NCBI GenBank assembly: GCA_001247695.2
Contig: LGRX02003713.1
Coordinates: 1-64,000 of the forward strand
DNA from: Cymbomonas tetramitiformis
Lineage: Eukaryota > Chlorophyta > Pyramimonadophyceae > Pyramimonadales > Pyramimonadaceae
Length of the DNA: 64,000 nucleotides
Direction of reading: 5' to 3'
In this document: one piece after another, positions 1 through 64,000 of the stretch
Position numbering within the stretch: the stretch's first letter is position 1
How the letters are laid out: each line of letters starts with the position of its first letter
Notes under the pieces: generated by a model
Databases searched by the model: none
The model's input: only the letters and a program-made list of their open reading frames with translations
Told to the model about the DNA's origin: nothing
Position numbers and translations under genes: made by a program

Positions 1-747
1 TGCGACTTGTATAGCAGCCCTGTGGCCACAATAATTATCGAAAATGCAAAATATTGCATTCGGGTGATTTCTTATAACTTCTAACATGTTCTTGAAACTT
101 CTTGCGACTTCTTAATGCCATTTTCATTGATTATGCAATTTATAGTGCAAGCCCGTCCACCTAGCCGTGCTACATGCCACCCGTAAGTTCGTGCTGTGAC
201 ACACCGAGTGTCACAGGTAGCTAGACTCGAGACCGTTCCGACACCGTGACCGTTCCGGGTATATCTAGCTTAGGGTTTTATTTCTTAAGAGAGTTTATCT
301 ATATTGGTTCACTGACTGTCTGATATCTTGAACTGGGATATTCCAGTAGGTCGTGGACCCATTCCACGCTATTTTCCACAGCTGATTTGGCCATGATTGG
401 CTAAAGCAGCCGCTTGGAGAGGTGGTGCGCGACGGCGCGTTTGGGTGCTCACGGGGGTTTTGAGATGAGCGGTTTGCGGTGAGCGTCTTTGGGCCGCAGC
501 TATGGGGATTCGACCCGGACCGGGCTTCGTTGGCGCAATGTTCATTTACGGTATTCCGCTTGCCCTGATCCCGCTTGCTACCGATTCTTGGGCTGGTGAC
601 TGCAGCACCTTCGACCTCGACGACATCTTCCAGTGCCCCTCGCTCGCATGGCTCTGCCGCTCTTTCCGTAGCTGTGACGTCACGTTTTCCCCACGGCATT
701 ACCCGAACGCGCCATGGCGTACCATCTCCCATCAGGCTTTCAGAGTT

Positions 748-2689
748 ATGGTAGTTCACACACGAGCAAGACGGTCCCTCACGAGGGACTCAGACATCGA
801 CGCCTCGCTGAGGCTGACTGACCACGTTCGCAACACGCCGACAGCGAGATCGCCGGCTGTTGCGAACCCCGACCCTGTTTCCAACACCGACGCCGACGTT
901 GCGACGAGGAGGTATCTGCAGGAGCAGTCCAAGCTTGTTGACGAGGTCTACAAGGGGCGACTGCATCGGACATGGGCCAAGGGTATCCGTGAGGATATCC
1001 TTGGCGACAAGAAGCATTATTTCAGCGGCACAACTGACGCGGGTCTCCTCTCCGATGTGGTGGTTCAGCTACGTACGGAGTTTGAGTCCGCTAGGCTAGA
1101 CCTCGTCTCGTTCGACCTTGACGACCCCCAGGCTCTGGTGGTGGGCAAGGTGAACGCCCTGCTGTACGACGTGCTTGGTCTCATCATCGAGAAGCACAGC
1201 AACGCGCACGTCTGGCTGACGGGTACGGACGCATCTGCCGACCGGGATGGGCGGCGTGCGCTGGTGGACATTGTGAAGCGCAGCGTACCGGTGGCGTTAC
1301 GAGAATCGTTCCAGCAGGAACATGCCGCGCTGAGTTATCCCGCAAACGTTGACGCGCAGCCGATTTTGGATCGGGAACAACGTTTGGTGCGGGATAACAA
1401 GGCGGCCGACTGGACACCCGCCGAGGCCACCAGGAAGCTCAGCCTGTACAGCAGGCTTGACCCGGTATTCTACGCCGCGGTCAATCAAGGTGCGTTACCC
1501 CATGGTGGCCGACCTCGCGTCGGTTTCCCTTGTGGCCTTGCGCTCTTTGGTCGTCGAGATTTACCAGGCATGGGCGCAGACGGACGTCGGGAAGGCCTTC
1601 CTGGCCAAGCCCGCAGGTGGTGGCACGTCAGCTCTGCTCACCAGCAGCGAGCACCAGGCGCTGCTGGACAAGATCAACGAGTTGACTGAGCTGGTTCAGC
1701 AACGGTACGAGGCGGCTCCGCAGGTGGTGCAGCGGCAGCGGGACCCGCCGCAGCGGCAGCACGGGCAGCGCCGGCGGCAGCAGCGCGGGCAGTCGCCGCG
1801 GGGCTTCCGCATGGGGGTCCAATCCCCACCGGCGGTGGGCTACGATCGTGACGAGCAGCGGGCGAAGCCGCTGTGTACCCGCTGCAAGAAGACTGGTAAG
1901 GAACTCTGCCACTTCTACCGCGACTGCCCTCTTGGCGGTCGCCAACATTCCCCCATCTCCGCCGCGGCTTTCTGCGTCCCCATCGACGAGAAGGATGCGG
2001 AGGGCGTCCATGCGCTCGCCATGTGTGCTGTTTTTCAGGAGGCGGCAGATGATGGGGCTGAGGCGTTTGCCCGCGCGGCGACGGCGTACGGTCCGCCAGC
2101 GGTGCTGTGCGGGGGAGTTGTTGGGGGCATCGACGTGTCGGCCTACGGCTTCTCAGTTGACGCGGCGCCACCGGCGACGGCTACGTCCGGTGACGACATC
2201 CTCCAGCGGCTGGACGACCTCGCGGCGGAGGTCAACGCAGCGGTGGAGCCAAAGGTGCATTGCACTCACGCATATTTCCCGCCGCCTGGAGGCATTGAGC
2301 CGCAGGCTTCGGCTCTGGTGTGTGGCCCTGCCGAGGCGGGGATCGCGCCGGAGGAGCAGGTTCCGGCAGGTGGTGCGGCGGCATCGGCATCCGCCGTGCC
2401 GGCCCCTGCTATGCCTGTCTTGGAGAATGAAAGGGAGCTTCTTGAGCTCTACGGCTACGGCTCACCCGTGACACTTCAATCGACACGGGTGACCACTACG
2501 AAGGAATCGGGCGGTGAGTTCGCGGGAGTTGTGGAGACCGTCAACCACGCCGCGGTCGAACCGGGCGACCTGACTGGCTACGACACCGACGACTACGAGG
2601 ACTTCGCAGACGGCAGCTTCGCGGTGAAGCCGCGGACTCCGGCCGTCTCGGCGAATCATGCGTCGGAGTCCGCGGCCCACGTGCCTTAG
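748..2689 (+). pseudogene. Gag-like protein of LTR element copy 1 (frameshifted)
   Basis: The nucleocapsid-like protein of a non-autonomous LTR element, expected to package element RNA. The frame starting near 748 gives an alpha-helical capsid-like region. A +1 shift near 1490 moves it to the next frame, which runs to the stop at 2687. The second part has a Q/R-rich stretch (about 1700-1800) and a zinc-knuckle-like cluster CTRCKKTGKELCHFYRDC near 1880. It then has acidic, Ala/Pro-rich low-complexity sequence. The homologous protein at 59324-61677 has the same order: capsid-like helices with an LDPxFYA motif, then a Cys/His knuckle ending RDCPxGG, then an acidic tail. The start at 748 is chosen by analogy with that copy. 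Whether the shift is a mutation or programmed cannot be told from one copy. Confidence 0.55.
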
Positions 2690-2803
2690 TCTGGTGGTGC
2701 TTCCCGCACCTACGGTTGTGGCAAGCCGCCGTGGGGCTTCCCCGCTCACGCGGGTCCGTGGGGGTTTCATTATTTCATCTCTCTCATCCTTTTCACCTCG
2801 ATC

Positions 2804-3079
2804 ATGGGAGTGGGAGCTGCCGCCTACACGGCGGCCAATGACATCGACCCTGTGCAGGTATCGGGTCAGGCTGCACCGCAGCCTGTGCTGTGCAGGGGGC
2901 ATTTGTGCATCTACCCTGGTATCTCCGAGCTGAACCCCGTCACTCTGGATGCGGTACTGCACTCCCTGGGTGCTGCGACGGTGGTTCACCGGCCGGCTGA
3001 CCCACTGGAGTGCAGTGCTGCGGGCTACTACCGTGAGCATTGTGGTGACGGTACCCCTCTGGACTTTGACCCAGAGTAG
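2804..3079 (+). CDS. Small ORF downstream of gag, unassigned
   Basis: A 91-codon frame beginning with ATG lies between the gag stop and the 3' hairpin. It encodes several cysteines and no recognised motif. It could be a remnant of a further retroelement domain or a chance frame. The related element at 56926-62072 has no matching ORF in this position, which argues against an important function. Confidence 0.2.
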   Translation: MGVGAAAYTAANDIDPVQVSGQAAPQPVLCRGHLCIYPGISELNPVTLDAVLHSLGAATVVHRPADPLECSAAGYYREHCGDGTPLDFDPE

Positions 3080-3102
3080 CTTTTATTCCGGCTCTGGCAG
3101 TA

Positions 3103-3118
3103 CACCACTCTGGTGGTG
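3103..3118 (+). repeat. CACCAC/GTGGTG hairpin followed by TGCTG
   Basis: A short perfect stem (CACCAC, loop TCTG, GTGGTG) is followed at once by TGCTGAG. The same arrangement stands at 3389-3413, 13980-13999 and 61875-61891, where it immediately precedes LTR starts. Confidence 0.6.
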
Positions 3119-3413
3119 TGCTGAGATGATTGTACTTTGACCTCAACATGGTCTTCAATTTGGTTTTATTTTTCTACTTTGACAACTACAATCTTTAAAT
3201 CTGGTTTGCTGGCACAGTGCCTTTCAGTTGTTTAGCGGGAGCTCCTTGCCCGTGGGTTTCTGCACTTGTGCTAGCTAGAGGGTTCAAATTTGTGTTTCAG
3301 AATTGCACAGTTTGATTAGCAGTTAGGTCTGTCACCCTAGCTCCTGCCCTGCCTTATCTTGACTTTTCTGACTTACCTGTCTGTCAGTCACCACCCACAG
3401 TGCTGGGGTGGTG

Positions 3414-3592
3414 TGCTGAAATCTTTATAGGCAGCCCTGACCGGGAGTCCCGGTACAGGCCCCTATGACAGATATCTAGGTAGCCAACACTGGACTGATG
3501 ACTGACCCGTAAGTTCGTGCTGTGACACACCGAGTGTCACAGGTAGCTAGACTCGAGACCGTTCCGACACCGTAACCGTTCCGGGTATATCT
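3414..3592 (+). repeat. 3' LTR of gag-only element copy 1
   Basis: Begins TGCTGAAATC directly after a CACCAC/GTGGTG hairpin (3389-3413) and ends TATATCT. Its last 88 bp match 179-266. A palindrome TGTGACAC/GTGTCACA lies inside the shared block. Confidence 0.6.
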
Positions 3593-6012
3593 GTCACGGT
3601 TCTATACGAACAATATATGTGACGCTGCTGTTATTGAACGGTAACAGCGAATCGCAATAGTTTGGTGGGATATGAGTGCAGCAGTCTGTAGACCAGAAGT
3701 GCTTGCTTGAGCCCAATGCTCCTCATATACTCTAATGCTCTCACGCATCTCATGCGTTACCACCATCGGGTTGTGAACCCGAGAGCACTAGGTGAACGTC
3801 CCGCATCGGCTGGTCGATATAGCCATTGATGCTCGCATGCTGTTCAGTGCATGCTTGAAGCGAAGACGCGTCTTATCAGGACACTTCGGTTCTTCAAGAC
3901 TTGTCTTGCTTCGCCATCTCGATGCCATATACTTGGCTTCTCGATGACAGATGTCACTCACCTCAGGTGGATGACAGACATTATGACTGTACATGTCATA
4001 GTCGACCGTACTGACAATACTTGACGACTGTATGTCATTATGACATATGACATGACATGACATGTATGACACATATGTCATCGGTCATATCCCTGACAGA
4101 TCTCCCCTCTTAGAAGTGTTGTGACCTCACAATATAGGGTGCATACCTTTTGTATGTGTCTTTGATGTGTTTGTTGTTGAACTGGCCAGTCTTCTTACAC
4201 CGATGAGGCGTCCCTCAAGGTGTTTTTAGGATATCGGGGGGAACTGAGTCCATTTTAAACCCTCACCTTAGGCTTTTAGCCCTACAGTTCTTAGGATGTA
4301 GCCCCCCTGATTGCTTGGCGTTTCGTATTTCAGAGTGACGCTCAGGGTATCTCTTGTCCGAGGTTTACGTTACGGAGAGATATGCGCATGCCGTCGACGA
4401 TTTAACGAACGATATAATGCATATAGTGCACGGCGATATAGTGCATCCACCCCTTCCTCCCCTCCTGGAACTGCTATGGAGGATCAACGGCCGAATGGAG
4501 AACCTTCTTTTCCAAGGTTTGTTTTTAATGCAGACGGAGAAGCGCGCTGCTTACGAGATATCGGAGGGTCTCTATGAGTCCACTTTAAATCCTCACCCGA
4601 TCTGCCAAACTCCTTTTTCGGTCCAGTGTGTTGCGCTATTGCCGCAAGCCAGGTCAGTGGTTTGCCGACAAATCACACTAATGTGAATTTGTGTTAGTCA
4701 TGTGTGTCAAGCACGACTCAGGATCACAACTCCATCTACCTCAGAACATTCCGGCAGTTCAGAATGACTGGCCATAAGATCCGAATGACAAATTACGGTC
4801 TGGCAAAGGCAGTATAGCAGCTTTTATTATCCACAGATATGGTACCCGCATGTATGCGTATCTGTGCAAGGGTATGAATTTGTACAAGGCTCACTACACC
4901 TCAGCAAGGAAGGATCAATTCCCGCTCCTGTCATATCAATTTGATGCAGGGTAAAAAATGTTAGGGATGTAACCCTGCAGTTCTCGGGATGCAGCCCTGC
5001 AGTTCTTGGGATGCAGCCCTGCAGTTCTTGGGATGCAGCCCTGATTATTATTCGGTCGGCAATCATTGGCCAAAGTCATCGGCTATCAGCTTATTGACTC
5101 AGAAGCCACAATGTTATAGAAGCTACGACCTATCGTGACCATATGCGGCAGTTATTATGCCTTCAGCATACGTAGACAATATGATTATGTGGAACTTATA
5201 ATCCCACCTAAGTTGCATCATGATAAATTTATCCATGTTTTAACAAGTGTTCAGGATTTGATAAGGGGTTGACGCCCCATAGGTCAAAGGTCACTGTCTC
5301 GTAAGGCTCGCCTCAAGTGTGCGGCTTCGAGGAGCGGCGTCCCGGCGTGGCACAGGCATGATGCTTCCTTGACCACAAGGGAGCTGGAAATGAGAATGCC
5401 TAAGATATCTGAAGACAGGAAGGCTTTTTGTTGGCTAGAGTTGCTGTCTAGATGCTTAACCTCTATGGGGTTGCATTCGGACACAAACTGTGCAACTATA
5501 CATGTGACGAATGCATTGGTGCATGACTTTTGATGAATTGTGTCTTGTCATGAACCTAGAAGGAATGACGGGCAAATAGCTAGAGCGGCGGATCTCACTC
5601 ACTCGGCTCTGCTGTTATGGAATTCGATGCCTGAATGGCACAACTGGCAATCCTTTGGCTCAGATGCTTCCCTTCAGACACTGGCAACAATTTGTGCGCC
5701 AGCTTCTCTAGATGTGGGGGAAATCATGGATTAACAATTCATCAATCAAAACACATGTTACCAAGGCTGATTCAACGAATCATTCAACTCTTGAAATCCA
5801 ACAATCAGCATCTCAGGCTGTTGACGTCAAAGTAATGGTCTTAAGCTTACAATATAGCTTATTCACATTTAAAAAAACCATCGTTCTCCTATGTCAGTGC
5901 CCTTCATATAATATGATAGAGCTGGAGAAATATGCATCTATGATTTCTTCATAATGAACTTCGTGTGTCAGTAAGTCAAAGACTTCATTTGATGTTTTAT
6001 CGGAATGATGTA
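3593..6012. other. Non-coding stretch with no recognisable gene
   Basis: I see no gene here: the open frames are short and have no known motifs. The stretch holds a TGACA-rich patch at about 4010-4085 made of short direct and inverted copies of TGACATATGTCA. It also holds a small minisatellite described separately. Around 4260-4700 two segments end with a similar phrase about the start of an ORF (ttttaaaccctcacc / tttaaatcctcaccc), suggesting old duplicated element debris. Confidence 0.4.
4970..5045 (+). repeat. 24-bp minisatellite, three units
   Basis: Three tandem units of a sequence close to CCCTGCAGTTCTTGGGATGCAG. A diverged single unit is present near 4280. No coding role is seen. Confidence 0.7.
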
Positions 6013-6254
6013 CAGTCGAATGTTCCATCTCACGATCGCCAGACGCTAACGATGACAGTGCCACAACAGTCGCGTGTATGTACCACGACGCCACCCACGC
6101 GTTATGGCATGGCATGCTGGGAAGCAAAAAGCAAAGCACTGTTGCGCACATGATCCTGCGGTCATATGATGTAATGGCGATATCCATGTTAACATCGCAT
6201 GGTAATTAATCGTGCTGTCCAAAAAGATCGACGCCTAGTGGAGATCGCATATTT

Positions 6255-6520
6255 CAAGGTAAGGTTTGCGCGGAGTCCAAAAATGCAAAAACTTTTCAAA
6301 ATCTAGATTTTGAGATACGAGCGATTTAAGTTTGCGCTTAAGTATGGTTAAGTATGGGGGGTGACCGAGCGGTATCCGTCGACCATAACTTTTCATTAAC
6401 GTGATCAATTTGATACCTGAAGTGCGCAATATGTACAGGGTGCTCTGGGCAACCTATTTATCAAATAAAAGATTTTTGAAAACTTTTTGCATTTTTGGAC
6501 TCCGCGCAAACCTTACCTTG
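6255..6520. mobile_element. MITE with CAAGGTA termini, 4-bp duplication ATTT
   Basis: About 49-bp imperfect inverted repeats start CAAGGTAAGGTTTGCG and end with the complement. ATTT at 6251-6254 is repeated at 6521-6524. Removing the 266 bp plus one ATTT restores the array sequence GCATATTTGTGATCG found in other units, which defines the boundaries exactly. There is no coding capacity. The termini resemble those of the element at 54355-55714, which also has a 4-bp duplication. Confidence 0.85.
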
Positions 6521-7086
6521 ATTTGTGATCGACAGCGCCTAGACCTCTGACCTTTATCGTCTTGGCACCAAGTAAATACCTCTGACCTTTATCGTCTTGG
6601 CATTAAGTAAATTACCTTACCTACCTCTGACCTTTATCGTCTTGGCATCAAGTAAATTAATTTACCTACCTCTGACCTTTATAGTCTTGGCATCAAGTAA
6701 ATTACTTTACCTTACCTTAGTCAATCAGCAGCAGCAGCAGCAGCAAAGCTCGAATCCCAACGGGCGATACAGTCGAATGTTCCATTCCACGATCGCCAGA
6801 CGCTAACGATGACAGTGCCACAACAGTCGCGTACATTTATCGCGACGCCACCCACGCGTTATGGCATGGCATGCTGGGAAGCAAAAAGCAAAGCACTGTC
6901 GCGCACATGATCTGCGGTCATATTATGTAATGGCGATATCCATGTTAACATCGCATGGTAATTAATCGTGCTGTCCAAAAAGATCGACGCCTAGTGGAGT
7001 TCGCATATTTGTGATCGACAGCGCCTAGACCTCTGACCTTTATCGTCTTGGCATCAAGTAAATTACCTTACCTTACCTTAGTCAAT

Positions 7087-7119
<33 letters not shown>

Positions 7120-7699
7120 AGCTCGAATCCCAACGGGCGATACAGTCGAATGTTCCATTCCACGATCGCCAGACGCTAACGATGACAGTGCCACAACAGT
7201 CGCGTGTATGTACCACGACGCCACCCACGCGTTGTGGCATGGCATGCTGGGATGCAAAAAGCGAAGCACTGTCGCGCACATGATCCTACGGTCAGATGGC
7301 CTAGTGGAGATCTCTTTTTGAGATCGATCCGTCTAGTACTTAGTCAATCAGCAGCAGCAGCAGCAGCAGCAGCAAAGCTCGAACCCCAACGGGCGATACA
7401 GTCGAATGTTCCATCTCACGATCGCCAGACGCTAACGATGACAGTGCCACAACAGTCGCGTGTATGTACCACGACGCCACCCACGCGTTATGGCATGGCA
7501 TGCTGGGAAGCAAAAAGCAAAGCACTGTCGCGCACATGATCCTGCGGTCATATGATGTAATGGCGATATCCATGTTAACATCGCATGGTAATTAATCGTG
7601 CTGTCCAAAAAGATCGACGCCTAGTGGAGATCGCATATTTGTGATCGACAGCGCCTAGACCTCTGATCTTTATCGTCTTGGCATCAAGTGAATTACCTT

Positions 7700-7980
7700 A
7701 CAGGGAAGAAGGCTTACCGTGAGAGGCCGGCCCGGGGCCGTTTGAAGTCAGCCCGGGCCGGTTGCGGGCCGCTGGATTGTTGGATGCGGGCCGTCTCTCA
7801 AGGGTCCCGATTATGAAAATTTTCGTGAAAATTGTGCGATTTTTATGATCTTGCCATAGTTAAAATTAAAATTTTGCGCCTGCGGCGGGCAAATTTGAAG
7901 ATTGGCCGGGCTGGTCGAAAGTGGGCCAGTAAAATTTCCAAATGCGGGCCGCTTCGAAAAAAGAACGCCTTCTTCTCTGT
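7700..7980. mobile_element. Small inverted-repeat element with GGCCCG-rich interior
   Basis: Termini ACAGGGAAGAAGGC and GCCTTCTTCTCTGT are inverted. TACCTT flanks both sides (7694-7699 and 7981-7986), but the surroundings are CTTAC repeats, so the duplication is not proof. The interior contains many GGGCCG/CGGCCC words. A similarly GGCCCG-rich stretch lies at about 53890-54125. Confidence 0.6.
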
Positions 7981-8027
7981 TACCTTACCTTACCTACCTC
8001 TGACCTTTATCGTCTTGGCATCAAGTG

Positions 8028-8075
8028 AATTACCTTACCTTACCTTACCTTACCTTACCTTACCTTACTTACCTT
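8028..8075 (+). repeat. (CTTAC)n pentanucleotide repeat
   Basis: About eight tandem CTTAC units. Shorter versions occur before most other CAG tracts of the array. Confidence 0.9.
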
Positions 8076-8082
8076 AGTCAAT

Positions 8083-8115
<33 letters not shown>

Positions 8116-9684
8116 AGCTCGAATTCCAACGGGCGACGCAGTCGGATTTTCGATCTCACGATCGCCAGACGCTAACGATGACAGTGCCACAACAGTCGCG
8201 TGTATGTACCACGACGCCACCCACGCGTTATGGCATGGCATGTTGGGAAGCAAAAAGCAAAGCACTGTCGCGCACATGATCTGCGGTCATATGATGTAAT
8301 GGCGATATCCATGTTAACATCGCATGGTAATTAACCGTGCTGTCCAAAAAGATCGACGCCTAGTGGAGATCGCATATTTGTGATCGACAGCGCCTAGTAC
8401 TTACCTTACTTACCTACCTCTGACCTTTATCGTCTTGGCATCAAGTAAATTGCTTTACCTTACCTTAGTCAATCAGCAGCAGCAGCAGCAGCAGCAGCAA
8501 AGCTCGAATCCCAACGGGCGACGCAGTCGAATTTTCGATCTCACGATCGCCAGACGCCAACGATGACAGTGCCACTGCAGTCGCGTACATTTATCGCGAC
8601 GCCACCCACGCGTTATGGCATGGCATGCTGGGAAGCAAAAAGCAAAGGACTGTCGCGCGCATGATCCTACGGCCAGATAGTGTAATGGCCGACGCGATGT
8701 TCGGAAATCAGATAGATTCGCTTTTACATTACATAGCAGACGCGAGGATCGAGAAATGTCAAATCATTAATGGAATGGCAGACTCGATGTTCATGTTCGG
8801 ATCTCTCGAGTGCGCCACGTCGGCAAGATAAATAATCACATCGACCGTCAGATGCGCCTATTGGAGATCTTAATTCAAGATCGACCGGGCCTAGTAGTCA
8901 ATCAGCAGCAGCAGCAGCAGCAGCAGCAGCAAAGCTCGAATCCCAACGGGCGATACAGTCGAATGTTCCATCTCACGATCGCCAGACGCTAACGATGACA
9001 GTGCCACAACGGTCGCGTGTATGTACCACGACGCCACCCACGCGTTATGGCATGGCATGCTGGGAAGCAAAAAGCGAAGCACTGTCGCACACATGATCCT
9101 GCGGTCAGATGATGTAATGGCGATATCCATGTTAACATCGCATGGCAATTAATCGTGCTGTCCAAAAAGATCGACGCCTAGTGGAGATCGCATATTTGTG
9201 ATCGACAGCGCCTAGTACTTAATCAGCAGCAGCAGCAGCAGCAGCAGCAGCAAAGCGCGAATCCGGCCAACGGGCGACACAAACGAACTTCCGAGCTCAC
9301 GATCGCCAGACGCTAACGATGACAGTGCCACTGCAGTCGCGTACATTTACCGCGACGCCACCCTCGCGTTATGGCATGGCATGCTGGGATGCAAAAAGCG
9401 AAGTATTGTCGCGCACATGATCCTACGGTCAGATGGCCTAGTGGAGATCTCCTTTTGAGATCGATCCGCCTAGTACTGTAACGAGTAAGCAGTCACGCAA
9501 CGGCATCGGCAGCGGCAATGGTGTCCGCGATGTCGATGTGTTCACCGTCTGCTGCCGGCGACGTTCATTGCGATCGCTGTGTCGCTCTCTCACGCGATAG
9601 ACGCAGCCGTGACATGCAGTCACCATGTGTCATCGGAAAAGTTGGACAAGTTCCCAGCGCCCGTGTCACCCTATCCCTTTTTAA

Positions 9685-9862
9685 AAACTGATGGTTTTCT
9701 GATCAGTGTAGTATGACAGGCAGTATGACTGTCATATCCGCAGTATAATGGCATACGGAGCGGATCTGAAAACTGAGATTTTCTGATCAGTCGGAGGCCT
9801 AAGAGGCCAGCTTCGGTACTGAGAAGGCTTCTTGCCGTGTTACTGTGATTGTGTGGACTTTA
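9685..9862 (+). repeat. Split direct repeat A1
   Basis: Matches 14717-14880 closely from AAAACTGATGG to GTGTGGACTTT, with a roughly 16-bp extra segment in A1 after the first TGTCATA. Confidence 0.85.
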
Positions 9863-9916
9863 ACACCGTAAGTTTTTTCAGCGTATATATTTTCAGTAGT
9901 ATATTGTATATTGATT

Positions 9917-10774
9917 ATGGAGTGGTACACCGATCCAGTTTTGTGCCAGAGGCGTATAGATGATTTGCACGCGCAGCCGGCGTACGCGAACGCCTTTGCT
10001 GCGTTTCAGGATGGCGATGACCTTACGCAACCTCAGCAGAAGTTGATGAGGCAAATGGAGAGAGCGATAGCGCGCCTTGCTGAGCTCAAGGGGCTTTCTC
10101 AGGTGGCTTCTGGTGACCGTAAGCGTCCGTGGGAAGCCGCAGTTGACCTTTCACAGCTGCCAGGGTCCGATCGCCTCGAGCCTACACGTAATGACTCCGA
10201 CGGAAAGGACAAAGGCCTCCGCAAGCAGTACCTCGAGACCCAGCACCACTTCGTGGCGCACTCTGCTTCTCAGCTGGCGCTCGTTGATGCCAAGAAGGAG
10301 TTAGAAGGTGTGGAGCTGCCTGAATCCGTCACTCTTGCTCTGGAATTTCTTTCCGAGACTGCAGTGAAAGGTGTCGCACGCGCCAAAGCTCGCGCGAAGA
10401 TTTTGGCGTTAGTTTCTGACAAAGGACCGGAAGTCGGTTGGAAGATGTGCGAAAAACTCGAGCGTAAATCTTACGCTGACGATGAGGAAGATGAAAAGTT
10501 AATGAGAAAGGCTGAGAAAGAAGTGAAGGCGGAAAAGCTTCACGCTGCGCAAGCCGCGGCTGCCAAGGGGCGGACTAAGGGCCTGGGCAGAGGTGCCTTC
10601 GCTGCGACTCGTCCTGCTGCTCCTGGGGCGCCTCCGCCCCCACCACCTGGTCAGGCAGGACGTGGCAGCCAGATCCAGTGCTGGAATTGTAACGAGTGGG
10701 GTCACCACCAAAACCAATGCTCGCAGCCGTGCTCAGCCGGCAGAGGCCGGGGCAGAGGCACGGACCGTGTCTGA
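9917..10774 (+). CDS. Gag-like protein with CCHC zinc knuckle (DIRS-order element)
   Basis: An intact 285-residue frame begins at the ATG at 9917. The N-terminal two thirds are helical and charged. They are followed by a Pro/Gly-rich linker (PPPPPPG) and a canonical C-X2-C-X4-H-X4-C knuckle, CWNCNEWGHHQNQC, about 25 residues from the end. The tail is RGRGRG-rich. These are features of nucleocapsid proteins that bind element RNA. It sits just inside repeat A1 and before the reverse transcriptase fragment, the expected gag position. The frame has no disruptions, unlike the rest of the element. A TTGTGTTTCAGGT segment lies at 10919-10931, between this ORF and the next. It resembles a 3' splice site and has a counterpart after A2. 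Confidence 0.75.
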   Translation: MEWYTDPVLCQRRIDDLHAQPAYANAFAAFQDGDDLTQPQQKLMRQMERAIARLAELKGLSQVASGDRKRPWEAAVDLSQLPGSDRLEPTRNDSDGKDKGLRKQYLETQHHFVAHSASQLALVDAKKELEGVELPESVTLALEFLSETAVKGVARAKARAKILALVSDKGPEVGWKMCEKLERKSYADDEEDEKLMRKAEKEVKAEKLHAAQAAAAKGRTKGLGRGAFAATRPAAPGAPPPPPPGQAGRGSQIQCWNCNEWGHHQNQCSQPCSAGRGRGRGTDRV

Positions 10775-10938
10775 ATGATGTGTATGTAACGTCACGATGG
10801 CGTAGACAATTTGCTTTGCGGAATGCTTAGCGGTTGAGGTGGAATGCCCAACCTTAATGTAACTCTTGGGGACGAAACCCTAAATTATAATGAACTTTAA
10901 GCCTGCGGGCTGTTTTCCCTTGTGTTTCAGGTCTTGAA

Positions 10939-11223
10939 TTGTCTGGGGAAGAGATTGGCGAAGCCGTCCCCTTGTGTGAGCAGGATGTTCCTGTGCCTCA
11001 CGTTGCGGGTAGACTTAGGGCACGTGCTTCTTTTTGGCGGACGTTCGTACGCTCTTCGTACGTGATGTCGTGGATCGAGAACGGTTTCAATTTGAAGTTT
11101 AAGGATGGCAGGGTACCGCCTCGCGTGCACCTGCCTAATCACGTTTCTGCTGTTAGGCATACTGCCTTTGTCACTAAGGCTGTGCAGGAGTGTGAGCTTA
11201 TGGGCGCCTTGAGGGACGTGTAG
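10939..11223 (+). pseudogene. DIRS-type reverse transcriptase, N-terminal fragment
   Basis: The 94-residue frame shows the opening pattern of DIRS/Ngaro reverse transcriptases. It has a GRL...FW...W segment, then IENGFNLKF, a proline-containing PPRVHLPNH, and an H..FV..AV.E....GALRDV segment leading into the palm. The stop at 11221 ends it before any catalytic YxDD motif. Downstream sequence to 14293 belongs to another element, so the catalytic part was lost through insertion plus deletion. Confidence 0.7.
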
Positions 11224-11656
11224 GTAGGGGTGGTGTACCCTTCTACAGACCTCGTCTCCACACGGGCCTTATGACCTAAACATGATTGGGTATGGTGTAT
11301 ACCTTCAATTTGAATGCTTACGCGCGTGATTCGGTGGTGTGGTGGGTTTCTAAAAAATTATTGAAAATATCATGCCAATTGACAGACCTTTGTGAACTGG
11401 CGAATCAAGAAAATCACTACCCCTATGGCATTATGCATCCATTCAGAAGCATACAAGTGAAATATCAACCAATGGCGCATATGGCAACTAAATTTAGGTC
11501 ATAATTGTGCCCGGATATGCGGGTAGCACCAGTGGACCACCGGGGGTGCCTGAAAAAAATATTGAAATTCAATACTTGTAACAGTATTGAATACGATTTC
11601 AATACTGTCACAAGTATCGGCGGGCAGTAGCCACCTATCAGATATTTAAGGCCCGT

Positions 11657-13379
11657 ATGGCTGGTGACGGCAGCAGAACCACAGGCTATCTCCCTTGGGA
11701 GACTTCGACGGCTACCCCAGAAATATCAGCTTTCAGACTGCTATTTATATTTGCAGCTCTATTTCAGCTGGTGGTGTCACATCTGGATGTGTCTCAGGCC
11801 TTTATGCATCCTAAGCTTGAGTTCCCTGTGTGGATCCAGTTTCCCTCTGGCTATACTTTTAAGGGTTACAGCTATGCATTACTTTCGTATGCACTATATG
11901 GTCTCAAGATTGCCGGTGCATCATGGCAGAGGATGGTTAAACAGTTTATGCTCAGTTTCCAGTACATGGGACACTCATTCAGACAGTCTACACATGATGC
12001 CTGTATCTATTTCATTTACACGCCTACGGTTAAGGCTATGTGTGTGGTATATGTGGATGACTTTGGTATGGCTTGTTCTACGGCTCTTGAGAGAGCCTTC
12101 TGGACAGCTTTCAGAGCGACCTTTAAAGCCAAACACCTGGGTCCTATATCTTCTATCCTTCAGATGACAGTACAGCATGATGATCATGGAGTCTACCTCA
12201 ATCAGTCGCGGCAGATTAAAGACCTTATGACAGCAAATAACATACCCGAGAGGCTCTTCCGCACCCCTATGGACTCTAAACCGGTAATAACAAAACCAGC
12301 AGACCCTGACCTCACACTGGTCAAGCCCTATCGGTCTATCCTTGGGTCTTTGCTCTGGCACAGCCGAACCTCACGGCCAGATATCTACTATGCTGTTATC
12401 ACAGTTTGTGGCCTGTCCCTCGGAGGACTCGATGAAAGCTCTTATCAGAGTTGCACAGTATCTGGACTGCACGGCACACTACAGGATGGCCTTCTACTAC
12501 CCTGATAGGCCAGCACGTGTGCTCACACTATTTGTGTACTCCGATGCTGACCTGGCTAGAGACTTGGAAAATTCAGCTAGATCATGCTCTGGCATGGTTA
12601 TATTCTTCTGTGGTATGATTCTACAATATGGTACAGTCAGACAGACTATTACAGACACATCATCTACAGGTTCAGAATATGTAGCAGCATCTACTGCGGC
12701 TCAGCGGGCGGTGTCTCGCATGTTTATGCTGACAGAAATATTCGGGTATATTCAGCACCCTATTCAGGGGCAACCGCCCTCTACTACTGGCCTAGATTCT
12801 GAAATCACTGCAGCAGAACGGGTCGCCACTGATATTGCATTCAGTTACCCTGGATTACAGCCAGGCACCCTCCTTACTAAGCTCCTGGACTATACTACAC
12901 CTACGGGTACAGGAGTCGGTGGTGCCAGGCCTGATGGCAAGTCAGTAACAGATGAGCTTGAAATCTATTCAGAATCAGACCGTAAGCCAGTGGACTATCA
13001 GAATATGAGAAGCACAGAGTACCTACCAGCCTCAGCTGCCTGCCCCAGATTAGAGCTTCCAATCCCTCTTCTACTGGATAATGATGCATGCAGGTATATT
13101 GCTGAAAACATTCCACTATCCCAGAAAATTAAGCATGTTCTGGTCAGATTCCATATGCTCAGAGACTTTGTCAGACTGGGCTGGATTATGTGCTGGAGGG
13201 TACCTTCGGAGAAGAACTTGGCTGACCCGTACACCAAGCCAGTTCCTCCCACCAAGAACACTGTGCCCTACTTCAGCATGCTCTTTGACAGCTACATGGA
13301 TATGCAGAAAGCAGTTATTCAGGCTGCCAGATCTTTTGGATTTTCGACATGGAGGCCTACTCAGAAAGCAACAGCTTGA
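11657..13379 (+). pseudogene. Copia reverse transcriptase and RNase H (frameshifted)
   Basis: Frame one (11657 to about 12395) has the copia palm: LDVSQAFMHP with the first aspartate, LYGLKIAGASW, and the catalytic VVYVDDFGMA. It continues to the SILGSLLWHSRTSRPDI segment that precedes RNase H. A +1 shift near 12395 is needed to continue into frame three (to 13379). That part has LSQFVACPSEDSMKAL, YSDADLA with a catalytic Asp, TSSTGSEYVAAS with the catalytic Glu, and the terminal DPYTKPVP motif. Together these are the C-terminal half of a copia Pol. The upstream protease and integrase are missing. An extra stretch of about 70 residues (12790-13010) lies between the two halves of RNase H. Confidence 0.85.
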
Positions 13380-13999
13380 TCTGACTGTGAGTACCCTCTG
13401 TTTTGTCCTGTTTTGGGTTGTGTATCTGACTGTGCCTTGCAGGTACTTTGTTGCAGGTACTTTATGATTTGGATTTGAATATATATCTACGGAATACAAC
13501 CAGCTGATAGTTTGACAGTTAGCCTAGAGGTTTAGCAAGCATGCACAAGACCTGTTATGTGAATGCTGCATGCCGTACCTTGACTCCTACGACCTTATGT
13601 ACCCTTCGGGGACCCGTGACCGGCACCTGTCTCGTACGTGAGAGCCTCTGCCTCCACCAGTTGTGACCCTCCCTACATCTTCCCTTGTCTATAAGTCTGA
13701 CGGTGATGGGGTGACCTGGACCTGCCTTCGGGTACTCCTTGTCATATCCCTGGCGAAGCATCCGGCTGCATGACACCGCGGTGTGCGGACCCCGCCGAGG
13801 GCACAGCAGCACACTATTCCCCCGGTGGAGGAGTGGCACTAGAGACAGGGAGCTGATAGGTCTGCCAGGACCGTGTGGACTTTGTCCAGCTTTTTGGGGT
13901 TTTCAGCCCTGGCAGACATGATTGTGGTTCTTTCTGGTCTGGAATGGAGATTGGTATGAGTGTATGCATTCTGGTCTGCCCACCTCACTCGAGGTGGTG

Positions 14000-14293
14000 T
14001 GCTGGATTTGGCACGCCGACAGTGTCATAGTCATCTGTGTCATCACCGATACGGCTCGACTACTATGACTACTTCACTGTCATCAGCGCCATCTCCGATA
14101 TCGACTTCGGTAGTAAGACAGTTCATTCTAGCATCTGTCATTTCCACACCCGACTTCCCGTAGGGGCTGTCATCACATTCTTTCAGCGGAAGCTATATCA
14201 CTTCGTATTATCTTGTGTATAACTTCACAGTTTCACGGTTGACATATGCGAGCGTAGCACCCTGTTAGTAGTGCTTCACTGTGTGTGTTCTCA
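14000..14293 (+). repeat. Probable 3' LTR of the copia element
   Basis: Starts TGCTGG directly after the hairpin, as in the two gag-only elements, and may end at TTCTCACA. No second copy is present, so the right boundary is a guess. Confidence 0.4.
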
Positions 14294-14294
14294 C

Positions 14295-14703
14295 ACTATC
14301 CTCGGTTGAGGAAGTACCATTCCTGTTCAGGATGCTTGGTGAGGCATCCGGGCAGGACCCCGAGGCTTTGAGGCAGCTGTATGGGACCCAGTCCCTACGG
14401 TCTGGTGGGGCCACGGCGGTGGCTGCGGCTGACCAGGTTACTGATTTCGAGTTCAATCAGTACGGTGGCTGGAGCTCGTCGGCGGCTGCGGCCACCTACA
14501 AGGCTACCAATCTCAACCGCAGGCTGGCGGTGTCCAGAAGCATGCCCCATGCTCAGCAGAGTAGGCGGCCCTTCTTGCCTGATTGCTTGATTTGCTGCCA
14601 TGCATTGTACGTGCACTGCTTTGTGGTGATCTTTGTGTGCTTGCACCGGCCGGGTTTCCATTCACATATGTGTCATATGTGTCATGCAAGCTGGGCTATG
14701 TAG
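14295..14703 (+). pseudogene. Tyrosine recombinase, C-terminal fragment (DIRS-order element)
   Basis: This is the catalytic end of a tyrosine recombinase. It has SLRSGGATAVAA with the conserved Arg, then YGGWSSSAAAATYKATN, in which the final Tyr of ATYK is the likely nucleophile. Tryptophan stands at the usual His/Trp position. The upstream half with the first catalytic arginine is missing and replaced by copia sequence. Such enzymes integrate circular DNA copies of DIRS-order elements. The frame runs on into repeat B1, ending at 14703, so the C-terminus is encoded by the repeat. The CCHC gag and the split repeats support this assignment. Confidence 0.75.
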
Positions 14704-14880
14704 CCGCAGCTGATTAGAAAACTGATGGTTTTTTGATCAATGTAGTATGACAGGCAGTATGATTGTCATACGGAGCGGATCTGAAAACTGAGGTTTTCTG
14801 ATCAGTCGGAGGCCTAAGAGGCCAGCTTCGCGGGTACTGAGAAGGCTTCTTGCCGTGTTACTATGAGTGTGTGGACTTTC
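14645..14880 (+). repeat. Adjacent split repeats B1 (14645-14716) and A2 (14717-14880)
   Basis: B1 matches 15459-15534 and A2 matches 9685-9862. They abut at GCTGATTAG/AAAACTGATGG. A pyrimidine stretch and CTTCAGGT follow A2, parallel to the segment before the RT fragment. A short frame (about 14905-15027) then reads through an acidic Leu-rich peptide of unknown meaning. Confidence 0.8.
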
Positions 14881-15458
14881 CCACCCGCCCTCCCTTGTGC
14901 TTCAGGTACGGATGTGGAGAGGCCGCTCTCGGTGCAGGAGCTGCATGACTTGGAGGACCTGGAGCAGCTGGGCTCTGAGCTGGAGGCTGTGCAGATCCGG
15001 CCCGCAGAGGGCCAATCGGCTCATTAGAGTGTAGGTAGAGGAGACTAGGACCTGTGCCTGTTCAGTGCCGACCGTTGTGATGAGAGGTAGCTACAGTTAT
15101 CCTTCGATGGGGGGCTGCGAAGCTGCCTCATGCTGCTTCTCATCTAGGCATTGTTCAGTAGGCTTAGCTGGGTGATGGCTTTGTTATTGCCGTCATGCCC
15201 GACTCTGTGCTGGAGCGGGTAATTATGCTTTTTGAGGGTTTCAACCCTGGCTTAGCATTTTTTAGGTCCATAGTCTGTACTCTTTAGGGTAATGATAGTA
15301 TTTGTGGGCCTCAGTCCTTTGGCACGAGGGGCATGTGCCCGCATGCAGAAGGCTGGGGTCGGGTCGTGGGACCCTGATTCCTGTTTGATGGGAGTCCTTG
15401 ATTTTTGGCACTTCTGGATTTTTCGTATTATTATTTTTGTAATTCCACACGCAGTGCA

Positions 15459-15534
15459 CCGGCCGGGTTCCATTCACATCTGTGTCATATGTGTCATGCA
15501 AGCTGGGCTATGTAGCCGCAGCTGATTAGAAATT
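15459..15534 (+). repeat. Split direct repeat B2, right end of the DIRS-order element
   Basis: Matches B1 from CACCGGCCGGGTT to GCTGATTAG with few differences. Similarity ends there, which places the right end of the element. Confidence 0.8.
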
Positions 15535-15802
15535 TGTGTTTGACCTTTCGCTTTGTACAGTGGACACAGTAGTCTTTCATTTCACTCATCACTGCACTGT
15601 TTGTATCAGATTCTTTGTATAAATACAAAATATAAACGAATGATGAGATGATCGAACGATCAGATTCAGATGGCCTACAGGTGAACAGGCCTAGCGGAGA
15701 TCTCAAAATTGAGATCGACCAAGCCTACAGTAGTACAAACAGAGTTGAAACAGAGTTGAACATCAGCATCATCATCAGATCACCAGACGGGAGAGTTCAG
15801 AC

Positions 15803-16372
15803 CAGGGGTGGACAGGTATATAATCGTTTGGCTTATATAAGCCGATTATATCGCTAATGGGGATATAACTATAAGCGTCGAAAATCAGGCCAAAAAGACG
15901 CTTATATTATATCCGATATAAGCGTCTTTGCTTATATAACTATAAGCGCATATATCGGCATATAAGCGCTTATATCGGCGATATAAGCGCTTATATAAGC
16001 GCTTATATCACCACCACCTGGGCTGATATATTATACTGGTACTTTTATGGCTTTTAGTAAATGTTTGATTTATTTTCTTTTATATATTTTCTTGGCTTTT
16101 TGATTTCAATATGTGTCTACACACTGTGCACTGTCATATTCCGCTTGTATGACGTATCACTAAATAAAATCAGATATAGAAAATCCTGAATTCGCCCACG
16201 AACTGCTAAATTTAGGGGATTATAATCATTAAATTGTGCTTATATAAGCGTCAACGCTTATATTATATCGACGCTTATATAAGCGTCGATATTACCATTA
16301 TATCACCTCGACCCACGGTTATATAAGCGCTGACGCTTATATCTCAAGAATCGATATAACTGTCCACCCCTG
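15803..16372. mobile_element. hAT-type MITE with internal ATATAAGCG palindromes
   Basis: Terminal inverted repeats CAGGGGTGGACAG/CTGTCCACCCCTG are flanked by a perfect 8-bp duplication GTTCAGAC (15795-15802 and 16373-16380). Termini of the CAGGGGTG type with 8-bp duplications are diagnostic of the hAT superfamily. The 570-bp body codes for nothing. Its two ends are packed with inverted and direct copies of ATATAAGCG and TATAAGCGCTTATA, leaving a plain AT-rich centre (about 16020-16220). The subterminal repeats are probably transposase-binding sites. Confidence 0.92.
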
Positions 16373-16380
16373 GTTCAGAC

Positions 16381-17249
16381 CGACGCGAGAGTGACGGATG
16401 AAACCATACCTAACTGACTTGTTGCAAGCAATTTTCAAGCATCAAGGCACAAGGGGGAAGCAAGGGGAATAGACACGGGAATATTCCCCTTCGCTTGGGT
16501 GGAAGCAGGAAAGGAAGGCAACGCTCGTAACTCGTAACGGTATGTGCATAAAATCCTCAAAGATCAGTCATATCATGAGCCCCTTTTCTCCCTGACTTAT
16601 TATGACTATAAGGCGGCCGTGATATGCCCAAGATTTTCGCCTAAGTTGCTTTTTCTTTTTTCCACAAAAGTGAAAGCGCACACGACACGACATGGAGCTG
16701 CGCCCTCAGGCCAGCCGTTATGCTAGACGGAGATGTATTTGTGGGGTTCGCGAAAGCACTGTGTGCGTTGTGATTGCGAACCAGTTATGAAACATGCACA
16801 ACAGTAGCATGTCAAGCGAAGATTGTGATACGCGTGCTCCACTCACTGCAAGGAACCGGACGTATTCGTCAAAATGGAAAAACGACTGTCCTTATTTTCT
16901 CTATTTGTTGAATAAGCATAACAGTGAAATTGATGCCAGAGAGCAAAATTACATTGTGTATGCCGCTTACTTTTGGTGCAGCACGCATAGTAATGCCGAA
17001 AGTGATTGTGCCTTATTTTCAGTGCGTTAATCTCAAAATTAACCAGCACTTTTGAAATGGAAGTGGCAAACACTTGAGTTCTCGTTGCTGTGCCAAACTC
17101 GCCGTGCAGACGCAAGCTATTTCCTGAGTAAATTCGACCGATGTCACACCTCATTTTACGTCCGTATGGTTACTTCACATTGCACCTTTTCAAGTCGACC
17201 ACTGACACCTTGTCGCGTTGTGGGTGCACGGGTTCAGTTGTTTCCCACC
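16381..17249. other. Upstream region of the transporter gene, no gene seen
   Basis: No coding sequence recognised. It includes a palindromic AGGGGAATA...TATTCCCCTT segment near 16460-16495. The transporter's frame extends open upstream to 17052, but I take the later ATG as the start. Confidence 0.35.
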
Positions 17250-18332
17250 ATGCTGTTGCTCGTTTACGTCGTGGGATACGTCTTGGCTGCCGCGAGTGAG
17301 ATATGGGCGATAAAAGAGATCAACTACAACTTTTATGCGCAAGTGCCGACGCTCTCTGCAATGATGCTGAATAGCTATTGGCCAATCCAGGCGTTGATAT
17401 ATTGGCGGGTGCGGCAAACCCAGGAGCCTCCAGAACGCGACGGCTTTCCTTGGTATGCATACACAGTCTTAGGATTTTCCGCCGGCTCAGTTAGCACTTT
17501 GCGGTCTATCGGAATAAACGAGCTTGATGGCGTGATTTATGTGATCTGCTCCAACACGGAGGTGATTTTCTCCGCCGTTCTGTCCGTCCTTGTCCTCAAG
17601 AAGCGTCTCAATGTATATCAGATATCTGCTGTATTGCTAGTTTTGGGAGCGGTGATATTCGCGGTATGGGATCCTTCTCGACCGGGTCTTGGTTCGGCGT
17701 TCGATAAGGCGCGTGATTCAGAGCACGGCCAAGCAAGCCACGCCCAGACCATGTTCATTGCTGGGGTAACAAGCACGCTTGCGAGCCGCCTGCTGTCGGC
17801 CCTCAACAGCATCTTGGCCGAATGGTTTCTCGGCAAAAACAAAAAGTCCACGTGGTGCGTTCAAGAGCTTCCCCTCGTCACCGCCATAGTTCCATCGGTA
17901 CTTCTGCCATGGTCCCTAATTATCACCAAGGAAAACACTGCCGAGTGGGGGAAGCTGACTCGGTCCGATGCCCCCGGGCACGCTTGGGGACTGATCTATT
18001 TCATTCTGCTCGCGCTTTCGATGGCCAAACTGGTAGATCGTCAATGCAAAATGAACATCATTGCAGAAAAAAGTGCAGTATTCTTTGAGGGTGTGGACGC
18101 CATGATGAAGTCGGTAGCGGGTCTGGGGGCATATGTGTTCTTCTATAATATTGAGAAAGTTGATACAAAATGGAACGACTTCATAGCGATGGGGGTGATT
18201 GTTTTAGCCTTAGGTCTCACTACCTATGGTGAGCAAGTGGAAAAAAGAAGAGAGAAATATGAGCAAAAGTTTACTCTTGAAGAGGGCCAGCTGCGCAGCC
18301 CACTTCTTGAAGGAGGTGGAGAGGACAATTAA
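17250..18332 (+). CDS. DMT-superfamily membrane transporter, CRT-like
   Basis: An intact, intronless 360-residue integral membrane protein with about ten hydrophobic segments, the size and topology of drug/metabolite transporters. The pattern looks most like the CRT-like (chloroquine-resistance-transporter-like) branch: an early FYAQVPTLSAMMLNSYWP segment, a LKKRLNVYQISAVLLVLGAV repeat-end motif, and a late VIVLALGLTTYGEQ helix. Eukaryotic relatives move amino acids, glutathione or small peptides across vacuolar or plastid membranes. The substrate here is not predictable. The C-terminus is hydrophilic and charged and contains a LRSPLLEGG dileucine-like sequence that could direct sorting. The start at 17250 is preferred because it lies in a CCCACCATG context and begins directly with the first membrane helix. 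An in-frame ATG at 17052 would add 66 poorly conserved-looking residues. It is the only ordinary host gene seen in the window. Confidence 0.8.
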   Translation: MLLLVYVVGYVLAAASEIWAIKEINYNFYAQVPTLSAMMLNSYWPIQALIYWRVRQTQEPPERDGFPWYAYTVLGFSAGSVSTLRSIGINELDGVIYVICSNTEVIFSAVLSVLVLKKRLNVYQISAVLLVLGAVIFAVWDPSRPGLGSAFDKARDSEHGQASHAQTMFIAGVTSTLASRLLSALNSILAEWFLGKNKKSTWCVQELPLVTAIVPSVLLPWSLIITKENTAEWGKLTRSDAPGHAWGLIYFILLALSMAKLVDRQCKMNIIAEKSAVFFEGVDAMMKSVAGLGAYVFFYNIEKVDTKWNDFIAMGVIVLALGLTTYGEQVEKRREKYEQKFTLEEGQLRSPLLEGGGEDN

Positions 18333-19808
18333 AAAGGGGCGTAAGCATACATGGGTGATGCTATAGGGGTTCCACGCAGTTACAATATGCGGTTTGACGC
18401 AATTTGCAGTTGAGTGTCAGGTAATATGTGAGTGTGAACTTATCACTTTTGGTCTAGATGCCCTTCCATTTGCCTCTTCTATTCCAGGTGTGTGCGGCCT
18501 TTATCGGTGCGTGTATCAAGGTTGGAGATCTAGGCAGCTTTAACCGTTAGCAACCTTCGCGTTTCTTATTTTTATTGACATCCAACTAAATGCACATGTT
18601 TCAATATATTAATGTGCATTTCAAAGTACGAAATATACTTTATTGTGTCTCAAGCTTTCAACTAGTGGTATCGATGACCTACATATTTCAGCAAGTATGC
18701 CGGATTACCAACTTATCCTGAGGGAATTATGCACTATCTCGGTTGAATGATGAAGAGACAAGATAACTTGAGGAGGGTATACCATGTGGACATCGAATGC
18801 GTTCGTTGTTAATCGGCACGACACACGAGACGCATTAGAGAGCAAGCGCGGCTGTCCCGTAGAGGGCAAAGTGTGAAAGTGTATGCCGAATCGATATGGA
18901 CCATCGCATTTGGTAATGTGCCGGCATATTCTAACACAACAACTGAATCGTGGCAGCAAATCATCCGCTCACATGGCGATATACGCCCCCCATGAAATAT
19001 TAGTCTATTACTGCCAAATGGCTTATCTAGAAAGGTGGTGTTCGAAAATGAACAAAGTTAATAATGGCAAAGCACACCAGGTTTGTCCTAAAAGTACCTA
19101 GCTTGCACAGTCGACAAAGTCACTTCCTACATATATCATAGTGGCATCGTTCCTCAGGAGATGCCGTCCGTTTGGATTACATTACCTTCTTTCGTCGTAC
19201 CCTCCGGGCACAACCCCCCCCCCGCCCCCCCTAAGGTGTCGTGTTACTCCGGAACGACTATCACAACTACAGTCCCTGGAATAGGTGGTTGTCCCAGGGG
19301 TATTCCCAGGAGTTATCTATTATCCAGTATGCAATATGATCGGATCTTATATACTTTCAGAATATCTTTCTATTCATATAAACCCAGACAGTTATTGCAA
19401 GAGTTATTGTTTTCTGTTGTCCAAGTCTGAGAGACCAACTCAGTGATCTCTCTTTATTCACCACCCTGAGCTCACAGATTATTTCCCCTAACTGTTCGCT
19501 CAGATGAATGTCACATTCCCTTACTATTTCTCCCAATAGTCCCCTGATATCAATTTCAGGCATTCAGACACCCCTTATCGTGAGGGGGTCTCAGCTACGT
19601 CGTGCCCCCTGGCACAACTCTCCCCCCCTTAGGAGTGGACTTTCCTCTGAAACCACGACTAATGCATGAATCTACATATAATGGCGTACAGGGGTCTCGA
19701 TAGCTGCACTCGAGGTCCATCTGCTCATCAGCGTGACAGAAGGGCTTCATCAAGGATCACGCTGCCAACGCTCATCCCCAAATTCACCCGACCGCGCACA
19801 ACTAATAT
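18333..19808. other. Non-coding stretch, mostly unassigned
   Basis: No gene recognised. A C-rich phrase around 19190-19240 (CGTCGTACCCTCCGGGCACAAC) recurs in diverged form at 19590-19640 as a roughly 45-bp direct repeat, suggesting the terminal repeats of a small decayed element next to the methyltransferase fragment. Confidence 0.3.
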
Positions 19809-19871
19809 CTAAGGCAGGTCTTCAGTCTTCGTCTCTTCCTCGCCGTAAGTTAATCGCACTCCGTCGGCACC

Positions 19872-20316
19872 TCCGAAGGTCAAGTGCTGGAACAGATGTC
19901 GTAGTAGATGACTCGGGACAGGAAACATAGCATGGGACTTCTGCATTCCTGGTGTGTCAACCCTGGGTGCAAGCTGTGAGGTTTCAGGATGCATTCCTGT
20001 CGCCCATCGGTATGGACAAGGGGTAGCCGCTGTGCATTGCAGCAGGGGCTCGGGCGGTGGCGAACTCGTCCAGATACAGGTGGGCTTCTTGTATCGTTTC
20101 CCATACATGCAGTACGTGCAAGTAAGAGGCGCCGGGAGTTGGCTCATTACCGGCCTGAAACGCAAAGCGCTGGGGGAACGGCCCATCGGGTTCTCCACAT
20201 ACCAGTGTTGAGGTCGAAGGTACTCGATGATGTCTAGGGTGCGTTGTACGCACGCGTCCGCTATCACAAAGTCTGGTGGACCTCCCCTAGTACGAGCCTG
20301 GCTGTACTGAGTACAA
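19872..20316 (-). pseudogene. Truncated C5-cytosine DNA methyltransferase
   Basis: The minus-strand frame carries the catalytic-loop motif TPCTQYSQARTRGG (Pro-Cys with the nucleophile cysteine) and YVENP (motif VI, Glu-Asn-Pro). It ends with a recognisable IWTS...HAMFPVPSHLL block. It aligns along its whole length with the methyltransferase encoded inside the provirus at 33929-34561. Shared landmarks are CTQYS, TRG, ENP, IWT and the final P-rich segment. The N-terminal third with the SAM-binding FxGxG motif is absent: the frame upstream of 20316 is unrelated, so this is a broken copy. Its composition is more GC-rich than the viral gene, so it came from a different element, not from this provirus. 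Confidence 0.7.
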
Positions 20317-20879
20317 GGGGTAGCATAATGATTGGGGAATAGATTGGTGCAAAATGGGGAATAGAAATTCTGTCCATTTCTGGGGAATAGATTATATGTC
20401 ACATGCCATCTATCGTTTGTACTATCAACTATGAACTATCACTACTGTAGGTGTCCACCACTCGTGTCCACCGCGGAGGTATAAGCGCAACGCGGTTCAG
20501 CGTGTGCAATATTTTGCGTCTGGCACACCCCCTTCTTCTAAACAATTTATTGCATGTAGCATGAAGCATAATTTTTTCCACCTTTCGATTCTAAAGCGTT
20601 TGTATTCATTAGGAGAATGCCTTTCGTTTGAGCTATCGATTGGCCCCATCCGCAACCGCATCAGCTTAGCGTTCAGTCGCGACTGCAAGCTAAGTTGGTG
20701 CGGTGTGAGATGGTTTCAGCCACTTGCGGCTTTGCATAATAGGGGTTTTCGTGAGAATCTTCTCACGAAACTTGGCAGTGACATTGTTCATAGCAATATT
20801 AGTGCACCCTCAAGAGCATATGGCAAGCCGTTGAGTATATTAAAGATGGCCGCGTGCTGGCATGATGCCTTTTGGGTTT

Positions 20880-21507
20880 GAAACCCAAACCCAAACATGC
20901 CAAACCGCGAAGGGCTTCCCGTGAGTTCCAGCGCACGCAACTTTGGAAAATATATTGATAAGATGTATATATTTCACATTTCTGAAGTGCAAGGTTTGCG
21001 ATAGGTTGTGCGCGAAGTTAACATATTATTTCTTTGACTCGGATTTATGAGTTTGAATATCACGCTAAAATCTGTGTCAAGGAAATTGTTATACCATTTT
21101 GCGCACAGACTTTCTTAGACCTTATGCTTCGAATATATCAAAGATAAATATCTTGGCAATATTTCTACGCAGTTACGTGCGCTAGAACGCACGGGAAGCC
21201 GTTTGCTGTTTAGCATGTATTGGGTTTGGAAACATTCGAACCCAAGCCCAATAGATCTGCCAAAGAAATAAATTGATGGTTTTGCCAACAAGTTATCTCA
21301 GGCCTTGCGCTTCTGAGAATTGAAAGATATACGTCTTGTAAATATTTGTGCATAGTTTCGCGCGCTATAACGCACGGGAATTACTTTTCAGTTTGGCATG
21401 TATTGGGTTTGGGTAAACTCGAACACAAACCCAATAAATCTGCCAAAGAAATAAATTGATGGCTTCGTGCACAAGGCTTTTGAGGCCTTGGGCCTTTGGC
21501 AACTAAA
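20880..21507. repeat. Dispersed repeat with TTGGGTTTGG/GCGCTAGAACGCACGGGAA blocks
   Basis: Copies of a unit of roughly 180 bp occur around 20897, 21170-21290 and 21350-21480, and again at 23350-23440 and 23520-23575 beyond the LINE. Recurring words are GTGCGCTAGAACGCACGGGAAGCC, GCATGTATTGGGTTTGG and CCAAAGAAATAAATTGATGG. The LINE at 21517-23331 inserted into this array. No coding potential. Confidence 0.65.
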
Positions 21508-21554
21508 AGATATACATCAAATCGACCATCAAATTCAAAAAAAATACCATTGCT

Positions 21555-22685
21555 GTGACTGCCAAACCAGAAGTGGACCCTGACACGGGAACAATTAAAT
21601 ATCCCGATCTTCAATATGTCCAAAGGAAGGAGTTCTGGAAAATTTTGGCTTGGCACCGTCTTTCCAACAAAGTCGTCCCATGCTCACTTGCGGAGTACTC
21701 GAATAGAGCACATGGCATTCATGAAGCACTCAATGCATGCAAGTTTGAATCGGGCGATCCGAAAAACTGCTACGCAATAAGAAGATGCCTCTTAGACATT
21801 TTGGTGGATGACAGAAACCTGGACAAAAACGGGTGTGAACTTTTCTCCAATCCACTAAATGCCCACCCTAGAATCTACTCGAGAAGATGCATACCCACCG
21901 CAAGAATGAAAAAAGCCCTCAAGCCTTTCTGCCATCATGGGAAAATTGGCTTTGATGGTCTCGCTTGGGATGCCTATGTGGACCCGATAACAGGCATTGG
22001 CAGAATCGTTTATGGAAACCCCCCTTTCGATGGAAAAGATAAGGGGAAATCTTCGGCGGTTATGACCACCTTGGAAATGGGCCATAAAGCGGCCAACACT
22101 GTCCCTGGATTTTCAGGAACATGGATTCTTCCGCTGTCCCCCAAAAACCAAAAAAGATGGTTTGATAAAGGCTTTAAACTTGTTTTCAGATTCCCGCATA
22201 ACACTATCTCATTCATCCCACATGGTTATTGGACGGGTGATGACCCCTACGCTCTCCCAGGTGGTGGGTGCTATAAAGATGACTTTTCGGATGTTGTCAT
22301 TATAGCCATAGACAGTGCACCTAGTGACATCCAACCAGCCTTTGACTGGAGGTCTACGCAGAAAAAGATTGCCAGATGGTTTCTTAACGTCCTTCCCAAG
22401 TCTAAGGTCACGAAGAAGAGACTAGAACACACAGGAGTTAGTCCCGATATTTGGAAAGAAGTTATGAACGAAAGAGACGAAGTACTCCCCTCTTCACTCT
22501 GTCCATGGCCCACGCAAGACCCTCCTTATCATCAGAGTGATAACGAGTCCTATTATGGTGGCCACTACGACACGACAATCACTAATGCAAATTCCAAGTC
22601 CTTCAGGAGCACCGTGAAATGGCCCAAAGCTCTTACACTCATGGGATACCTCCCCCCTCTTTTGGCACCGTTCTCAACACGATAG
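21555..22685 (+). CDS. LINE ORF C-terminus with adenine-methyltransferase-like domain (copy 1)
   Basis: A 376-residue open frame that is the C-terminal end of a LINE polyprotein. In the copy at 54130-63545 the same region follows an RNase H end and a Cys/His knuckle. Residues about 130-260 resemble phage-type DNA N6-adenine methyltransferases (Dam, PF05869-like). They show FDGLAWDAYVDP with an acidic SAM-pocket-like turn, then the catalytic-type motif NPPFDG, WILPLSPKNQKRWF, and a FRFPHNTISFIP strand. NPPF is the standard motif IV of this enzyme class. If active it would methylate adenine in DNA, perhaps the element's own new copy. The frame is intact with NPPF preserved, while the other copy reads NPRF. 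The domain assignment is by pattern only. The protein as present starts at an arbitrary point after truncation. Confidence 0.6.
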   Translation: MTAKPEVDPDTGTIKYPDLQYVQRKEFWKILAWHRLSNKVVPCSLAEYSNRAHGIHEALNACKFESGDPKNCYAIRRCLLDILVDDRNLDKNGCELFSNPLNAHPRIYSRRCIPTARMKKALKPFCHHGKIGFDGLAWDAYVDPITGIGRIVYGNPPFDGKDKGKSSAVMTTLEMGHKAANTVPGFSGTWILPLSPKNQKRWFDKGFKLVFRFPHNTISFIPHGYWTGDDPYALPGGGCYKDDFSDVVIIAIDSAPSDIQPAFDWRSTQKKIARWFLNVLPKSKVTKKRLEHTGVSPDIWKEVMNERDEVLPSSLCPWPTQDPPYHQSDNESYYGGHYDTTITNANSKSFRSTVKWPKALTLMGYLPPLLAPFSTR

Positions 22686-22897
22686 GTGTACCTCGTGTAA
22701 AGATTAAACCACTTCTCAAAAAACTTTCAAGAATCTGCAGGCAACACACCAAAAACAGGCGAGACGTGTTTAAGTTAAACACAACCACCACCTTAAACAC
22801 TGACCCACATACAGTTGACATCTCAAGTAATGAAACCATGACAGAAACAGAAACCGTTCAACAGTCAAATGATTTCCTTCAAACCCTCTTACAATAA
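22640..22897 (+). pseudogene. Small downstream ORF of the LINE (frameshifted)
   Basis: Begins ATGGGATACCTCCC at 22640 and needs a one-base shift in the C/T run soon after to continue to the stop at 22897. It corresponds to the intact 85-codon ORF at 62840-63097 through MGYLP and VKIKPLLKKLSR-like segments. Basic N-terminal half, Thr/Glu-rich C-terminus; function unknown. Confidence 0.5.
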
Positions 22898-23775
22898 TTT
22901 TCAAAGACTTGCAATATAGGATGGGTTGGGAGCTGCGAGTGTAAACTCCCGGCCCCCAACGAGACTCAAAGGGGCGGGGCCGACCCCCCCACCCCCACCC
23001 TCCCTCTCCCCCGCCCACCACTGGCCACCTTTCTCAACGTCTCCAAAAACCCTCTGAATTCTTCGGCTTCCCTCCCCACCACTCGGATTCAGCCACCCCT
23101 CCACTTTCCCGGCCATGGCTGCTTCTCCATCTTCTAGAGTTTTTTTGCCTAGCACTTAGCTTTTTCTCTAGATGTCACCCCGCTGACAAGGCGGGCTGAG
23201 CCCCTTTTTGTGGGCGCGCTGTAGCAGAGGGAGTAGCCCCTGGTGTTTTCACTAGCCTGCTTTGCAGGGATACTGCACTCTCAGGACTTTGTCCCCTTTG
23301 TTAGCGTAAATGTTTTATTATTATTATCAATATATACATCTTAGTAATATTTTTGCAAAGTTACGTGCGCTGGAACTCACGGGAAGCCCTTTGCTGTTTG
23401 GCATGTTTGGGTTTGGGTTTGCGGTTTACCCAAACCCATGATGTGTAGCACGCGTTTTGCGCATAGCTTACATCAGAGGTTGTGCGTTTGAAGGTGCACC
23501 AATATTGCTGTTAGCAATATTGGTGCCCAGTATCGTGCGCTAGAACGCACGAGAACCCCTCCGCTGTTTGAGTTTTTATGCGATGTGCATGAAAGTTAAA
23601 AGGGCCTGTTTTGGAAAATGTTTTCCTAATGTAATTTACTCGCAAACAGTGTGGGGTATACGTGCAGTGAAGCCTTAATTTAATATTCACGGCCGTGAAT
23701 TCCAGATTCGGGACGGCGTAAACGGTACGTTTATGTCATGTGAGAACTGAAGTCGGCTTGGTTGCAAAGACCTGT

Positions 23776-24121
23776 CTGGTATTTTCTCTAAGTATTTTCT
23801 CTAAGTATTTTCAGACGTGTTGCCTAAGTGACCAAAAACCGAACGATCGGCGATCGAACGGTTTTTGGTCACTTTGAGAGTGAGATCGTGAGTTTAGGCT
23901 TGGTGACAACACGCGAGACAACACTAAGTATTTTCAGACGTGTTCCCAAAGTGACCAAAAACCGAACGATCGGCGATCGAACGGTTTTTGGTCACTTTGG
24001 GAGTGAGATCGTGAGTTTAGGCTTGGTGACAAGCTGACAACACGCGAGACAACACTAAGTTGTAAGTATTACAGTCTGAAAATACTTAGAGAACTAGAAC
24101 ACGTCTGAAAATACTTAGGGG
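23776..24121. mobile_element. Foldback element with CTAAGTATTTTCAGACGTG arms
   Basis: Copies of CTAAGTATTTTCAGACGTG on the left (about 23800 and 23930) face reverse copies at 24067-24118. Inside lie two direct repeats of a segment whose core is a strong stem (GTGACCAAAAACCG and its complement around a CGATCGGCGATCG loop). No coding capacity. The outermost ends are not exact. Confidence 0.65.
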
Positions 24122-24530
24122 AAATACTTACTGTCTGATTTGTTAAATATGCAATTTTAACTAAAGGCGGAAGGTTTTCTCTCCGGGAGTGTGCCCCTGT
24201 CCAGCGAAATAAAGATCTCCCTAAGATTGTATACTAATCTGAGTAATCGTTTGCTTCAAAATATCATCACATATTCCTACTTAGTATGTGGGTACCCGTT
24301 TCGCAAAGAATGAAAACCCATAGCGCACCTATTGCGGGTTTCAAATTCTTTAAATTCCACCCGCTTCCGCCAAATGAACGCGTCAGCCCACAACGAGATG
24401 TGTGGTTGACCGTTCAGTCTGTGCAATTTGTTTGGGGAAATCAACGCACACGAAATACTATTTTTGCTAACGCTTCCCTCATTCGTTGCCCAGGCTCTCT
24501 TGCAAACGAGCGCGCGAATGAGGGAAGAAA
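24122..24530. other. Spacer with no recognisable feature
   Basis: Mixed-composition sequence. No gene, repeat or element end recognised. Confidence 0.3.
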
Positions 24531-24533
24531 CGC

Positions 24534-24776
24534 CTAGCGGAGGTGGAGTCCACAGAGTTCCCTCTCCCCCGTGTGGTAATTCTGCTCTGCTGCAGAAAAT
24601 TGTCGGCTCTCGTAGGCGATCACCTTGAGGCCTTCACCACAGTCCTGCATCAGAACTCCCCCCAGCGCTACTCCACTGGCGTCGGTTTGCACCAAAAACG
24701 GGGCCGATCCATCAGCCGCTGCTTTAACGTTCGGCAGGGCCAGGACAGGAGCATCCACCATGGCACTCCATGGCAC
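24534..24776 (-). pseudogene. Ty3/gypsy RT-RNase H fragment
   Basis: The frame reads APVLALPN, then FLVQTDASGVALGGVLMQ, then YESRQFSAAEQNYHTGERELCGL. This is the linker between reverse transcriptase and RNase H plus the start of RNase H in Ty3/gypsy-type Pol, including the first catalytic aspartate (TDAS). Both ends are cut off. It abuts, in another frame, the host-side reading frame into which the provirus inserted. Confidence 0.8.
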
Positions 24777-24891
24777 CCACGTTGTCCTTTACCCATCCAC
24801 TTATCGCTGTGTGCAGCTCCCACGCCATCCCCATTTGCCCTGGGTCCTTTCCCCGCGTCAACTTTTCCACTCCCATCGAGTCATACACATA

Positions 24892-24897
24892 GGCCTG
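24892..24897. other. Left target-site duplication GGCCTG
   Basis: Identical to 48486-48491. Fusing the flanks through one copy gives one uninterrupted minus-strand frame. Confidence 0.92.
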
Positions 24898-25174
24898 AGT
24901 AGTAAGTGTACGACTACGGTGTCCCTCCGCCCTACACTGACTACCGATAGAGGCGCAAGCGCCTCGATTATTGTGGTAGCATTGTAGAAAATGTGAGATG
25001 GTCGGAACACCGTAGTCGTACACTTACTACTGAAACAAAGGGAGGACGAAGTGAGAAGCGGACTAAACGCAAAAAGGGGGAAATTGGTTACAATTCTACA
25101 TTATCTTTAAGATATATGCATATTATAACCATTTCCCCCCAAAGTTAGAAATTTCTTCTCATCTTGCGTCTAAA
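24898..25174. repeat. Left terminal inverted repeat of the provirus
   Basis: Identical by eye to the reverse complement of 48209-48485. The outer 134 bp (24898-25031) are themselves bounded by 25-bp inverted repeats (AGTAGTAAGTGTACGACTAC and complement) with a GAGGCGC-AA-GCGCCTC hairpin inside, so each provirus end can fold on itself. The inner part carries one copy of the GGTTAYAA palindrome. Confidence 0.93.
25076..25140. repeat. Provirus palindrome copy 1
   Basis: GGGGG, GGTTACAA, AT-rich centre, TTATAACC, CCCCC. It lies in the left terminal repeat, just downstream of the short fiber gene. Confidence 0.85.
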
Positions 25175-25203
25175 TTAATTGTTTAAAAATGTGGAATTGT
25201 CGA

Positions 25204-25857
25204 TTAAGCCTTTTTGAATTTCACCGTGTTGTCAGAACCAGATTCCAAATAGAACTGCCCAACGGCTGCCGCACCTTCTCCTACAGGCATATTTGCGGGA
25301 TTTACAAACAAACCTTCCCCTATATACATATTTTTGGCAATTGAAGCGCTTCCGGCACTTCTTAAAGGATTGTTATTTGCAGTTATATATTTATTAGTTG
25401 GATCGTCGTTATCATTCTCTACTGAAAGTTGTTGACAAAACCAACGACCGTCGACTCGCATCAACATAGGCAACGTTTTACTTATACCTGCCGATGGATT
25501 TGCTATGTTTTGATATGAAAAAATTATAGCGCTGTTATTCGTAACGGTATCTGTGAGGCATTGAATGGCAGGTTTGTTTATATCATCCACGGCTTTTACG
25601 CGCATTTGTCCATTGCAATGAAGCACCCCCGTTGCCGAACTAGTGGGACCAATTTCTATTTTGCTAGAAGTAATGATGTCATACGTACTTTGTAAAACTT
25701 GATTCAAAAATATCGTTTTGCTTGTTGTTGGTTGTAATGTATCTGCTTGTATTGCCCACAAACCATCACCACCACCACCACTCGTTGGAGGTACCCCGCC
25801 GTTAAACGTCGTGCATTGTAAATTTCTGCAAACTAAATCTTTTCCGAAAGAAGCCAT
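25204..25857 (-). CDS. Short fiber-like virion protein
   Basis: A 217-residue protein whose first residues MASFGKDLVCRNLQC match the start of the long fiber next to it (SSFGKNAIFKTVQC). The shared leader suggests a common docking segment to the capsid vertex. After a Gly-rich linker (SGGGGDG) the body is beta-rich, with Asn, Ser and Thr repeats, as in trimeric viral tail or spike proteins. No enzymatic motif is visible. It is the leftmost gene, reading toward the terminal repeat, and belongs to the minus-strand structural block. AT-rich sequence with TATAGTAATA precedes the start. A role in host attachment is inferred. Confidence 0.6.
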   Translation of the reverse strand: MASFGKDLVCRNLQCTTFNGGVPPTSGGGGDGLWAIQADTLQPTTSKTIFLNQVLQSTYDIITSSKIEIGPTSSATGVLHCNGQMRVKAVDDINKPAIQCLTDTVTNNSAIIFSYQNIANPSAGISKTLPMLMRVDGRWFCQQLSVENDNDDPTNKYITANNNPLRSAGSASIAKNMYIGEGLFVNPANMPVGEGAAAVGQFYLESGSDNTVKFKKA

Positions 25858-25944
25858 GTGTTATTACTATATGCATAACATAAATATAAGCAAAAGGTAG
25901 ATTATTTAATTCTTCATACCAACAACGCTAAAGTGCAACGCGCG

Positions 25945-27912
25945 TTATGTGTTATAATTGGGATTGAGCCATACAAGCAAGCCCGAACCAGGTGTCGTTA
26001 TAACCTTTGTCTCCATTGCTGTACCAATAACACCAACGTTGGTTGTTACTTGGGTGGAATCTACCTGTCCGTTTGTAGTGCATTTTAGAAGTTGCCCTTT
26101 TACATAAGACCCATCTAATGCTTTAACGGTTGTAAAACCTTTTGTACATACGAAGCACGAGTTCCCAATGGTACTATTTTGAACACATATCCCTATTGGT
26201 GAGCAATTTTGATTTGCTTGTGTTGCAGTTGCCGAACATATTTTGACCCCGTTCACATTTGTAGAGTTGTCATCAAATTGAAGGATGTCACCCGCGGCAA
26301 TTGTTCCTCCAGTAGTATTTTCAAACGTATAGACTTCACCTGTGTGTGGGACCGCCGATATTGGTAGTGACGCTGCATATGCGCTAGAAATTGTTGTCAA
26401 CGGTATTCCGGCTGTGGTGATTGATGCCGTCGGGGCTGTGTAACTAAAGTTTAAACTATTTGTAAGAATGACGCTTGTAGCGTCTAAATCCCCCGTAAGA
26501 TTAATGTTAGAACCACTATTGCCGACTGCAAGAACTTGTGCAAGGGATCCTACACTACCAGAAGCGACTGTTCCGCTTCGTATTTCTCCACTTAATGCAT
26601 CGTAATACAGTTGCAAAGTTTCGGTTGCTATATCAGGTGAAGCTCGTATTGGCTTAACCGTAAATGAATCGGGACTGCTTTGGTCTAAAGCGGCTCCAGT
26701 TCCATTAATAATTATTCTATTTGAAACGTTGTCACTTTGCCTATTGGTATTAAAACCAGCATAACTACCTAAAAATGTGCAATTATTCCCCGCTGAATAT
26801 CCACCACTTTCTCTTCCGATAGCTACAACGTTATTGACTGAAGCGCCATTAAAGTTACAAGCATCGTCGCCAATCGCAACCGAAAATGACGGTGCTGTGT
26901 TATAACATGCTCCTGAACCTATAGCAATGGTGTCTTCACTTGTGGCAGAGTTTGTAGTCATTGCATTGCGCCCGATAGCGATCGAGCGTTGACCTATGTA
27001 GTCGCAGTTTGTAAACCCTTGAGTGTTTTCTCCTATACTAATTTTGCCAAGCCCTCCTGTACCCGTTTCCACCCGAAAGTTTGTTCCCTTTATGCTATCT
27101 TGCAAAATTGTAAAATCGCCAGAACCGCTAAATGCCACATCTGGAACGGTGCTCGTTGCACCACGGGTGGTTACGTCTTGGAGAGTAGACGTATCGGGTT
27201 GCGAAGGCAAGTTGGTAAGTGAGGAACCATCACCGATAAAACCTGCAGCAGTTATGGTGTCGGTTGTTATAGCACCCCGAGTAGTCACGTCTTGAAGAGT
27301 GGATGTATCGGGTTGTAAAGGCAAATTGGTCAGTGAGGAGCCATCGCCTATAAATGAATTTGCCGTTATATTTGCGGTTGTAGTAGCACCCAATTGACAC
27401 ACGCCATTTAAATCTTGCGCACCGCCACCACCTCCCGGAACATTAACTAATCCTGAACCATCCCCACTTAAAGTGTATCCCGCACCAACCACAAAATTAC
27501 CATTGCAAAGCACGCCCGAGCCATCAAGATTCATCGTAAGTTGACTCATATTAAGCTCCGAGGTGCCATCTTCCCCTATAGACAATCGATCTACATCTCC
27601 CGTTGCTTCTTTTGATGTTATAACAAAATTTTGGTCAGTCTCGTCAAGCTTAAGTTCAAATTTAGTCGTCGAGATTGGATTGTTGAGAACAAAGTCATTG
27701 ATTGCGATGCCTGAATGGATTTTTAATGAACCATCAGTCAGCAATGACATTTGCTCACGTTCGTTTGTAGGATCTTTAGTATCAATGAATTTGATATCAT
27801 TTTGGTATTTAATGTCGCTAGCCATGTGTAATGTTTCTAACGGGTTGCTAACAGAGCCCAATGATTGACATTGGACTGTTTTGAATATTGCATTTTTGCC
27901 AAAACTGGACAT
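25945..27912 (-). CDS. Long fiber protein with YadA-like head repeats
   Basis: A 655-residue protein (start at 27912, chosen because MSSFGK then aligns with the short fiber; an in-frame codon six residues upstream is also possible). After the shared leader it has two near-identical segments containing TTRGAITTDTITAAGFIGDG-type repeats. Then comes a row of AIGxxA motifs (SIAIGRNA, TIAIGSGA, SVAIGDDA, VVAIGRES) typical of YadA-like trimeric adhesin heads. A FTVKPIR...LQLYYDALSGEI block follows, commonly seen in algal-virus fiber proteins, and then a globular C-terminus. This is an extended trimeric spike, probably for binding the host cell. The repeats make the gene prone to length variation. 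Confidence 0.8.
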   Translation of the reverse strand: MSSFGKNAIFKTVQCQSLGSVSNPLETLHMASDIKYQNDIKFIDTKDPTNEREQMSLLTDGSLKIHSGIAINDFVLNNPISTTKFELKLDETDQNFVITSKEATGDVDRLSIGEDGTSELNMSQLTMNLDGSGVLCNGNFVVGAGYTLSGDGSGLVNVPGGGGGAQDLNGVCQLGATTTANITANSFIGDGSSLTNLPLQPDTSTLQDVTTRGAITTDTITAAGFIGDGSSLTNLPSQPDTSTLQDVTTRGATSTVPDVAFSGSGDFTILQDSIKGTNFRVETGTGGLGKISIGENTQGFTNCDYIGQRSIAIGRNAMTTNSATSEDTIAIGSGACYNTAPSFSVAIGDDACNFNGASVNNVVAIGRESGGYSAGNNCTFLGSYAGFNTNRQSDNVSNRIIINGTGAALDQSSPDSFTVKPIRASPDIATETLQLYYDALSGEIRSGTVASGSVGSLAQVLAVGNSGSNINLTGDLDATSVILTNSLNFSYTAPTASITTAGIPLTTISSAYAASLPISAVPHTGEVYTFENTTGGTIAAGDILQFDDNSTNVNGVKICSATATQANQNCSPIGICVQNSTIGNSCFVCTKGFTTVKALDGSYVKGQLLKCTTNGQVDSTQVTTNVGVIGTAMETKVITTPGSGLLVWLNPNYNT

Positions 27913-27935
27913 AAATATGTGTGTATACAATAGAG

Positions 27936-28247
27936 TTAATAAAAAAACGTGCCAGCGATGGGCGGTAACGGCGTGTTTATGGGATGTTCCGGAAAGTATC
28001 CAATAATATTAATGGCATTTACCTTATCATCTCGTCCGAGCAGTGTCGGTTTGTATCCATATAATGGATTTACATTACTTATTTTTGCTGGTGGTTGTGT
28101 GATATCGTTTATCGTCTTACATGGCAGTTGTTGCATAAAAGGGCTACGAGCGCCGCTCATTTGTATCATACACATTGGTTGTTGAATTGTATTGTTACCA
28201 ATTGGTAAGCCTAAAGATGTTGAATATAAACCGGGTTGTTGTGACAT
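27936..28247 (-). CDS. Small conserved-looking virion-block protein, unassigned
   Basis: 103 residues, rich in Pro, Asn and Gln, with no known domain or membrane segment. It lies between the long fiber and the major capsid gene on the same strand. An AATATATAGAATAC motif stands 10-20 bases before its ATG, like other genes of the provirus, so it is likely a real gene. A minor structural role is a guess from position. Confidence 0.6.
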   Translation of the reverse strand: MSQQPGLYSTSLGLPIGNNTIQQPMCMIQMSGARSPFMQQLPCKTINDITQPPAKISNVNPLYGYKPTLLGRDDKVNAINIIGYFPEHPINTPLPPIAGTFFY

Positions 28248-28291
28248 AAAAGTATTCTATATATTATTGCACCTAAAAAATAGTGTGTTGC

Positions 28292-29629
28292 TTATATAAC
28301 GACCTCAATCATTCTACCTTGACCGATTCTTAATATGCTAGTGCATGCACAAACGACAAACACTTCGTTAAGTTTTAGTTCATCTTGTGTTGCATCTATT
28401 CCAACGGAAGTTTGAAAATACATACTTGTATTCAATCCACGACTATCCAATCCTGACATGCTTCTTACTCCCATCTCATTGGGCATATTTAGTCGTACCA
28501 TAGCTGTAAAGAAGTGATTGTACCAATCGAGCAAGCTATTGATTTTACATCCAGGTCGCACTGAATATTGGTCGGCTTTTGAAACACACAACGTGTTGAA
28601 AAATCCTATCGCGTCGTTGCGATAATTTGGGATATAAAGATTATTGATATTAAATTGTCCGCTACCAAGTCGTCCTGCTTTGAAATTAAAATATGACGGA
28701 GTATAACTTGGTCCTATAATATCTGTGTATTCTATCAACCCTTCGTTTTTGTCTCGATAATCTTGTTTACGTTGAACAGCGTATATTTCGTCAATGGATT
28801 GAGCGCTTAACGAAAATCGTGTCGATTTATCCATCGTATTATGGGACTCGGTGAATGTAAAATAGTTTTTAAATGGTATTTGTAACATGCCATCGCTTTT
28901 TAATTTTGATTCAATGGCAGAGTCGTACACGCCCGTAGAAAACGTGATGGTTTCAACGGTAAAAAATATATCTTTTAAAGAAAATGCACCTTTATTTATA
29001 AGTTCGGTTTGTGCTTTTGCGTCTAAACCCTTACCTATTTTCTTTGAATCTTGAATTGCTCCAAGTACCTCTGGTCCGCTCAAATATATTCTCATTTGCA
29101 TTGAAGGCAGTAATGAAGTATCTACATACGTTGGTTCACAACTGCCGATAAACGACAACCAATTTTGTAATATATAAGGATGATAATTTTGGTAATATTT
29201 GTCATCATTAACTTCAATTTCTTGATTTTGCAGCACTCGCTGATATGTGGAAGCTTTTGAAAACGTGGTGTAAATGTTGTCTAAAATTGTGCTTACCGTA
29301 TTATATTGTTGAAAGCCACTTTGCAATTGTATTCCTCCTGCGTAAAGTTCTACTCGCTGAATCAGCTTATCTAGTCCGTTCGGCAATTGAGTACGTAAAA
29401 TATCGTTTGCAGCTGCATCATTGGTAAAAGCCAAATCGGCGTCATTAGCCCGAGCGGTACAATGCATTGCAATGCTCTTCATGTTTACCACTGAATTTAC
29501 GGGCAAATTCAATGTTATTACGCCATTTTGTATTGCTTCAGTCATGTTTGTCGTTTCCAATCGGAAATAATTGGTTTGATAACCGCTCAATTTGTTGAGT
29601 GCGAACGCTAATGAAAACGGCAAGCTCAT
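28292..29629 (-). CDS. Major capsid protein (double jelly-roll candidate)
   Basis: A 445-residue protein starting MSLPFSLAFALNKL, the second in-frame start (the first lies six codons upstream). Length, beta-rich character and location between penton-like and fiber genes fit the double jelly-roll major capsid proteins of Polinton-like viruses. Supporting local features are an early YFRLETTNMTEAIQNGVITL strand, a VELYAGGIQL segment, and a long insertion with aromatic clusters. The shell of the virion would be built from its trimers. There is no short invariant motif in this family, so a structure prediction is the decisive test. A TATATTATACACAATG sequence precedes the start. It is the strongest MCP candidate in the element. 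Confidence 0.75.
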   Translation of the reverse strand: MSLPFSLAFALNKLSGYQTNYFRLETTNMTEAIQNGVITLNLPVNSVVNMKSIAMHCTARANDADLAFTNDAAANDILRTQLPNGLDKLIQRVELYAGGIQLQSGFQQYNTVSTILDNIYTTFSKASTYQRVLQNQEIEVNDDKYYQNYHPYILQNWLSFIGSCEPTYVDTSLLPSMQMRIYLSGPEVLGAIQDSKKIGKGLDAKAQTELINKGAFSLKDIFFTVETITFSTGVYDSAIESKLKSDGMLQIPFKNYFTFTESHNTMDKSTRFSLSAQSIDEIYAVQRKQDYRDKNEGLIEYTDIIGPSYTPSYFNFKAGRLGSGQFNINNLYIPNYRNDAIGFFNTLCVSKADQYSVRPGCKINSLLDWYNHFFTAMVRLNMPNEMGVRSMSGLDSRGLNTSMYFQTSVGIDATQDELKLNEVFVVCACTSILRIGQGRMIEVVI

Positions 29630-29665
29630 TGTGTATAATATATACAATTAAGACAATAAAATATT

Positions 29666-30655
29666 TTACATCGTAGCCAGTTCTTTAACCGCAATTGACA
29701 TACTATAACTTATACTTCCATCTCGGGCTTGAGTTTTGCTTACGAGGGGAATTGGGCGTGCTTTGGAATCTGTAAGCGTAAATTTTAAGTCTGTTAATTG
29801 ACTGCCTTGAATTTCGATTGCAAAATTATCATTTGGGTTAATGAAGTTGATAAAATTAGTTGTTAAATCTGATGGCAGCAAAATTTTGGCAAATATATCA
29901 CTGGCTAACAATGAATTTGTCCTTACATTGATTCTGGATAAGTTGGTGCTTTCGGCATTATGTGTGGGTAAACTGCTTATACGCAAATACAACGCATCAT
30001 TTGTTTGTAAATTTCCGGGAAAGAAGCTTGTAAAAACCTGATTTGGCGTAACTTCATTAAACATATCGGTTAACTCTTGTACGGTGGACAAGCCGGTGAC
30101 ATTTCTTACAACTCGACCCCCTAAAACTTGATCAATGTCATTATACTTACCTTCATCTTGGACACCCACGGATGATGTTAATGCCGCTTGCAACGGACCA
30201 GTTGCGTCAAAATCTTCCTTGATGGAAAACGCCACAAATTTGATATCGGTTACGGCTGTTTTTAAGTCAATCTGAAAATGATTTTGGTAGTCTGCGGGGT
30301 CTCCGTTAAAGGTGACTTCCACCTGCCCTGTATACCCGAAATTTTCGGTCAACGTTTGGGTAATGGCAGTTGCCAAAAATGGAGCAATTTGGGACAACAA
30401 TGTATAATTGCCCGGAGGGACGATAACGCTAAACAACTTGTTGTCCGATAGTCTTGCAATGTAAAACGTGTTGTTGAAGGAATTGATGGTATACCACGAC
30501 TTCGCTGCACTAAACGTGTTCAGAATTAATCGCAATTTGCTTGAAGGATAATATCCAAACAATTGTGTCGGAATGCTGATGTCAATCTTACGACTGTCCC
30601 CGCTTGCATTATTTTCACTATTTAGATATATTGTTCGTGTCGACAAAATGTTCAT
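29666..30655 (-). CDS. Minor capsid/penton candidate
   Basis: 329 residues, beta-rich, starting MNILSTRTIYLNSENN. The N-terminal half contains LRLILNTFSAAKSWYTINSF and a VIVPPGNYTLLSQIAPFLA element. Such 'PPGNY' segments recur in single jelly-roll minor capsid and fiber-anchoring proteins of algal viruses. It lies directly upstream of the major capsid gene on the same strand, the usual place of the penton gene in this lineage. CTATAGATA immediately precedes the ATG. Its first 38 bp overlap the small gene at 30618-30878 in another frame. Assignment as penton is from order and fold-like features only. Confidence 0.55.
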   Translation of the reverse strand: MNILSTRTIYLNSENNASGDSRKIDISIPTQLFGYYPSSKLRLILNTFSAAKSWYTINSFNNTFYIARLSDNKLFSVIVPPGNYTLLSQIAPFLATAITQTLTENFGYTGQVEVTFNGDPADYQNHFQIDLKTAVTDIKFVAFSIKEDFDATGPLQAALTSSVGVQDEGKYNDIDQVLGGRVVRNVTGLSTVQELTDMFNEVTPNQVFTSFFPGNLQTNDALYLRISSLPTHNAESTNLSRINVRTNSLLASDIFAKILLPSDLTTNFINFINPNDNFAIEIQGSQLTDLKFTLTDSKARPIPLVSKTQARDGSISYSMSIAVKELATM

Positions 30656-30878
30656 TATCTATAGTTATATAGTTTACACATTTTATATCATCGATAGTTT
30701 CTCTTGGTTTGGCATCCCCTATTTCAACATTGCCTTTAGCATATTGATCATAAAAGTCGGAGCGCTTTAAATAATCATCGACAAGTAGCTCTATGTGGCA
30801 TTGGGGAATGTCTTTAAAAAAGGTCGATGCCTCGTGAATCAACAAGTCGCGTTTTAACTTGTCTCCCTCGGAATTCAT
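30618..30878 (-). CDS. Small acidic protein, unassigned
   Basis: 86 residues with acidic, helical content and no known motif. Its end overlaps the start of the penton candidate, which suggests co-transcription. A palindrome copy lies about 40 bp upstream. Confidence 0.45.
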   Translation of the reverse strand: MNSEGDKLKRDLLIHEASTFFKDIPQCHIELLVDDYLKRSDFYDQYAKGNVEIGDAKPRETIDDIKCVNYITIDNEHFVDTNNISK

Positions 30879-30916
30879 TTGTTATAATATGTATATTATT
30901 AAATTTTGTATGAAAA

Positions 30917-30980
30917 GGGGGGAAATGGTTATAAACGTGTATACTCTATAAGAAATACCAAATTGTAACCAAAATCCCCC
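30917..30980. repeat. Provirus palindrome copy 2
   Basis: GGGGGG, GGTTATAA, centre with CTCTATAAGAAATA, TTGTAACC, CCCCC. It lies between the end of the lipase gene and the start of the small acidic gene. Confidence 0.85.
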
Positions 30981-30984
30981 TTTT

Positions 30985-32538
30985 TTACTTCACTTTTTTG
31001 TGCCCTATAATAAAGGTAGGTTGTTTGTTCAATACACCGACGTGCTGCACGTTAGAAGTACCCGCCCCGACATAAACCTTATATTTGACGTTTGGAAGGA
31101 AGGAGTGACTTCTATAGGCAGTATTTTCGTAAGTGATACCGGTTGTGGGCGCAAACAACGTTTTATCTTGTTTTAAGCGCCCGGTTGCTTTTCTTAATTT
31201 TTCGGTAATCGGGTCGTATACGGGGACTTTGTCGATACGTTTTTCAATAATAGGGTGCAATCCAAGATGTTTTCGTATGTAATTTTTTTCTGCGAATGAC
31301 TCGGTGACACCCATGGTGGACATGAAATCGGTAAAATTGATCGGAGGTGTTTCAGATAATAACGCACCTTCTACTACACCTTGAGTAGTTCTGAATATAT
31401 GCTCATCATTAGTGCTAGCCGGTGCGTAGTATCCTAGGTACCCACCCAAGGCACCTCCAGTTAAGCCATTTGCAAGCCCATAACGTCCTCTTGCGACACT
31501 GACACGCTCCGTGCTCGGAGAATTGCGCGTATACATTTGTTCGACTGAATGCAACGCAACCAAATCATTTTCAGTGCCAGGTTTAGGTTGCACGTGTACT
31601 ATAGTATACTTGCTTTCAGGGTGAGGGATTACACGACTCGGAAGGCTTACAAGGTCACCCTCCGTAGAGTAAACGGTTTGCTTCGCGGTAGGTTTTCCCG
31701 CGGGTTGCTGCATTGGGTTGATAGCGGGATTAAAGTGATGCCCTTCTACATTATTGGTTTCGGCTATAAAATTACTTTGACCTCCTCCGTTAGAGTGTCC
31801 CGTGACTTTAATGTCATACACATTGCCGTACTTAACTTTAACATCGTTAAACGTTCGTTGAGCTTCATGGTATCTTTGTGAATTTCTTTGCCGTCCGATT
31901 GCCGTGAGTAAATTGACATACCAATCCTCTATGTTCTTTAATCTAGAAGGGGTTTTCATTAAAGTTTCCAATTTTCTGAATTCTGTGTCGCTGCCCCTAT
32001 ATGAGATAACGGCTTCTTTGGTTCCCGGGCTTACCAACACCGTACTATTTCGACCCGATAAAGTGGAATCGATATGGAAGCCCTCGAGCTCTCGCATAAG
32101 CTCTTTCAACTTCGCTTTGTCGTCGTATGCATATGCATATGAGGCGTTTGCCAACAACGCAAATTTCTTTTGTACGGGATTGTCTACGTCTATCACATTG
32201 TTGCCTAATAGTTTACTACTGACTTTAGATGGAAGTTTTACGACATCGGCTTCTATCGCTTGCAACAATTCTGCCGTTTGTTTCTTAACTAGGTCTTGTG
32301 GCTGATTTGTTGGATGAGAATGATTTTTTATGAAGGTGGATTCTATGGCATTAGATTTAGCGTTTGTTACGACTTCGCGGTTGCGATAATTTTGACGCAA
32401 AACTTTCCCCCCACTATTCACGGTGGGTGTGCGTGCATACTCCTCGACGTGTGCATGCTCGTCGGTACCAGAATTATACTTCGGTCTATATTCTTTGCAA
32501 AATTTGGAATCGTTGGCAAAAATTCCACATGTAAACAT
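30985..32538 (-). CDS. Lipase-like alpha/beta hydrolase
   Basis: 517 residues. A central lipase class 3-like core runs from about residue 120 to 310. It has a strand-turn VISYRGSDT (oxyanion-like region, residues 178-185) and the nucleophile elbow GHSNGG with Ser249, followed by YSTEGDLVSLPSRVIPHP, where the acidic residue and histidine of a triad could lie. The C-terminal 200 residues include a Gly-rich hydrophobic stretch (GLTGGALGGYLGYY) that could contact membrane. The N-terminus is basic and unstructured. Lipase genes occur in some Polinton-like viruses and could help the particle breach a membrane during entry. It sits in the minus-strand virion block, consistent with a packaged enzyme. 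The catalytic Asp and His are inferred. Confidence 0.75.
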   Translation of the reverse strand: MFTCGIFANDSKFCKEYRPKYNSGTDEHAHVEEYARTPTVNSGGKVLRQNYRNREVVTNAKSNAIESTFIKNHSHPTNQPQDLVKKQTAELLQAIEADVVKLPSKVSSKLLGNNVIDVDNPVQKKFALLANASYAYAYDDKAKLKELMRELEGFHIDSTLSGRNSTVLVSPGTKEAVISYRGSDTEFRKLETLMKTPSRLKNIEDWYVNLLTAIGRQRNSQRYHEAQRTFNDVKVKYGNVYDIKVTGHSNGGGQSNFIAETNNVEGHHFNPAINPMQQPAGKPTAKQTVYSTEGDLVSLPSRVIPHPESKYTIVHVQPKPGTENDLVALHSVEQMYTRNSPSTERVSVARGRYGLANGLTGGALGGYLGYYAPASTNDEHIFRTTQGVVEGALLSETPPINFTDFMSTMGVTESFAEKNYIRKHLGLHPIIEKRIDKVPVYDPITEKLRKATGRLKQDKTLFAPTTGITYENTAYRSHSFLPNVKYKVYVGAGTSNVQHVGVLNKQPTFIIGHKKVK

Positions 32539-32562
32539 ATCTATATGATGTATCGCACAAAA

Positions 32563-33174
32563 TTAACGGGGTACGGCTCGGCTGCGCAAAGCTGTCGTAC
32601 CACTAGTCGAAACACTGCGGGCCATTTCACTAGGGGATAGATTTAACAAATTGGCTTGGTCCGCTAGTGGGAATTGGGATAAATCTGGAAACTGGGTTGG
32701 ACCTTGATAATCTCCATCGCCAACACCGTCTGTATCTGATTTGGCGTCGTCAAAAGCAGGGTTTGAATCGAACGGTGACGCGATATCCTGTATGTAAGAT
32801 GAAGGCGTACTACTCCTTGACGGTGGGGGTGTCGACATTTGCTGGAAAAAGTTGATATCGCCCACACGTGTTTGATTTAATCGACTTAATGTTTGAGCAG
32901 TGTACGCGCTTTGCACCGCTGATACCCTATCAGGTTGACTATCGAATAATATGTCCTCGTTAATTCTTGCGACCAAACTATTCGGTTTGACTGGTGCATT
33001 CATAAGCGTCGCGTAAAACATGACATTATTTTTTGGCGGTGCAGTTATACTATATGATTTGCCAGCCAAATTTGAGTATTCTGAAAATATTTTATTGCTC
33101 GAGGAGGGATTTCTAAACCCCATTTTGTTCAAACAGTGAGTGCGTGTAGCTTCGTCGGTTAAAATACGTCTCAT
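32563..33174 (-). CDS. Proline/serine-rich virion-block protein, unassigned
   Basis: 203 residues. The N-terminal half is mixed helical. The middle has a low-complexity MSTPPPSRSSTPSS stretch and then Asp-rich sequence. No known domain. It is the first gene of the minus-strand block and shares a bidirectional promoter-like region with the methyltransferase gene at 33206. Possibly a minor virion or scaffold protein, by position only. Confidence 0.55.
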   Translation of the reverse strand: MRRILTDEATRTHCLNKMGFRNPSSSNKIFSEYSNLAGKSYSITAPPKNNVMFYATLMNAPVKPNSLVARINEDILFDSQPDRVSAVQSAYTAQTLSRLNQTRVGDINFFQQMSTPPPSRSSTPSSYIQDIASPFDSNPAFDDAKSDTDGVGDGDYQGPTQFPDLSQFPLADQANLLNLSPSEMARSVSTSGTTALRSRAVPR

Positions 33175-33175
33175 T

Positions 33176-33205
33176 TATATTATTATAGACATATAATATT
33201 AATAG
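33176..33205. promoter_or_regulatory. Divergent promoter-like AT-rich region
   Basis: Only 31 bp separate the two divergent starts. The stretch TATTATAGACATATAATATT offers a TATAGA-type motif on the plus strand and TCTATAATA on the minus strand. Similar motifs lie 5-40 bp before most provirus genes. Confidence 0.5.
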
Positions 33206-33928
33206 ATGGCTAACTTCGTTATGTATCATGATGATTGTTTTAACGTGCTCCCTAATATAGCCGACTCCAGTATAGACCTTTGCATATGTGATTTGCCCTA
33301 CCAACAAACTGCTTGCGAATGGGACACGTCAATAAATTTACAATTGTTGTGGAGTCATTTGAAACGAGTCGGGAAACACAATTGTGCATACATTTTCATT
33401 TGCTCTACTCGGTTTGGGCACTCACTAATAACCAGTAACCCAAAGTGGTTTCGATACGACCTCGTATTTGAAAAAACGGCGAGCCTAGGCTTTTATCATT
33501 GTAATCAAATGCCCCTCCGGTCACACGAAATGATTTACGTATTCTATAATAAGTTGCCGACATACGATCCTCAAAAAACAGATGGTGAACCATATGGGAC
33601 CCGGCAAGCGGGTCGTCATACAGAGTTGTATACTAAACACTCTAAACGTATCGACACAACCAATACTGACGGTAAACGATTTCCACGCAGTGTCATAAAG
33701 TTCTCCAACAAAAATTATAAGTCTAAACACCCTGCAGCTAAACCTGTAGATTTACTGGAATGGTTGATTAAAACGTACTCCAATGAACACGAGAGAGTCC
33801 TTGACCCGACGATGGGTTCTGGATCCACCGCTAAAGCTTGCAAAAACACCCATCGAAACTTCGTCGGTATCGAAAACAATGATACTTTTTTTAAAATCGC
33901 TTATGAAGCTATCACCATGGGAAGGTGA
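33206..33928 (+). CDS. DNA adenine/N4-cytosine methyltransferase, class beta
   Basis: 240 residues, complete. Catalytic motif IV is DLPY (residues 29-32, preceded by SIDLCICDLPYQ). The SAM-binding motif I, DPTMGSGST, comes later (residue 200), followed by FVGIENN. Motif IV before motif I defines class beta amino-methyltransferases, as in many type II and phage enzymes. The recognition domain lies between (residues about 100-190). The product would be N6-methyladenine or N4-methylcytosine in DNA. No restriction enzyme is encoded beside it. It is divergent from the virion block and convergent with the C5 methyltransferase, separated by no more than a base. Marking or protecting the viral genome is a reasonable role. 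Confidence 0.9.
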   Translation: MANFVMYHDDCFNVLPNIADSSIDLCICDLPYQQTACEWDTSINLQLLWSHLKRVGKHNCAYIFICSTRFGHSLITSNPKWFRYDLVFEKTASLGFYHCNQMPLRSHEMIYVFYNKLPTYDPQKTDGEPYGTRQAGRHTELYTKHSKRIDTTNTDGKRFPRSVIKFSNKNYKSKHPAAKPVDLLEWLIKTYSNEHERVLDPTMGSGSTAKACKNTHRNFVGIENNDTFFKIAYEAITMGR

Positions 33929-34561
33929 TTAACATATGTCCCATATCAATTTGTTAGGTATGGCATATGCCTCTTTTAGCCGGGAAACCCCCGTAATGTT
34001 TGTGGTAGTTGGAAAATGACGACTGCGTTGAGCTGTCTTAAAGTGTTTGTTATACGTTCTTTTTACATCGCAGGGCGTGGACTTGTTGCACATTTTCAGT
34101 TTTAAACCGGGTTTGTTTGTCCATATGTTTGTGGCTTTACGATACTCGAAACCATATCGACGATAACAACACGTGTGCTTGTAACGGGATAATTTCTGCA
34201 TGAAAGCACGATGTTGCAATAATCCACCGTCCGAAGGATTCTCTAGGTACCAATATGTCGGTTGATAATAATCGATAATTTCTAGAGTGCGTATAACGAT
34301 ACTGTCCGCTAACGGCAAATTGCGTGTTCCCCGTGTGTGCGCCTTGGAGTATTGTGTACAAGGAGGTGACGCCCATATGATATCAAAGTATTTCGGAGGA
34401 TATATTGTGTAATCCCAGCAAAGTATGTCGGCGGTGATATTTGCATTGAAGTTTGGGCAGATATCCAAGCTTGTAATTTGCACACCAGTATCATATTTGT
34501 TGTACAGTGCTTTGCCGACTGAACACGTACCGCTGAATAACTCTAACACTTTCATTACCAT
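33929..34561 (-). CDS. C5-cytosine DNA methyltransferase
   Basis: 210 residues. Motif I is LELFSGTCSVG (residues 6-16). The catalytic SPPCTQYS has Pro-Cys at residues 67-68, and motif VI YLENP lies at 105-109. This is shorter than bacterial C5 enzymes, and the target-recognition part is small and lysine-rich. A final GVSRLKEAYAIP segment resembles the conserved C-terminal motifs. It would transfer methyl to cytosine in DNA. Together with the class beta enzyme the provirus can make two base modifications. A truncated relative of this gene lies at 19872-20316 in the same window, outside the provirus. Confidence 0.88.
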   Translation of the reverse strand: MVMKVLELFSGTCSVGKALYNKYDTGVQITSLDICPNFNANITADILCWDYTIYPPKYFDIIWASPPCTQYSKAHTRGTRNLPLADSIVIRTLEIIDYYQPTYWYLENPSDGGLLQHRAFMQKLSRYKHTCCYRRYGFEYRKATNIWTNKPGLKLKMCNKSTPCDVKRTYNKHFKTAQRSRHFPTTTNITGVSRLKEAYAIPNKLIWDIC

Positions 34562-34578
34562 ACTTAAAACATAAAAAC

Positions 34579-34642
34579 GGGGGAGAATGGTTATAATTTG
34601 ATATTCTCTATAAGATATACACTTTTATAACCGGTTCCCCCC
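34579..34642. repeat. Provirus palindrome copy 3
   Basis: GGGGG, GGTTATAA, centre TCTCTATAAGATATA, TTATAACC, CCCCCC. It lies immediately upstream of the C5 methyltransferase. Confidence 0.85.
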
Positions 34643-35377
34643 AAAGTAAATCGGCTTGAGGGGTCCATATGATTGTGTATAGCAAAGTACAGAGACTTTG
34701 CTTTTGTGTAAGCTTTACAGGTAGCTTGTTAAAACGTGCAAATAATGCAAAACAACTTGAATATATTGTTAAACCTAAAACCTGGTGTTTTTTCTGAACA
34801 GTTAGGGCTATTGAACCTACAGTGACTGTCTCTGGTGTCCCGGATGACACTACAGGTTAGGGTTTTCCATAGTGTCTGTCTGATATACTCCATAAAGTGA
34901 TATGCAAGTGTTGCGTATGACCTACGTAAACTTATTGACTTAACATCCGCAACTCTCCTTTAACAGTGGGGCTATAGTGCACGTGGTGGGTAGGACGGAT
35001 GAGCAGTAGTTGCTCATCCGCAGCACGAGTGCCACTACACTGGAGGGTTTTTAAACATCGCACGCACACAAATATCAAACAAATATGATATGGAACCGTT
35101 GTGTATGACTTACATACACCTAGTGCTTCTACATCCGTGACCATGCGTGGTAGTGGGAAGGCAGTGCACGTGCTAGGCGAGTACGGATGAGCAGTGCCAA
35201 CACGTTTCAAAGCACACACAATTGCGGAGAGTCTCTGTTAAAATAACGTTATCATTCGCGTGGTTACTTACACGCGAGAAAAGGTCCAAAGGTTAACCAG
35301 TGAAGACGAATTGCTTCAAGTCAATTGCTGCACAGAAGTTTCGCACAACACAAGGGGGCTTGCGCATTGCACACTAC
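34643..35377. other. Non-coding part of a cargo-like segment
   Basis: Higher in GC than the neighbouring viral DNA. It has two diverged direct repeats of about 90 bp (34917-35005 and 35105-35195) sharing CGGATGAGCAGT and GCACGTG words. No coding frame recognised. Confidence 0.5.
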
Positions 35378-36484
35378 CTAAGACTCATTCGTTGCAGTCG
35401 GCTCTGAGGCAGTCGCACCTTTCTTTGATGACTTTTTATCTTTAGCCTTTAACTGTTCCTCAAGTTTTTTTATAGTCTCTTGCTGCGCTTTTACTTCCGC
35501 ACTCAGTGCATTCGTTTGCGCATGTCCAACACTTTCCAACTCTTTCTGAAGTTCAAGAATGCGAGAAGTCTGATCGTTGATAACATCTTGCAGCTTCAAG
35601 GTGTTGCACGCGTGTTTCGCAGCTCGCTCTTGCTGTTGTATTAAACGAATCTTAAAACCAGCGCGTTGAAACCTGCGCGACTGGCTAACTGCTGACTGAG
35701 TGCCCACTGAATGCGCTTGAATATCTACCCCTGAGGTAACTTCGCTTTCTTCTTCGCGAATCTGCTTTAGTATTTTTTGGTTCTTTCTGGAAACAGGAGC
35801 AGGCGAGCGAGAGCGCGAGCGTGACACACTGCTTGAATCGGAGTCACGCTTTGCTTTAAGCTTTTGAAGGTCGCTTTCTGCTGTGGCAGTATCATTCGCT
35901 AACTTTTCTAGCTTGGGAGCTTTTGCAGCCTGTTTCGCTACGTGTGACTGACGTTTTTTTATTCGCTGAGACGCTAGATGCGCTTTTACGGTCTTGACAC
36001 CTTCCTCAATAATATCGACAAAACTGTCGCGCAAGCACTCAACATCCGCATTCTCCAAACAATCAGGTACTTCTGTGTACTTCTCTACCACTTCAGATTC
36101 GTTGCACCCCAAAAAAGCGTTGACTCCCAACTTGTGGTTTACGTTGTTGCAAAAGAATGGGTCGCGGACTGTGACTGGGTTGCTGCACTTTACATACTCG
36201 CCATACTTATCTTTCTGCAACGTTATCGTATCAAAATTTTGAGTATTCTTGACTAAATAGCCAAGACACTTAAAACCGGTCAGTTCGCATCCTAAAGGAA
36301 CGATAGGATATTCCGAAAGCTGTGTTAACACGTCTATCGCACACGGATCGCTCTTTCCGTCCGAACTTGCGAACGTCACTTGTGTGGAGCCTTCCTCGTG
36401 CAACGGGTATACTGAACCAGACATGGGGGGCTTTGCAGTAAACTTTTCTTCTTCAGCCGCGTCATCCACAAACGGATTAGACAT
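35378..36484 (-). CDS. Coiled-coil, SR-rich protein (possible cargo gene)
   Basis: 368 residues. The N-terminal 130 residues are a compact, Cys-containing region (ELTGFKCLGYLVKN, DPFFCNNVNH, VNAFLGCNE). Then comes a charged helical stretch, a short Ser-Arg tract (SSSVSRSRSRSPAPVSR), and a long C-terminal coiled coil (about residues 285-350) ending in a Lys/Ser/Thr tail. None of this matches core Polinton genes. Its codons are richer in G and C than those of the flanking primase gene, and it lies in a roughly 2.8-kb segment with its own repeats. This looks like a gene captured by, or inserted into, the provirus. Its role is unknown. Coiled-coil plus SR character would suit a nuclear protein. 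Confidence 0.55.
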   Translation of the reverse strand: MSNPFVDDAAEEEKFTAKPPMSGSVYPLHEEGSTQVTFASSDGKSDPCAIDVLTQLSEYPIVPLGCELTGFKCLGYLVKNTQNFDTITLQKDKYGEYVKCSNPVTVRDPFFCNNVNHKLGVNAFLGCNESEVVEKYTEVPDCLENADVECLRDSFVDIIEEGVKTVKAHLASQRIKKRQSHVAKQAAKAPKLEKLANDTATAESDLQKLKAKRDSDSSSVSRSRSRSPAPVSRKNQKILKQIREEESEVTSGVDIQAHSVGTQSAVSQSRRFQRAGFKIRLIQQQERAAKHACNTLKLQDVINDQTSRILELQKELESVGHAQTNALSAEVKAQQETIKKLEEQLKAKDKKSSKKGATASEPTATNES

Positions 36485-37487
36485 AACTGCGAATATTTGT
36501 ACTGTAACTCAAGGGGAATAGTCCCCTTGCTGTAACTGAACTGGGCTGCAGAACTGTGCAGGACTTAAAACCGTTCATTTAGGTTTTGTGGGAAATCGAG
36601 CCACCATCGTCGATTTTCAAATCTTGAGACCGTCGATCGAAAATTAATGCAATCACGTCTCTGCATTGCAGATGCACCATCCATATATATCGATTATGTA
36701 GAAAGCACTGTATCGTGGTATATAAATATATGCATCGCACGTGGACAGTCGATGGATATCTGAGATTGAAATTAGAGAAATATATTCAGATCTACATATA
36801 TTATTGCTTGTTAATATTAGAATATAATTTAAAGCCATATTTAAACGATCAAAAAATAACGTATTTTCCCCAGTCGCACGTAATCGTCATGACGCGTCAT
36901 TGGTATCTGTGTATATTTATATATTTATTGAATCCCTTGCGGTGTCGTGTCTCCCACAGTTCACCTTTTTAGAGGTACATCGCTTCATCGGTTGGGGCTC
37001 GTCCAAAGCTCGATTGTACCTCGATTGGACTTCGATTTGAGCTCGAGCAGAGTTCGATTGCGCCACAGGTGCGTTTAAAATTGGGGAAAATTCTATAGAT
37101 CATATACTATATATGAGAAAATCTGCATTTAGTCAATTTTAGATATCGAAATCTGATCGAGGTCCAATCGAGGTCCAATCGAAGTCCAATCGAAGTCCAA
37201 TCGAAGTCCAAGCGTCGTCCAAGCGAGGACTCGATCGACCGACAATAGACGATGACGATGACGTGACGCGAGGTGGTCATGAAAAAAAAATTGGGGGACG
37301 CGACGAGACGCGACGACTGTGACAGTGACACGAAAATAATCGGGGCGACTGTAGCAGTGACACCCAGCCCCAATTAAAATGTATTTGACCCCCTTCCCCA
37401 TATTTTTGTTAAACTATAGGGACTAATCTTTTTCAAGATTTTTCGCGTTTAGTTAGAAAATATTAAAATATTTTATAAATACTATAC
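36485..37487. other. Non-coding spacer with foldbacks and a minisatellite
   Basis: Contains AAGGGGAATAGTCCCCTT just upstream of the coiled-coil gene, AT-rich sequence to 36960, and words of the TTCGATTGNNCTTCGATT type. A tandem GTCCAATCGAAG repeat follows. ACTATACATG directly precedes the primase start. Confidence 0.5.
37155..37232 (-). repeat. 12-bp minisatellite GTCCAATCGAAG
   Basis: About six tandem units of GAGGTCCAATC/GAAGTCCAATC with slight variation. Diverged inverted copies lie at 37000-37060. Confidence 0.8.
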
Positions 37488-40472
37488 ATGGACGATAAAA
37501 TTAAAAAATTCGGCGAAGTGGAAAAATATGGAATTAAATTTCTTAAGAATTTGACAAAAGAGTGTGGCGCTCAAAATGCGATTTTGTCTTTAAAAAATGA
37601 TGAAATTCCAATAAAATTATGGTATGGCAATAAACCGCAACTTTGGGGAAGGGTGAATGCAACTCAAATGAAAATGCTTTTAGCAAAAAATCATGGTGTA
37701 TATGAAATTGTTTATGATAAAAAAACAAAAGTTTATTTTGACATAGATGGCAAGGAAAAAATCGATTTGAAACAAGTCAAAAATAAGATAAGTGAGCAAT
37801 TTCCCGATGCAAACTTTCAAATAAGTGGTTCTTGTGGTGAGTATAATGGTGCACTTAAATATAGCTACCATGTAATTTTATCCAATTATTTTTTTGAGCA
37901 TGATGATATGAAGCAAATGTTAAAAAGTTTTGCAAAGATATTAGATGAAAATATGTACAATGGAAATGGCACAATCGATCCAAGCGTGTATTCTAAATCA
38001 CAATCAATGAAATGTGTAAATCAATCTAAACCTAAAGATCCATCAAGAATTCAATCCATTATTGAAGGTAGTGAAAATGTGCTTAAACATTGTATTTTGT
38101 TCGCTTTTGACCAAGATGCAATAAACATAAACACTTTAAATTGGGAATGGCTCATGGTAAAAAATATTGAAAAAAATTGCACCATAAGTAACCCAACACA
38201 AGCCATAAACTTGTGTGATATACCACAATTAAATCAAACTCTACCACAAAATTTTAATTGGTACAATTGCAACCCTATTCAAGTGTTAAATCTAATTCCA
38301 AATGAAAAAAGAGGTCATCCAAATGCTTTGAACCATATGTTATCTTGGCAAATTATGCTATATAGCTACTTTAATGGCATATCTTTAAAAGATTTTTTAG
38401 GATGGGTGATACAAAAGGATAATTCCCAAAGTAGAATCCAAAAATATTCTTCTTATTGGAGCCAAGCTTCCAATTATCAATCTCCTCACATTAATTGGAT
38501 AAAATCATTGCTTGAAAGGTTTTATCCCAAAATTGGGGAGGATACATATGGGAAATTGTTTAGAGATTGGAGCACAATAAAAAATAAGGTAGAATGTCAA
38601 AAACCTACACACCATAGTTGGCTAGATTTAAAAATACCTTTTGATGATGGAGCTCGCACGATTTACTTGACTAGTAAAATGGGAAAAGGCAAAACACATG
38701 CATGCATTAATTACATTGACCATGAAGACTATCTATGTGAGAAAACCAACACTAAAAAATCAAGCATAATATGGTTTTCAAAGAACATAGCATATTGCAA
38801 AAATGTTATTCAAAGGTTAGAAGAAGCCAAGCTTGGGTTTAAAAATTACAAAACATTCACAAAAGCTAATCAAGATGACATTCAATATTGCGATAGATTA
38901 GTCATGTCCATGGAGTCTTTGCACAAAACAATAAATGCAACATATGATATTGTGATTTTAGATGAGGTTGAGTCCTATCCAAGTACTTGGAAATCAAGTA
39001 CTCATAAAGACAACTTGGATATGAATTGGTGCAAATATCTTGATATAATAAAAGGCGCTAAAAAGATCATTCTAATGGATGCCTTTCCTAATAAAAAGAC
39101 CATAGAGTGGTTTACCAAAGTTGCAAAACATGAGGTGCTTACATGGAGTGTTACATCGCCATCTCCTACTAGAACATTACATGAATACGCCCATAAAGAG
39201 GAGTGGTTAGGTTCTATAGTTCAAGCCATTAACAACGGGCAAAACATTAGTATATATTATCCATTTAAAACCGATTTTAAAAAAGGGAAAACTGTGTGGT
39301 GTTATGGCATGAATTCCTTTAAAGATCAATTGTGTAAATGGACAAACCTTAAAGAAAATGACATACTTTGTTATCATGGAGATGTAGATGATAAGCACAA
39401 AAAAACATTATCATATGTAAATGATGTATGGAATAAAGCTAGGGTTGTTATATCAAACATGAGCATTAGTGTGGGAGTAAATTTTGATGTAAAAAACTAT
39501 TTTCATAAACAATATGCATTTTATAATCCATCTATGGTAAACATTAGGGATTTTTTTCAAAATCTATATAGAATTAGACACACTATTACAAATGAAGTTC
39601 ATATTTATTCCATGCCTTATATTAAGCAAGTTGAAGGATTTTCCCTTCCTTATGGCGAGATTACTAAAACTTGTGACTTGTATCAAGAACTAATAGATTG
39701 GCATAAAATTGAACATTATGCTAGGGATATAGACACATTCAAACATTTTGCGAAGCTTGCAAATTTTGAGTATAGCAAGTCAAGTTCTTACACTATAGAA
39801 CAACAAACTTTAAACATGATAAAGAATGTCGAGCATTTTGCACATTATGAATTTGACAACATTATGTCCATTACCAATTCGGATATTATTGACGACTTCT
39901 ACAACATGAAAATCTATAGTAACGAAGCTAGCATGGAAGATAAATTGATTGTTTCAAAACACCAATTTATCCAAAGATTTGTAAAAAATACACCTATTGA
40001 TATACTCAAAACCTTATGGAACAAAAAGTTAGCAAGATATATTGATGCTTGGGTTTACATGTTTGAAACCGATCATTTAATTTTAGATTTGTTTAAACAA
40101 AATGATGCTTTAGACACATTTGAATTACCACCTAATCCTAAGTGGGATATAGACATTGAAGAATTTAAAAAACATTTCAAAATTAAAATGCAAGCCACCA
40201 AAATAAATTCTTGTATGATCGCTTATGCCTTAAATGCATATTTTGGTGTAACTTGTTATAGCATAGCAAGTGACCTTTCTACAAAAAAAATCAAAAAAAT
40301 GCATGACCCAAGCAATCATAAAGTAACATTTAATGTATATGAACATTCAAAATTATGGCTCGAAACCATACCAATTGTTAAAGCATATTTAAAAAGTTAC
40401 AAATCGTTTATAAAAAGCGAAACAAAGGCATGTTATTCATTCATAACTATAGATGATGAAAATGAAGATTAA
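37488..40472 (+). CDS. Archaeo-eukaryotic primase fused to UL9-like SF2 helicase
   Basis: 994 residues. The N-terminal primase has catalytic VYFDIDGK (Asp85 and Asp87), SYHVIL (residues 126-131), and a DPSVYSKSQSMKCVNQSK segment typical of viral AEP primases. The helicase half has Walker A KMGKGKTHACINY (about residue 397), Walker B VILDEVESYPS (about 490), a motif IV/V region RVVISNMSISVGVNF, and motif VI FFQNLYRIRH (about 690). It resembles herpesvirus origin-binding-protein helicases, which also occur in giant and Polinton-like viruses. It would prime and unwind viral DNA. The gene is far more AT-rich than its neighbours, with Lys, Asn and Ile codons dominated by A and T, which suggests separate acquisition. 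It coexists with a protein-primed polymerase, an unusual pairing. Confidence 0.85.
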   Translation: MDDKIKKFGEVEKYGIKFLKNLTKECGAQNAILSLKNDEIPIKLWYGNKPQLWGRVNATQMKMLLAKNHGVYEIVYDKKTKVYFDIDGKEKIDLKQVKNKISEQFPDANFQISGSCGEYNGALKYSYHVILSNYFFEHDDMKQMLKSFAKILDENMYNGNGTIDPSVYSKSQSMKCVNQSKPKDPSRIQSIIEGSENVLKHCILFAFDQDAININTLNWEWLMVKNIEKNCTISNPTQAINLCDIPQLNQTLPQNFNWYNCNPIQVLNLIPNEKRGHPNALNHMLSWQIMLYSYFNGISLKDFLGWVIQKDNSQSRIQKYSSYWSQASNYQSPHINWIKSLLERFYPKIGEDTYGKLFRDWSTIKNKVECQKPTHHSWLDLKIPFDDGARTIYLTSKMGKGKTHACINYIDHEDYLCEKTNTKKSSIIWFSKNIAYCKNVIQRLEEAKLGFKNYKTFTKANQDDIQYCDRLVMSMESLHKTINATYDIVILDEVESYPSTWKSSTHKDNLDMNWCKYLDIIKGAKKIILMDAFPNKKTIEWFTKVAKHEVLTWSVTSPSPTRTLHEYAHKEEWLGSIVQAINNGQNISIYYPFKTDFKKGKTVWCYGMNSFKDQLCKWTNLKENDILCYHGDVDDKHKKTLSYVNDVWNKARVVISNMSISVGVNFDVKNYFHKQYAFYNPSMVNIRDFFQNLYRIRHTITNEVHIYSMPYIKQVEGFSLPYGEITKTCDLYQELIDWHKIEHYARDIDTFKHFAKLANFEYSKSSSYTIEQQTLNMIKNVEHFAHYEFDNIMSITNSDIIDDFYNMKIYSNEASMEDKLIVSKHQFIQRFVKNTPIDILKTLWNKKLARYIDAWVYMFETDHLILDLFKQNDALDTFELPPNPKWDIDIEEFKKHFKIKMQATKINSCMIAYALNAYFGVTCYSIASDLSTKKIKKMHDPSNHKVTFNVYEHSKLWLETIPIVKAYLKSYKSFIKSETKACYSFITIDDENED

Positions 40473-40553
40473 TAGAAATGAAGATCGCCACACATAGTTT
40501 TATATAATTCACAAATCACAATCATTTTAAACAACACAACACACGACAAAAAT

Positions 40554-40618
40554 GGGGATGTTGGTTATAAATTGGTATCATCTATAAGATATACAACGTT
40601 TTATAACCAATGTCCCCC
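40554..40618. repeat. Provirus palindrome copy 4
   Basis: GGGG, GGTTATAA, centre ATCTATAAGATATA, TTATAACC, CCCCC. It lies after the primase-helicase stop. Confidence 0.85.
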
Positions 40619-40652
40619 TTTTTTAATGTCAAAATGTCAAGTTCTTTTTTAT

Positions 40653-40715
40653 GGGGGTTTTGGTTACAATTTGATGTTATCTATAAGATATATCATGTTT
40701 ATAACCATTTCCCCC
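40653..40715. repeat. Provirus palindrome copy 5
   Basis: GGGGG, GGTTACAA, centre ATCTATAAGATATA, TTATAACC, CCCCC. It overlaps the 3' end of the packaging ATPase gene, so the last ATPase residues are encoded by the palindrome. It stands 35 bp from copy 4, between convergent genes. Confidence 0.85.
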
Positions 40716-41627
40716 TTTTTTTAATGCCAAATTCTGAGGTGGCACCATAAACTCGTTGAAGTTGCGGCGAAACCCACTTGGGTGCGATTGCTTTTTGTGA
40801 AGGTCAATGAACAAGAAGTCATGAGGCGTTTGCACGGCTTGGTTATACATTGCGTGAAAGGTGTCCAGGGGAACCTCTCCGCTACACTCGTCTCCGATGC
40901 AATCTATTTCTTTTTGGTTTTTATTGCGAAACACCAACATGTGAGTGAGGTTGCCTCGTATAGCCTTCAATAGCCCCCCACTATTGCTGGTGTAGTTTTG
41001 CGTAGCGAAGAGCAATGTGGCACCTAGGGCTCCATCAGACAGTCGTCCCAAGTGTCGATGCTTAATTACCAAGTTACTAAGTTTGCTCGACGCTTTCATG
41101 ATATCGGTGCCTTGCGTATCGTCAAACATGATTGCCATGGCAGGTTTACGCCCATTGTACCTATGCACGGGGGCGGTAAACTCAGGACCAAACTCCATTA
41201 GCAAATCGGCGGGTATCTCATATATTGACATATTGGAATTGTTTAGCATTTTCATCAAATTTTTGTACCGTTTTGACTTTTCCATGTACTCGTCATAATC
41301 CTTTCCTTCCGCGTCCATGATTTCCTCGATTTTGTTCGGCACGTCCACGGTAGGTTCTAGTACGTCCGACTCATCCAACGGGAGGTCTTTGAAATAGTGT
41401 TTGTTGTTATGGTATGTGGGCGACACCAACAATAGTCTGTCTAGTGCGTTGTTGCGTTTCATTAATCGTAGAAGATTACTCAACGCAGTGGTTTTCCCGG
41501 TACCTCGTTTCGCGACTGCTAGAATAACACCATGCAGTTGAATAAAGTGGGGCTCTGTAGCTATTGTGAACGCACCTGATTTAGGGATTTGAATATCATA
41601 ATCGGGCGATAGTTTTAGTGTATTCAT
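40677..41627 (-). CDS. FtsK/HerA-type genome packaging ATPase
   Basis: 316 residues. Walker A is AKRGTGKTT (residues 39-47) and Walker B MAIMFDD (164-170). A LLFATQNY sensor-like segment and a RGNLTHMLVFRNK arginine-containing stretch follow. This is the A32-like packaging ATPase pattern shared by Polintons, virophages and giant viruses. It pumps DNA into the capsid. TTCTATATAGTATAGT precedes the start. Its C-terminal end (GGNGYKHDISYR) is read from palindrome copy 5 and is probably an extension. Confidence 0.9.
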   Translation of the reverse strand: MNTLKLSPDYDIQIPKSGAFTIATEPHFIQLHGVILAVAKRGTGKTTALSNLLRLMKRNNALDRLLLVSPTYHNNKHYFKDLPLDESDVLEPTVDVPNKIEEIMDAEGKDYDEYMEKSKRYKNLMKMLNNSNMSIYEIPADLLMEFGPEFTAPVHRYNGRKPAMAIMFDDTQGTDIMKASSKLSNLVIKHRHLGRLSDGALGATLLFATQNYTSNSGGLLKAIRGNLTHMLVFRNKNQKEIDCIGDECSGEVPLDTFHAMYNQAVQTPHDFLFIDLHKKQSHPSGFRRNFNEFMVPPQNLALKKGGNGYKHDISYR

Positions 41628-41637
41628 ATTTACTATA

Positions 41638-42084
41638 CTATATAGAAGGAAATAATGAGTTATATGTTTTTGTATACATAGGGGATTGAGGGTCTACTCC
41701 GTGTGGGGATCGCACCTTTGATTGCTTATCTCGCTTTTTAGACTTGTGCTTGACAACGACTTGTGCCTCCGCTTCGCTCATACTGCTTTCGGACTCGCTA
41801 GAAGAATCGTCTTTTTCTATAATAATTTGTTGTTTAGTCTTTTTGAAAGACCGTTTGGACACTTTTGGGATGGGTACCAACTCGTCATTGTTTGATTTTG
41901 TAGCTTTCTCTATAGTTTCTTGGGCTTGTACAAGCTTTTGTTTCTTTTCAAGCTCATTTGCTGTTTGGAGGTCCCTTTTGTCTTGTGCCTTTTTGCGTCT
42001 AGTTTCAAGTGCTTTGGCTCGGCATTGTGCTAACCTATCTAACGTAGCTTGATCTTCTATTTTTTTCCCTTTCGCAAAACCCAT
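41638..42084 (-). CDS. Lysine-rich small protein, unassigned
   Basis: 148 residues from MGFAKGKKIEDQ (the start at 42084 is preferred over an upstream codon, because TTGTCTATAGTAATATATA sits just before it). Highly charged with long helical Lys/Glu stretches, SSSESESSMSEAE acidic patch and basic C-terminal part. A DNA-binding or virion core role is possible but not shown. It lies directly upstream of the ATPase, on the same strand, 10 bp apart. Confidence 0.55.
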   Translation of the reverse strand: MGFAKGKKIEDQATLDRLAQCRAKALETRRKKAQDKRDLQTANELEKKQKLVQAQETIEKATKSNNDELVPIPKVSKRSFKKTKQQIIIEKDDSSSESESSMSEAEAQVVVKHKSKKRDKQSKVRSPHGVDPQSPMYTKTYNSLFPSI

Positions 42085-42174
42085 AATGTTATATATATTA
42101 CTATAGACAAGATATATTTTTTCGGGTGATGACAAGTGCTTTTTAGCGTTTTGTAATCGATTTAAATATATAAC

Positions 42175-42192
42175 AATATAGTATATATAGAC
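42175..42192 (+). promoter_or_regulatory. TATATAGAC motif before the 97-residue ORF
   Basis: AGTATATATAGAC directly precedes the ATG at 42193. The same motif type occurs before other provirus genes. Confidence 0.5.
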
Positions 42193-42486
42193 ATGGAACA
42201 AGTTGTGTCAAAATTAGGCAATATCTATTACAAAAAAGACGACGAAAAAAATCGAGCGCAAAGTGCAAAACATTATGAAACTCACAAAAATGAAGTTTTG
42301 AAAAAGAGGTTGTTGCAAAATAGGATGGCGAAAGGATTGCCCGTACGTAACAACTCATTGGAAAAATATGGGGTCACGGTTCTTGACATATTAAATACTT
42401 TTGACGATACGATGAGTGGTAAAGTGGCATGTCAATATATACGACAACTTGAGTTGCATAAGTTAGAAAAAACTTCCGAAAATTAA
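42193..42486 (+). CDS. Small basic protein, unassigned
   Basis: 97 residues, Lys/Arg/Asn-rich and helical, no known motif. It begins the rightward polymerase-integrase block, 43 bp before the polymerase start, and is probably co-expressed. In protein-primed systems a small basic terminal or DNA-binding protein near the polymerase would make sense, but nothing in the sequence proves it. Confidence 0.5.
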   Translation: MEQVVSKLGNIYYKKDDEKNRAQSAKHYETHKNEVLKKRLLQNRMAKGLPVRNNSLEKYGVTVLDILNTFDDTMSGKVACQYIRQLELHKLEKTSEN

Positions 42487-42489
42487 TTT

Positions 42490-42529
42490 CTTGTATATAT
42501 AGAATACACACATATTATAGGGAAATACT
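42490..42529 (+). promoter_or_regulatory. Promoter-like region of the polymerase gene
   Basis: TATATATAGAATACAC and a second ATTATAGG box lie within 40 bp of the polymerase start. Confidence 0.45.
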
Positions 42530-45500
42530 ATGTCCAAAACCAAGCTTACCGCCAACCAATGGGAACGCTTGAAGAAGAATACCAACTTGGACGAAGACGA
42601 TAGGGTAGATTTAATACGATTGTATCAACGTCGAAATAAGAAAGGCGGAAATGTCAACTTGCTCACCAAAAATGAATTTGATGCAAGAGGCAAGACAACG
42701 AAAGCCGACACCTATGTTACACTAAAGAAACATATCGAAAAGCACTCAACCGATGGGACCGAGTACGTTATACCTTTCGATGTATTTCTGACCAAGCCAT
42801 TAGAGCATTGGATAGGTCAACAACAAAATGATACTAAAGAGGTGATACGTATGGCTGTTGAGTTTGAGGACAAATATGAAACCACGCCAATCACGGAAAA
42901 TGACCGACTAAAATTGTACGAAAAATTGAATCAAATTGCCCAATCTGATGCACTAAAAGAACATGGACCGGCAAAAACCATTAAACTTTTTAAGTACACC
43001 ACAAAAATACCTACAGGGAAAGGGTGCAGTTTAGCTTCGCCAAAATCCATTTCGGAGGTGTTTCGAAAACGTGCGACAATAACCATACGCAATAATGACG
43101 CACTTTGCTTTGATAGGTGCATTGTGATCCTTGACAACATAAACTGGAAAGGTCAATCTCACGTGTATAAAAATCTCATACGTGACCACCATGGCATTTT
43201 AACTCGAAAAGCCCAAGAATTGCGGAATTGTATGGACCTCGCTTTAGCGGAAGGAATTTCCATAACACAAGTTTACCGATATGAAATGAAATTTCGACGA
43301 AACATTCATGTATACGCGTTGACATCAATCGGACCAAAATTGATTTATCCATATTGTGATGAAAATCGTTCTTCTCTATTATACAAAGACGATTGGCATT
43401 TAGTTTATTACAATGGGCACTATGGCGTCATAACTAATATTAATGCCTTTTTGGGACATAACTACAAACGGCATTGCCCGCGGTGTAAATCAAAACGATG
43501 CAAGTTCGCAAATCCTCGACAAAGAAAGCAATTTAAGACGTGGACTAGATGTGACGATTGTGGTTGCACCTTTTATGACCGAGAATGTTACGATTTCCAT
43601 AAATCGTCGTCAGTTTGTAAAAGCTATTCGTATTGTGAACAATGCAAGACTAGGTATCCAAACGATGTTAGCATCGCACACGTGTGCGGGCATAGGGTTT
43701 GCGATAACTGCAAAGAATATTGTGATATGAGTGACCACTTATGTTACATCACTAAAAAAAACCCTAAAGACATACTTTCGATAGAAAAGATTGCATTTTT
43801 TGACTTTGAATCAACCCAAAATACAGGCAAGCACGTAGTAAACTTTTGTGTATGCCAATATTACGATGGTACAGAGATAGTCCATCATACGTTGGAGCAA
43901 TTTGCCACTTGGGCGTTTCAGTCCGCACACAAAGGTATGACAATGATTGCGCACAATGGTTCCGGTTACGACTTCAAATTGATACTCGATTATGTCATAA
44001 CGGAACGTGGCGACGTACCAAAAGTATGTACAAATGGCTCTAAAATCATGAGTCTTGAGTTTGAACATGTGCGGTTCGTCGATAGTTATCTTCATTTTGC
44101 CACATCTTTATCAAATGTGCCGAAAATGTTTGGGCTGCAAGATGACACTGCCAAAGGTTGGTTCCCTCATTTATTTAACACTGTCGAAAATCAGAATTAT
44201 GTAGGAATGTATCCAGAATCCAAATATTACGCACCTGAATGTATGAAGCAAACGCAGTATGCCCAATTTATGCAATGGTGGACTCATAAAGTAGATAATC
44301 AGTGCACGTTTGACTTCAAACACGAGATGCATCGATATTGTTCCAACGATGTCACAATACTACGTCAAGCGTGGTTAAAGTATCGCGAGATACTGATGTC
44401 CTTGCACGACAACTTTGACCCCACGCGCTATTTAACAATTGCAAGTCTTGCACAAGCAATACATCGCTCCGAGTATATGCCCGAAAAATCAATCGCAATT
44501 TTGGATAAACCACTAGCAAAAAAGCAAAGCATTAAATGCAAACAATGGCTTGAATATATACGTTTTCAACATAAAATTCCGCTTTTGGAAGAATACAAGT
44601 TACCCGGGACGTCTTACATTGTGGATGCAATTGATATTCAAGCGAGCATGTGCTACGAGTTTCTAGGCGATTATTGGCATGGGTCATTAGACGTGTTTGC
44701 CCCGTCAAGAAAGAATTTTGATAGAAATAAAACAATGAAGCAATTGCATGACGACACGTTTGCGAGAATCGCGCATATTGAATCTTTAGGGTATAAAGTT
44801 CAATATATATGGGAAAATCGATGGGATATGTTGTGCAAGACAGATATAGATGTACAATTGTTTTTAAAGTCGTATCGGAAAGACATATCTCCAAGAGATG
44901 CATTTTTCGGCGGTCGGTGTGACCCTAAAAAAATGTATTATCGTAAGAAAGACAGCGAGACTATTCGTTATTTAGATTTTACATCACTGTATCCCTATTG
45001 CAATAAATATTGCGAGTATCCTATCGGTCATCCTACAAAAATCAAATGCCCGAAAAATACAGATGTCAGCAAGTATTTTGGAATAGTGTATTGCAGAGTG
45101 ACACCACCAACAGACTTACAAATAGCGGTGTTACCCCAAAGAAATGCTGATGGTAAACTAACATTCCCATTACATGCCATGGAAGGTTGCTGGACAACGC
45201 TCGAGCTGAACAAAGCTGTTGATAAGGGGTACATCATCGATGAAGTGTTCGAAATGTGGCATTGGACAGAAAGGTCCACAAGCATTTTTGAAGGGTATGT
45301 CAATGCATTCTTAAAAATCAAACAAGAAGCTAGTGGCTTTCCCGCTTGGGTTAAAACCGAAGACGACAAAGATTTGTATGTAAAAAAGTACTACGACGCC
45401 GAAGGTATCCATTTAGACAAGTCAAAAATAAGCAAAAACCAGGGTTTACGGTCAGTGGCAAAGATTTTTTTAAATGCCCTGTGGGGCAAATACGTCGAGC

Positions 45501-46222
45501 GGGAAAATAAAGCATTGACCAAATTTATCAAGAATCCATATGAGTTTTATGACATTATAACTAATGAATTTTACAACTGTAAATACGATTTTGTAGGTGC
45601 GGAGGGAAATGAGCTCGTAATGTTAAATTACACTTCCAAAGATATGTACCATAAGTCTAAATATAGTACCAATGAAATGATAGGTGTTTTTACATGCAGT
45701 TACGCACGACTCAAGTTATATTCATTGTTTGAAGATGTGGGTTTTGACAATGTGCTATACGCGGACACCGATTCTTGCATTTATGTTGAGATGGTCGATG
45801 TCAACGATCACGTGTATCGAACTCAACGAGGCGATTATTTAGGACAGCTTACGGATGAGCTTGAAGGAATGAATACCAAATTGTTGGAGTACGTAGCAAC
45901 CGGACCCAAGTCATACAGTTTGCGGTTTGATGACGGGACTGCCCTTACTAAAGTAAAAGGTTTTCCGTTATCGGTTGAGAATGCCGCGAACATCAACCAC
46001 GACACCATGAAACAATTTGTCCTAAATGGCGAAGGACAAATTGGGCTTCAAAATAATGTTATACGCCAACAAAAAAGAGCTTGTACACACAAACTATTAG
46101 GGCTAGAAACACGACCTGAAACGAAGACTTTTAGGTATCAATATGACAAAGGGCATGTGCAAGTCGATAGAGATTATAACATTTTGCCATGGGGCCACAA
46201 TGAAATATATTGTGTTTCATAA
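42530..46222 (+). CDS. Protein-primed family B DNA polymerase
   Basis: 1230 residues. The N-terminal 300 residues are unassigned and could hold the terminal-protein function. Residues about 310-415 form a cysteine-rich zinc-binding region (CPRCKSKRC, CDDCGC, CEQCKTRYP, CDNCKEYC). Exonuclease motifs follow: FFDFESTQ (about 423), HNGSGYDFKLI and YCSNDVTIL. Polymerase motif A DFTSLYP lies at about 815, motif B as KIFLNALWGK, and motif C YADTDS at about 1077, with KVKGF near the end. The gap between exo and motif A contains the extra segments expected for the protein-primed (Polinton/phi29-like) group. It would replicate the linear genome from its ends. The stop lies just before the integrase start. 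Confidence 0.93.
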   Translation: MSKTKLTANQWERLKKNTNLDEDDRVDLIRLYQRRNKKGGNVNLLTKNEFDARGKTTKADTYVTLKKHIEKHSTDGTEYVIPFDVFLTKPLEHWIGQQQNDTKEVIRMAVEFEDKYETTPITENDRLKLYEKLNQIAQSDALKEHGPAKTIKLFKYTTKIPTGKGCSLASPKSISEVFRKRATITIRNNDALCFDRCIVILDNINWKGQSHVYKNLIRDHHGILTRKAQELRNCMDLALAEGISITQVYRYEMKFRRNIHVYALTSIGPKLIYPYCDENRSSLLYKDDWHLVYYNGHYGVITNINAFLGHNYKRHCPRCKSKRCKFANPRQRKQFKTWTRCDDCGCTFYDRECYDFHKSSSVCKSYSYCEQCKTRYPNDVSIAHVCGHRVCDNCKEYCDMSDHLCYITKKNPKDILSIEKIAFFDFESTQNTGKHVVNFCVCQYYDGTEIVHHTLEQFATWAFQSAHKGMTMIAHNGSGYDFKLILDYVITERGDVPKVCTNGSKIMSLEFEHVRFVDSYLHFATSLSNVPKMFGLQDDTAKGWFPHLFNTVENQNYVGMYPESKYYAPECMKQTQYAQFMQWWTHKVDNQCTFDFKHEMHRYCSNDVTILRQAWLKYREILMSLHDNFDPTRYLTIASLAQAIHRSEYMPEKSIAILDKPLAKKQSIKCKQWLEYIRFQHKIPLLEEYKLPGTSYIVDAIDIQASMCYEFLGDYWHGSLDVFAPSRKNFDRNKTMKQLHDDTFARIAHIESLGYKVQYIWENRWDMLCKTDIDVQLFLKSYRKDISPRDAFFGGRCDPKKMYYRKKDSETIRYLDFTSLYPYCNKYCEYPIGHPTKIKCPKNTDVSKYFGIVYCRVTPPTDLQIAVLPQRNADGKLTFPLHAMEGCWTTLELNKAVDKGYIIDEVFEMWHWTERSTSIFEGYVNAFLKIKQEASGFPAWVKTEDDKDLYVKKYYDAEGIHLDKSKISKNQGLRSVAKIFLNALWGKYVERENKALTKFIKNPYEFYDIITNEFYNCKYDFVGAEGNELVMLNYTSKDMYHKSKYSTNEMIGVFTCSYARLKLYSLFEDVGFDNVLYADTDSCIYVEMVDVNDHVYRTQRGDYLGQLTDELEGMNTKLLEYVATGPKSYSLRFDDGTALTKVKGFPLSVENAANINHDTMKQFVLNGEGQIGLQNNVIRQQKRACTHKLLGLETRPETKTFRYQYDKGHVQVDRDYNILPWGHNEIYCVS

Positions 46223-46238
46223 AGTACATTTATACATA

Positions 46239-47555
46239 ATGACCGCTAAATCAAAAAGCATATCTTTGGAACGTATACAAGAATTGTATCTACAACCAGA
46301 TTTTGGATTATCCGGACTTGAGTCTTTTTACAAAAAGTTGCGTAACAAAGGGTACGGTGTCACCAAATCGCAAGTAAAAGTTGCTATAGATGCCACCGAG
46401 TCTTCCCAAACGTTTAGTCAACAAAAGAAAAGTAATCGCAAAAAAATGTTTCCTATTTATGGTCCGGTTGATAAGATTAATATGCAAATGGACCTTGCGT
46501 TCGTGCCTAGATTAAAGTCACAAAATAAAGGATATAGTGTTATTCTTACGGGAATCAACATTAACTCGAGGAAAGCTTATGCCATTGCACTAAAATCTAA
46601 AACCGTTAAAGACAAACTTGATAAGAAATCAGAAGCTGCCGAAGGAGTTGTTCCCGCTATAAGGAAAATGATATTGGATTCCAATTTACGCAATGGAAAT
46701 TTGACGACAGATTCTGGAAGTGAATTTGTTAACAAGCAAGTTAAGCAATTGTTACAAGAGTACAACATAACACATTATGTCGCGGAAGTAGAAGACCATT
46801 CACGTATGGGCACAATCGAACGCTTTAATCGCACATTAAAGCTAAAGTTATCAAGAGTTAAAAAATCAGATTGGGTAAATCAGATTGAGACGATTGTAAA
46901 GAATTACAACGACACAAGTAATACTGGTAATCCGGATGCGTCAAGTCCTGATGACATGAACACTATCAAGATTATTAGAAATGTATTGTTGAAACGAAAT
47001 AAAACGTTTGAACTATACAAAACATTAGGCATTAAAATTGGCGATACGGTTCGATTACGTGTGCGCGCAAAAACATTTGACAAAGAATCTCAACGTTGGT
47101 CAACAAAGGTCTATAAAGTTAAGATGAGACAAGGCAATTCGTTTATTGTAGAAGATGTTGAAGACAACGAACGTTTAGCAAGGGCGTACAAGCCTAGAGA
47201 ACTTTTAGAAGTCAAAGGACCTATAGCTAAATCCTCCAAAAATACTCGAGGTACTCAAGGTATCTCTAAAGAGGCGCAGAATGAAACGGTTGCTCGAAAG
47301 TTAAAAAAAGAGGGCATCGACAAAATTGTGGAAGTAAACCGTTCGCGAAATTACGATGGACATAAAGTACGAGTATTCATAGATGATAAGAAATCTCCCA
47401 ACTATCAAAAAACATTAACAGGGCATCTAAAACTGAATAAAGGCAAACGATCTAGGCGCAAATATGAGTTGATATTTGACGCCAAAAATGAAGAAAACGA
47501 GTTTGTAGATTTGCCCGACCCAACAATTACCGTCTTAGACGCGAAGGCATTTTAA
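46239..47555 (+). CDS. Retroviral-type DDE integrase
   Basis: 438 residues. The core has D85 (QMDLAF), D158 (TTDSGSEF) and E194 (GTIERFNRT), a D,D35E spacing exact for rve-fold integrases. The N-terminal region lacks an obvious HHCC cluster. The C-terminal 240 residues contain a basic SH3/chromo-like part (GDTVRLRVRAKTF) and a separate Lys/Arg-rich domain to the end. The enzyme would recognise the AGTAGTAAG termini and make the 6-bp staggered cut seen as GGCCTG. The frame is open upstream into the polymerase gene. The ATG at 46239 is chosen because it lies 17 bp after the polymerase stop. Its stop overlaps the stop of the opposite gene in a shared TTAA. Confidence 0.93.
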   Translation: MTAKSKSISLERIQELYLQPDFGLSGLESFYKKLRNKGYGVTKSQVKVAIDATESSQTFSQQKKSNRKKMFPIYGPVDKINMQMDLAFVPRLKSQNKGYSVILTGININSRKAYAIALKSKTVKDKLDKKSEAAEGVVPAIRKMILDSNLRNGNLTTDSGSEFVNKQVKQLLQEYNITHYVAEVEDHSRMGTIERFNRTLKLKLSRVKKSDWVNQIETIVKNYNDTSNTGNPDASSPDDMNTIKIIRNVLLKRNKTFELYKTLGIKIGDTVRLRVRAKTFDKESQRWSTKVYKVKMRQGNSFIVEDVEDNERLARAYKPRELLEVKGPIAKSSKNTRGTQGISKEAQNETVARKLKKEGIDKIVEVNRSRNYDGHKVRVFIDDKKSPNYQKTLTGHLKLNKGKRSRRKYELIFDAKNEENEFVDLPDPTITVLDAKAF

Positions 47556-48160
47556 CAATCATCTACAAACTCCAATACTGTACTGTTATCTTCATGAGGC
47601 TTTAATAACATTTGTGAAACCTTGTAACTAATGCCAAATTGTCCATTTATAATCCAAATTCCCGCAACTTGCACGATGGCTTTGATATTTGCATACTTTG
47701 TTTTATGTATTTGAAGAAGTGTTTGTACTCCGGTATCGCCTTCGAACACTTGGACATCGTCAATAGGTACTTGACATTTGAATAATGGCGAATAATTTTC
47801 GTTTGCTGGTTGTTTGATTGAGGAATTGAAAAATTCTTTAATGACTTCTTGGTTGTAGTTTTTTCTTTTTAACCACTTGAACGCGTTTGTCGTGGCAGTC
47901 TCGATTACCTTTTGATCGATCGCCTTTAACATTTCCGAAAACGATTTGTTTTCATCATTTAGCGATAGATTAAGGTAATATTTGTCACAGTCTTTAAAAG
48001 AACTTACACCAAACGGTGCTGTTAGATAAGGTGTTTGGATATAGAATGGTTTGTTGTCATATCTTATGTTCACATATGATCCTCCTCGAGATAGTGTTTT
48101 TATGTCTTCGCAAGAGATTTTAGCAATGTTAAAAGTTTGGGAAGTTGTTGGATAAATCAT
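47552..48160 (-). CDS. Conserved viral protein (DUF5871-like), possible ssDNA-binding
   Basis: 202 residues. It contains PFYIQTPYLTAPFGVSSF followed by KYYLNLSLNDENKSF and MLKAIDQKVIE. This order (IQTP...APFGVS...YLNLS...FxxxLxxID) is that of a family shared by phycodnaviruses and Polinton-like viruses, often listed as DUF5871. A single-stranded DNA-binding role has been suspected from its beta-rich fold and place among replication genes, but I cannot confirm it. It is the rightmost gene, transcribed away from the right terminal repeat and convergent with the integrase, the two stop codons sharing four bases. Confidence 0.65.
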   Translation of the reverse strand: MIYPTTSQTFNIAKISCEDIKTLSRGGSYVNIRYDNKPFYIQTPYLTAPFGVSSFKDCDKYYLNLSLNDENKSFSEMLKAIDQKVIETATTNAFKWLKRKNYNQEVIKEFFNSSIKQPANENYSPLFKCQVPIDDVQVFEGDTGVQTLLQIHKTKYANIKAIVQVAGIWIINGQFGISYKVSQMLLKPHEDNSTVLEFVDDC

Positions 48161-48208
48161 AAAAGTGCGCTGCCTATAATATTAGTTAAACATATTTTTG
48201 AAAATAAT

Positions 48209-48485
48209 TTTAGACGCAAGATGAGAAGAAATTTCTAACTTTGGGGGGAAATGGTTATAATATGCATATATCTTAAAGATAATGTAGAATTGTAACCAAT
48301 TTCCCCCTTTTTGCGTTTAGTCCGCTTCTCACTTCGTCCTCCCTTTGTTTCAGTAGTAAGTGTACGACTACGGTGTTCCGACCATCTCACATTTTCTACA
48401 ATGCTACCACAATAATCGAGGCGCTTGCGCCTCTATCGGTAGTCAGTGTAGGGCGGAGGGACACCGTAGTCGTACACTTACTACT
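48209..48485. repeat. Right terminal inverted repeat of the provirus
   Basis: Reverse complement of the left repeat with the same inner foldback (48352-48485). Followed by the duplication GGCCTG. Confidence 0.93.
48243..48307. repeat. Provirus palindrome copy 6
   Basis: Mirror copy of palindrome 1 in the right terminal repeat, upstream of the DUF5871-like gene. Confidence 0.85.
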
Positions 48486-48491
48486 GGCCTG

Positions 48492-50990
48492 TAGTGTGCG
48501 TTTGCCGCCTGCGTCGCAGACCCTTACAGTATCATCAGCAGTAGCCAGTGCCCATTTCCTATTATGGGTATTTGCATGCGTGCCACTGCCGTTGACCACT
48601 TTCTTTTTTATCATTTCCCGAAAGCTTGGGTTGTTTCGCTCGAGTACCCCCAACATACATGTCCTCCATGGTTCTAGCCCCTGGAGGATTTACTTCTAAT
48701 TCCTCAAGTGCCAGGTCCACTTGGTGCGTGATCAACTTCCCATCATCCCTAAATATCCCCTTGGAAACCGAGTTCCTGGGGTACTGTTCTTCAGCCCCCC
48801 TTCCGTTTGTGCCCCCCGACACGGGAGGGTTGTGTTTGTGCTTCGTTCCATGTTTCATGTCCTTCCCTTGAGCCCTTTTCTTTTGTTTCACCAGCGTATT
48901 CAGCGCGTCTATCACAATGTGCATTGTCATGACTTTAGCCCCTATCATTTTGCTGTCCTCGCTCTGTTTACCTCTTTGCCTGTGTTTCGTCGCCCATCTG
49001 TAGTTGTTTCTTACTATCGTTTCGGCTCTGACCTCCTTGTTGCATCTCACCAACTTGTATCCCCGACATCCTTCCTGCACCCACCTGCAGGTTTTCCCCA
49101 CTATGTACTCATCCCAGTATCTTCTTCCCCGTTTGTGTGAGTACACATGTTCCTTTCGGTTTGCCTTGAGAAAGAATATTTCCATTATTTTGTTTTCTAT
49201 TCGTCTTTTCTCCCTATACTTTGTTTCAGTGGTGTAACACCTTGGTTCCCTTTTTTGTGGCTGTGTTCGTGTGTTGGTGCTTTCTCCGTACCCATGCCCT
49301 GCATCGCGTATGGGGTCTTGCTTTCCACCCTGCTGCCCTTACGTGGTACTCGTAGCACCCTGGCCCTCCCTGTTTCTGCCACTGGTGCCCCTCGGTCGCG
49401 CTTTTTCCTTTCGTTGTCCATTTCCTTTTTCGTTCCGTCCTTGTATCCTGCCAACATCACTTGCTTCGTACCTCTTTGCATTACTTTATTCAACCTTCTG
49501 TTTTTTCCTCCCAGGCATCGTTTCAGCCACCAGGCCATCCCGTTTATCAAAGCTATTGCTATGGTTATCCTGACACATAGGGCGGGGTTGGGGTTTGGTT
49601 TCATCCCATTGCGGTCGGCTTGCACCACATCCTGGCAGCTTCCATTCGCACTTCGCACCACCTTGCATAACCTGTTACACGGTACACACTTATGCTGCCC
49701 TTCCCCTCCTTGCATACTACATTTTTGAGCGACACATTTTTTCACATATTTTTGCGTATGTCCAAGAGGTGTTTTACCACAAAATTCTGTCATAATACCC
49801 ATTTTTGTGAAATCCTGTAATTTAACGTAGAGCTCCCGGAGCAATTCGCCAAATACCGGGTGTTGTCGGTTTAGTCTGAAAGTTCTCCTGCTACATTTCC
49901 ATGCACAATATATCTTCTCTATTAAGTTTCCCAGCAAGTTTTCCATTACCGTGCCTTCCAGAGGCCACTCGCTGTCCATTTTGTGTAGGGTGAGGGTAGG
50001 GTTCATCCTCATTCCTGGCTTACCTGAAGGGGTTATCTTATCACATGTGTTTCTATTTCTTTCCATTGTGATCCATATTTTGTTACGCATTACACAGGTG
50101 CGTTGCCCTTCCCTGTCTTTCATACTGCAAATTTGGGCGACTACATCAATTTGTATATGTCCAAGAAGTGTTTTCTCAAAAACTTTCTTTATAATAGCTG
50201 TTTTTTTTTTTTTTGAAATTCTGTAATTTAACGTAGAGCTCCTGGAGCAATTCGCTAAATACCGAATGTCGCCGGTTTAGGCTGAAAGTTTCCCTACGGT
50301 CTTTCCATGTACCATATATCCTCCCTGTTAAGTTTCTCAGCGGGTATTTCATTGCCATTCCTCCCAGAGGCCATTCGTTGTTCATTTCGTGTAGGGTAAG
50401 GTTAGGGTTCATCCTTGTTTCTGACCTATCTGCCGGGCTTATCTTATCGTATGCATTTTTGGTTGTTGCCGTTGCGTTCCATATCTGGTTACGCGTTACA
50501 CACTTATGTTGCCCTTCCCCGCCTTGCCTACCGCGTATATGGGTGGCATATTTGCCCACATCAGTTCGTTTATGTCCAAGAAGGGTCTCCCCAACATTTT
50601 TTATCATAATGGCCATTTTTTCAAATTTCTGTAATTTAACGTAGAGCTCCTGGAGCAATTCGCTAAATACCGAATGTTGTCTGTTTAGTTTGAGGGTTTT
50701 CCCACAGCCTTTCCATGCACCATATATCTTTCCTATCAAGTTTCCCGGCGAGTTTTTCGTTACCTTGCCCTCCAGGGGCCATGCAGTGTTCATTTCGTTT
50801 AGGGTAAGGTTATGGGTCATCCTTATCTCCAGCTTATCTGCCGGGCTTATCCCAACATACGCATTTTTACTTATTGCTATTGTGTCCCGGGTCTCTGTTC
50901 TGCCTCTGCCGTAGATATTGTGACACTGTGCACTCACTTTGTTGGTATCAGTGGAGCATATTTTACTGCAGGTTTTGTTATTTACCCTAC
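48492..50990 (-). pseudogene. Repeat-bearing membrane-protein-like frame(s) hit by the provirus
   Basis: The minus strand carries long frames at about 50990-50176, 50123-49197, 49185-48562 and 48656-48492. The first two hold three tandem ~136-residue repeats with WPLEG, GNLIxKIYxAWK and VFxELLxELYVKLQ motifs and scattered Cys (CVTRNQIW, CVPCNRLC). They are followed by a possible membrane helix (RITIAIALINGMAWWL) and a basic tail. The architecture recalls repeat-based surface antigens, but I recognise no named family. Frame changes between the pieces mean introns or decay. The last frame reads straight through the provirus target site into 24897-24724 when the insertion is removed. The 5' side is cut by the TA-flanked element at 50995. 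Confidence 0.45.
49810..50890 (-). repeat. Three tandem ~410-bp coding repeats
   Basis: Unit starts recur at 49810, 50216 and 50628, each with AATTTAACGTAGAGCTCC. Units are diverged at the DNA level, but the reading frame within each is kept. Confidence 0.8.
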
Positions 50991-50994
50991 TGTA

Positions 50995-51547
50995 CATAAT
51001 CGCTCACCTTTAAGAAAACCGGAGATTTTGGGCCAGCCAGCCATTCCCGTCGACTTGGGTACCCCCCCTTCCCCCGCCAGCGTCGCGTCCTAAGAGAATC
51101 GCTAAGAATAAGGAATTTCGGATTTCGAGCCAGCCAGCTAATTTCTTAAACTCATCCACGTCCACGTAACTCAGCCCAGCAGCTTTCTTAAAATTTAGAG
51201 AGTCCACCACTGTTACCAACTGTTGAACTGTACAATATGGACCCAGAGAGCCGTGCGCAGCTCAAAGAATTGAAGCAAGACTATGACGACGCGATTATTT
51301 CTGAAGCTGACTACTTAGAACTTAAAGATATCGTGCTAAACGCTGTCAAGTCAAAAAATTCCCATTTTTCATAGAATTTAAGAGAATCCACTCTCGGTGA
51401 TCTGCCAGCAACCAATTTCCTTATTTTGGAGAATTTCCTTAGCAAAAAAAACCAGCCAGCTATTCTCATCAACTTGGGTACCCCCCCTCCCCCAAAACGC
51501 TGGCTGCTTCCTTAACGTCGAGTTTCCTTAAAGGTGAGCGATTACTG
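50995..51547. mobile_element. TA-flanked small transposon A (Tc1/mariner-type ends) with SHOCT-like ORF
   Basis: Inverted ends ATAATCGCTCACCTTTAAG and CTTAAAGGTGAGCGATTACTG are flanked by TA on both sides (50993-50994, 51548-51549). The left tip reads CATAATCG where the right implies CAGTAATCG, a one-base loss. The interior is full of CCAGCCAGC/GCTGGCTGG words. The same ends occur at 63611-63959. No transposase is encoded; the only ORF is the mini-protein at 51237. Confidence 0.8.
51237..51374 (+). CDS. SHOCT-like mini-protein of transposon A
   Basis: A 45-residue ORF starting MDPESRAQLKELKQDYDDAI. The pattern L-K-x-L/x-x-D-x-x-I-S-x-x-D-Y/F-x-x-x-K fits the short SHOCT (short C-terminal) helical hairpin. 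SHOCT modules normally end larger proteins, where they serve in oligomerisation. Here it stands alone inside a non-autonomous transposon. The ORF at 54819-54950 in a different TA-flanked element starts MDPAVKASLQQLKQLLDRGE and is clearly homologous, which argues that the frame is real and kept by selection or recent shared origin. Function unknown. Confidence 0.5.
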   Translation: MDPESRAQLKELKQDYDDAIISEADYLELKDIVLNAVKSKNSHFS

Positions 51548-51556
51548 TATGTATGT

Positions 51557-52020
51557 NNNNNNNNNNNNNNNNNNNNNNNNNNNNNNNNNNNNNNNNNNNN
51601 NNNNNNNNNNNNNNNNNNNNNNNNNNNNNNNNNNNNNNNNNNNNNNNNNNNNNNNNNNNNNNNNNNNNNNNNNNNNNNNNNNNNNNNNNNNNNNNNNNNN
51701 NNNNNNNNNNNNNNNNNNNNNNNNNNNNNNNNNNNNNNNNNNNNNNNNNNNNNNNNNNNNNNNNNNNNNNNNNNNNNNNNNNNNNNNNNNNNNNNNNNNN
51801 NNNNNNNNNNNNNNNNNNNNNNNNNNNNNNNNNNNNNNNNNNNNNNNNNNNNNNNNNNNNNNNNNNNNNNNNNNNNNNNNNNNNNNNNNNNNNNNNNNNN
51901 NNNNNNNNNNNNNNNNNNNNNNNNNNNNNNNNNNNNNNNNNNNNNNNNNNNNNNNNNNNNNNNNNNNNNNNNNNNNNNNNNNNNNNNNNNNNNNNNNNNN
52001 NNNNNNNNNNNNNNNNNNNN
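51557..52020. other. Assembly gap (464 N)
   Basis: Run of N. Nothing can be said about its content or true length. Confidence 1.
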
Positions 52021-52780
52021 CCCCCCCGGATGGCTTCGCCCCGATTCCCTCCACCGAGGTAGGTTCCTGTTCTACTGTTGTGGTCGTGATTGTGATTGTC
52101 CTGTGTCCACCCCCTGGTGGGAGGGTGATGCTTTTCTTTGGGCTTGCTGCACAGGTATGTATGTTCTGCTATCACGATGGGGTGACACCAGTCACTTTTG
52201 GCAAGACAGGATTCTCTCAGTACCCTCCTATTGTTACTTATCACATATTTATGCATATGTATCAGGCTCGATGTACTGCTAAGCAGGTAGGCAGTGTCTA
52301 GCATACAGTTTGTGGGGGTCCTAGCTCGATCGAGCTCAAAGTAGTGCTGTTCTTTTTCACCATGTCTTCTTTTCTTCTTTTGCCCGTGCAGCTTTGCTGT
52401 TTTCTCACTTCTTAAGGGCTGCTCTGTTTCGGCGCGGGGGCATGGCCCCCTTGCCGCCTTTCTGCCCCACCAGAGGGGAGCCTCTGGCGGTACTCTCCGT
52501 GGCTCCTCTGGAGTTCATTTTCTCAGAATTTTTCTGCGGTTGTAATCTGCGGTTGGTATCTGCGGTTGAATATACAGTTTGGCCTTCCGGCGCTTTTCGG
52601 CAGTTGTAGCTACAGTGGGGTGCTGGGTTCTGTTTTTCGGCCGAGGTTAGTACAAGAAAACGATATGCATCACACAAACTTACCTGCCGCCTACCTGCCG
52701 TCGCGCTGGAATCTTCATCTGTGCCGTTGCCATCACGCAGAAATTTGAAAATTAACACTAAAAATATGAATTTCACTACA
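52021..52780. other. Region after the gap, no gene recognised
   Basis: Pyrimidine-rich sequence with several CAGGT/TTGCAG-like splice-site look-alikes. I see no protein motif on either strand. TGCGGTTG words repeat around 52535-52570. Confidence 0.3.
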
Positions 52781-52789
52781 TCTCTAAAT

Positions 52790-53667
52790 ACCGTTGGACC
52801 CCGCGGCCCACACCGGGGTGGCACGCTCATCGGTGACGGCGAGAAGTGCCTCATGGACATATAGCCCAAGGTTTCGGAGTTGATGCATGCCGTCAAGGAT
52901 GACATTCTTGGAAAGATCAAAATACGGCAAACGAGCTAGTGCCGATGGGAACTTCACACCGGTTTCGCCGATTTCCTCCTCCAACACTTCCTGAAGATTG
53001 GCCGCATTCTTACACGTGATAAGCAAAACGTGTCGTTGGCTCGCGCGTCGAATGGACTCGTCGGTCTTTGGTACGGCGGACCCTGCGTACAATAACAGGA
53101 AGACGCTCAGATGACACCCGAAAGATGTTATGAATACATTCGGCATGTCTTTGGGGAAAGCGGACCTGGCGGATCTTGCTCGCAAAACTTGTACAACATC
53201 TTATTTAGATGCGGGCATTTCCCCTGCCCCCGGATCAAACATTTTGCACACGCACAGAAGCTGCCCACGCCCATAATGTCCATCGCATCGACGAGCCCTA
53301 CATAGTCGAACACGGCGGCAAGAAGCATCGCCCGGCATTGGAACACGTCGTCCGTGAAGGAGTCCCAACATGGAAAACCAGCTTCCTAAAGTTCCAAAAG
53401 CTCGTCTACCAACTTCTCGTAGAGGATGGTGGTGTTCTTCGGCTTCCCCGCCATCATTCCCCACAACTCAAGGTTTACAAACTTCTTGCGGATTTCCGGT
53501 GGCAAGTTCAACACTTGAAAGTAGATAGGAGGGGAAACCCCCGACTTGTCTTTCCAAACGGTGGCCCCGTCGGCGCAAAGCATGAGGATGACGTTGCGAG
53601 GGTCCTTGAAGAAGTCGGGATATGCAGCGTGCTTCGCCTTCCACTCAGATCCATCTGCAAGATACAT
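52790..53667 (-). pseudogene. Tnp2-type transposase remnant (CACTA-like)
   Basis: Minus-strand pieces in successive frames match Tnp2 transposases in order. 53667-53386 reads ILMLCADGATVWKDKSG then FQVLNLPPEIRKKFVNL and WGMMAG. 53346-53128 reads FQCRAMLLAAVFDYVGL and FCACAKCLIRG. About 53000-52790 reads GVKFPSALARLPYFDLS and VILDGMHQL. The aspartates in CADG, FD and LDGMH fall at conserved positions of this family. At least two frameshifts separate the pieces, so it is not functional unless they are introns. Terminal repeats were not located. The right-hand flank (53668-53890) is unassigned. Confidence 0.7.
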
Positions 53668-53889
53668 AAATACAACTTAAATTCATTCAAGTAGTAGGAA
53701 TGTCAATCAGGAAGTCATACGGAAGATGTACGGAAGACATTCTGCGCATCTTCTGCACGTCTTCGGGGCGATGCAAGATATGCTCTATCAATGTGTTACT
53801 CGCCGGGAATGTCTTCCAGAATGCCTTCCTCAGACTTTTCCCGCGTGGCGTGCGAACGCATGTGCCCAGCAATCCAGCAGGTCTGACGG

Positions 53890-54125
53890 CCCGATTTTTA
53901 TTTTTCTTTAGGCCCGTATTCGGCCAAAACGGTCGAGGAAGAAAAATGCCCGAAAATTTGAACTTAAGTATGGGGGTTTGATAAAAAGTGGCATGAAATG
54001 CCTATATTTTTGGCCGAAGTTTGGCCGGATCATATTTTTGTGCGGCCCGAGGGCGAAAGCCCCTTCGGCCCGCTTTCGGCCCGGAGGGATTTTTGGGACC
54101 CTCTCACGGCCTCGGGCCGCGGCCA
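53890..54125. repeat. GGCCCG-rich stretch, possible MITE relative
   Basis: Contains repeated GGCCCG, TTCGGCC and CGGGCC words and resembles the interior of 7700-7980. Ends not located. Confidence 0.35.
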
Positions 54126-54138
54126 ATCCCCATAGGAT

Positions 54139-54354
54139 ATGTTCCCTGCCTATGTGCTTAATAAAGAAAGGGGGGATACCTTTTCTGTTAGGAAGACTAA
54201 CATCCCTGCCAGCAGTGTCTTTAATGCTGATGATCGATTGATTAAAGCGGATATCCAAACACCAAGTTCTACATCGGCCGAAATTATCGGGCTCCGACTT
54301 CTCTTAGAGGACCAAAAGGACCACATTCTAAAGTCCGTGACTCCAATGATACAT
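54139..54354 (+). pseudogene. LINE copy 2: N-terminal part of RNase H
   Basis: The frame reads ASSVFNADDRLIKADIQ then STSAEIIGLRLLLEDQ, the strand and catalytic Glu helix of a LINE RNase H. It is cut at ACAT by the MITE and continues in the same frame at 55719. Confidence 0.65.
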
Positions 54355-54456
54355 CAAGGTATGGCTTACGCGAAGGTAATTTGAGACAAAACTTATCTTG
54401 TTCCGTTGACCGAGTATGTAAAGCTTGGTAGGCAATAACTCGAACTTTCAACCGTA

Positions 54457-55567
54457 CAGTAAAGACCGGTATATAAGAAGCCGGGGAAATTTTGCCAGCG
54501 GCTGGCTTCTTAATCGACGGTCATGGATTTGCCTTTGCCAGCGTGGGCACGTTTCTTAATTTGGCAAAATCCTGACCATCGGAAATCCAAATCCAGCGTG
54601 TGCCGCTTCTTAAATCGGCAAAATTTTCTGATTCCAGATTCGCCAACGTGATCCAGCGCTCAGCTTCTAATCTTGGGGGTCCAACTTCTGACTGTCGACC
54701 AGCGTCGAAGTTCTTAATTTCGGCTTTTAAAACCCAGAAACCGACACACAGACTTGTAGACCCAGCGGTGACTTCTTATTTCAGGTGTATTTCTTGGAGC
54801 TCACAGAGCTCTTGTAGGATGGATCCAGCAGTGAAGGCTTCTTTGCAGCAATTGAAGCAGCTGTTAGACCGCGGTGAAATTAGCAGTTCCGACTTCAAAG
54901 CCGAGAAAAGCAAGCTATTGTCACTCGCGGGCGGATTTGTATACGCCTGACAAACGCGATTCAATCCGAGTTAAAAGAGCTGGCAGAATTTTTAGCGCTT
55001 GAAATATTAGACACCTCTGAGTATGTCGCACAGAAGCGCAACGTTTTGGACGGAACAGTGTCCAAGACACAGGACATTCCAGCACTCACCAGTGATGCTC
55101 AGCAGTCAGAGATTACTTTCGAAGTCGAGACGCATAAGACCGCCCACAACCGATACCATGCCATGATGCATACGTAATGAGAATACTTATTGTGTACCTT
55201 CAGTACTGCATATGCATTGTGCTTGTGATCATCCAAAACTTCTCAAGTGTATTGAACCTTAATAATGGTTGCATTCTTCGAAGTATAGATATACATATAT
55301 ACATATAGATATATATCGATACGTTGTATACGATTAATTGAGAACGAGTTCACTGGATCGATATTCATGATACGGCTTCTTAAATCGATCATTTTAATGT
55401 AGCCTCTTCTCGAAATTCCAGCGGTATAGCTTCTTAAAATGGCATTTTTTCTATCGCCATCCGTTTTTCTCCCAGCGGCTGGCTTCTTAGCCGGCTTCTT
55501 AATTTTTGGGCAAAAAGCCAGCGGCTGGCTTCTTATAGCCGAGCTTCTTATATACCGGTCTTTACTG
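54457..55567. mobile_element. TA-flanked small transposon B with CTTCTTAA repeats and SHOCT-like ORFs
   Basis: Inverted ends CAGTAAAGACCGGTATATAA/TTATATACCGGTCTTTACTG are flanked by TA duplications, as in Tc1/mariner elements. The arms contain a dozen copies of GGCTTCTTAA-like words, often after CCAGCGG. No DDE transposase is encoded. The interior holds two SHOCT-like coding segments. Confidence 0.82.
54819..55177 (+). CDS. SHOCT-like protein of transposon B (possibly two modules)
   Basis: A 43-codon ORF (54819-54950) starts MDPAVKASLQQLKQLLDRGE and continues ISSSDFKAEKSKLL, a good SHOCT pattern. Immediately after, in a frame shifted by one base (54959-55177), a second copy reads IQSELKELAEFLALEILDTS then EYVAQKRNVLDG. 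A Thr/Glu/His-rich tail runs from there to TAA. Either a one-base mutation split a two-module protein, or the first ORF alone is made. Homologous to the 45-residue ORF in transposon A. No signal or membrane segment. Function unknown. Confidence 0.5.
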
Positions 55568-55718
55568 TAGGATATCTAAAATGCACCACGATAAAGATAT
55601 TTGACCGATGATTTTTTCATCCGCCATGCACTTTGTCCACAATAGACAGTCAGCGGACCAAAATAACGAGTTATAAGTTTTGTCTCAAATCACCTTCGCG
55701 TAAGCCATACCTTGACAT

Positions 55719-56920
55719 GCCATTGACCCAATGGCAACGATCACGGCGGTAAATAAGGACAGGAAAACTGTCAGTGCTCGTGAGAAGCTACGGGAACCAA
55801 ACCGACGTGAACTGCAGGCAGTCAGATTAATCCTAGAGGATCTTGGCTTCTATCGTGGAGAAGACCACAACAGGATCATCCTTAAATGGATTAGGGGGCA
55901 TAATAATGATAGACTTCATGATGGAGTTGATAGAGCAGCAAAGAGAGCCTCTTTCAGAAAAGGGGCAAACGCTCCCCGTTTCGACCCTTACGAAGAACTA
56001 CCCTATTCTCTCTTTTATATGGAAGTGCCAGTTGCAGGAGACATCCGGAACCACATCAGGAGAATCCAACGCCTTACTCACCTTCATACCTGGAAAGCCA
56101 TGTCGTCCCAAGGGAAGTATATCAGAATGCTAGAGGACCACAATGTTCCTCCCACCAAGGATATCTCAAAAGTCGCCCGTGGCTAAAGCTTATACAACGG
56201 CCAGAAGCAGAGAACTCTTGGGCCTTCAAGCTTCACCCGCACGGTCACATAAGCTGGGTGTCACCACCTCACCTGACTGCCCGTACTGCCAAACAGGAAC
56301 CAAATGCACCTTCTCTCACATTCAATCGGAATGCCCGGGCCCAGGTAACTCGCTTGTACACCTTAGAGGAGAACAAGATGATGAACTAAAAAAGCATGTG
56401 GCGGCTGAGCTTACAGGGGAACCAAAGCTGCCGAATCGTGGAAAGGGCTCCTCCTTCATCGACATTTGCTCTGAAACTCTTTTTCCACTTGCTGACCTTC
56501 GCGACGAGATGAAGCGGGAGCTCTACCTCCCAGCATCGCCTGAATCAGGAATGTACCGCCCATCCGCTTCCAAGAAGGGGATCATTGCTGTGACAACACT
56601 TCCGGATGTAAACACTCAGAGCGGCAATAATGTGTGCCCTGAACTCCAATATGCTAGGAAACAAGAGTTTTGGAAACTCCTGTCGTGGCACTATCTCTCA
56701 AAGAAAGAGTTTCCGTCACCGCTCTCACGATATGCCGCACGTGCACACGACATTCATACAACACTCAAAGCGTGTAGAGATGAGTCGGGTGACCCCAAAA
56801 AACTGCTACGCCATTCGAAGAAGCCTTCTTGACATCATCATTGACGACCGTGGACTAAACGAGAATGGATGTGAACTGTTTTGTAACCCACTGAACTCAC
56901 ACCCTAGGATCCATTCGAGA
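55719..56920 (+). pseudogene. LINE copy 2: RNase H end, Cys/His knuckle, methyltransferase-domain start
   Basis: The first frame (55719-56186) has ILKWIRGHNNDRLHDGVDRA, the last RNase H motif of non-LTR elements with the terminal catalytic Asp. A shift near 56150 leads to ARSRELLGLQASPARSHKLG and a knuckle CPYCQTGTKCTFSHIQSEC, common after RNase H in LINEs. A linker follows, then the region homologous to the start of the copy 1 ORF (QEFWKLLSWHYLSKKEF, SGDPKNCYAIRR). One extra A in the run at about 56798 breaks the frame there. The frame is cut at 56925 by the LTR element inside the codons preceding RRC. Confidence 0.75.
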
Positions 56921-57077
56921 AGATGTGCTGGAATAGTCACACCGCCTGATTATGTGACTCTTCCCGTAGTAGTGTCTGTGACTGTCACCCGAACCAGAAC
57001 CCTAACTGTCTATGCCCATATAATGGGTTAACTTATCAACTTTATTACATTCTGAGAAAACTATCACTGAGTGAATA

Positions 57078-58897
57078 GATAAAGCCTATCGGACACCAGG
57101 TGGGAAGGATGTCATAGCCTGATCGCGTCATGGTGACCTGAAATCGCGACCTGACCTCATGAAGGCGTGACACAAGCGTTGCCACGCTCGTGTCGCCGGC
57201 GATTTCTGGCGAAATCGCTTCCTCACGCCACGTCAGTCGTCACGCGTTGTCGCTCGCGGGAAAACTGTTACCTCACGGAAATTCATATGTCGCTTTGTAC
57301 AAAATCTGTCGTTTTCTACAGTTTTCCGATGTACTTAAATATGGAATTTACCACAGGTCCCATGCCATCTTCACTGAAAACGTGAAAAGTCCATTCTATA
57401 TTTTAAAGCATATAATTATATTATTGTATTATTGTTTAAAGCATATAATCGTATAATCATATAATTATATAAAGAAATTACGGAATCTAATATATTTACT
57501 GTACGTCATAATATACACAAGTATTATATTTATATTTGTATTTATAACATACTGTCTGGTATGGAGACGAGGGCGATATGGTGGGGGGAAGGTGGGGAGG
57601 GGGGGGGAGGTTGGATATGTCGATAGCCGCGCAGGGGGTGGGGGAGGAGCCGGACGGATCCATGGACATAAAAGTCGGGTATTGACGCCCGATATTGTTT
57701 TATCGATTAATCGCAGAAATCGTGCCTATCGATTTTATTCCGTTGCCGAAATAATAATAAAAACACCCTCCACCCGCCCGGCCCCCATAGTTGATTTAAT
57801 TTATCCCCCGCCCCCCACATTAATAAAATAAATCAAATCTTATTAAATATAATACTTGTGTGTGTGTGTGGGGGTTGATGGTTGGGGCCGGCACACCCTG
57901 CCCCATGCCCCACTTGCACACCCTATGCCCCATGCTCCACCCAGCACCCTGCCCCATGCCCCTGCGGAACCATCCCTGCCCCTGGAGCGGACCTTATGCC
58001 CCATGCCCCACTGGACCGTATGCCCCATGCCCCATGGCACAACCGTATGCCCCATGCCCACGGCATGCCCCAGATGTACCCCCACACACACATAAGTAAT
58101 ATGTATGCCCCCCACACACACATAAGTATTATATTTAATAAGATTTGATTTATTTTATTAATGTGGGGGGGATAAATTAAATCAACTATGGGGGGCGGGC
58201 GGGTGGAGGGTGTTTTTATTATTATTTCGGCAACGGAATAAAATCGATAGGCACGATTTCTGCGATTAATCGATAAAACAATATCGGGCGTCAATACCCG
58301 ACTTTTATGTCCATGGATCCGTCCGGCTCCTCCCCCACCCCCTGCGCGGCTATCGACATATCCAACCTCCCCCCCCTCCCCACCTTCCCCCCACCATATC
58401 GCCCTCGTCTCCATACCAGACAGTATGTTATAAATACAAATATAAATATAATACTTGTGTATATTATGACGTACAGTAAATATATTAGATTCCGTAATTT
58501 CTTTATATAATTATATGATTATACGATTATATGCTTTAAACAATAATACAATAATATAATTATATGCTTTAAAATATAGAATGGACTTTTCACGTTTTCA
58601 GTGAAGATGGCATGGGACCTGTGGTAAATTCCATATTTAAGTACATCGGAAAACTGTAGAAAACGACAGATTTTGTACAAAGCGACATATGAATTTCCGT
58701 GAGGTAACAGTTTTCCCGCGAGCGACAACGCGTGACGACTGACGTGGCGTGAGGAAGCGATTTCGCCAGAAATCGCCGGCGACACGAGCGTGGCAACGCT
58801 TGTGTCACGCCTTCATGAGGTCAGGTCGCGATTTCAGGTCACCATGACGCGATCAGGCTATGACATCCTTCCCACCTGGTGTCCGATAGGCTTTATC
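57078..58897. mobile_element. Giant foldback element, 1.8 kb, 7-bp duplication GTGAATA
   Basis: Arms of about 795 bp (57078-57872 and 58103-58897) are nearly perfect inverse copies, starting GATAAAGCCTATCGG. The duplication GTGAATA lies at 57071-57077 and 58898-58904, and the intact 3' LTR of the host element has a single GTGAATA at this site. The centre is a minisatellite. No protein is encoded. The long arms and the duplication length fit a foldback or Mutator-like non-autonomous transposon. Confidence 0.92.
57890..58082 (+). repeat. CCCATGCCCC minisatellite at the foldback centre
   Basis: Irregular tandem copies of GCCCCATGCCCC, flanked by GT/CA-rich tips of the arms. Confidence 0.85.
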
Positions 58898-59323
58898 GTG
58901 AATATATCCCGGGTCTTAGGGGTATATCCAACAGGTTTGGACCCACGCACTCTTTATTTAGACACTGCGAATTTTGGCCATGTCTGGCTAAACAGCGACG
59001 CTTGAGATGGAGTGAGGGGCTCCTCTAGAGGCACGGCGGAGCGGTATGGCCTAGCTGATGTCTGGTTGATTGGATTTACGGGAAGCTTGTGCACGAGGCG
59101 GGCTTCATTTTCCTCGCTACGCGTTGGTTGACGTTGGAAATTTTGGTCGGATCCGACACCACTTTCCTTGGCCGCGTCACTCTGCATCCACATGCACGTG
59201 GGGAGATCATTACGCCACAGCTTTCCCTTGCTTTCCTCGACAACCGCATTACGACTTTTGGCCGCCGCTCCTTCCGCACCTCGCCCCATTTTCCCTCACT
59301 TCGTCTCTACAGTCTCTTTTATC

Positions 59324-61677
59324 ATGGTTGCGACTAGATTGACTTCGAGTATGGCGTCACGCCGATGTTCTCTAGCGACGATTTTCGACTCGGCTGCCGC
59401 CCGTAATTCGGTGACGCCGGCTACGCCGGCACCTGCTGGTGTTCCGGCTGCGAACTCCGCTCAGGTAGTTTTCCTGGCGGGGGTTCGCTCATTGACCCGT
59501 GAGCGCTTCGACGAGAGCGTGGCGAAGCACGTCATCCGAAAGTGTTTCCGTGAGAAACATGAGAGATTCACCGGCACTGAGTCCAACGCGCAGGTGCTCC
59601 TCGCGAAGCTGGTGCCTGCCCTCCAGGAGGCATTCGAGGCACATGACGTTTTATTTGCACCGCTTTTCGACTTGGAGGACTCCACGTTGGCCGTCCGCTC
59701 CGAGGCCAACAAATTGCTATTTTCAACTCTCGAGCTCATCGTGTGTCCCGCCTCTCCGGCGGGGGACTGGCTCGAGGCGTCGGCCGCGTTGCACCCGCTG
59801 GTTGGCAAGTGGGTCTTGCTGGAATTCGCACGTCGTCTGCTGAACTCCGGTGCACCCTTCCAGGGGACATCGGACCTCCTTGGCGTCCGCTTCAAGGCCT
59901 ACTACACCGACCCGTCGGATTCCGTCACGGACTTAAACGCGGCCTTGCGGTCCGCGAGGAGGAGGAACACGCTGGACGATGACGAGGTGAAGGAGCTGTT
60001 TATCACGGCGCTGGATCCGACGTTCTACGCGCCGGTGGTGTCGCGGCTTTTCACGCATCAGCAACGGGCGGCCGTGGACCTCTTGATCATGCAGCAATGG
60101 GTGAAGATCGAGTGCTACGCTCGGCACGTCCAGGCCGGTGCGCACACTGCCACCCTGTCCGCAGCGGCCGTGGCCACTGACGGTGACGGCTCGCAGCTGT
60201 CCGACCTCACGGCCATCATCCTCGACGTGAAGCGGCAGCTGAAGGTCCTCACGGACAAGGTCAACGGGCGGGTTTCACCCCACGAGCGGACAAGAACAAA
60301 ATCGGCAACGGGGGAGGCGGCTCCGGTGTGCGGTTTGCGGCTGGTGACCTCCCGGCTGGGGGGAACTGGTCGCAGTCGCATGGGAAGAAGCGCGTTGCCT
60401 TTCACAAAGGCAGCGGCGACTTCGTCCCGTTTTGCGGGAATTCGACATGCAAGAAGGACGACGCGCGCCACTGGCACCGCGACTGTCCAAATGGCGGCAA
60501 GCACGGCGCTGGGGGAAGCTCCCACAGCTTCTCCCTCGGTGACATCGAGAACGAGTTACTGGCGGAGCAGTTCCAGGCGGCGATGGACGAGCACGGTGGC
60601 GAGAGATTCGAGGCGCTCTGCCTTCTGGCGCGGGGCAAGCCGGAGATGCTCGACGGCGTTTCGGCGTGTGCCTTCGGGCTCGAGCCGGAGCGGCAAAATG
60701 GTGCGTTGCAGGACTTTCTGCCCTACTGCCAGCCTGTCACCCACATGGGGGGCTTCACAGTAGGTGGTGTGGCAAGCGGGATCTCGGCTGCCGCTTGCAC
60801 GCATGTCCGCGAGGACGCACGGCCGGCGCCACCGCCGGCGGCAATCACGCATGTCTACCCTGACGAGTCGGATGCGTCCGACGACGGTGTCGTGCTGCCG
60901 GTGGACCCCATGTACGCACACGAGCCCGACCTCTGCTTTGCGGACAGGATCGCGCAGATGGGTGGGCTTTCGATCACAGCTGAGGGCAAGGACTTGGCAA
61001 TGCGGTACATGCACGCCGAGTCGGAGACCGACTCTTACGACAGCGATGTGGACGAGTCTGCTGCTGGGTGTGACCCGGCTGACAGTGAGGATGCGGTTCG
61101 GCAGCCTCCAGCACCTCGGCAGCGATGCGGTACACCGCCTTGGGGGTTTGGCCGCTCTTCGGCAATTGTTGTGATGGTGTGTGCGCTCTTTTGTGTTTGC
61201 GCCACCGCGGCGCCACTCTCCGCTGCGACTCTTGACGAAGCATGCGCACCGGGCCGCACCGGCCTGGAGGTCGGTGGTGCTACTGAGGCAACCACGAGCA
61301 CATCTCCATTAACTTTTACGGCTTTGACATGCTGCGAGGCCGGCTTGGGCACTGCGGCACCGGCTGCTGTTCCACCGCGCCGGCACGGCCGGCACCGTGC
61401 TCGACAGGGGCTTCATAATGCGAACATTGGGCTTTATGTCCCGGTACACCCGCCCCCTCCACCGCTGCTCTGGGATGCTCCACCGTCACCGGATTATTCA
61501 CCGGGACCCACTACACACGAGGAGGAGGGGGAAGGTCCCTCACACGGCGATCGAGACTTTTCCGATTTCTTCTGTGACTCCACGAATGATTCAATCACGG
61601 CATCGGCAACTTCAATTTACGGCACTATGACTGTGATGCGGGCTGGCACAGCAGTGCAACCGCCAACTAGTGGCTAG
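59324..61677 (+). pseudogene. Gag-like protein of LTR element copy 2 (one frameshift)
   Basis: Starts MVATRLTSSMASRRCS and gives a helical capsid-like region with LDPTFYAPVVSRLF and LLIMQQWVKIECYA. A -1 shift near 60330 is needed to enter the second frame. That frame has the knuckle FCGNSTCKKDDARHWHRDC, then a long acidic, Pro-rich tail with a hydrophobic segment IVVMVCALFCVCATAAPLS (near 61170). It ends at 61677. Order and motifs match 748-2689. The shift is of opposite sign to that in copy 1, so these are more likely independent mutations than one programmed event. A membrane-like segment in a Gag is unusual. Confidence 0.6.
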
Positions 61678-61874
61678 AAAGTACATCATGCCGCTCCTGC
61701 ACAGTGACTTTGACCGTAGCTGTATGTGCAGAGGGGTCCGATGACGGACCGGTTTCAGATTTTCAACTCTTGACTGGGAACAACCCTGCCAGAAAGGACA
61801 GGCCTTCCCCTAGAACTCAGTTTCCACCGCTTTAGATGGTGTTTGTTCAAGGGTTACAACTTCGGCTGCCCGGT

Positions 61875-61891
61875 CACCACGCTAGGTGGTG
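61875..61891 (+). repeat. CACCAC/GTGGTG hairpin abutting the 3' LTR
   Basis: CACCAC, loop GCTAG, GTGGTG, then the LTR starts TGCTGG at 61892. It stands where a polypurine tract is expected. Confidence 0.75.
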
Positions 61892-62072
61892 TGCTGGAAT
61901 AGTCACACCGCCTGATTATGTGACTCTTCCCGTAGTAGTGTTTGTGACTGTCACCCGAACCAGAACCCTAATTGTTTATGCCCATATAACGGGTTAACTT
62001 ATCAACTTTATTACATTCTGAGAAAACTATCACTGAGTGAATATATCCCGGGTCTTAGGGGTATATCCAACA
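61892..62072 (+). repeat. 3' LTR of gag-only element copy 2
   Basis: 181 bp, TG...CA, followed by AGATG. It is the uninterrupted reference for the split 5' LTR (56926-57077 plus 58905-58933). Confidence 0.92.
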
Positions 62073-62077
62073 AGATG

Positions 62078-62660
62078 TATTCCTTCATACCAGATGAGAG
62101 CCGCCCTTCGGCCCTTTTGTGCAAATGGCTGGATCGGTTTCGATGGACTTGCATATGATGCCTACGTTGATCCTATCACTAATATGGGTAGGAATGTTTA
62201 TGGGAACCCCCGGTTTGACGGTAAGGAAAGATTCTCAAACTCAGCGGTCATGGCTACCTTAGAACTCGGCCACCGTGCAGCAAGCTCTGTACCAGGATTT
62301 CGAGGCATCTGGATCCTCCCACTCGTCTCTCCAAAAAATCAAGAAAAGTGGATTGCTAAAGGATTTAAAATAATTTTCAGATTTCCTCATAACACCATTC
62401 CGTTCATCCCACACGGCTACTGGACGGGAGATGACCCATATGTTCTCCCGGGCGGAGGATGTTACAAAGATGACTTCTCAGATGTTTGTATTATTGCCAT
62501 TGATAGCCCTCAGAACCAAAACTTTCCTGCTCATGAATGGAGTGGGACGCAAAGAAAGATTGCAAGATGGTACATCAATGTCCTTCCCGAAAAGAAGATC
62601 ACCGAAAAAAGACTGAATTGCACAGGAGTTGACTCCGCGAGATCTGGCAGGAAGTCTTGA
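62078..62660 (+). pseudogene. LINE copy 2: methyltransferase-like domain
   Basis: Continues the ORF interrupted at 56925: FDGLAYDAYVDPITNMG, then GNPRFDG, WILPLVSPKNQ, FRFPHNTIPFIPHGYW. In copy 1 the motif is NPPFDG; here the second Pro is Arg, which would impair an adenine methyltransferase. A frameshift near 62636 ends the frame; the rest (to about 62820) is still recognisable in another frame. Confidence 0.65.
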
Positions 62661-62839
62661 GTGAAAGGAAGCTTGTCATTCCCGACAGCCTTTGCCCGTG
62701 GCCCCTCCCGCAGGAGACCCAGCAGAGTGCCCACCCAACAGAATACTACAAAGGGCACTATGACACGCCTTACACGAACATGGACAACAAACCATTTGTA
62801 GAAACTGGCACATGGCCCAAATAACTTACTCTACTAATA

Positions 62840-63097
62840 ATGGGTTATCTTCCGAAGCATTTTGGACAGGTTCTTAGCACCACAGGGGTCCATCAGAGAA
62901 GACTGAAGCCTCTCCTCAAGAAGCTTTCCAGGCTACGCAGATACCACACTCGCATTAGACGTGGCGCCTTCCTTAATGGTCATGCTAGAGTCGAGAGCCA
63001 CGACCCCCTCATAACCACACTTAGCCGAATTACTGGTATCACAGAAGAAGAAGCTGTTGAAAGAGCAAACATGTATTTCCTAACCTCCCCTGAATGA
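62840..63097 (+). CDS. Small downstream ORF of the LINE (copy 2)
   Basis: 85 residues, MGYLPKHFGQVLSTTGV then LKPLLKKLSRLRRYHTRIRR, a strongly basic middle and acidic end. It matches the shifted ORF in copy 1 at 22640-22897, so it belongs to the element. Possibly an RNA-binding accessory or the end of the main ORF after a stop; function unknown. Confidence 0.5.
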   Translation: MGYLPKHFGQVLSTTGVHQRRLKPLLKKLSRLRRYHTRIRRGAFLNGHARVESHDPLITTLSRITGITEEEAVERANMYFLTSPE

Positions 63098-63610
63098 TTT
63101 TCATCTCCACTCCTTCTCCTCACTCAGATGATTTCTTGATTTACACCTCCTCCCCTCCCCCCTCTTTTTGGTAGGAGGGGTCCCCCCCCTCCTACCTTAG
63201 CTCGCCTCCCTCCACCCCCACACTCCGCTCCTCCACCCCCGCCTTCCCGACCCTCCATCACCATCCCTCCTCCGCCTCGCTCCCGCCCCTTTTTTCCATC
63301 ACAGATGCAGCCTCGCTCCACCTCCACCTCCTCGGCTGCTTCTCCGCCGGCACGGCCTTTTTAGCGCTCTGCGTAGATTTGCCTTGCCGCGGTTTCCTAG
63401 GTTGATATGACCTAGCTAGATGACCCCTTCGGGGTGCGCTATGAGGATGATTCCAGCTCCCTCTGTTCTTCAGTTGCCTGCTTGCAGGATTACAGCGGAC
63501 TCGTGACTTTGTCATTATTCTCAACGTAAATCGTTATATTATTATGAATAAACATCAATAATGAAGACACGGTAATTGCGCACACCTGAAATCGTTGATA
63601 TAAATGATTA

Positions 63611-63959
63611 CAGTAATCACTCACCTTTAAGAAAACCCGGCGATAAGAAACCAGCCAGCTTTTGGGGGGGGGAGGTACCGAAGTTGTCGAGAAAAGCTGG
63701 CTGGTTTTTTTGAGCTATGGAATCCTCGAAAATAAGAAATATGGGTGCTGGCGCCGCAGGCGGAAATTTTTGAAAATGTCGCCTTTTTAAGTGTGTATCA
63801 TTGGACTTTTAAGAGAATTGCTGGCTGATTGAAAGAAAATACTTGCTAATTCTTACCGATTCCATAGGACGCTGGCGCTGGCGGGGGGGGGTACGCAAGT
63901 TGGTGGAATTAGCTGGCTGACCCCAAATCTCCGGTTTTCTTAAAGGTGAGTGATTACTG
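63611..63959. mobile_element. TA-flanked MITE, relative of transposon A
   Basis: Inverted ends CAGTAATCACTCACCTTTAA/TTAAAGGTGAGTGATTACTG with TA on both sides (63609-63610 and 63960-63961). The interior has AGCTGGCTGG words and GGGGGGGTAC runs like 50995-51547, but no ORF. Confidence 0.9.
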
Positions 63960-64000
63960 TAACCATAATCATAATGAAATCACTTCAGTAGGAGTAGCAT

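What the first reader, a model, noticed from the sequence alone, without database searches (positions are those of the whole stretch)
24898..48485. Intact, apparently recent Polinton-like provirus with exact ends
Both 277-bp terminal repeats look identical, the 6-bp duplication GGCCTG is perfect, and every core frame (integrase, polymerase, ATPase, capsid, fibers, lipase, methyltransferases) is open. Together this indicates a young, possibly inducible virus of the host. Polinton-like viruses in algae are known as a group; this gene combination looks unusual to me.
Basis: partly seen in the sequence, partly recalled or inferred. Interest (0 to 1): 0.9.

Follow-up and report, generated by a model that had tools for sequence, protein, structure and literature searches.

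The report
Intact Polinton-like provirus with palindromic ends
A complete virus of about 23,600 bases sits in a eukaryote's chromosome with matching ends and open genes; the group is known, but its hairpin-forming ends and six repeated palindromes, beside a helicase like the herpesvirus origin-binding protein, make its way of copying DNA worth testing.

Summary
The element (24898-48485) has terminal repeats identical over 277 of 277 bases, a perfect 6-bp duplication, 16 long open frames and lower G+C than its flanks. The 28292-29629 product folds as a double jelly-roll capsid protein. A second copy, 99.9% identical but with another right flank and two damaged frames, lies elsewhere in the same assembly, so the family spread recently. 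It is a Polinton-like virus, a known kind. Host and inducibility are unknown.

The outer 134 bp of each terminal repeat is an imperfect palindrome; in 1 of 33 ends it is inverted, as in flip/flop virus ends. Six 63-bp palindromes share inverted half-sites that co-vary in relatives. A primase-helicase has a helicase part closest to the herpesvirus origin-binding protein. I propose that the palindromes are origin-like sites for it (about 0.4); transcript-end hairpins are an equal rival. Genome-wide pattern, empty-site and capsid-copy searches did not complete.

The parts
24892..24897 (.). left target-site duplication GGCCTG
24898..25174 (+). left terminal inverted repeat, 277 bp
   Evidence: 277 of 277 identical to the right repeat
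24898..25031 (+). terminal imperfect palindrome of 134 bp (28-nt arms 24898-24925 and 25004-25031)
   Evidence: I8; single-strand DNA fold of the 277 bp z = -9.8; folds in 7 of 7 ends tried
25077..25139 (+). 63-bp palindrome, copy in left repeat
25204..25857 (-). frame of 217 aa, fiber-like by position only
   Evidence: no Pfam match
25945..27912 (-). frame of 655 aa with repeats, likely fiber
   Evidence: sub-threshold Chlorovi_GP_rpt, 18.4 bits against cut-off 27; 114-bp tandem repeat
27936..28247 (-). frame of 103 aa, unknown
28292..29629 (-). major capsid protein, double jelly-roll
29666..30655 (-). putative minor capsid protein (inferred from position beside the MCP)
   Evidence: no family match
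30918..30980 (+). 63-bp palindrome, 5 bp past the lipase stop
30985..32538 (-). class 3 lipase-like protein
   Evidence: Lipase_3 E 2.6e-4, 21.4 bits, just under cut-off 22
32563..33174 (-). frame of 203 aa, unknown
33206..33928 (+). N6/N4 DNA methyltransferase
   Evidence: PF01555 E 7.9e-24
33929..34561 (-). C5 cytosine DNA methyltransferase
   Evidence: PF00145 E 7e-6
34580..34642 (+). 63-bp palindrome, 19 bp upstream of the C5 methyltransferase start
35378..36484 (-). frame of 368 aa, unknown
37009..37226 (.). two oppositely oriented arrays of an 11-bp repeat (37009-37046, 37145-37226) in the 1-kb divergent gap before the primase-helicase
37488..40472 (+). primase-helicase: N-terminal archaeo-eukaryotic primase motifs, UL9-like superfamily 2 helicase
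40554..40616 (+). 63-bp palindrome between convergent genes
40653..40715 (+). 63-bp palindrome overlapping the ATPase stop
40677..41627 (-). packaging ATPase (A32 type is a recalled label)
   Evidence: Walker A and acidic motif; AAA_19 below cut-off; 91 homologues
41638..42084 (-). frame of 148 aa, lysine-rich, unknown
42530..46222 (+). [quoted passage not shown]
   Evidence: PF03175 E 7.3e-49; motifs
46239..47555 (+). rve integrase, D-D-35-E (start taken at the ATG after the pPolB stop; the longest frame starts at 46143)
   Evidence: PF00665 E 1.5e-6, 28.9 bits against cut-off 32.6; IS481-like E 3.1e-14, below cut-off
47552..48160 (-). DUF5871 protein
   Evidence: PF19196 E 5.4e-8
48209..48485 (-). 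right terminal inverted repeat, 277 bp
48244..48306 (+). 63-bp palindrome, copy in right repeat
48352..48485 (-). terminal imperfect palindrome of 134 bp
   Evidence: (I7)
48486..48491 (.). right target-site duplication GGCCTG

Best explanation
It is a recently integrated, structurally complete Polinton-like virus. Shown: the exact ends, the duplication, the open core frames, the double jelly-roll capsid, and a near-identical sibling elsewhere in the assembly. Inferred from known families: the rve integrase inserted a linear DNA and made the 6-bp duplication; pPolB copies the linear genome with its own N-terminal protein as primer; the ATPase fills a capsid of MCP and a minor capsid protein. 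Inferred, about 0.4: the six 63-bp palindromes, one in each terminal repeat and four inside, are origin-like sites with inverted boxes around an AT-rich core, bound by the element's UL9-like primase-helicase, which opens the DNA there and primes. Inferred, about 0.25: the 134-bp terminal palindromes fold back during replication, and their transfer can invert them. The confidence below is for the identity and recent integration together with the family-based life cycle, not for the last two steps.
Against: No binding, replication or expression data. The fold search tested little outside residues 364-776; no UL9-like DNA-binding domain was shown. Of the covariation measures, 3 pairs changed on both sides is reached by 66 of 500 shuffles and further pair types by 368 of 500; the two diverged rows are related, and I drew the structure from these same sequences. 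Four of six palindromes lie within 65 bp of a stop codon, with T-runs beside the stem, as transcript-end hairpins would. Only 1 of 33 ends is inverted, in a deletion derivative. Of three contigs with both ends and both flanks, only the window has a matching 6-bp duplication; C16578 and C182 do not. The C882 copy has a frame break in pPolB and a stop near the ATPase C-terminus, and its left flank is one base, so a mis-joined haplotype is not excluded. Its coding differences are 14 non-synonymous to 6 synonymous, no sign of selection since the split.
Confidence: 0.75

Rival explanations
1. The 63-bp palindromes are transcript-end signals: RNA hairpins at which the virus's, or a helper giant virus's, machinery ends and tails messages, as in mimiviruses. 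(Raised from 0.35 to 0.4 on rechecking where runs of same-strand genes end.)
For: Strong RNA hairpins (z -3.3 to -7.3 in 5 of 5 different copies). Four of six lie within 65 bp of a stop codon; stops of 4 of 16 frames have a copy within 85 bp, and these close four of the nine runs of same-strand genes that I count. T-runs follow the stem on at least one strand in each copy, once after one G (by eye). Mimivirus transcripts end at palindromic hairpins (PMC4402537, passages).
Against: [quoted passage not shown] Two of six lie upstream of starts (34580, 48244), and five of the nine gene runs have no copy near their end.
Confidence: 0.4
2. The palindromes are promoters or enhancer-like sites bound by a viral or host transcription factor. 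(Lowered from 0.15 to 0.1 on the same recheck.)
For: A TATA-like core between inverted boxes (my reading); 34580 is 19 bp and 48244 is 84 bp upstream of a start.
Against: The nearest copy to the capsid-gene run lies 263 bp upstream of the minor capsid frame and none lies between the capsid frames; 40554 and 40653 lie between convergent gene ends.
Confidence: 0.1
3. The element is a decaying transposon-like repeat rather than a virus able to make particles; the window copy merely happens to be open. (Odds for this separate question.)
For: Partial and diverged copies; C882 with two damaged frames; 14 to 6 non-synonymous to synonymous changes.
Against: The window copy keeps 16 open frames, catalytic motifs in the four proteins checked and capsid genes; capsid and ATPase relatives are found among predicted proteins of public genomes and metagenomes.
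Confidence: 0.25
4. The single inverted end arose by recombination between the 28-nt arms after integration, or by misassembly, and says nothing about replication. (Odds for this separate question.)
For: 1 of 33 ends only; the copy is a deletion derivative.
Against: The inverted 134 bp is 100% identical to the window's palindrome, and the alignment to the computed inverted form runs through the junction without a gap.
Confidence: 0.6

Closest known systems
Polinton-like viruses of protists, such as Cymbomonas and cryptophyte PLVs (PMC10675990, PMC12220804; sections and passages)
   Same: integrated linear genomes of 14-40 kb with double jelly-roll MCP, packaging ATPase, diverse replicases, rve or other integrase, terminal repeats, 5-6 bp duplications and lower G+C; lipase in Cymbomonas PLV2; methyltransferases in over half of the PLVs and virophages of PMC7805220 (passages)
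   Different: pPolB and a UL9-like primase-helicase occur together here. PMC12220804 section 11 reports primase-SF2 helicases in 20 R. lacustris PLVs and one MELD virus. Palindromic ends and repeated palindromes were not mentioned in what I read; 'hairpin' occurs 0 times in PMC12220804
Mavirus-like low-GC EMALE virophages (PMC8547959, passages)
   Same: rve integrase, pPolB and a primase/helicase in one integrated element
   Different: the helicase here is UL9-like superfamily 2 (the mavirus type, superfamily 3, is recalled); no maturation protease found; the capsid shares the fold with mavirus but ranks closer to giant-virus capsids
AEP-SF2 (UL9-like) proteins of mimivirus, ASFV, Ostreid herpesvirus and some yaraviruses (PMC11253617, passages)
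   Same: N-terminal AEP motifs fused to a UL9-like helicase
   Different: here in a small virus that also has its own protein-primed polymerase
HSV-1 OriS and its origin-binding protein (PMC12543377, passages)
   Same: inverted boxes around an AT-rich spacer; matching helicase fold
   Different: six sites here, two of them in terminal repeats; no shared box sequence claimed; binding untested
Parvovirus and poxvirus hairpin ends (recalled; PMC8956199 seen only in a search listing)
   Same: terminal imperfect palindrome found in both orientations
   Different: here in an element with a protein-primed polymerase, and 32 of 33 ends have one orientation

Membership tests
Polinton-like viruses (class Polintoviricetes) | double jelly-roll MCP | tested here: met
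Polinton-like viruses (class Polintoviricetes) | packaging ATPase | tested here: met
   motifs, 91 homologues; the A32 model itself was not among the Pfam hits
Polinton-like viruses (class Polintoviricetes) | minor capsid (penton) protein | tested here: inconclusive
   candidate 29666-30655 by position; no family hit; no model made
Polinton-like viruses (class Polintoviricetes) | terminal inverted repeats | tested here: met
Polinton/Maverick in the narrow sense | pPolB and rve integrase | tested here: met
   the rve score is just below Pfam's cut-off, the catalytic triad is present
Polinton/Maverick in the narrow sense | capsid maturation protease | tested here: inconclusive
   no hit at E <= 0.01 among 16 frames in Pfam; remote homologues could be missed
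Maveriviricetes (virophages) | virophage-type MCP | tested here: inconclusive
Maveriviricetes (virophages) | dependence on a giant virus | not testable with these tools
   needs infection data
UL9-like AEP-SF2 replication proteins | SF2 helicase closest to the origin-binding protein | tested here: met
UL9-like AEP-SF2 replication proteins | AEP catalytic motifs | tested here: met
   D85, D87, S126, H128, D164 invariant in 19 sequences (the window and 18 of 26 homologues); motif assignment recalled; AEP fold not searched separately
UL9-like AEP-SF2 replication proteins | sequence-specific origin binding | not testable with these tools
   needs binding assays
Viruses with hairpin (flip/flop) ends | terminal palindrome in both orientations | tested here: inconclusive
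   1 inverted of 33 ends
Mimivirus-type hairpin transcript ends | palindrome just after stop codons | tested here: inconclusive
   4 of 6 copies within 65 bp of a stop

The most novel reading that the evidence does not exclude
A Polinton-like virus with two ways of starting DNA synthesis: protein priming at palindromic ends that can fold back and invert, and internal oriS-like origins opened and primed by its own UL9-like primase-helicase. It would stand between protein-primed and primase-based replication in the evolution of these viruses.
Probability: 0.25. Interest if true: 0.75.

Novelty: new variant of a known kind. Interest (0 to 1): 0.5.

Why it matters
How Polinton-like viruses moved between protein-primed and primase-helicase replication is an open question in the evolution of eukaryotic DNA viruses. 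An element that holds both modules, with a conserved family of palindromes as candidate sites for one of them and palindromic ends for the other, makes that question testable with one purified protein and short synthetic DNA. The sibling copies also help to date the invasion.

Tried and rejected
Relatives in IMG/VR: scans with the MCP, an MCP alignment (10 of 16 homologues), pPolB and an ATPase alignment (22 of 91 homologues) gave none. The primase-helicase alignment (18 of 26 homologues) gave two loci of one contig, a head-to-head palindromic assembly with ATPase-like and lipase-like frames (by eye). GTDB contigs with the ATPase alignment and phage records with the ATPase: none. Rfam at gathering scores: none. 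PDB by sequence for the MCP: none.

I first thought that pPolB with a primase-helicase was unprecedented; PMC8547959 (passages) shows that low-GC EMALEs have both, so I dropped that claim. The only organism named among relatives is Prorocentrum minimum, for an ATPase 61% identical. I considered that the isolated terminal palindrome at C8269 was a separate mobile unit; an inserted stretch flanked by ACTACT explains it better (by eye). I hoped to test whether each diverged element shares one half-site at all its palindromes; the diverged copies that I fetched (C18246, C3048) hold only end regions of the element, so this stayed untested. Literature searches for hairpin or inverting ends and for origin-binding proteins in this group were (listings, then passages of three papers); nothing that I saw reported them, which does not prove absence.
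Full report
What is there. The element spans 24898-48485 (23,588 bp). Its terminal repeats are identical at 277 of 277 positions and diverge from position 278; GGCCTG lies on both sides. G+C is 0.388 against 0.496 in the rest of the window, and the 16 main frames cover 84% of it. The one run of N in the window, 51557-52020, lies outside.

Genes. Pfam finds a protein-primed type B polymerase (E 7.3e-49), an rve integrase (E 1.5e-6, 28.9 bits, below its cut-off of 32.6) and DUF5871, an N6/N4 methyltransferase, a C5 methyltransferase and a borderline lipase. NCBIfam, given 8 of the 16 proteins, supports the integrase (IS481-like, E 3.1e-14) and matches the 994-aa frame to CyRepA1 (E 4e-24), both below the curated cut-offs. 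Polymerase, exonuclease, integrase D-D-35-E, helicase and ATPase motifs are in place (motif names recalled; the vOTU Cys/His idea is from PMC11071308, section 5 part 2). No protease was found. The minor capsid protein is assigned by position alone.

Age and copies. The window is contig C2986 of an assembly of 851.7 Mb. A search with the left terminal repeat gave 70 matches, many of them the palindrome matching itself; 28 cover at least 285 of 291 bases at 94-100% on 24 contigs. Only 40 of 63 candidates were scored, so this is a lower bound. C882:2-23588 is a second full-length copy with 21 substitutions and 3 gaps; its right flank differs from the window's. Of 20 coding substitutions, 14 are non-synonymous (one a stop near the ATPase C-terminus) and 6 synonymous, and a one-base length difference breaks pPolB there. 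Two ends (on C16578 and C233) share the 12 outer bases printed and may be the same insertion. Of three contigs with both ends and both flanks, only the window shows matching duplications; C16578 and C182 do not. I read this as a recent expansion with some decay, or with assembly joins.

Terminal palindromes. Positions 1-134 of the repeat form an imperfect palindrome with 28-nt arms. The 277 bases fold as single-stranded DNA at -65.5 kcal/mol against a shuffled mean of -26.2 (z -9.8). Seven ends that I picked for their differences all still fold (RNA parameters), including C18246 and C3048, whose repeats are 84% and 77% alike to the window's. I compared the 33 ends that hold the palindrome with the window's form and with a computed inverted form. 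All but one fit the window's orientation; C10669 fits the inverted form at 98.9% over 277 bases. That copy is a deletion derivative. Inversion of a terminal palindrome is what fold-back replication produces in parvoviruses and poxviruses (recalled), but one case can also come from recombination.

The 63-bp palindromes. Six copies lie in the element, two in the repeats and four inside. The half-site pattern, drawn from these copies, occurs 6 times in the element, 0 times in the rest of the window, and 0.0 times on average in 300 mononucleotide shuffles of the element. In an alignment of the five different window copies and two diverged terminal copies, 96.6% of cells pair against 45.4-56.3% with the partner slid; 5 cells in 3 pairs of the half-site change on both sides. 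Shuffling reaches 5 such cells in 0 of 500 trials, but 3 such pairs in 66 of 500 and the number of pair types in 368 of 500. The two diverged rows share most of these changes, so they are few independent events. A 92.6% identical stretch on C16578 keeps both palindromes of the 40554/40653 junction.

How it most likely works. Integration by the rve integrase and protein-primed copying of the linear genome follow from the families. That the palindromes serve the primase-helicase as origins is my inference (about 0.4). The equal rival is transcript-end hairpins (0.4, raised on rechecking): 4 of 6 copies lie within 65 bp of a stop codon and close four of nine same-strand gene runs, with T-runs beside the stem. 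Against it, mimivirus hairpins are described as not conserved in sequence (PMC4402537, passages), while these share half-sites and core. The two roles do not exclude each other.

What is known. Integrated Polinton-like viruses with these core genes are widespread (PMC10120064, abstract and Results parts 1 and 2 of 3; PMC7805220, passages; PMC10675990, passages, section 0 part 1, section 6 part 1; PMC12220804, passages, sections 10 and 11; PMC12721341, abstract and Results part 1; PMC11071308, abstract, section 5 part 2, section 7). PMC12220804 reports primase-SF2 helicases in 20 R. lacustris PLVs and one MELD virus; 26 homologues of this one lie in the protein database. Low-GC EMALEs carry pPolB and a primase/helicase together (PMC8547959, passages). 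So the element is a new variant of a known kind; its palindromes and ends are the part worth following.

Noticed in passing
window 37009-37226: Two arrays of an 11-bp repeat in opposite orientation, in the 1-kb divergent gap upstream of the primase-helicase; they look like iterons or regulatory sites.
   Followed up: partly
window 19809-20435 (-): A host-side frame 36% identical over 144 alignment columns to the element's C5 methyltransferase, without a Pfam match; perhaps a relic of another element.
   Followed up: partly
window 21507-22685, 56134-56832, 62037-62660 (+): Repeated frames, 53-69% alike in parts, with an NPPF- or NPRF-like motif in two of them (by eye), no Pfam match; an unnamed repeat family of the host.
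   Followed up: partly
window 11591-12505 (+): Copia-type reverse transcriptase (RVT_2, E 1.2e-21); a retrotransposon lies near the provirus.
   Followed up: no
L039 (G000:C10669:137503-137873): Terminal 134-bp palindrome inverted relative to the rest of the repeat, in a copy with an internal deletion.
   Followed up: partly
L041 (G000:C8269:2783-3441): Terminal palindrome parted from the rest of the repeat by about 190 bp flanked by ACTACT, as if another element had inserted there.
   Followed up: partly
L001/L002 (IMGVR_UViG_3300010885_082318): IMG/VR contig with a perfect head-to-head palindrome of 3,259-nt arms, probably an assembly or amplification artefact; it carries a relative of the primase-helicase beside ATPase-like and lipase-like frames.
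   Followed up: partly
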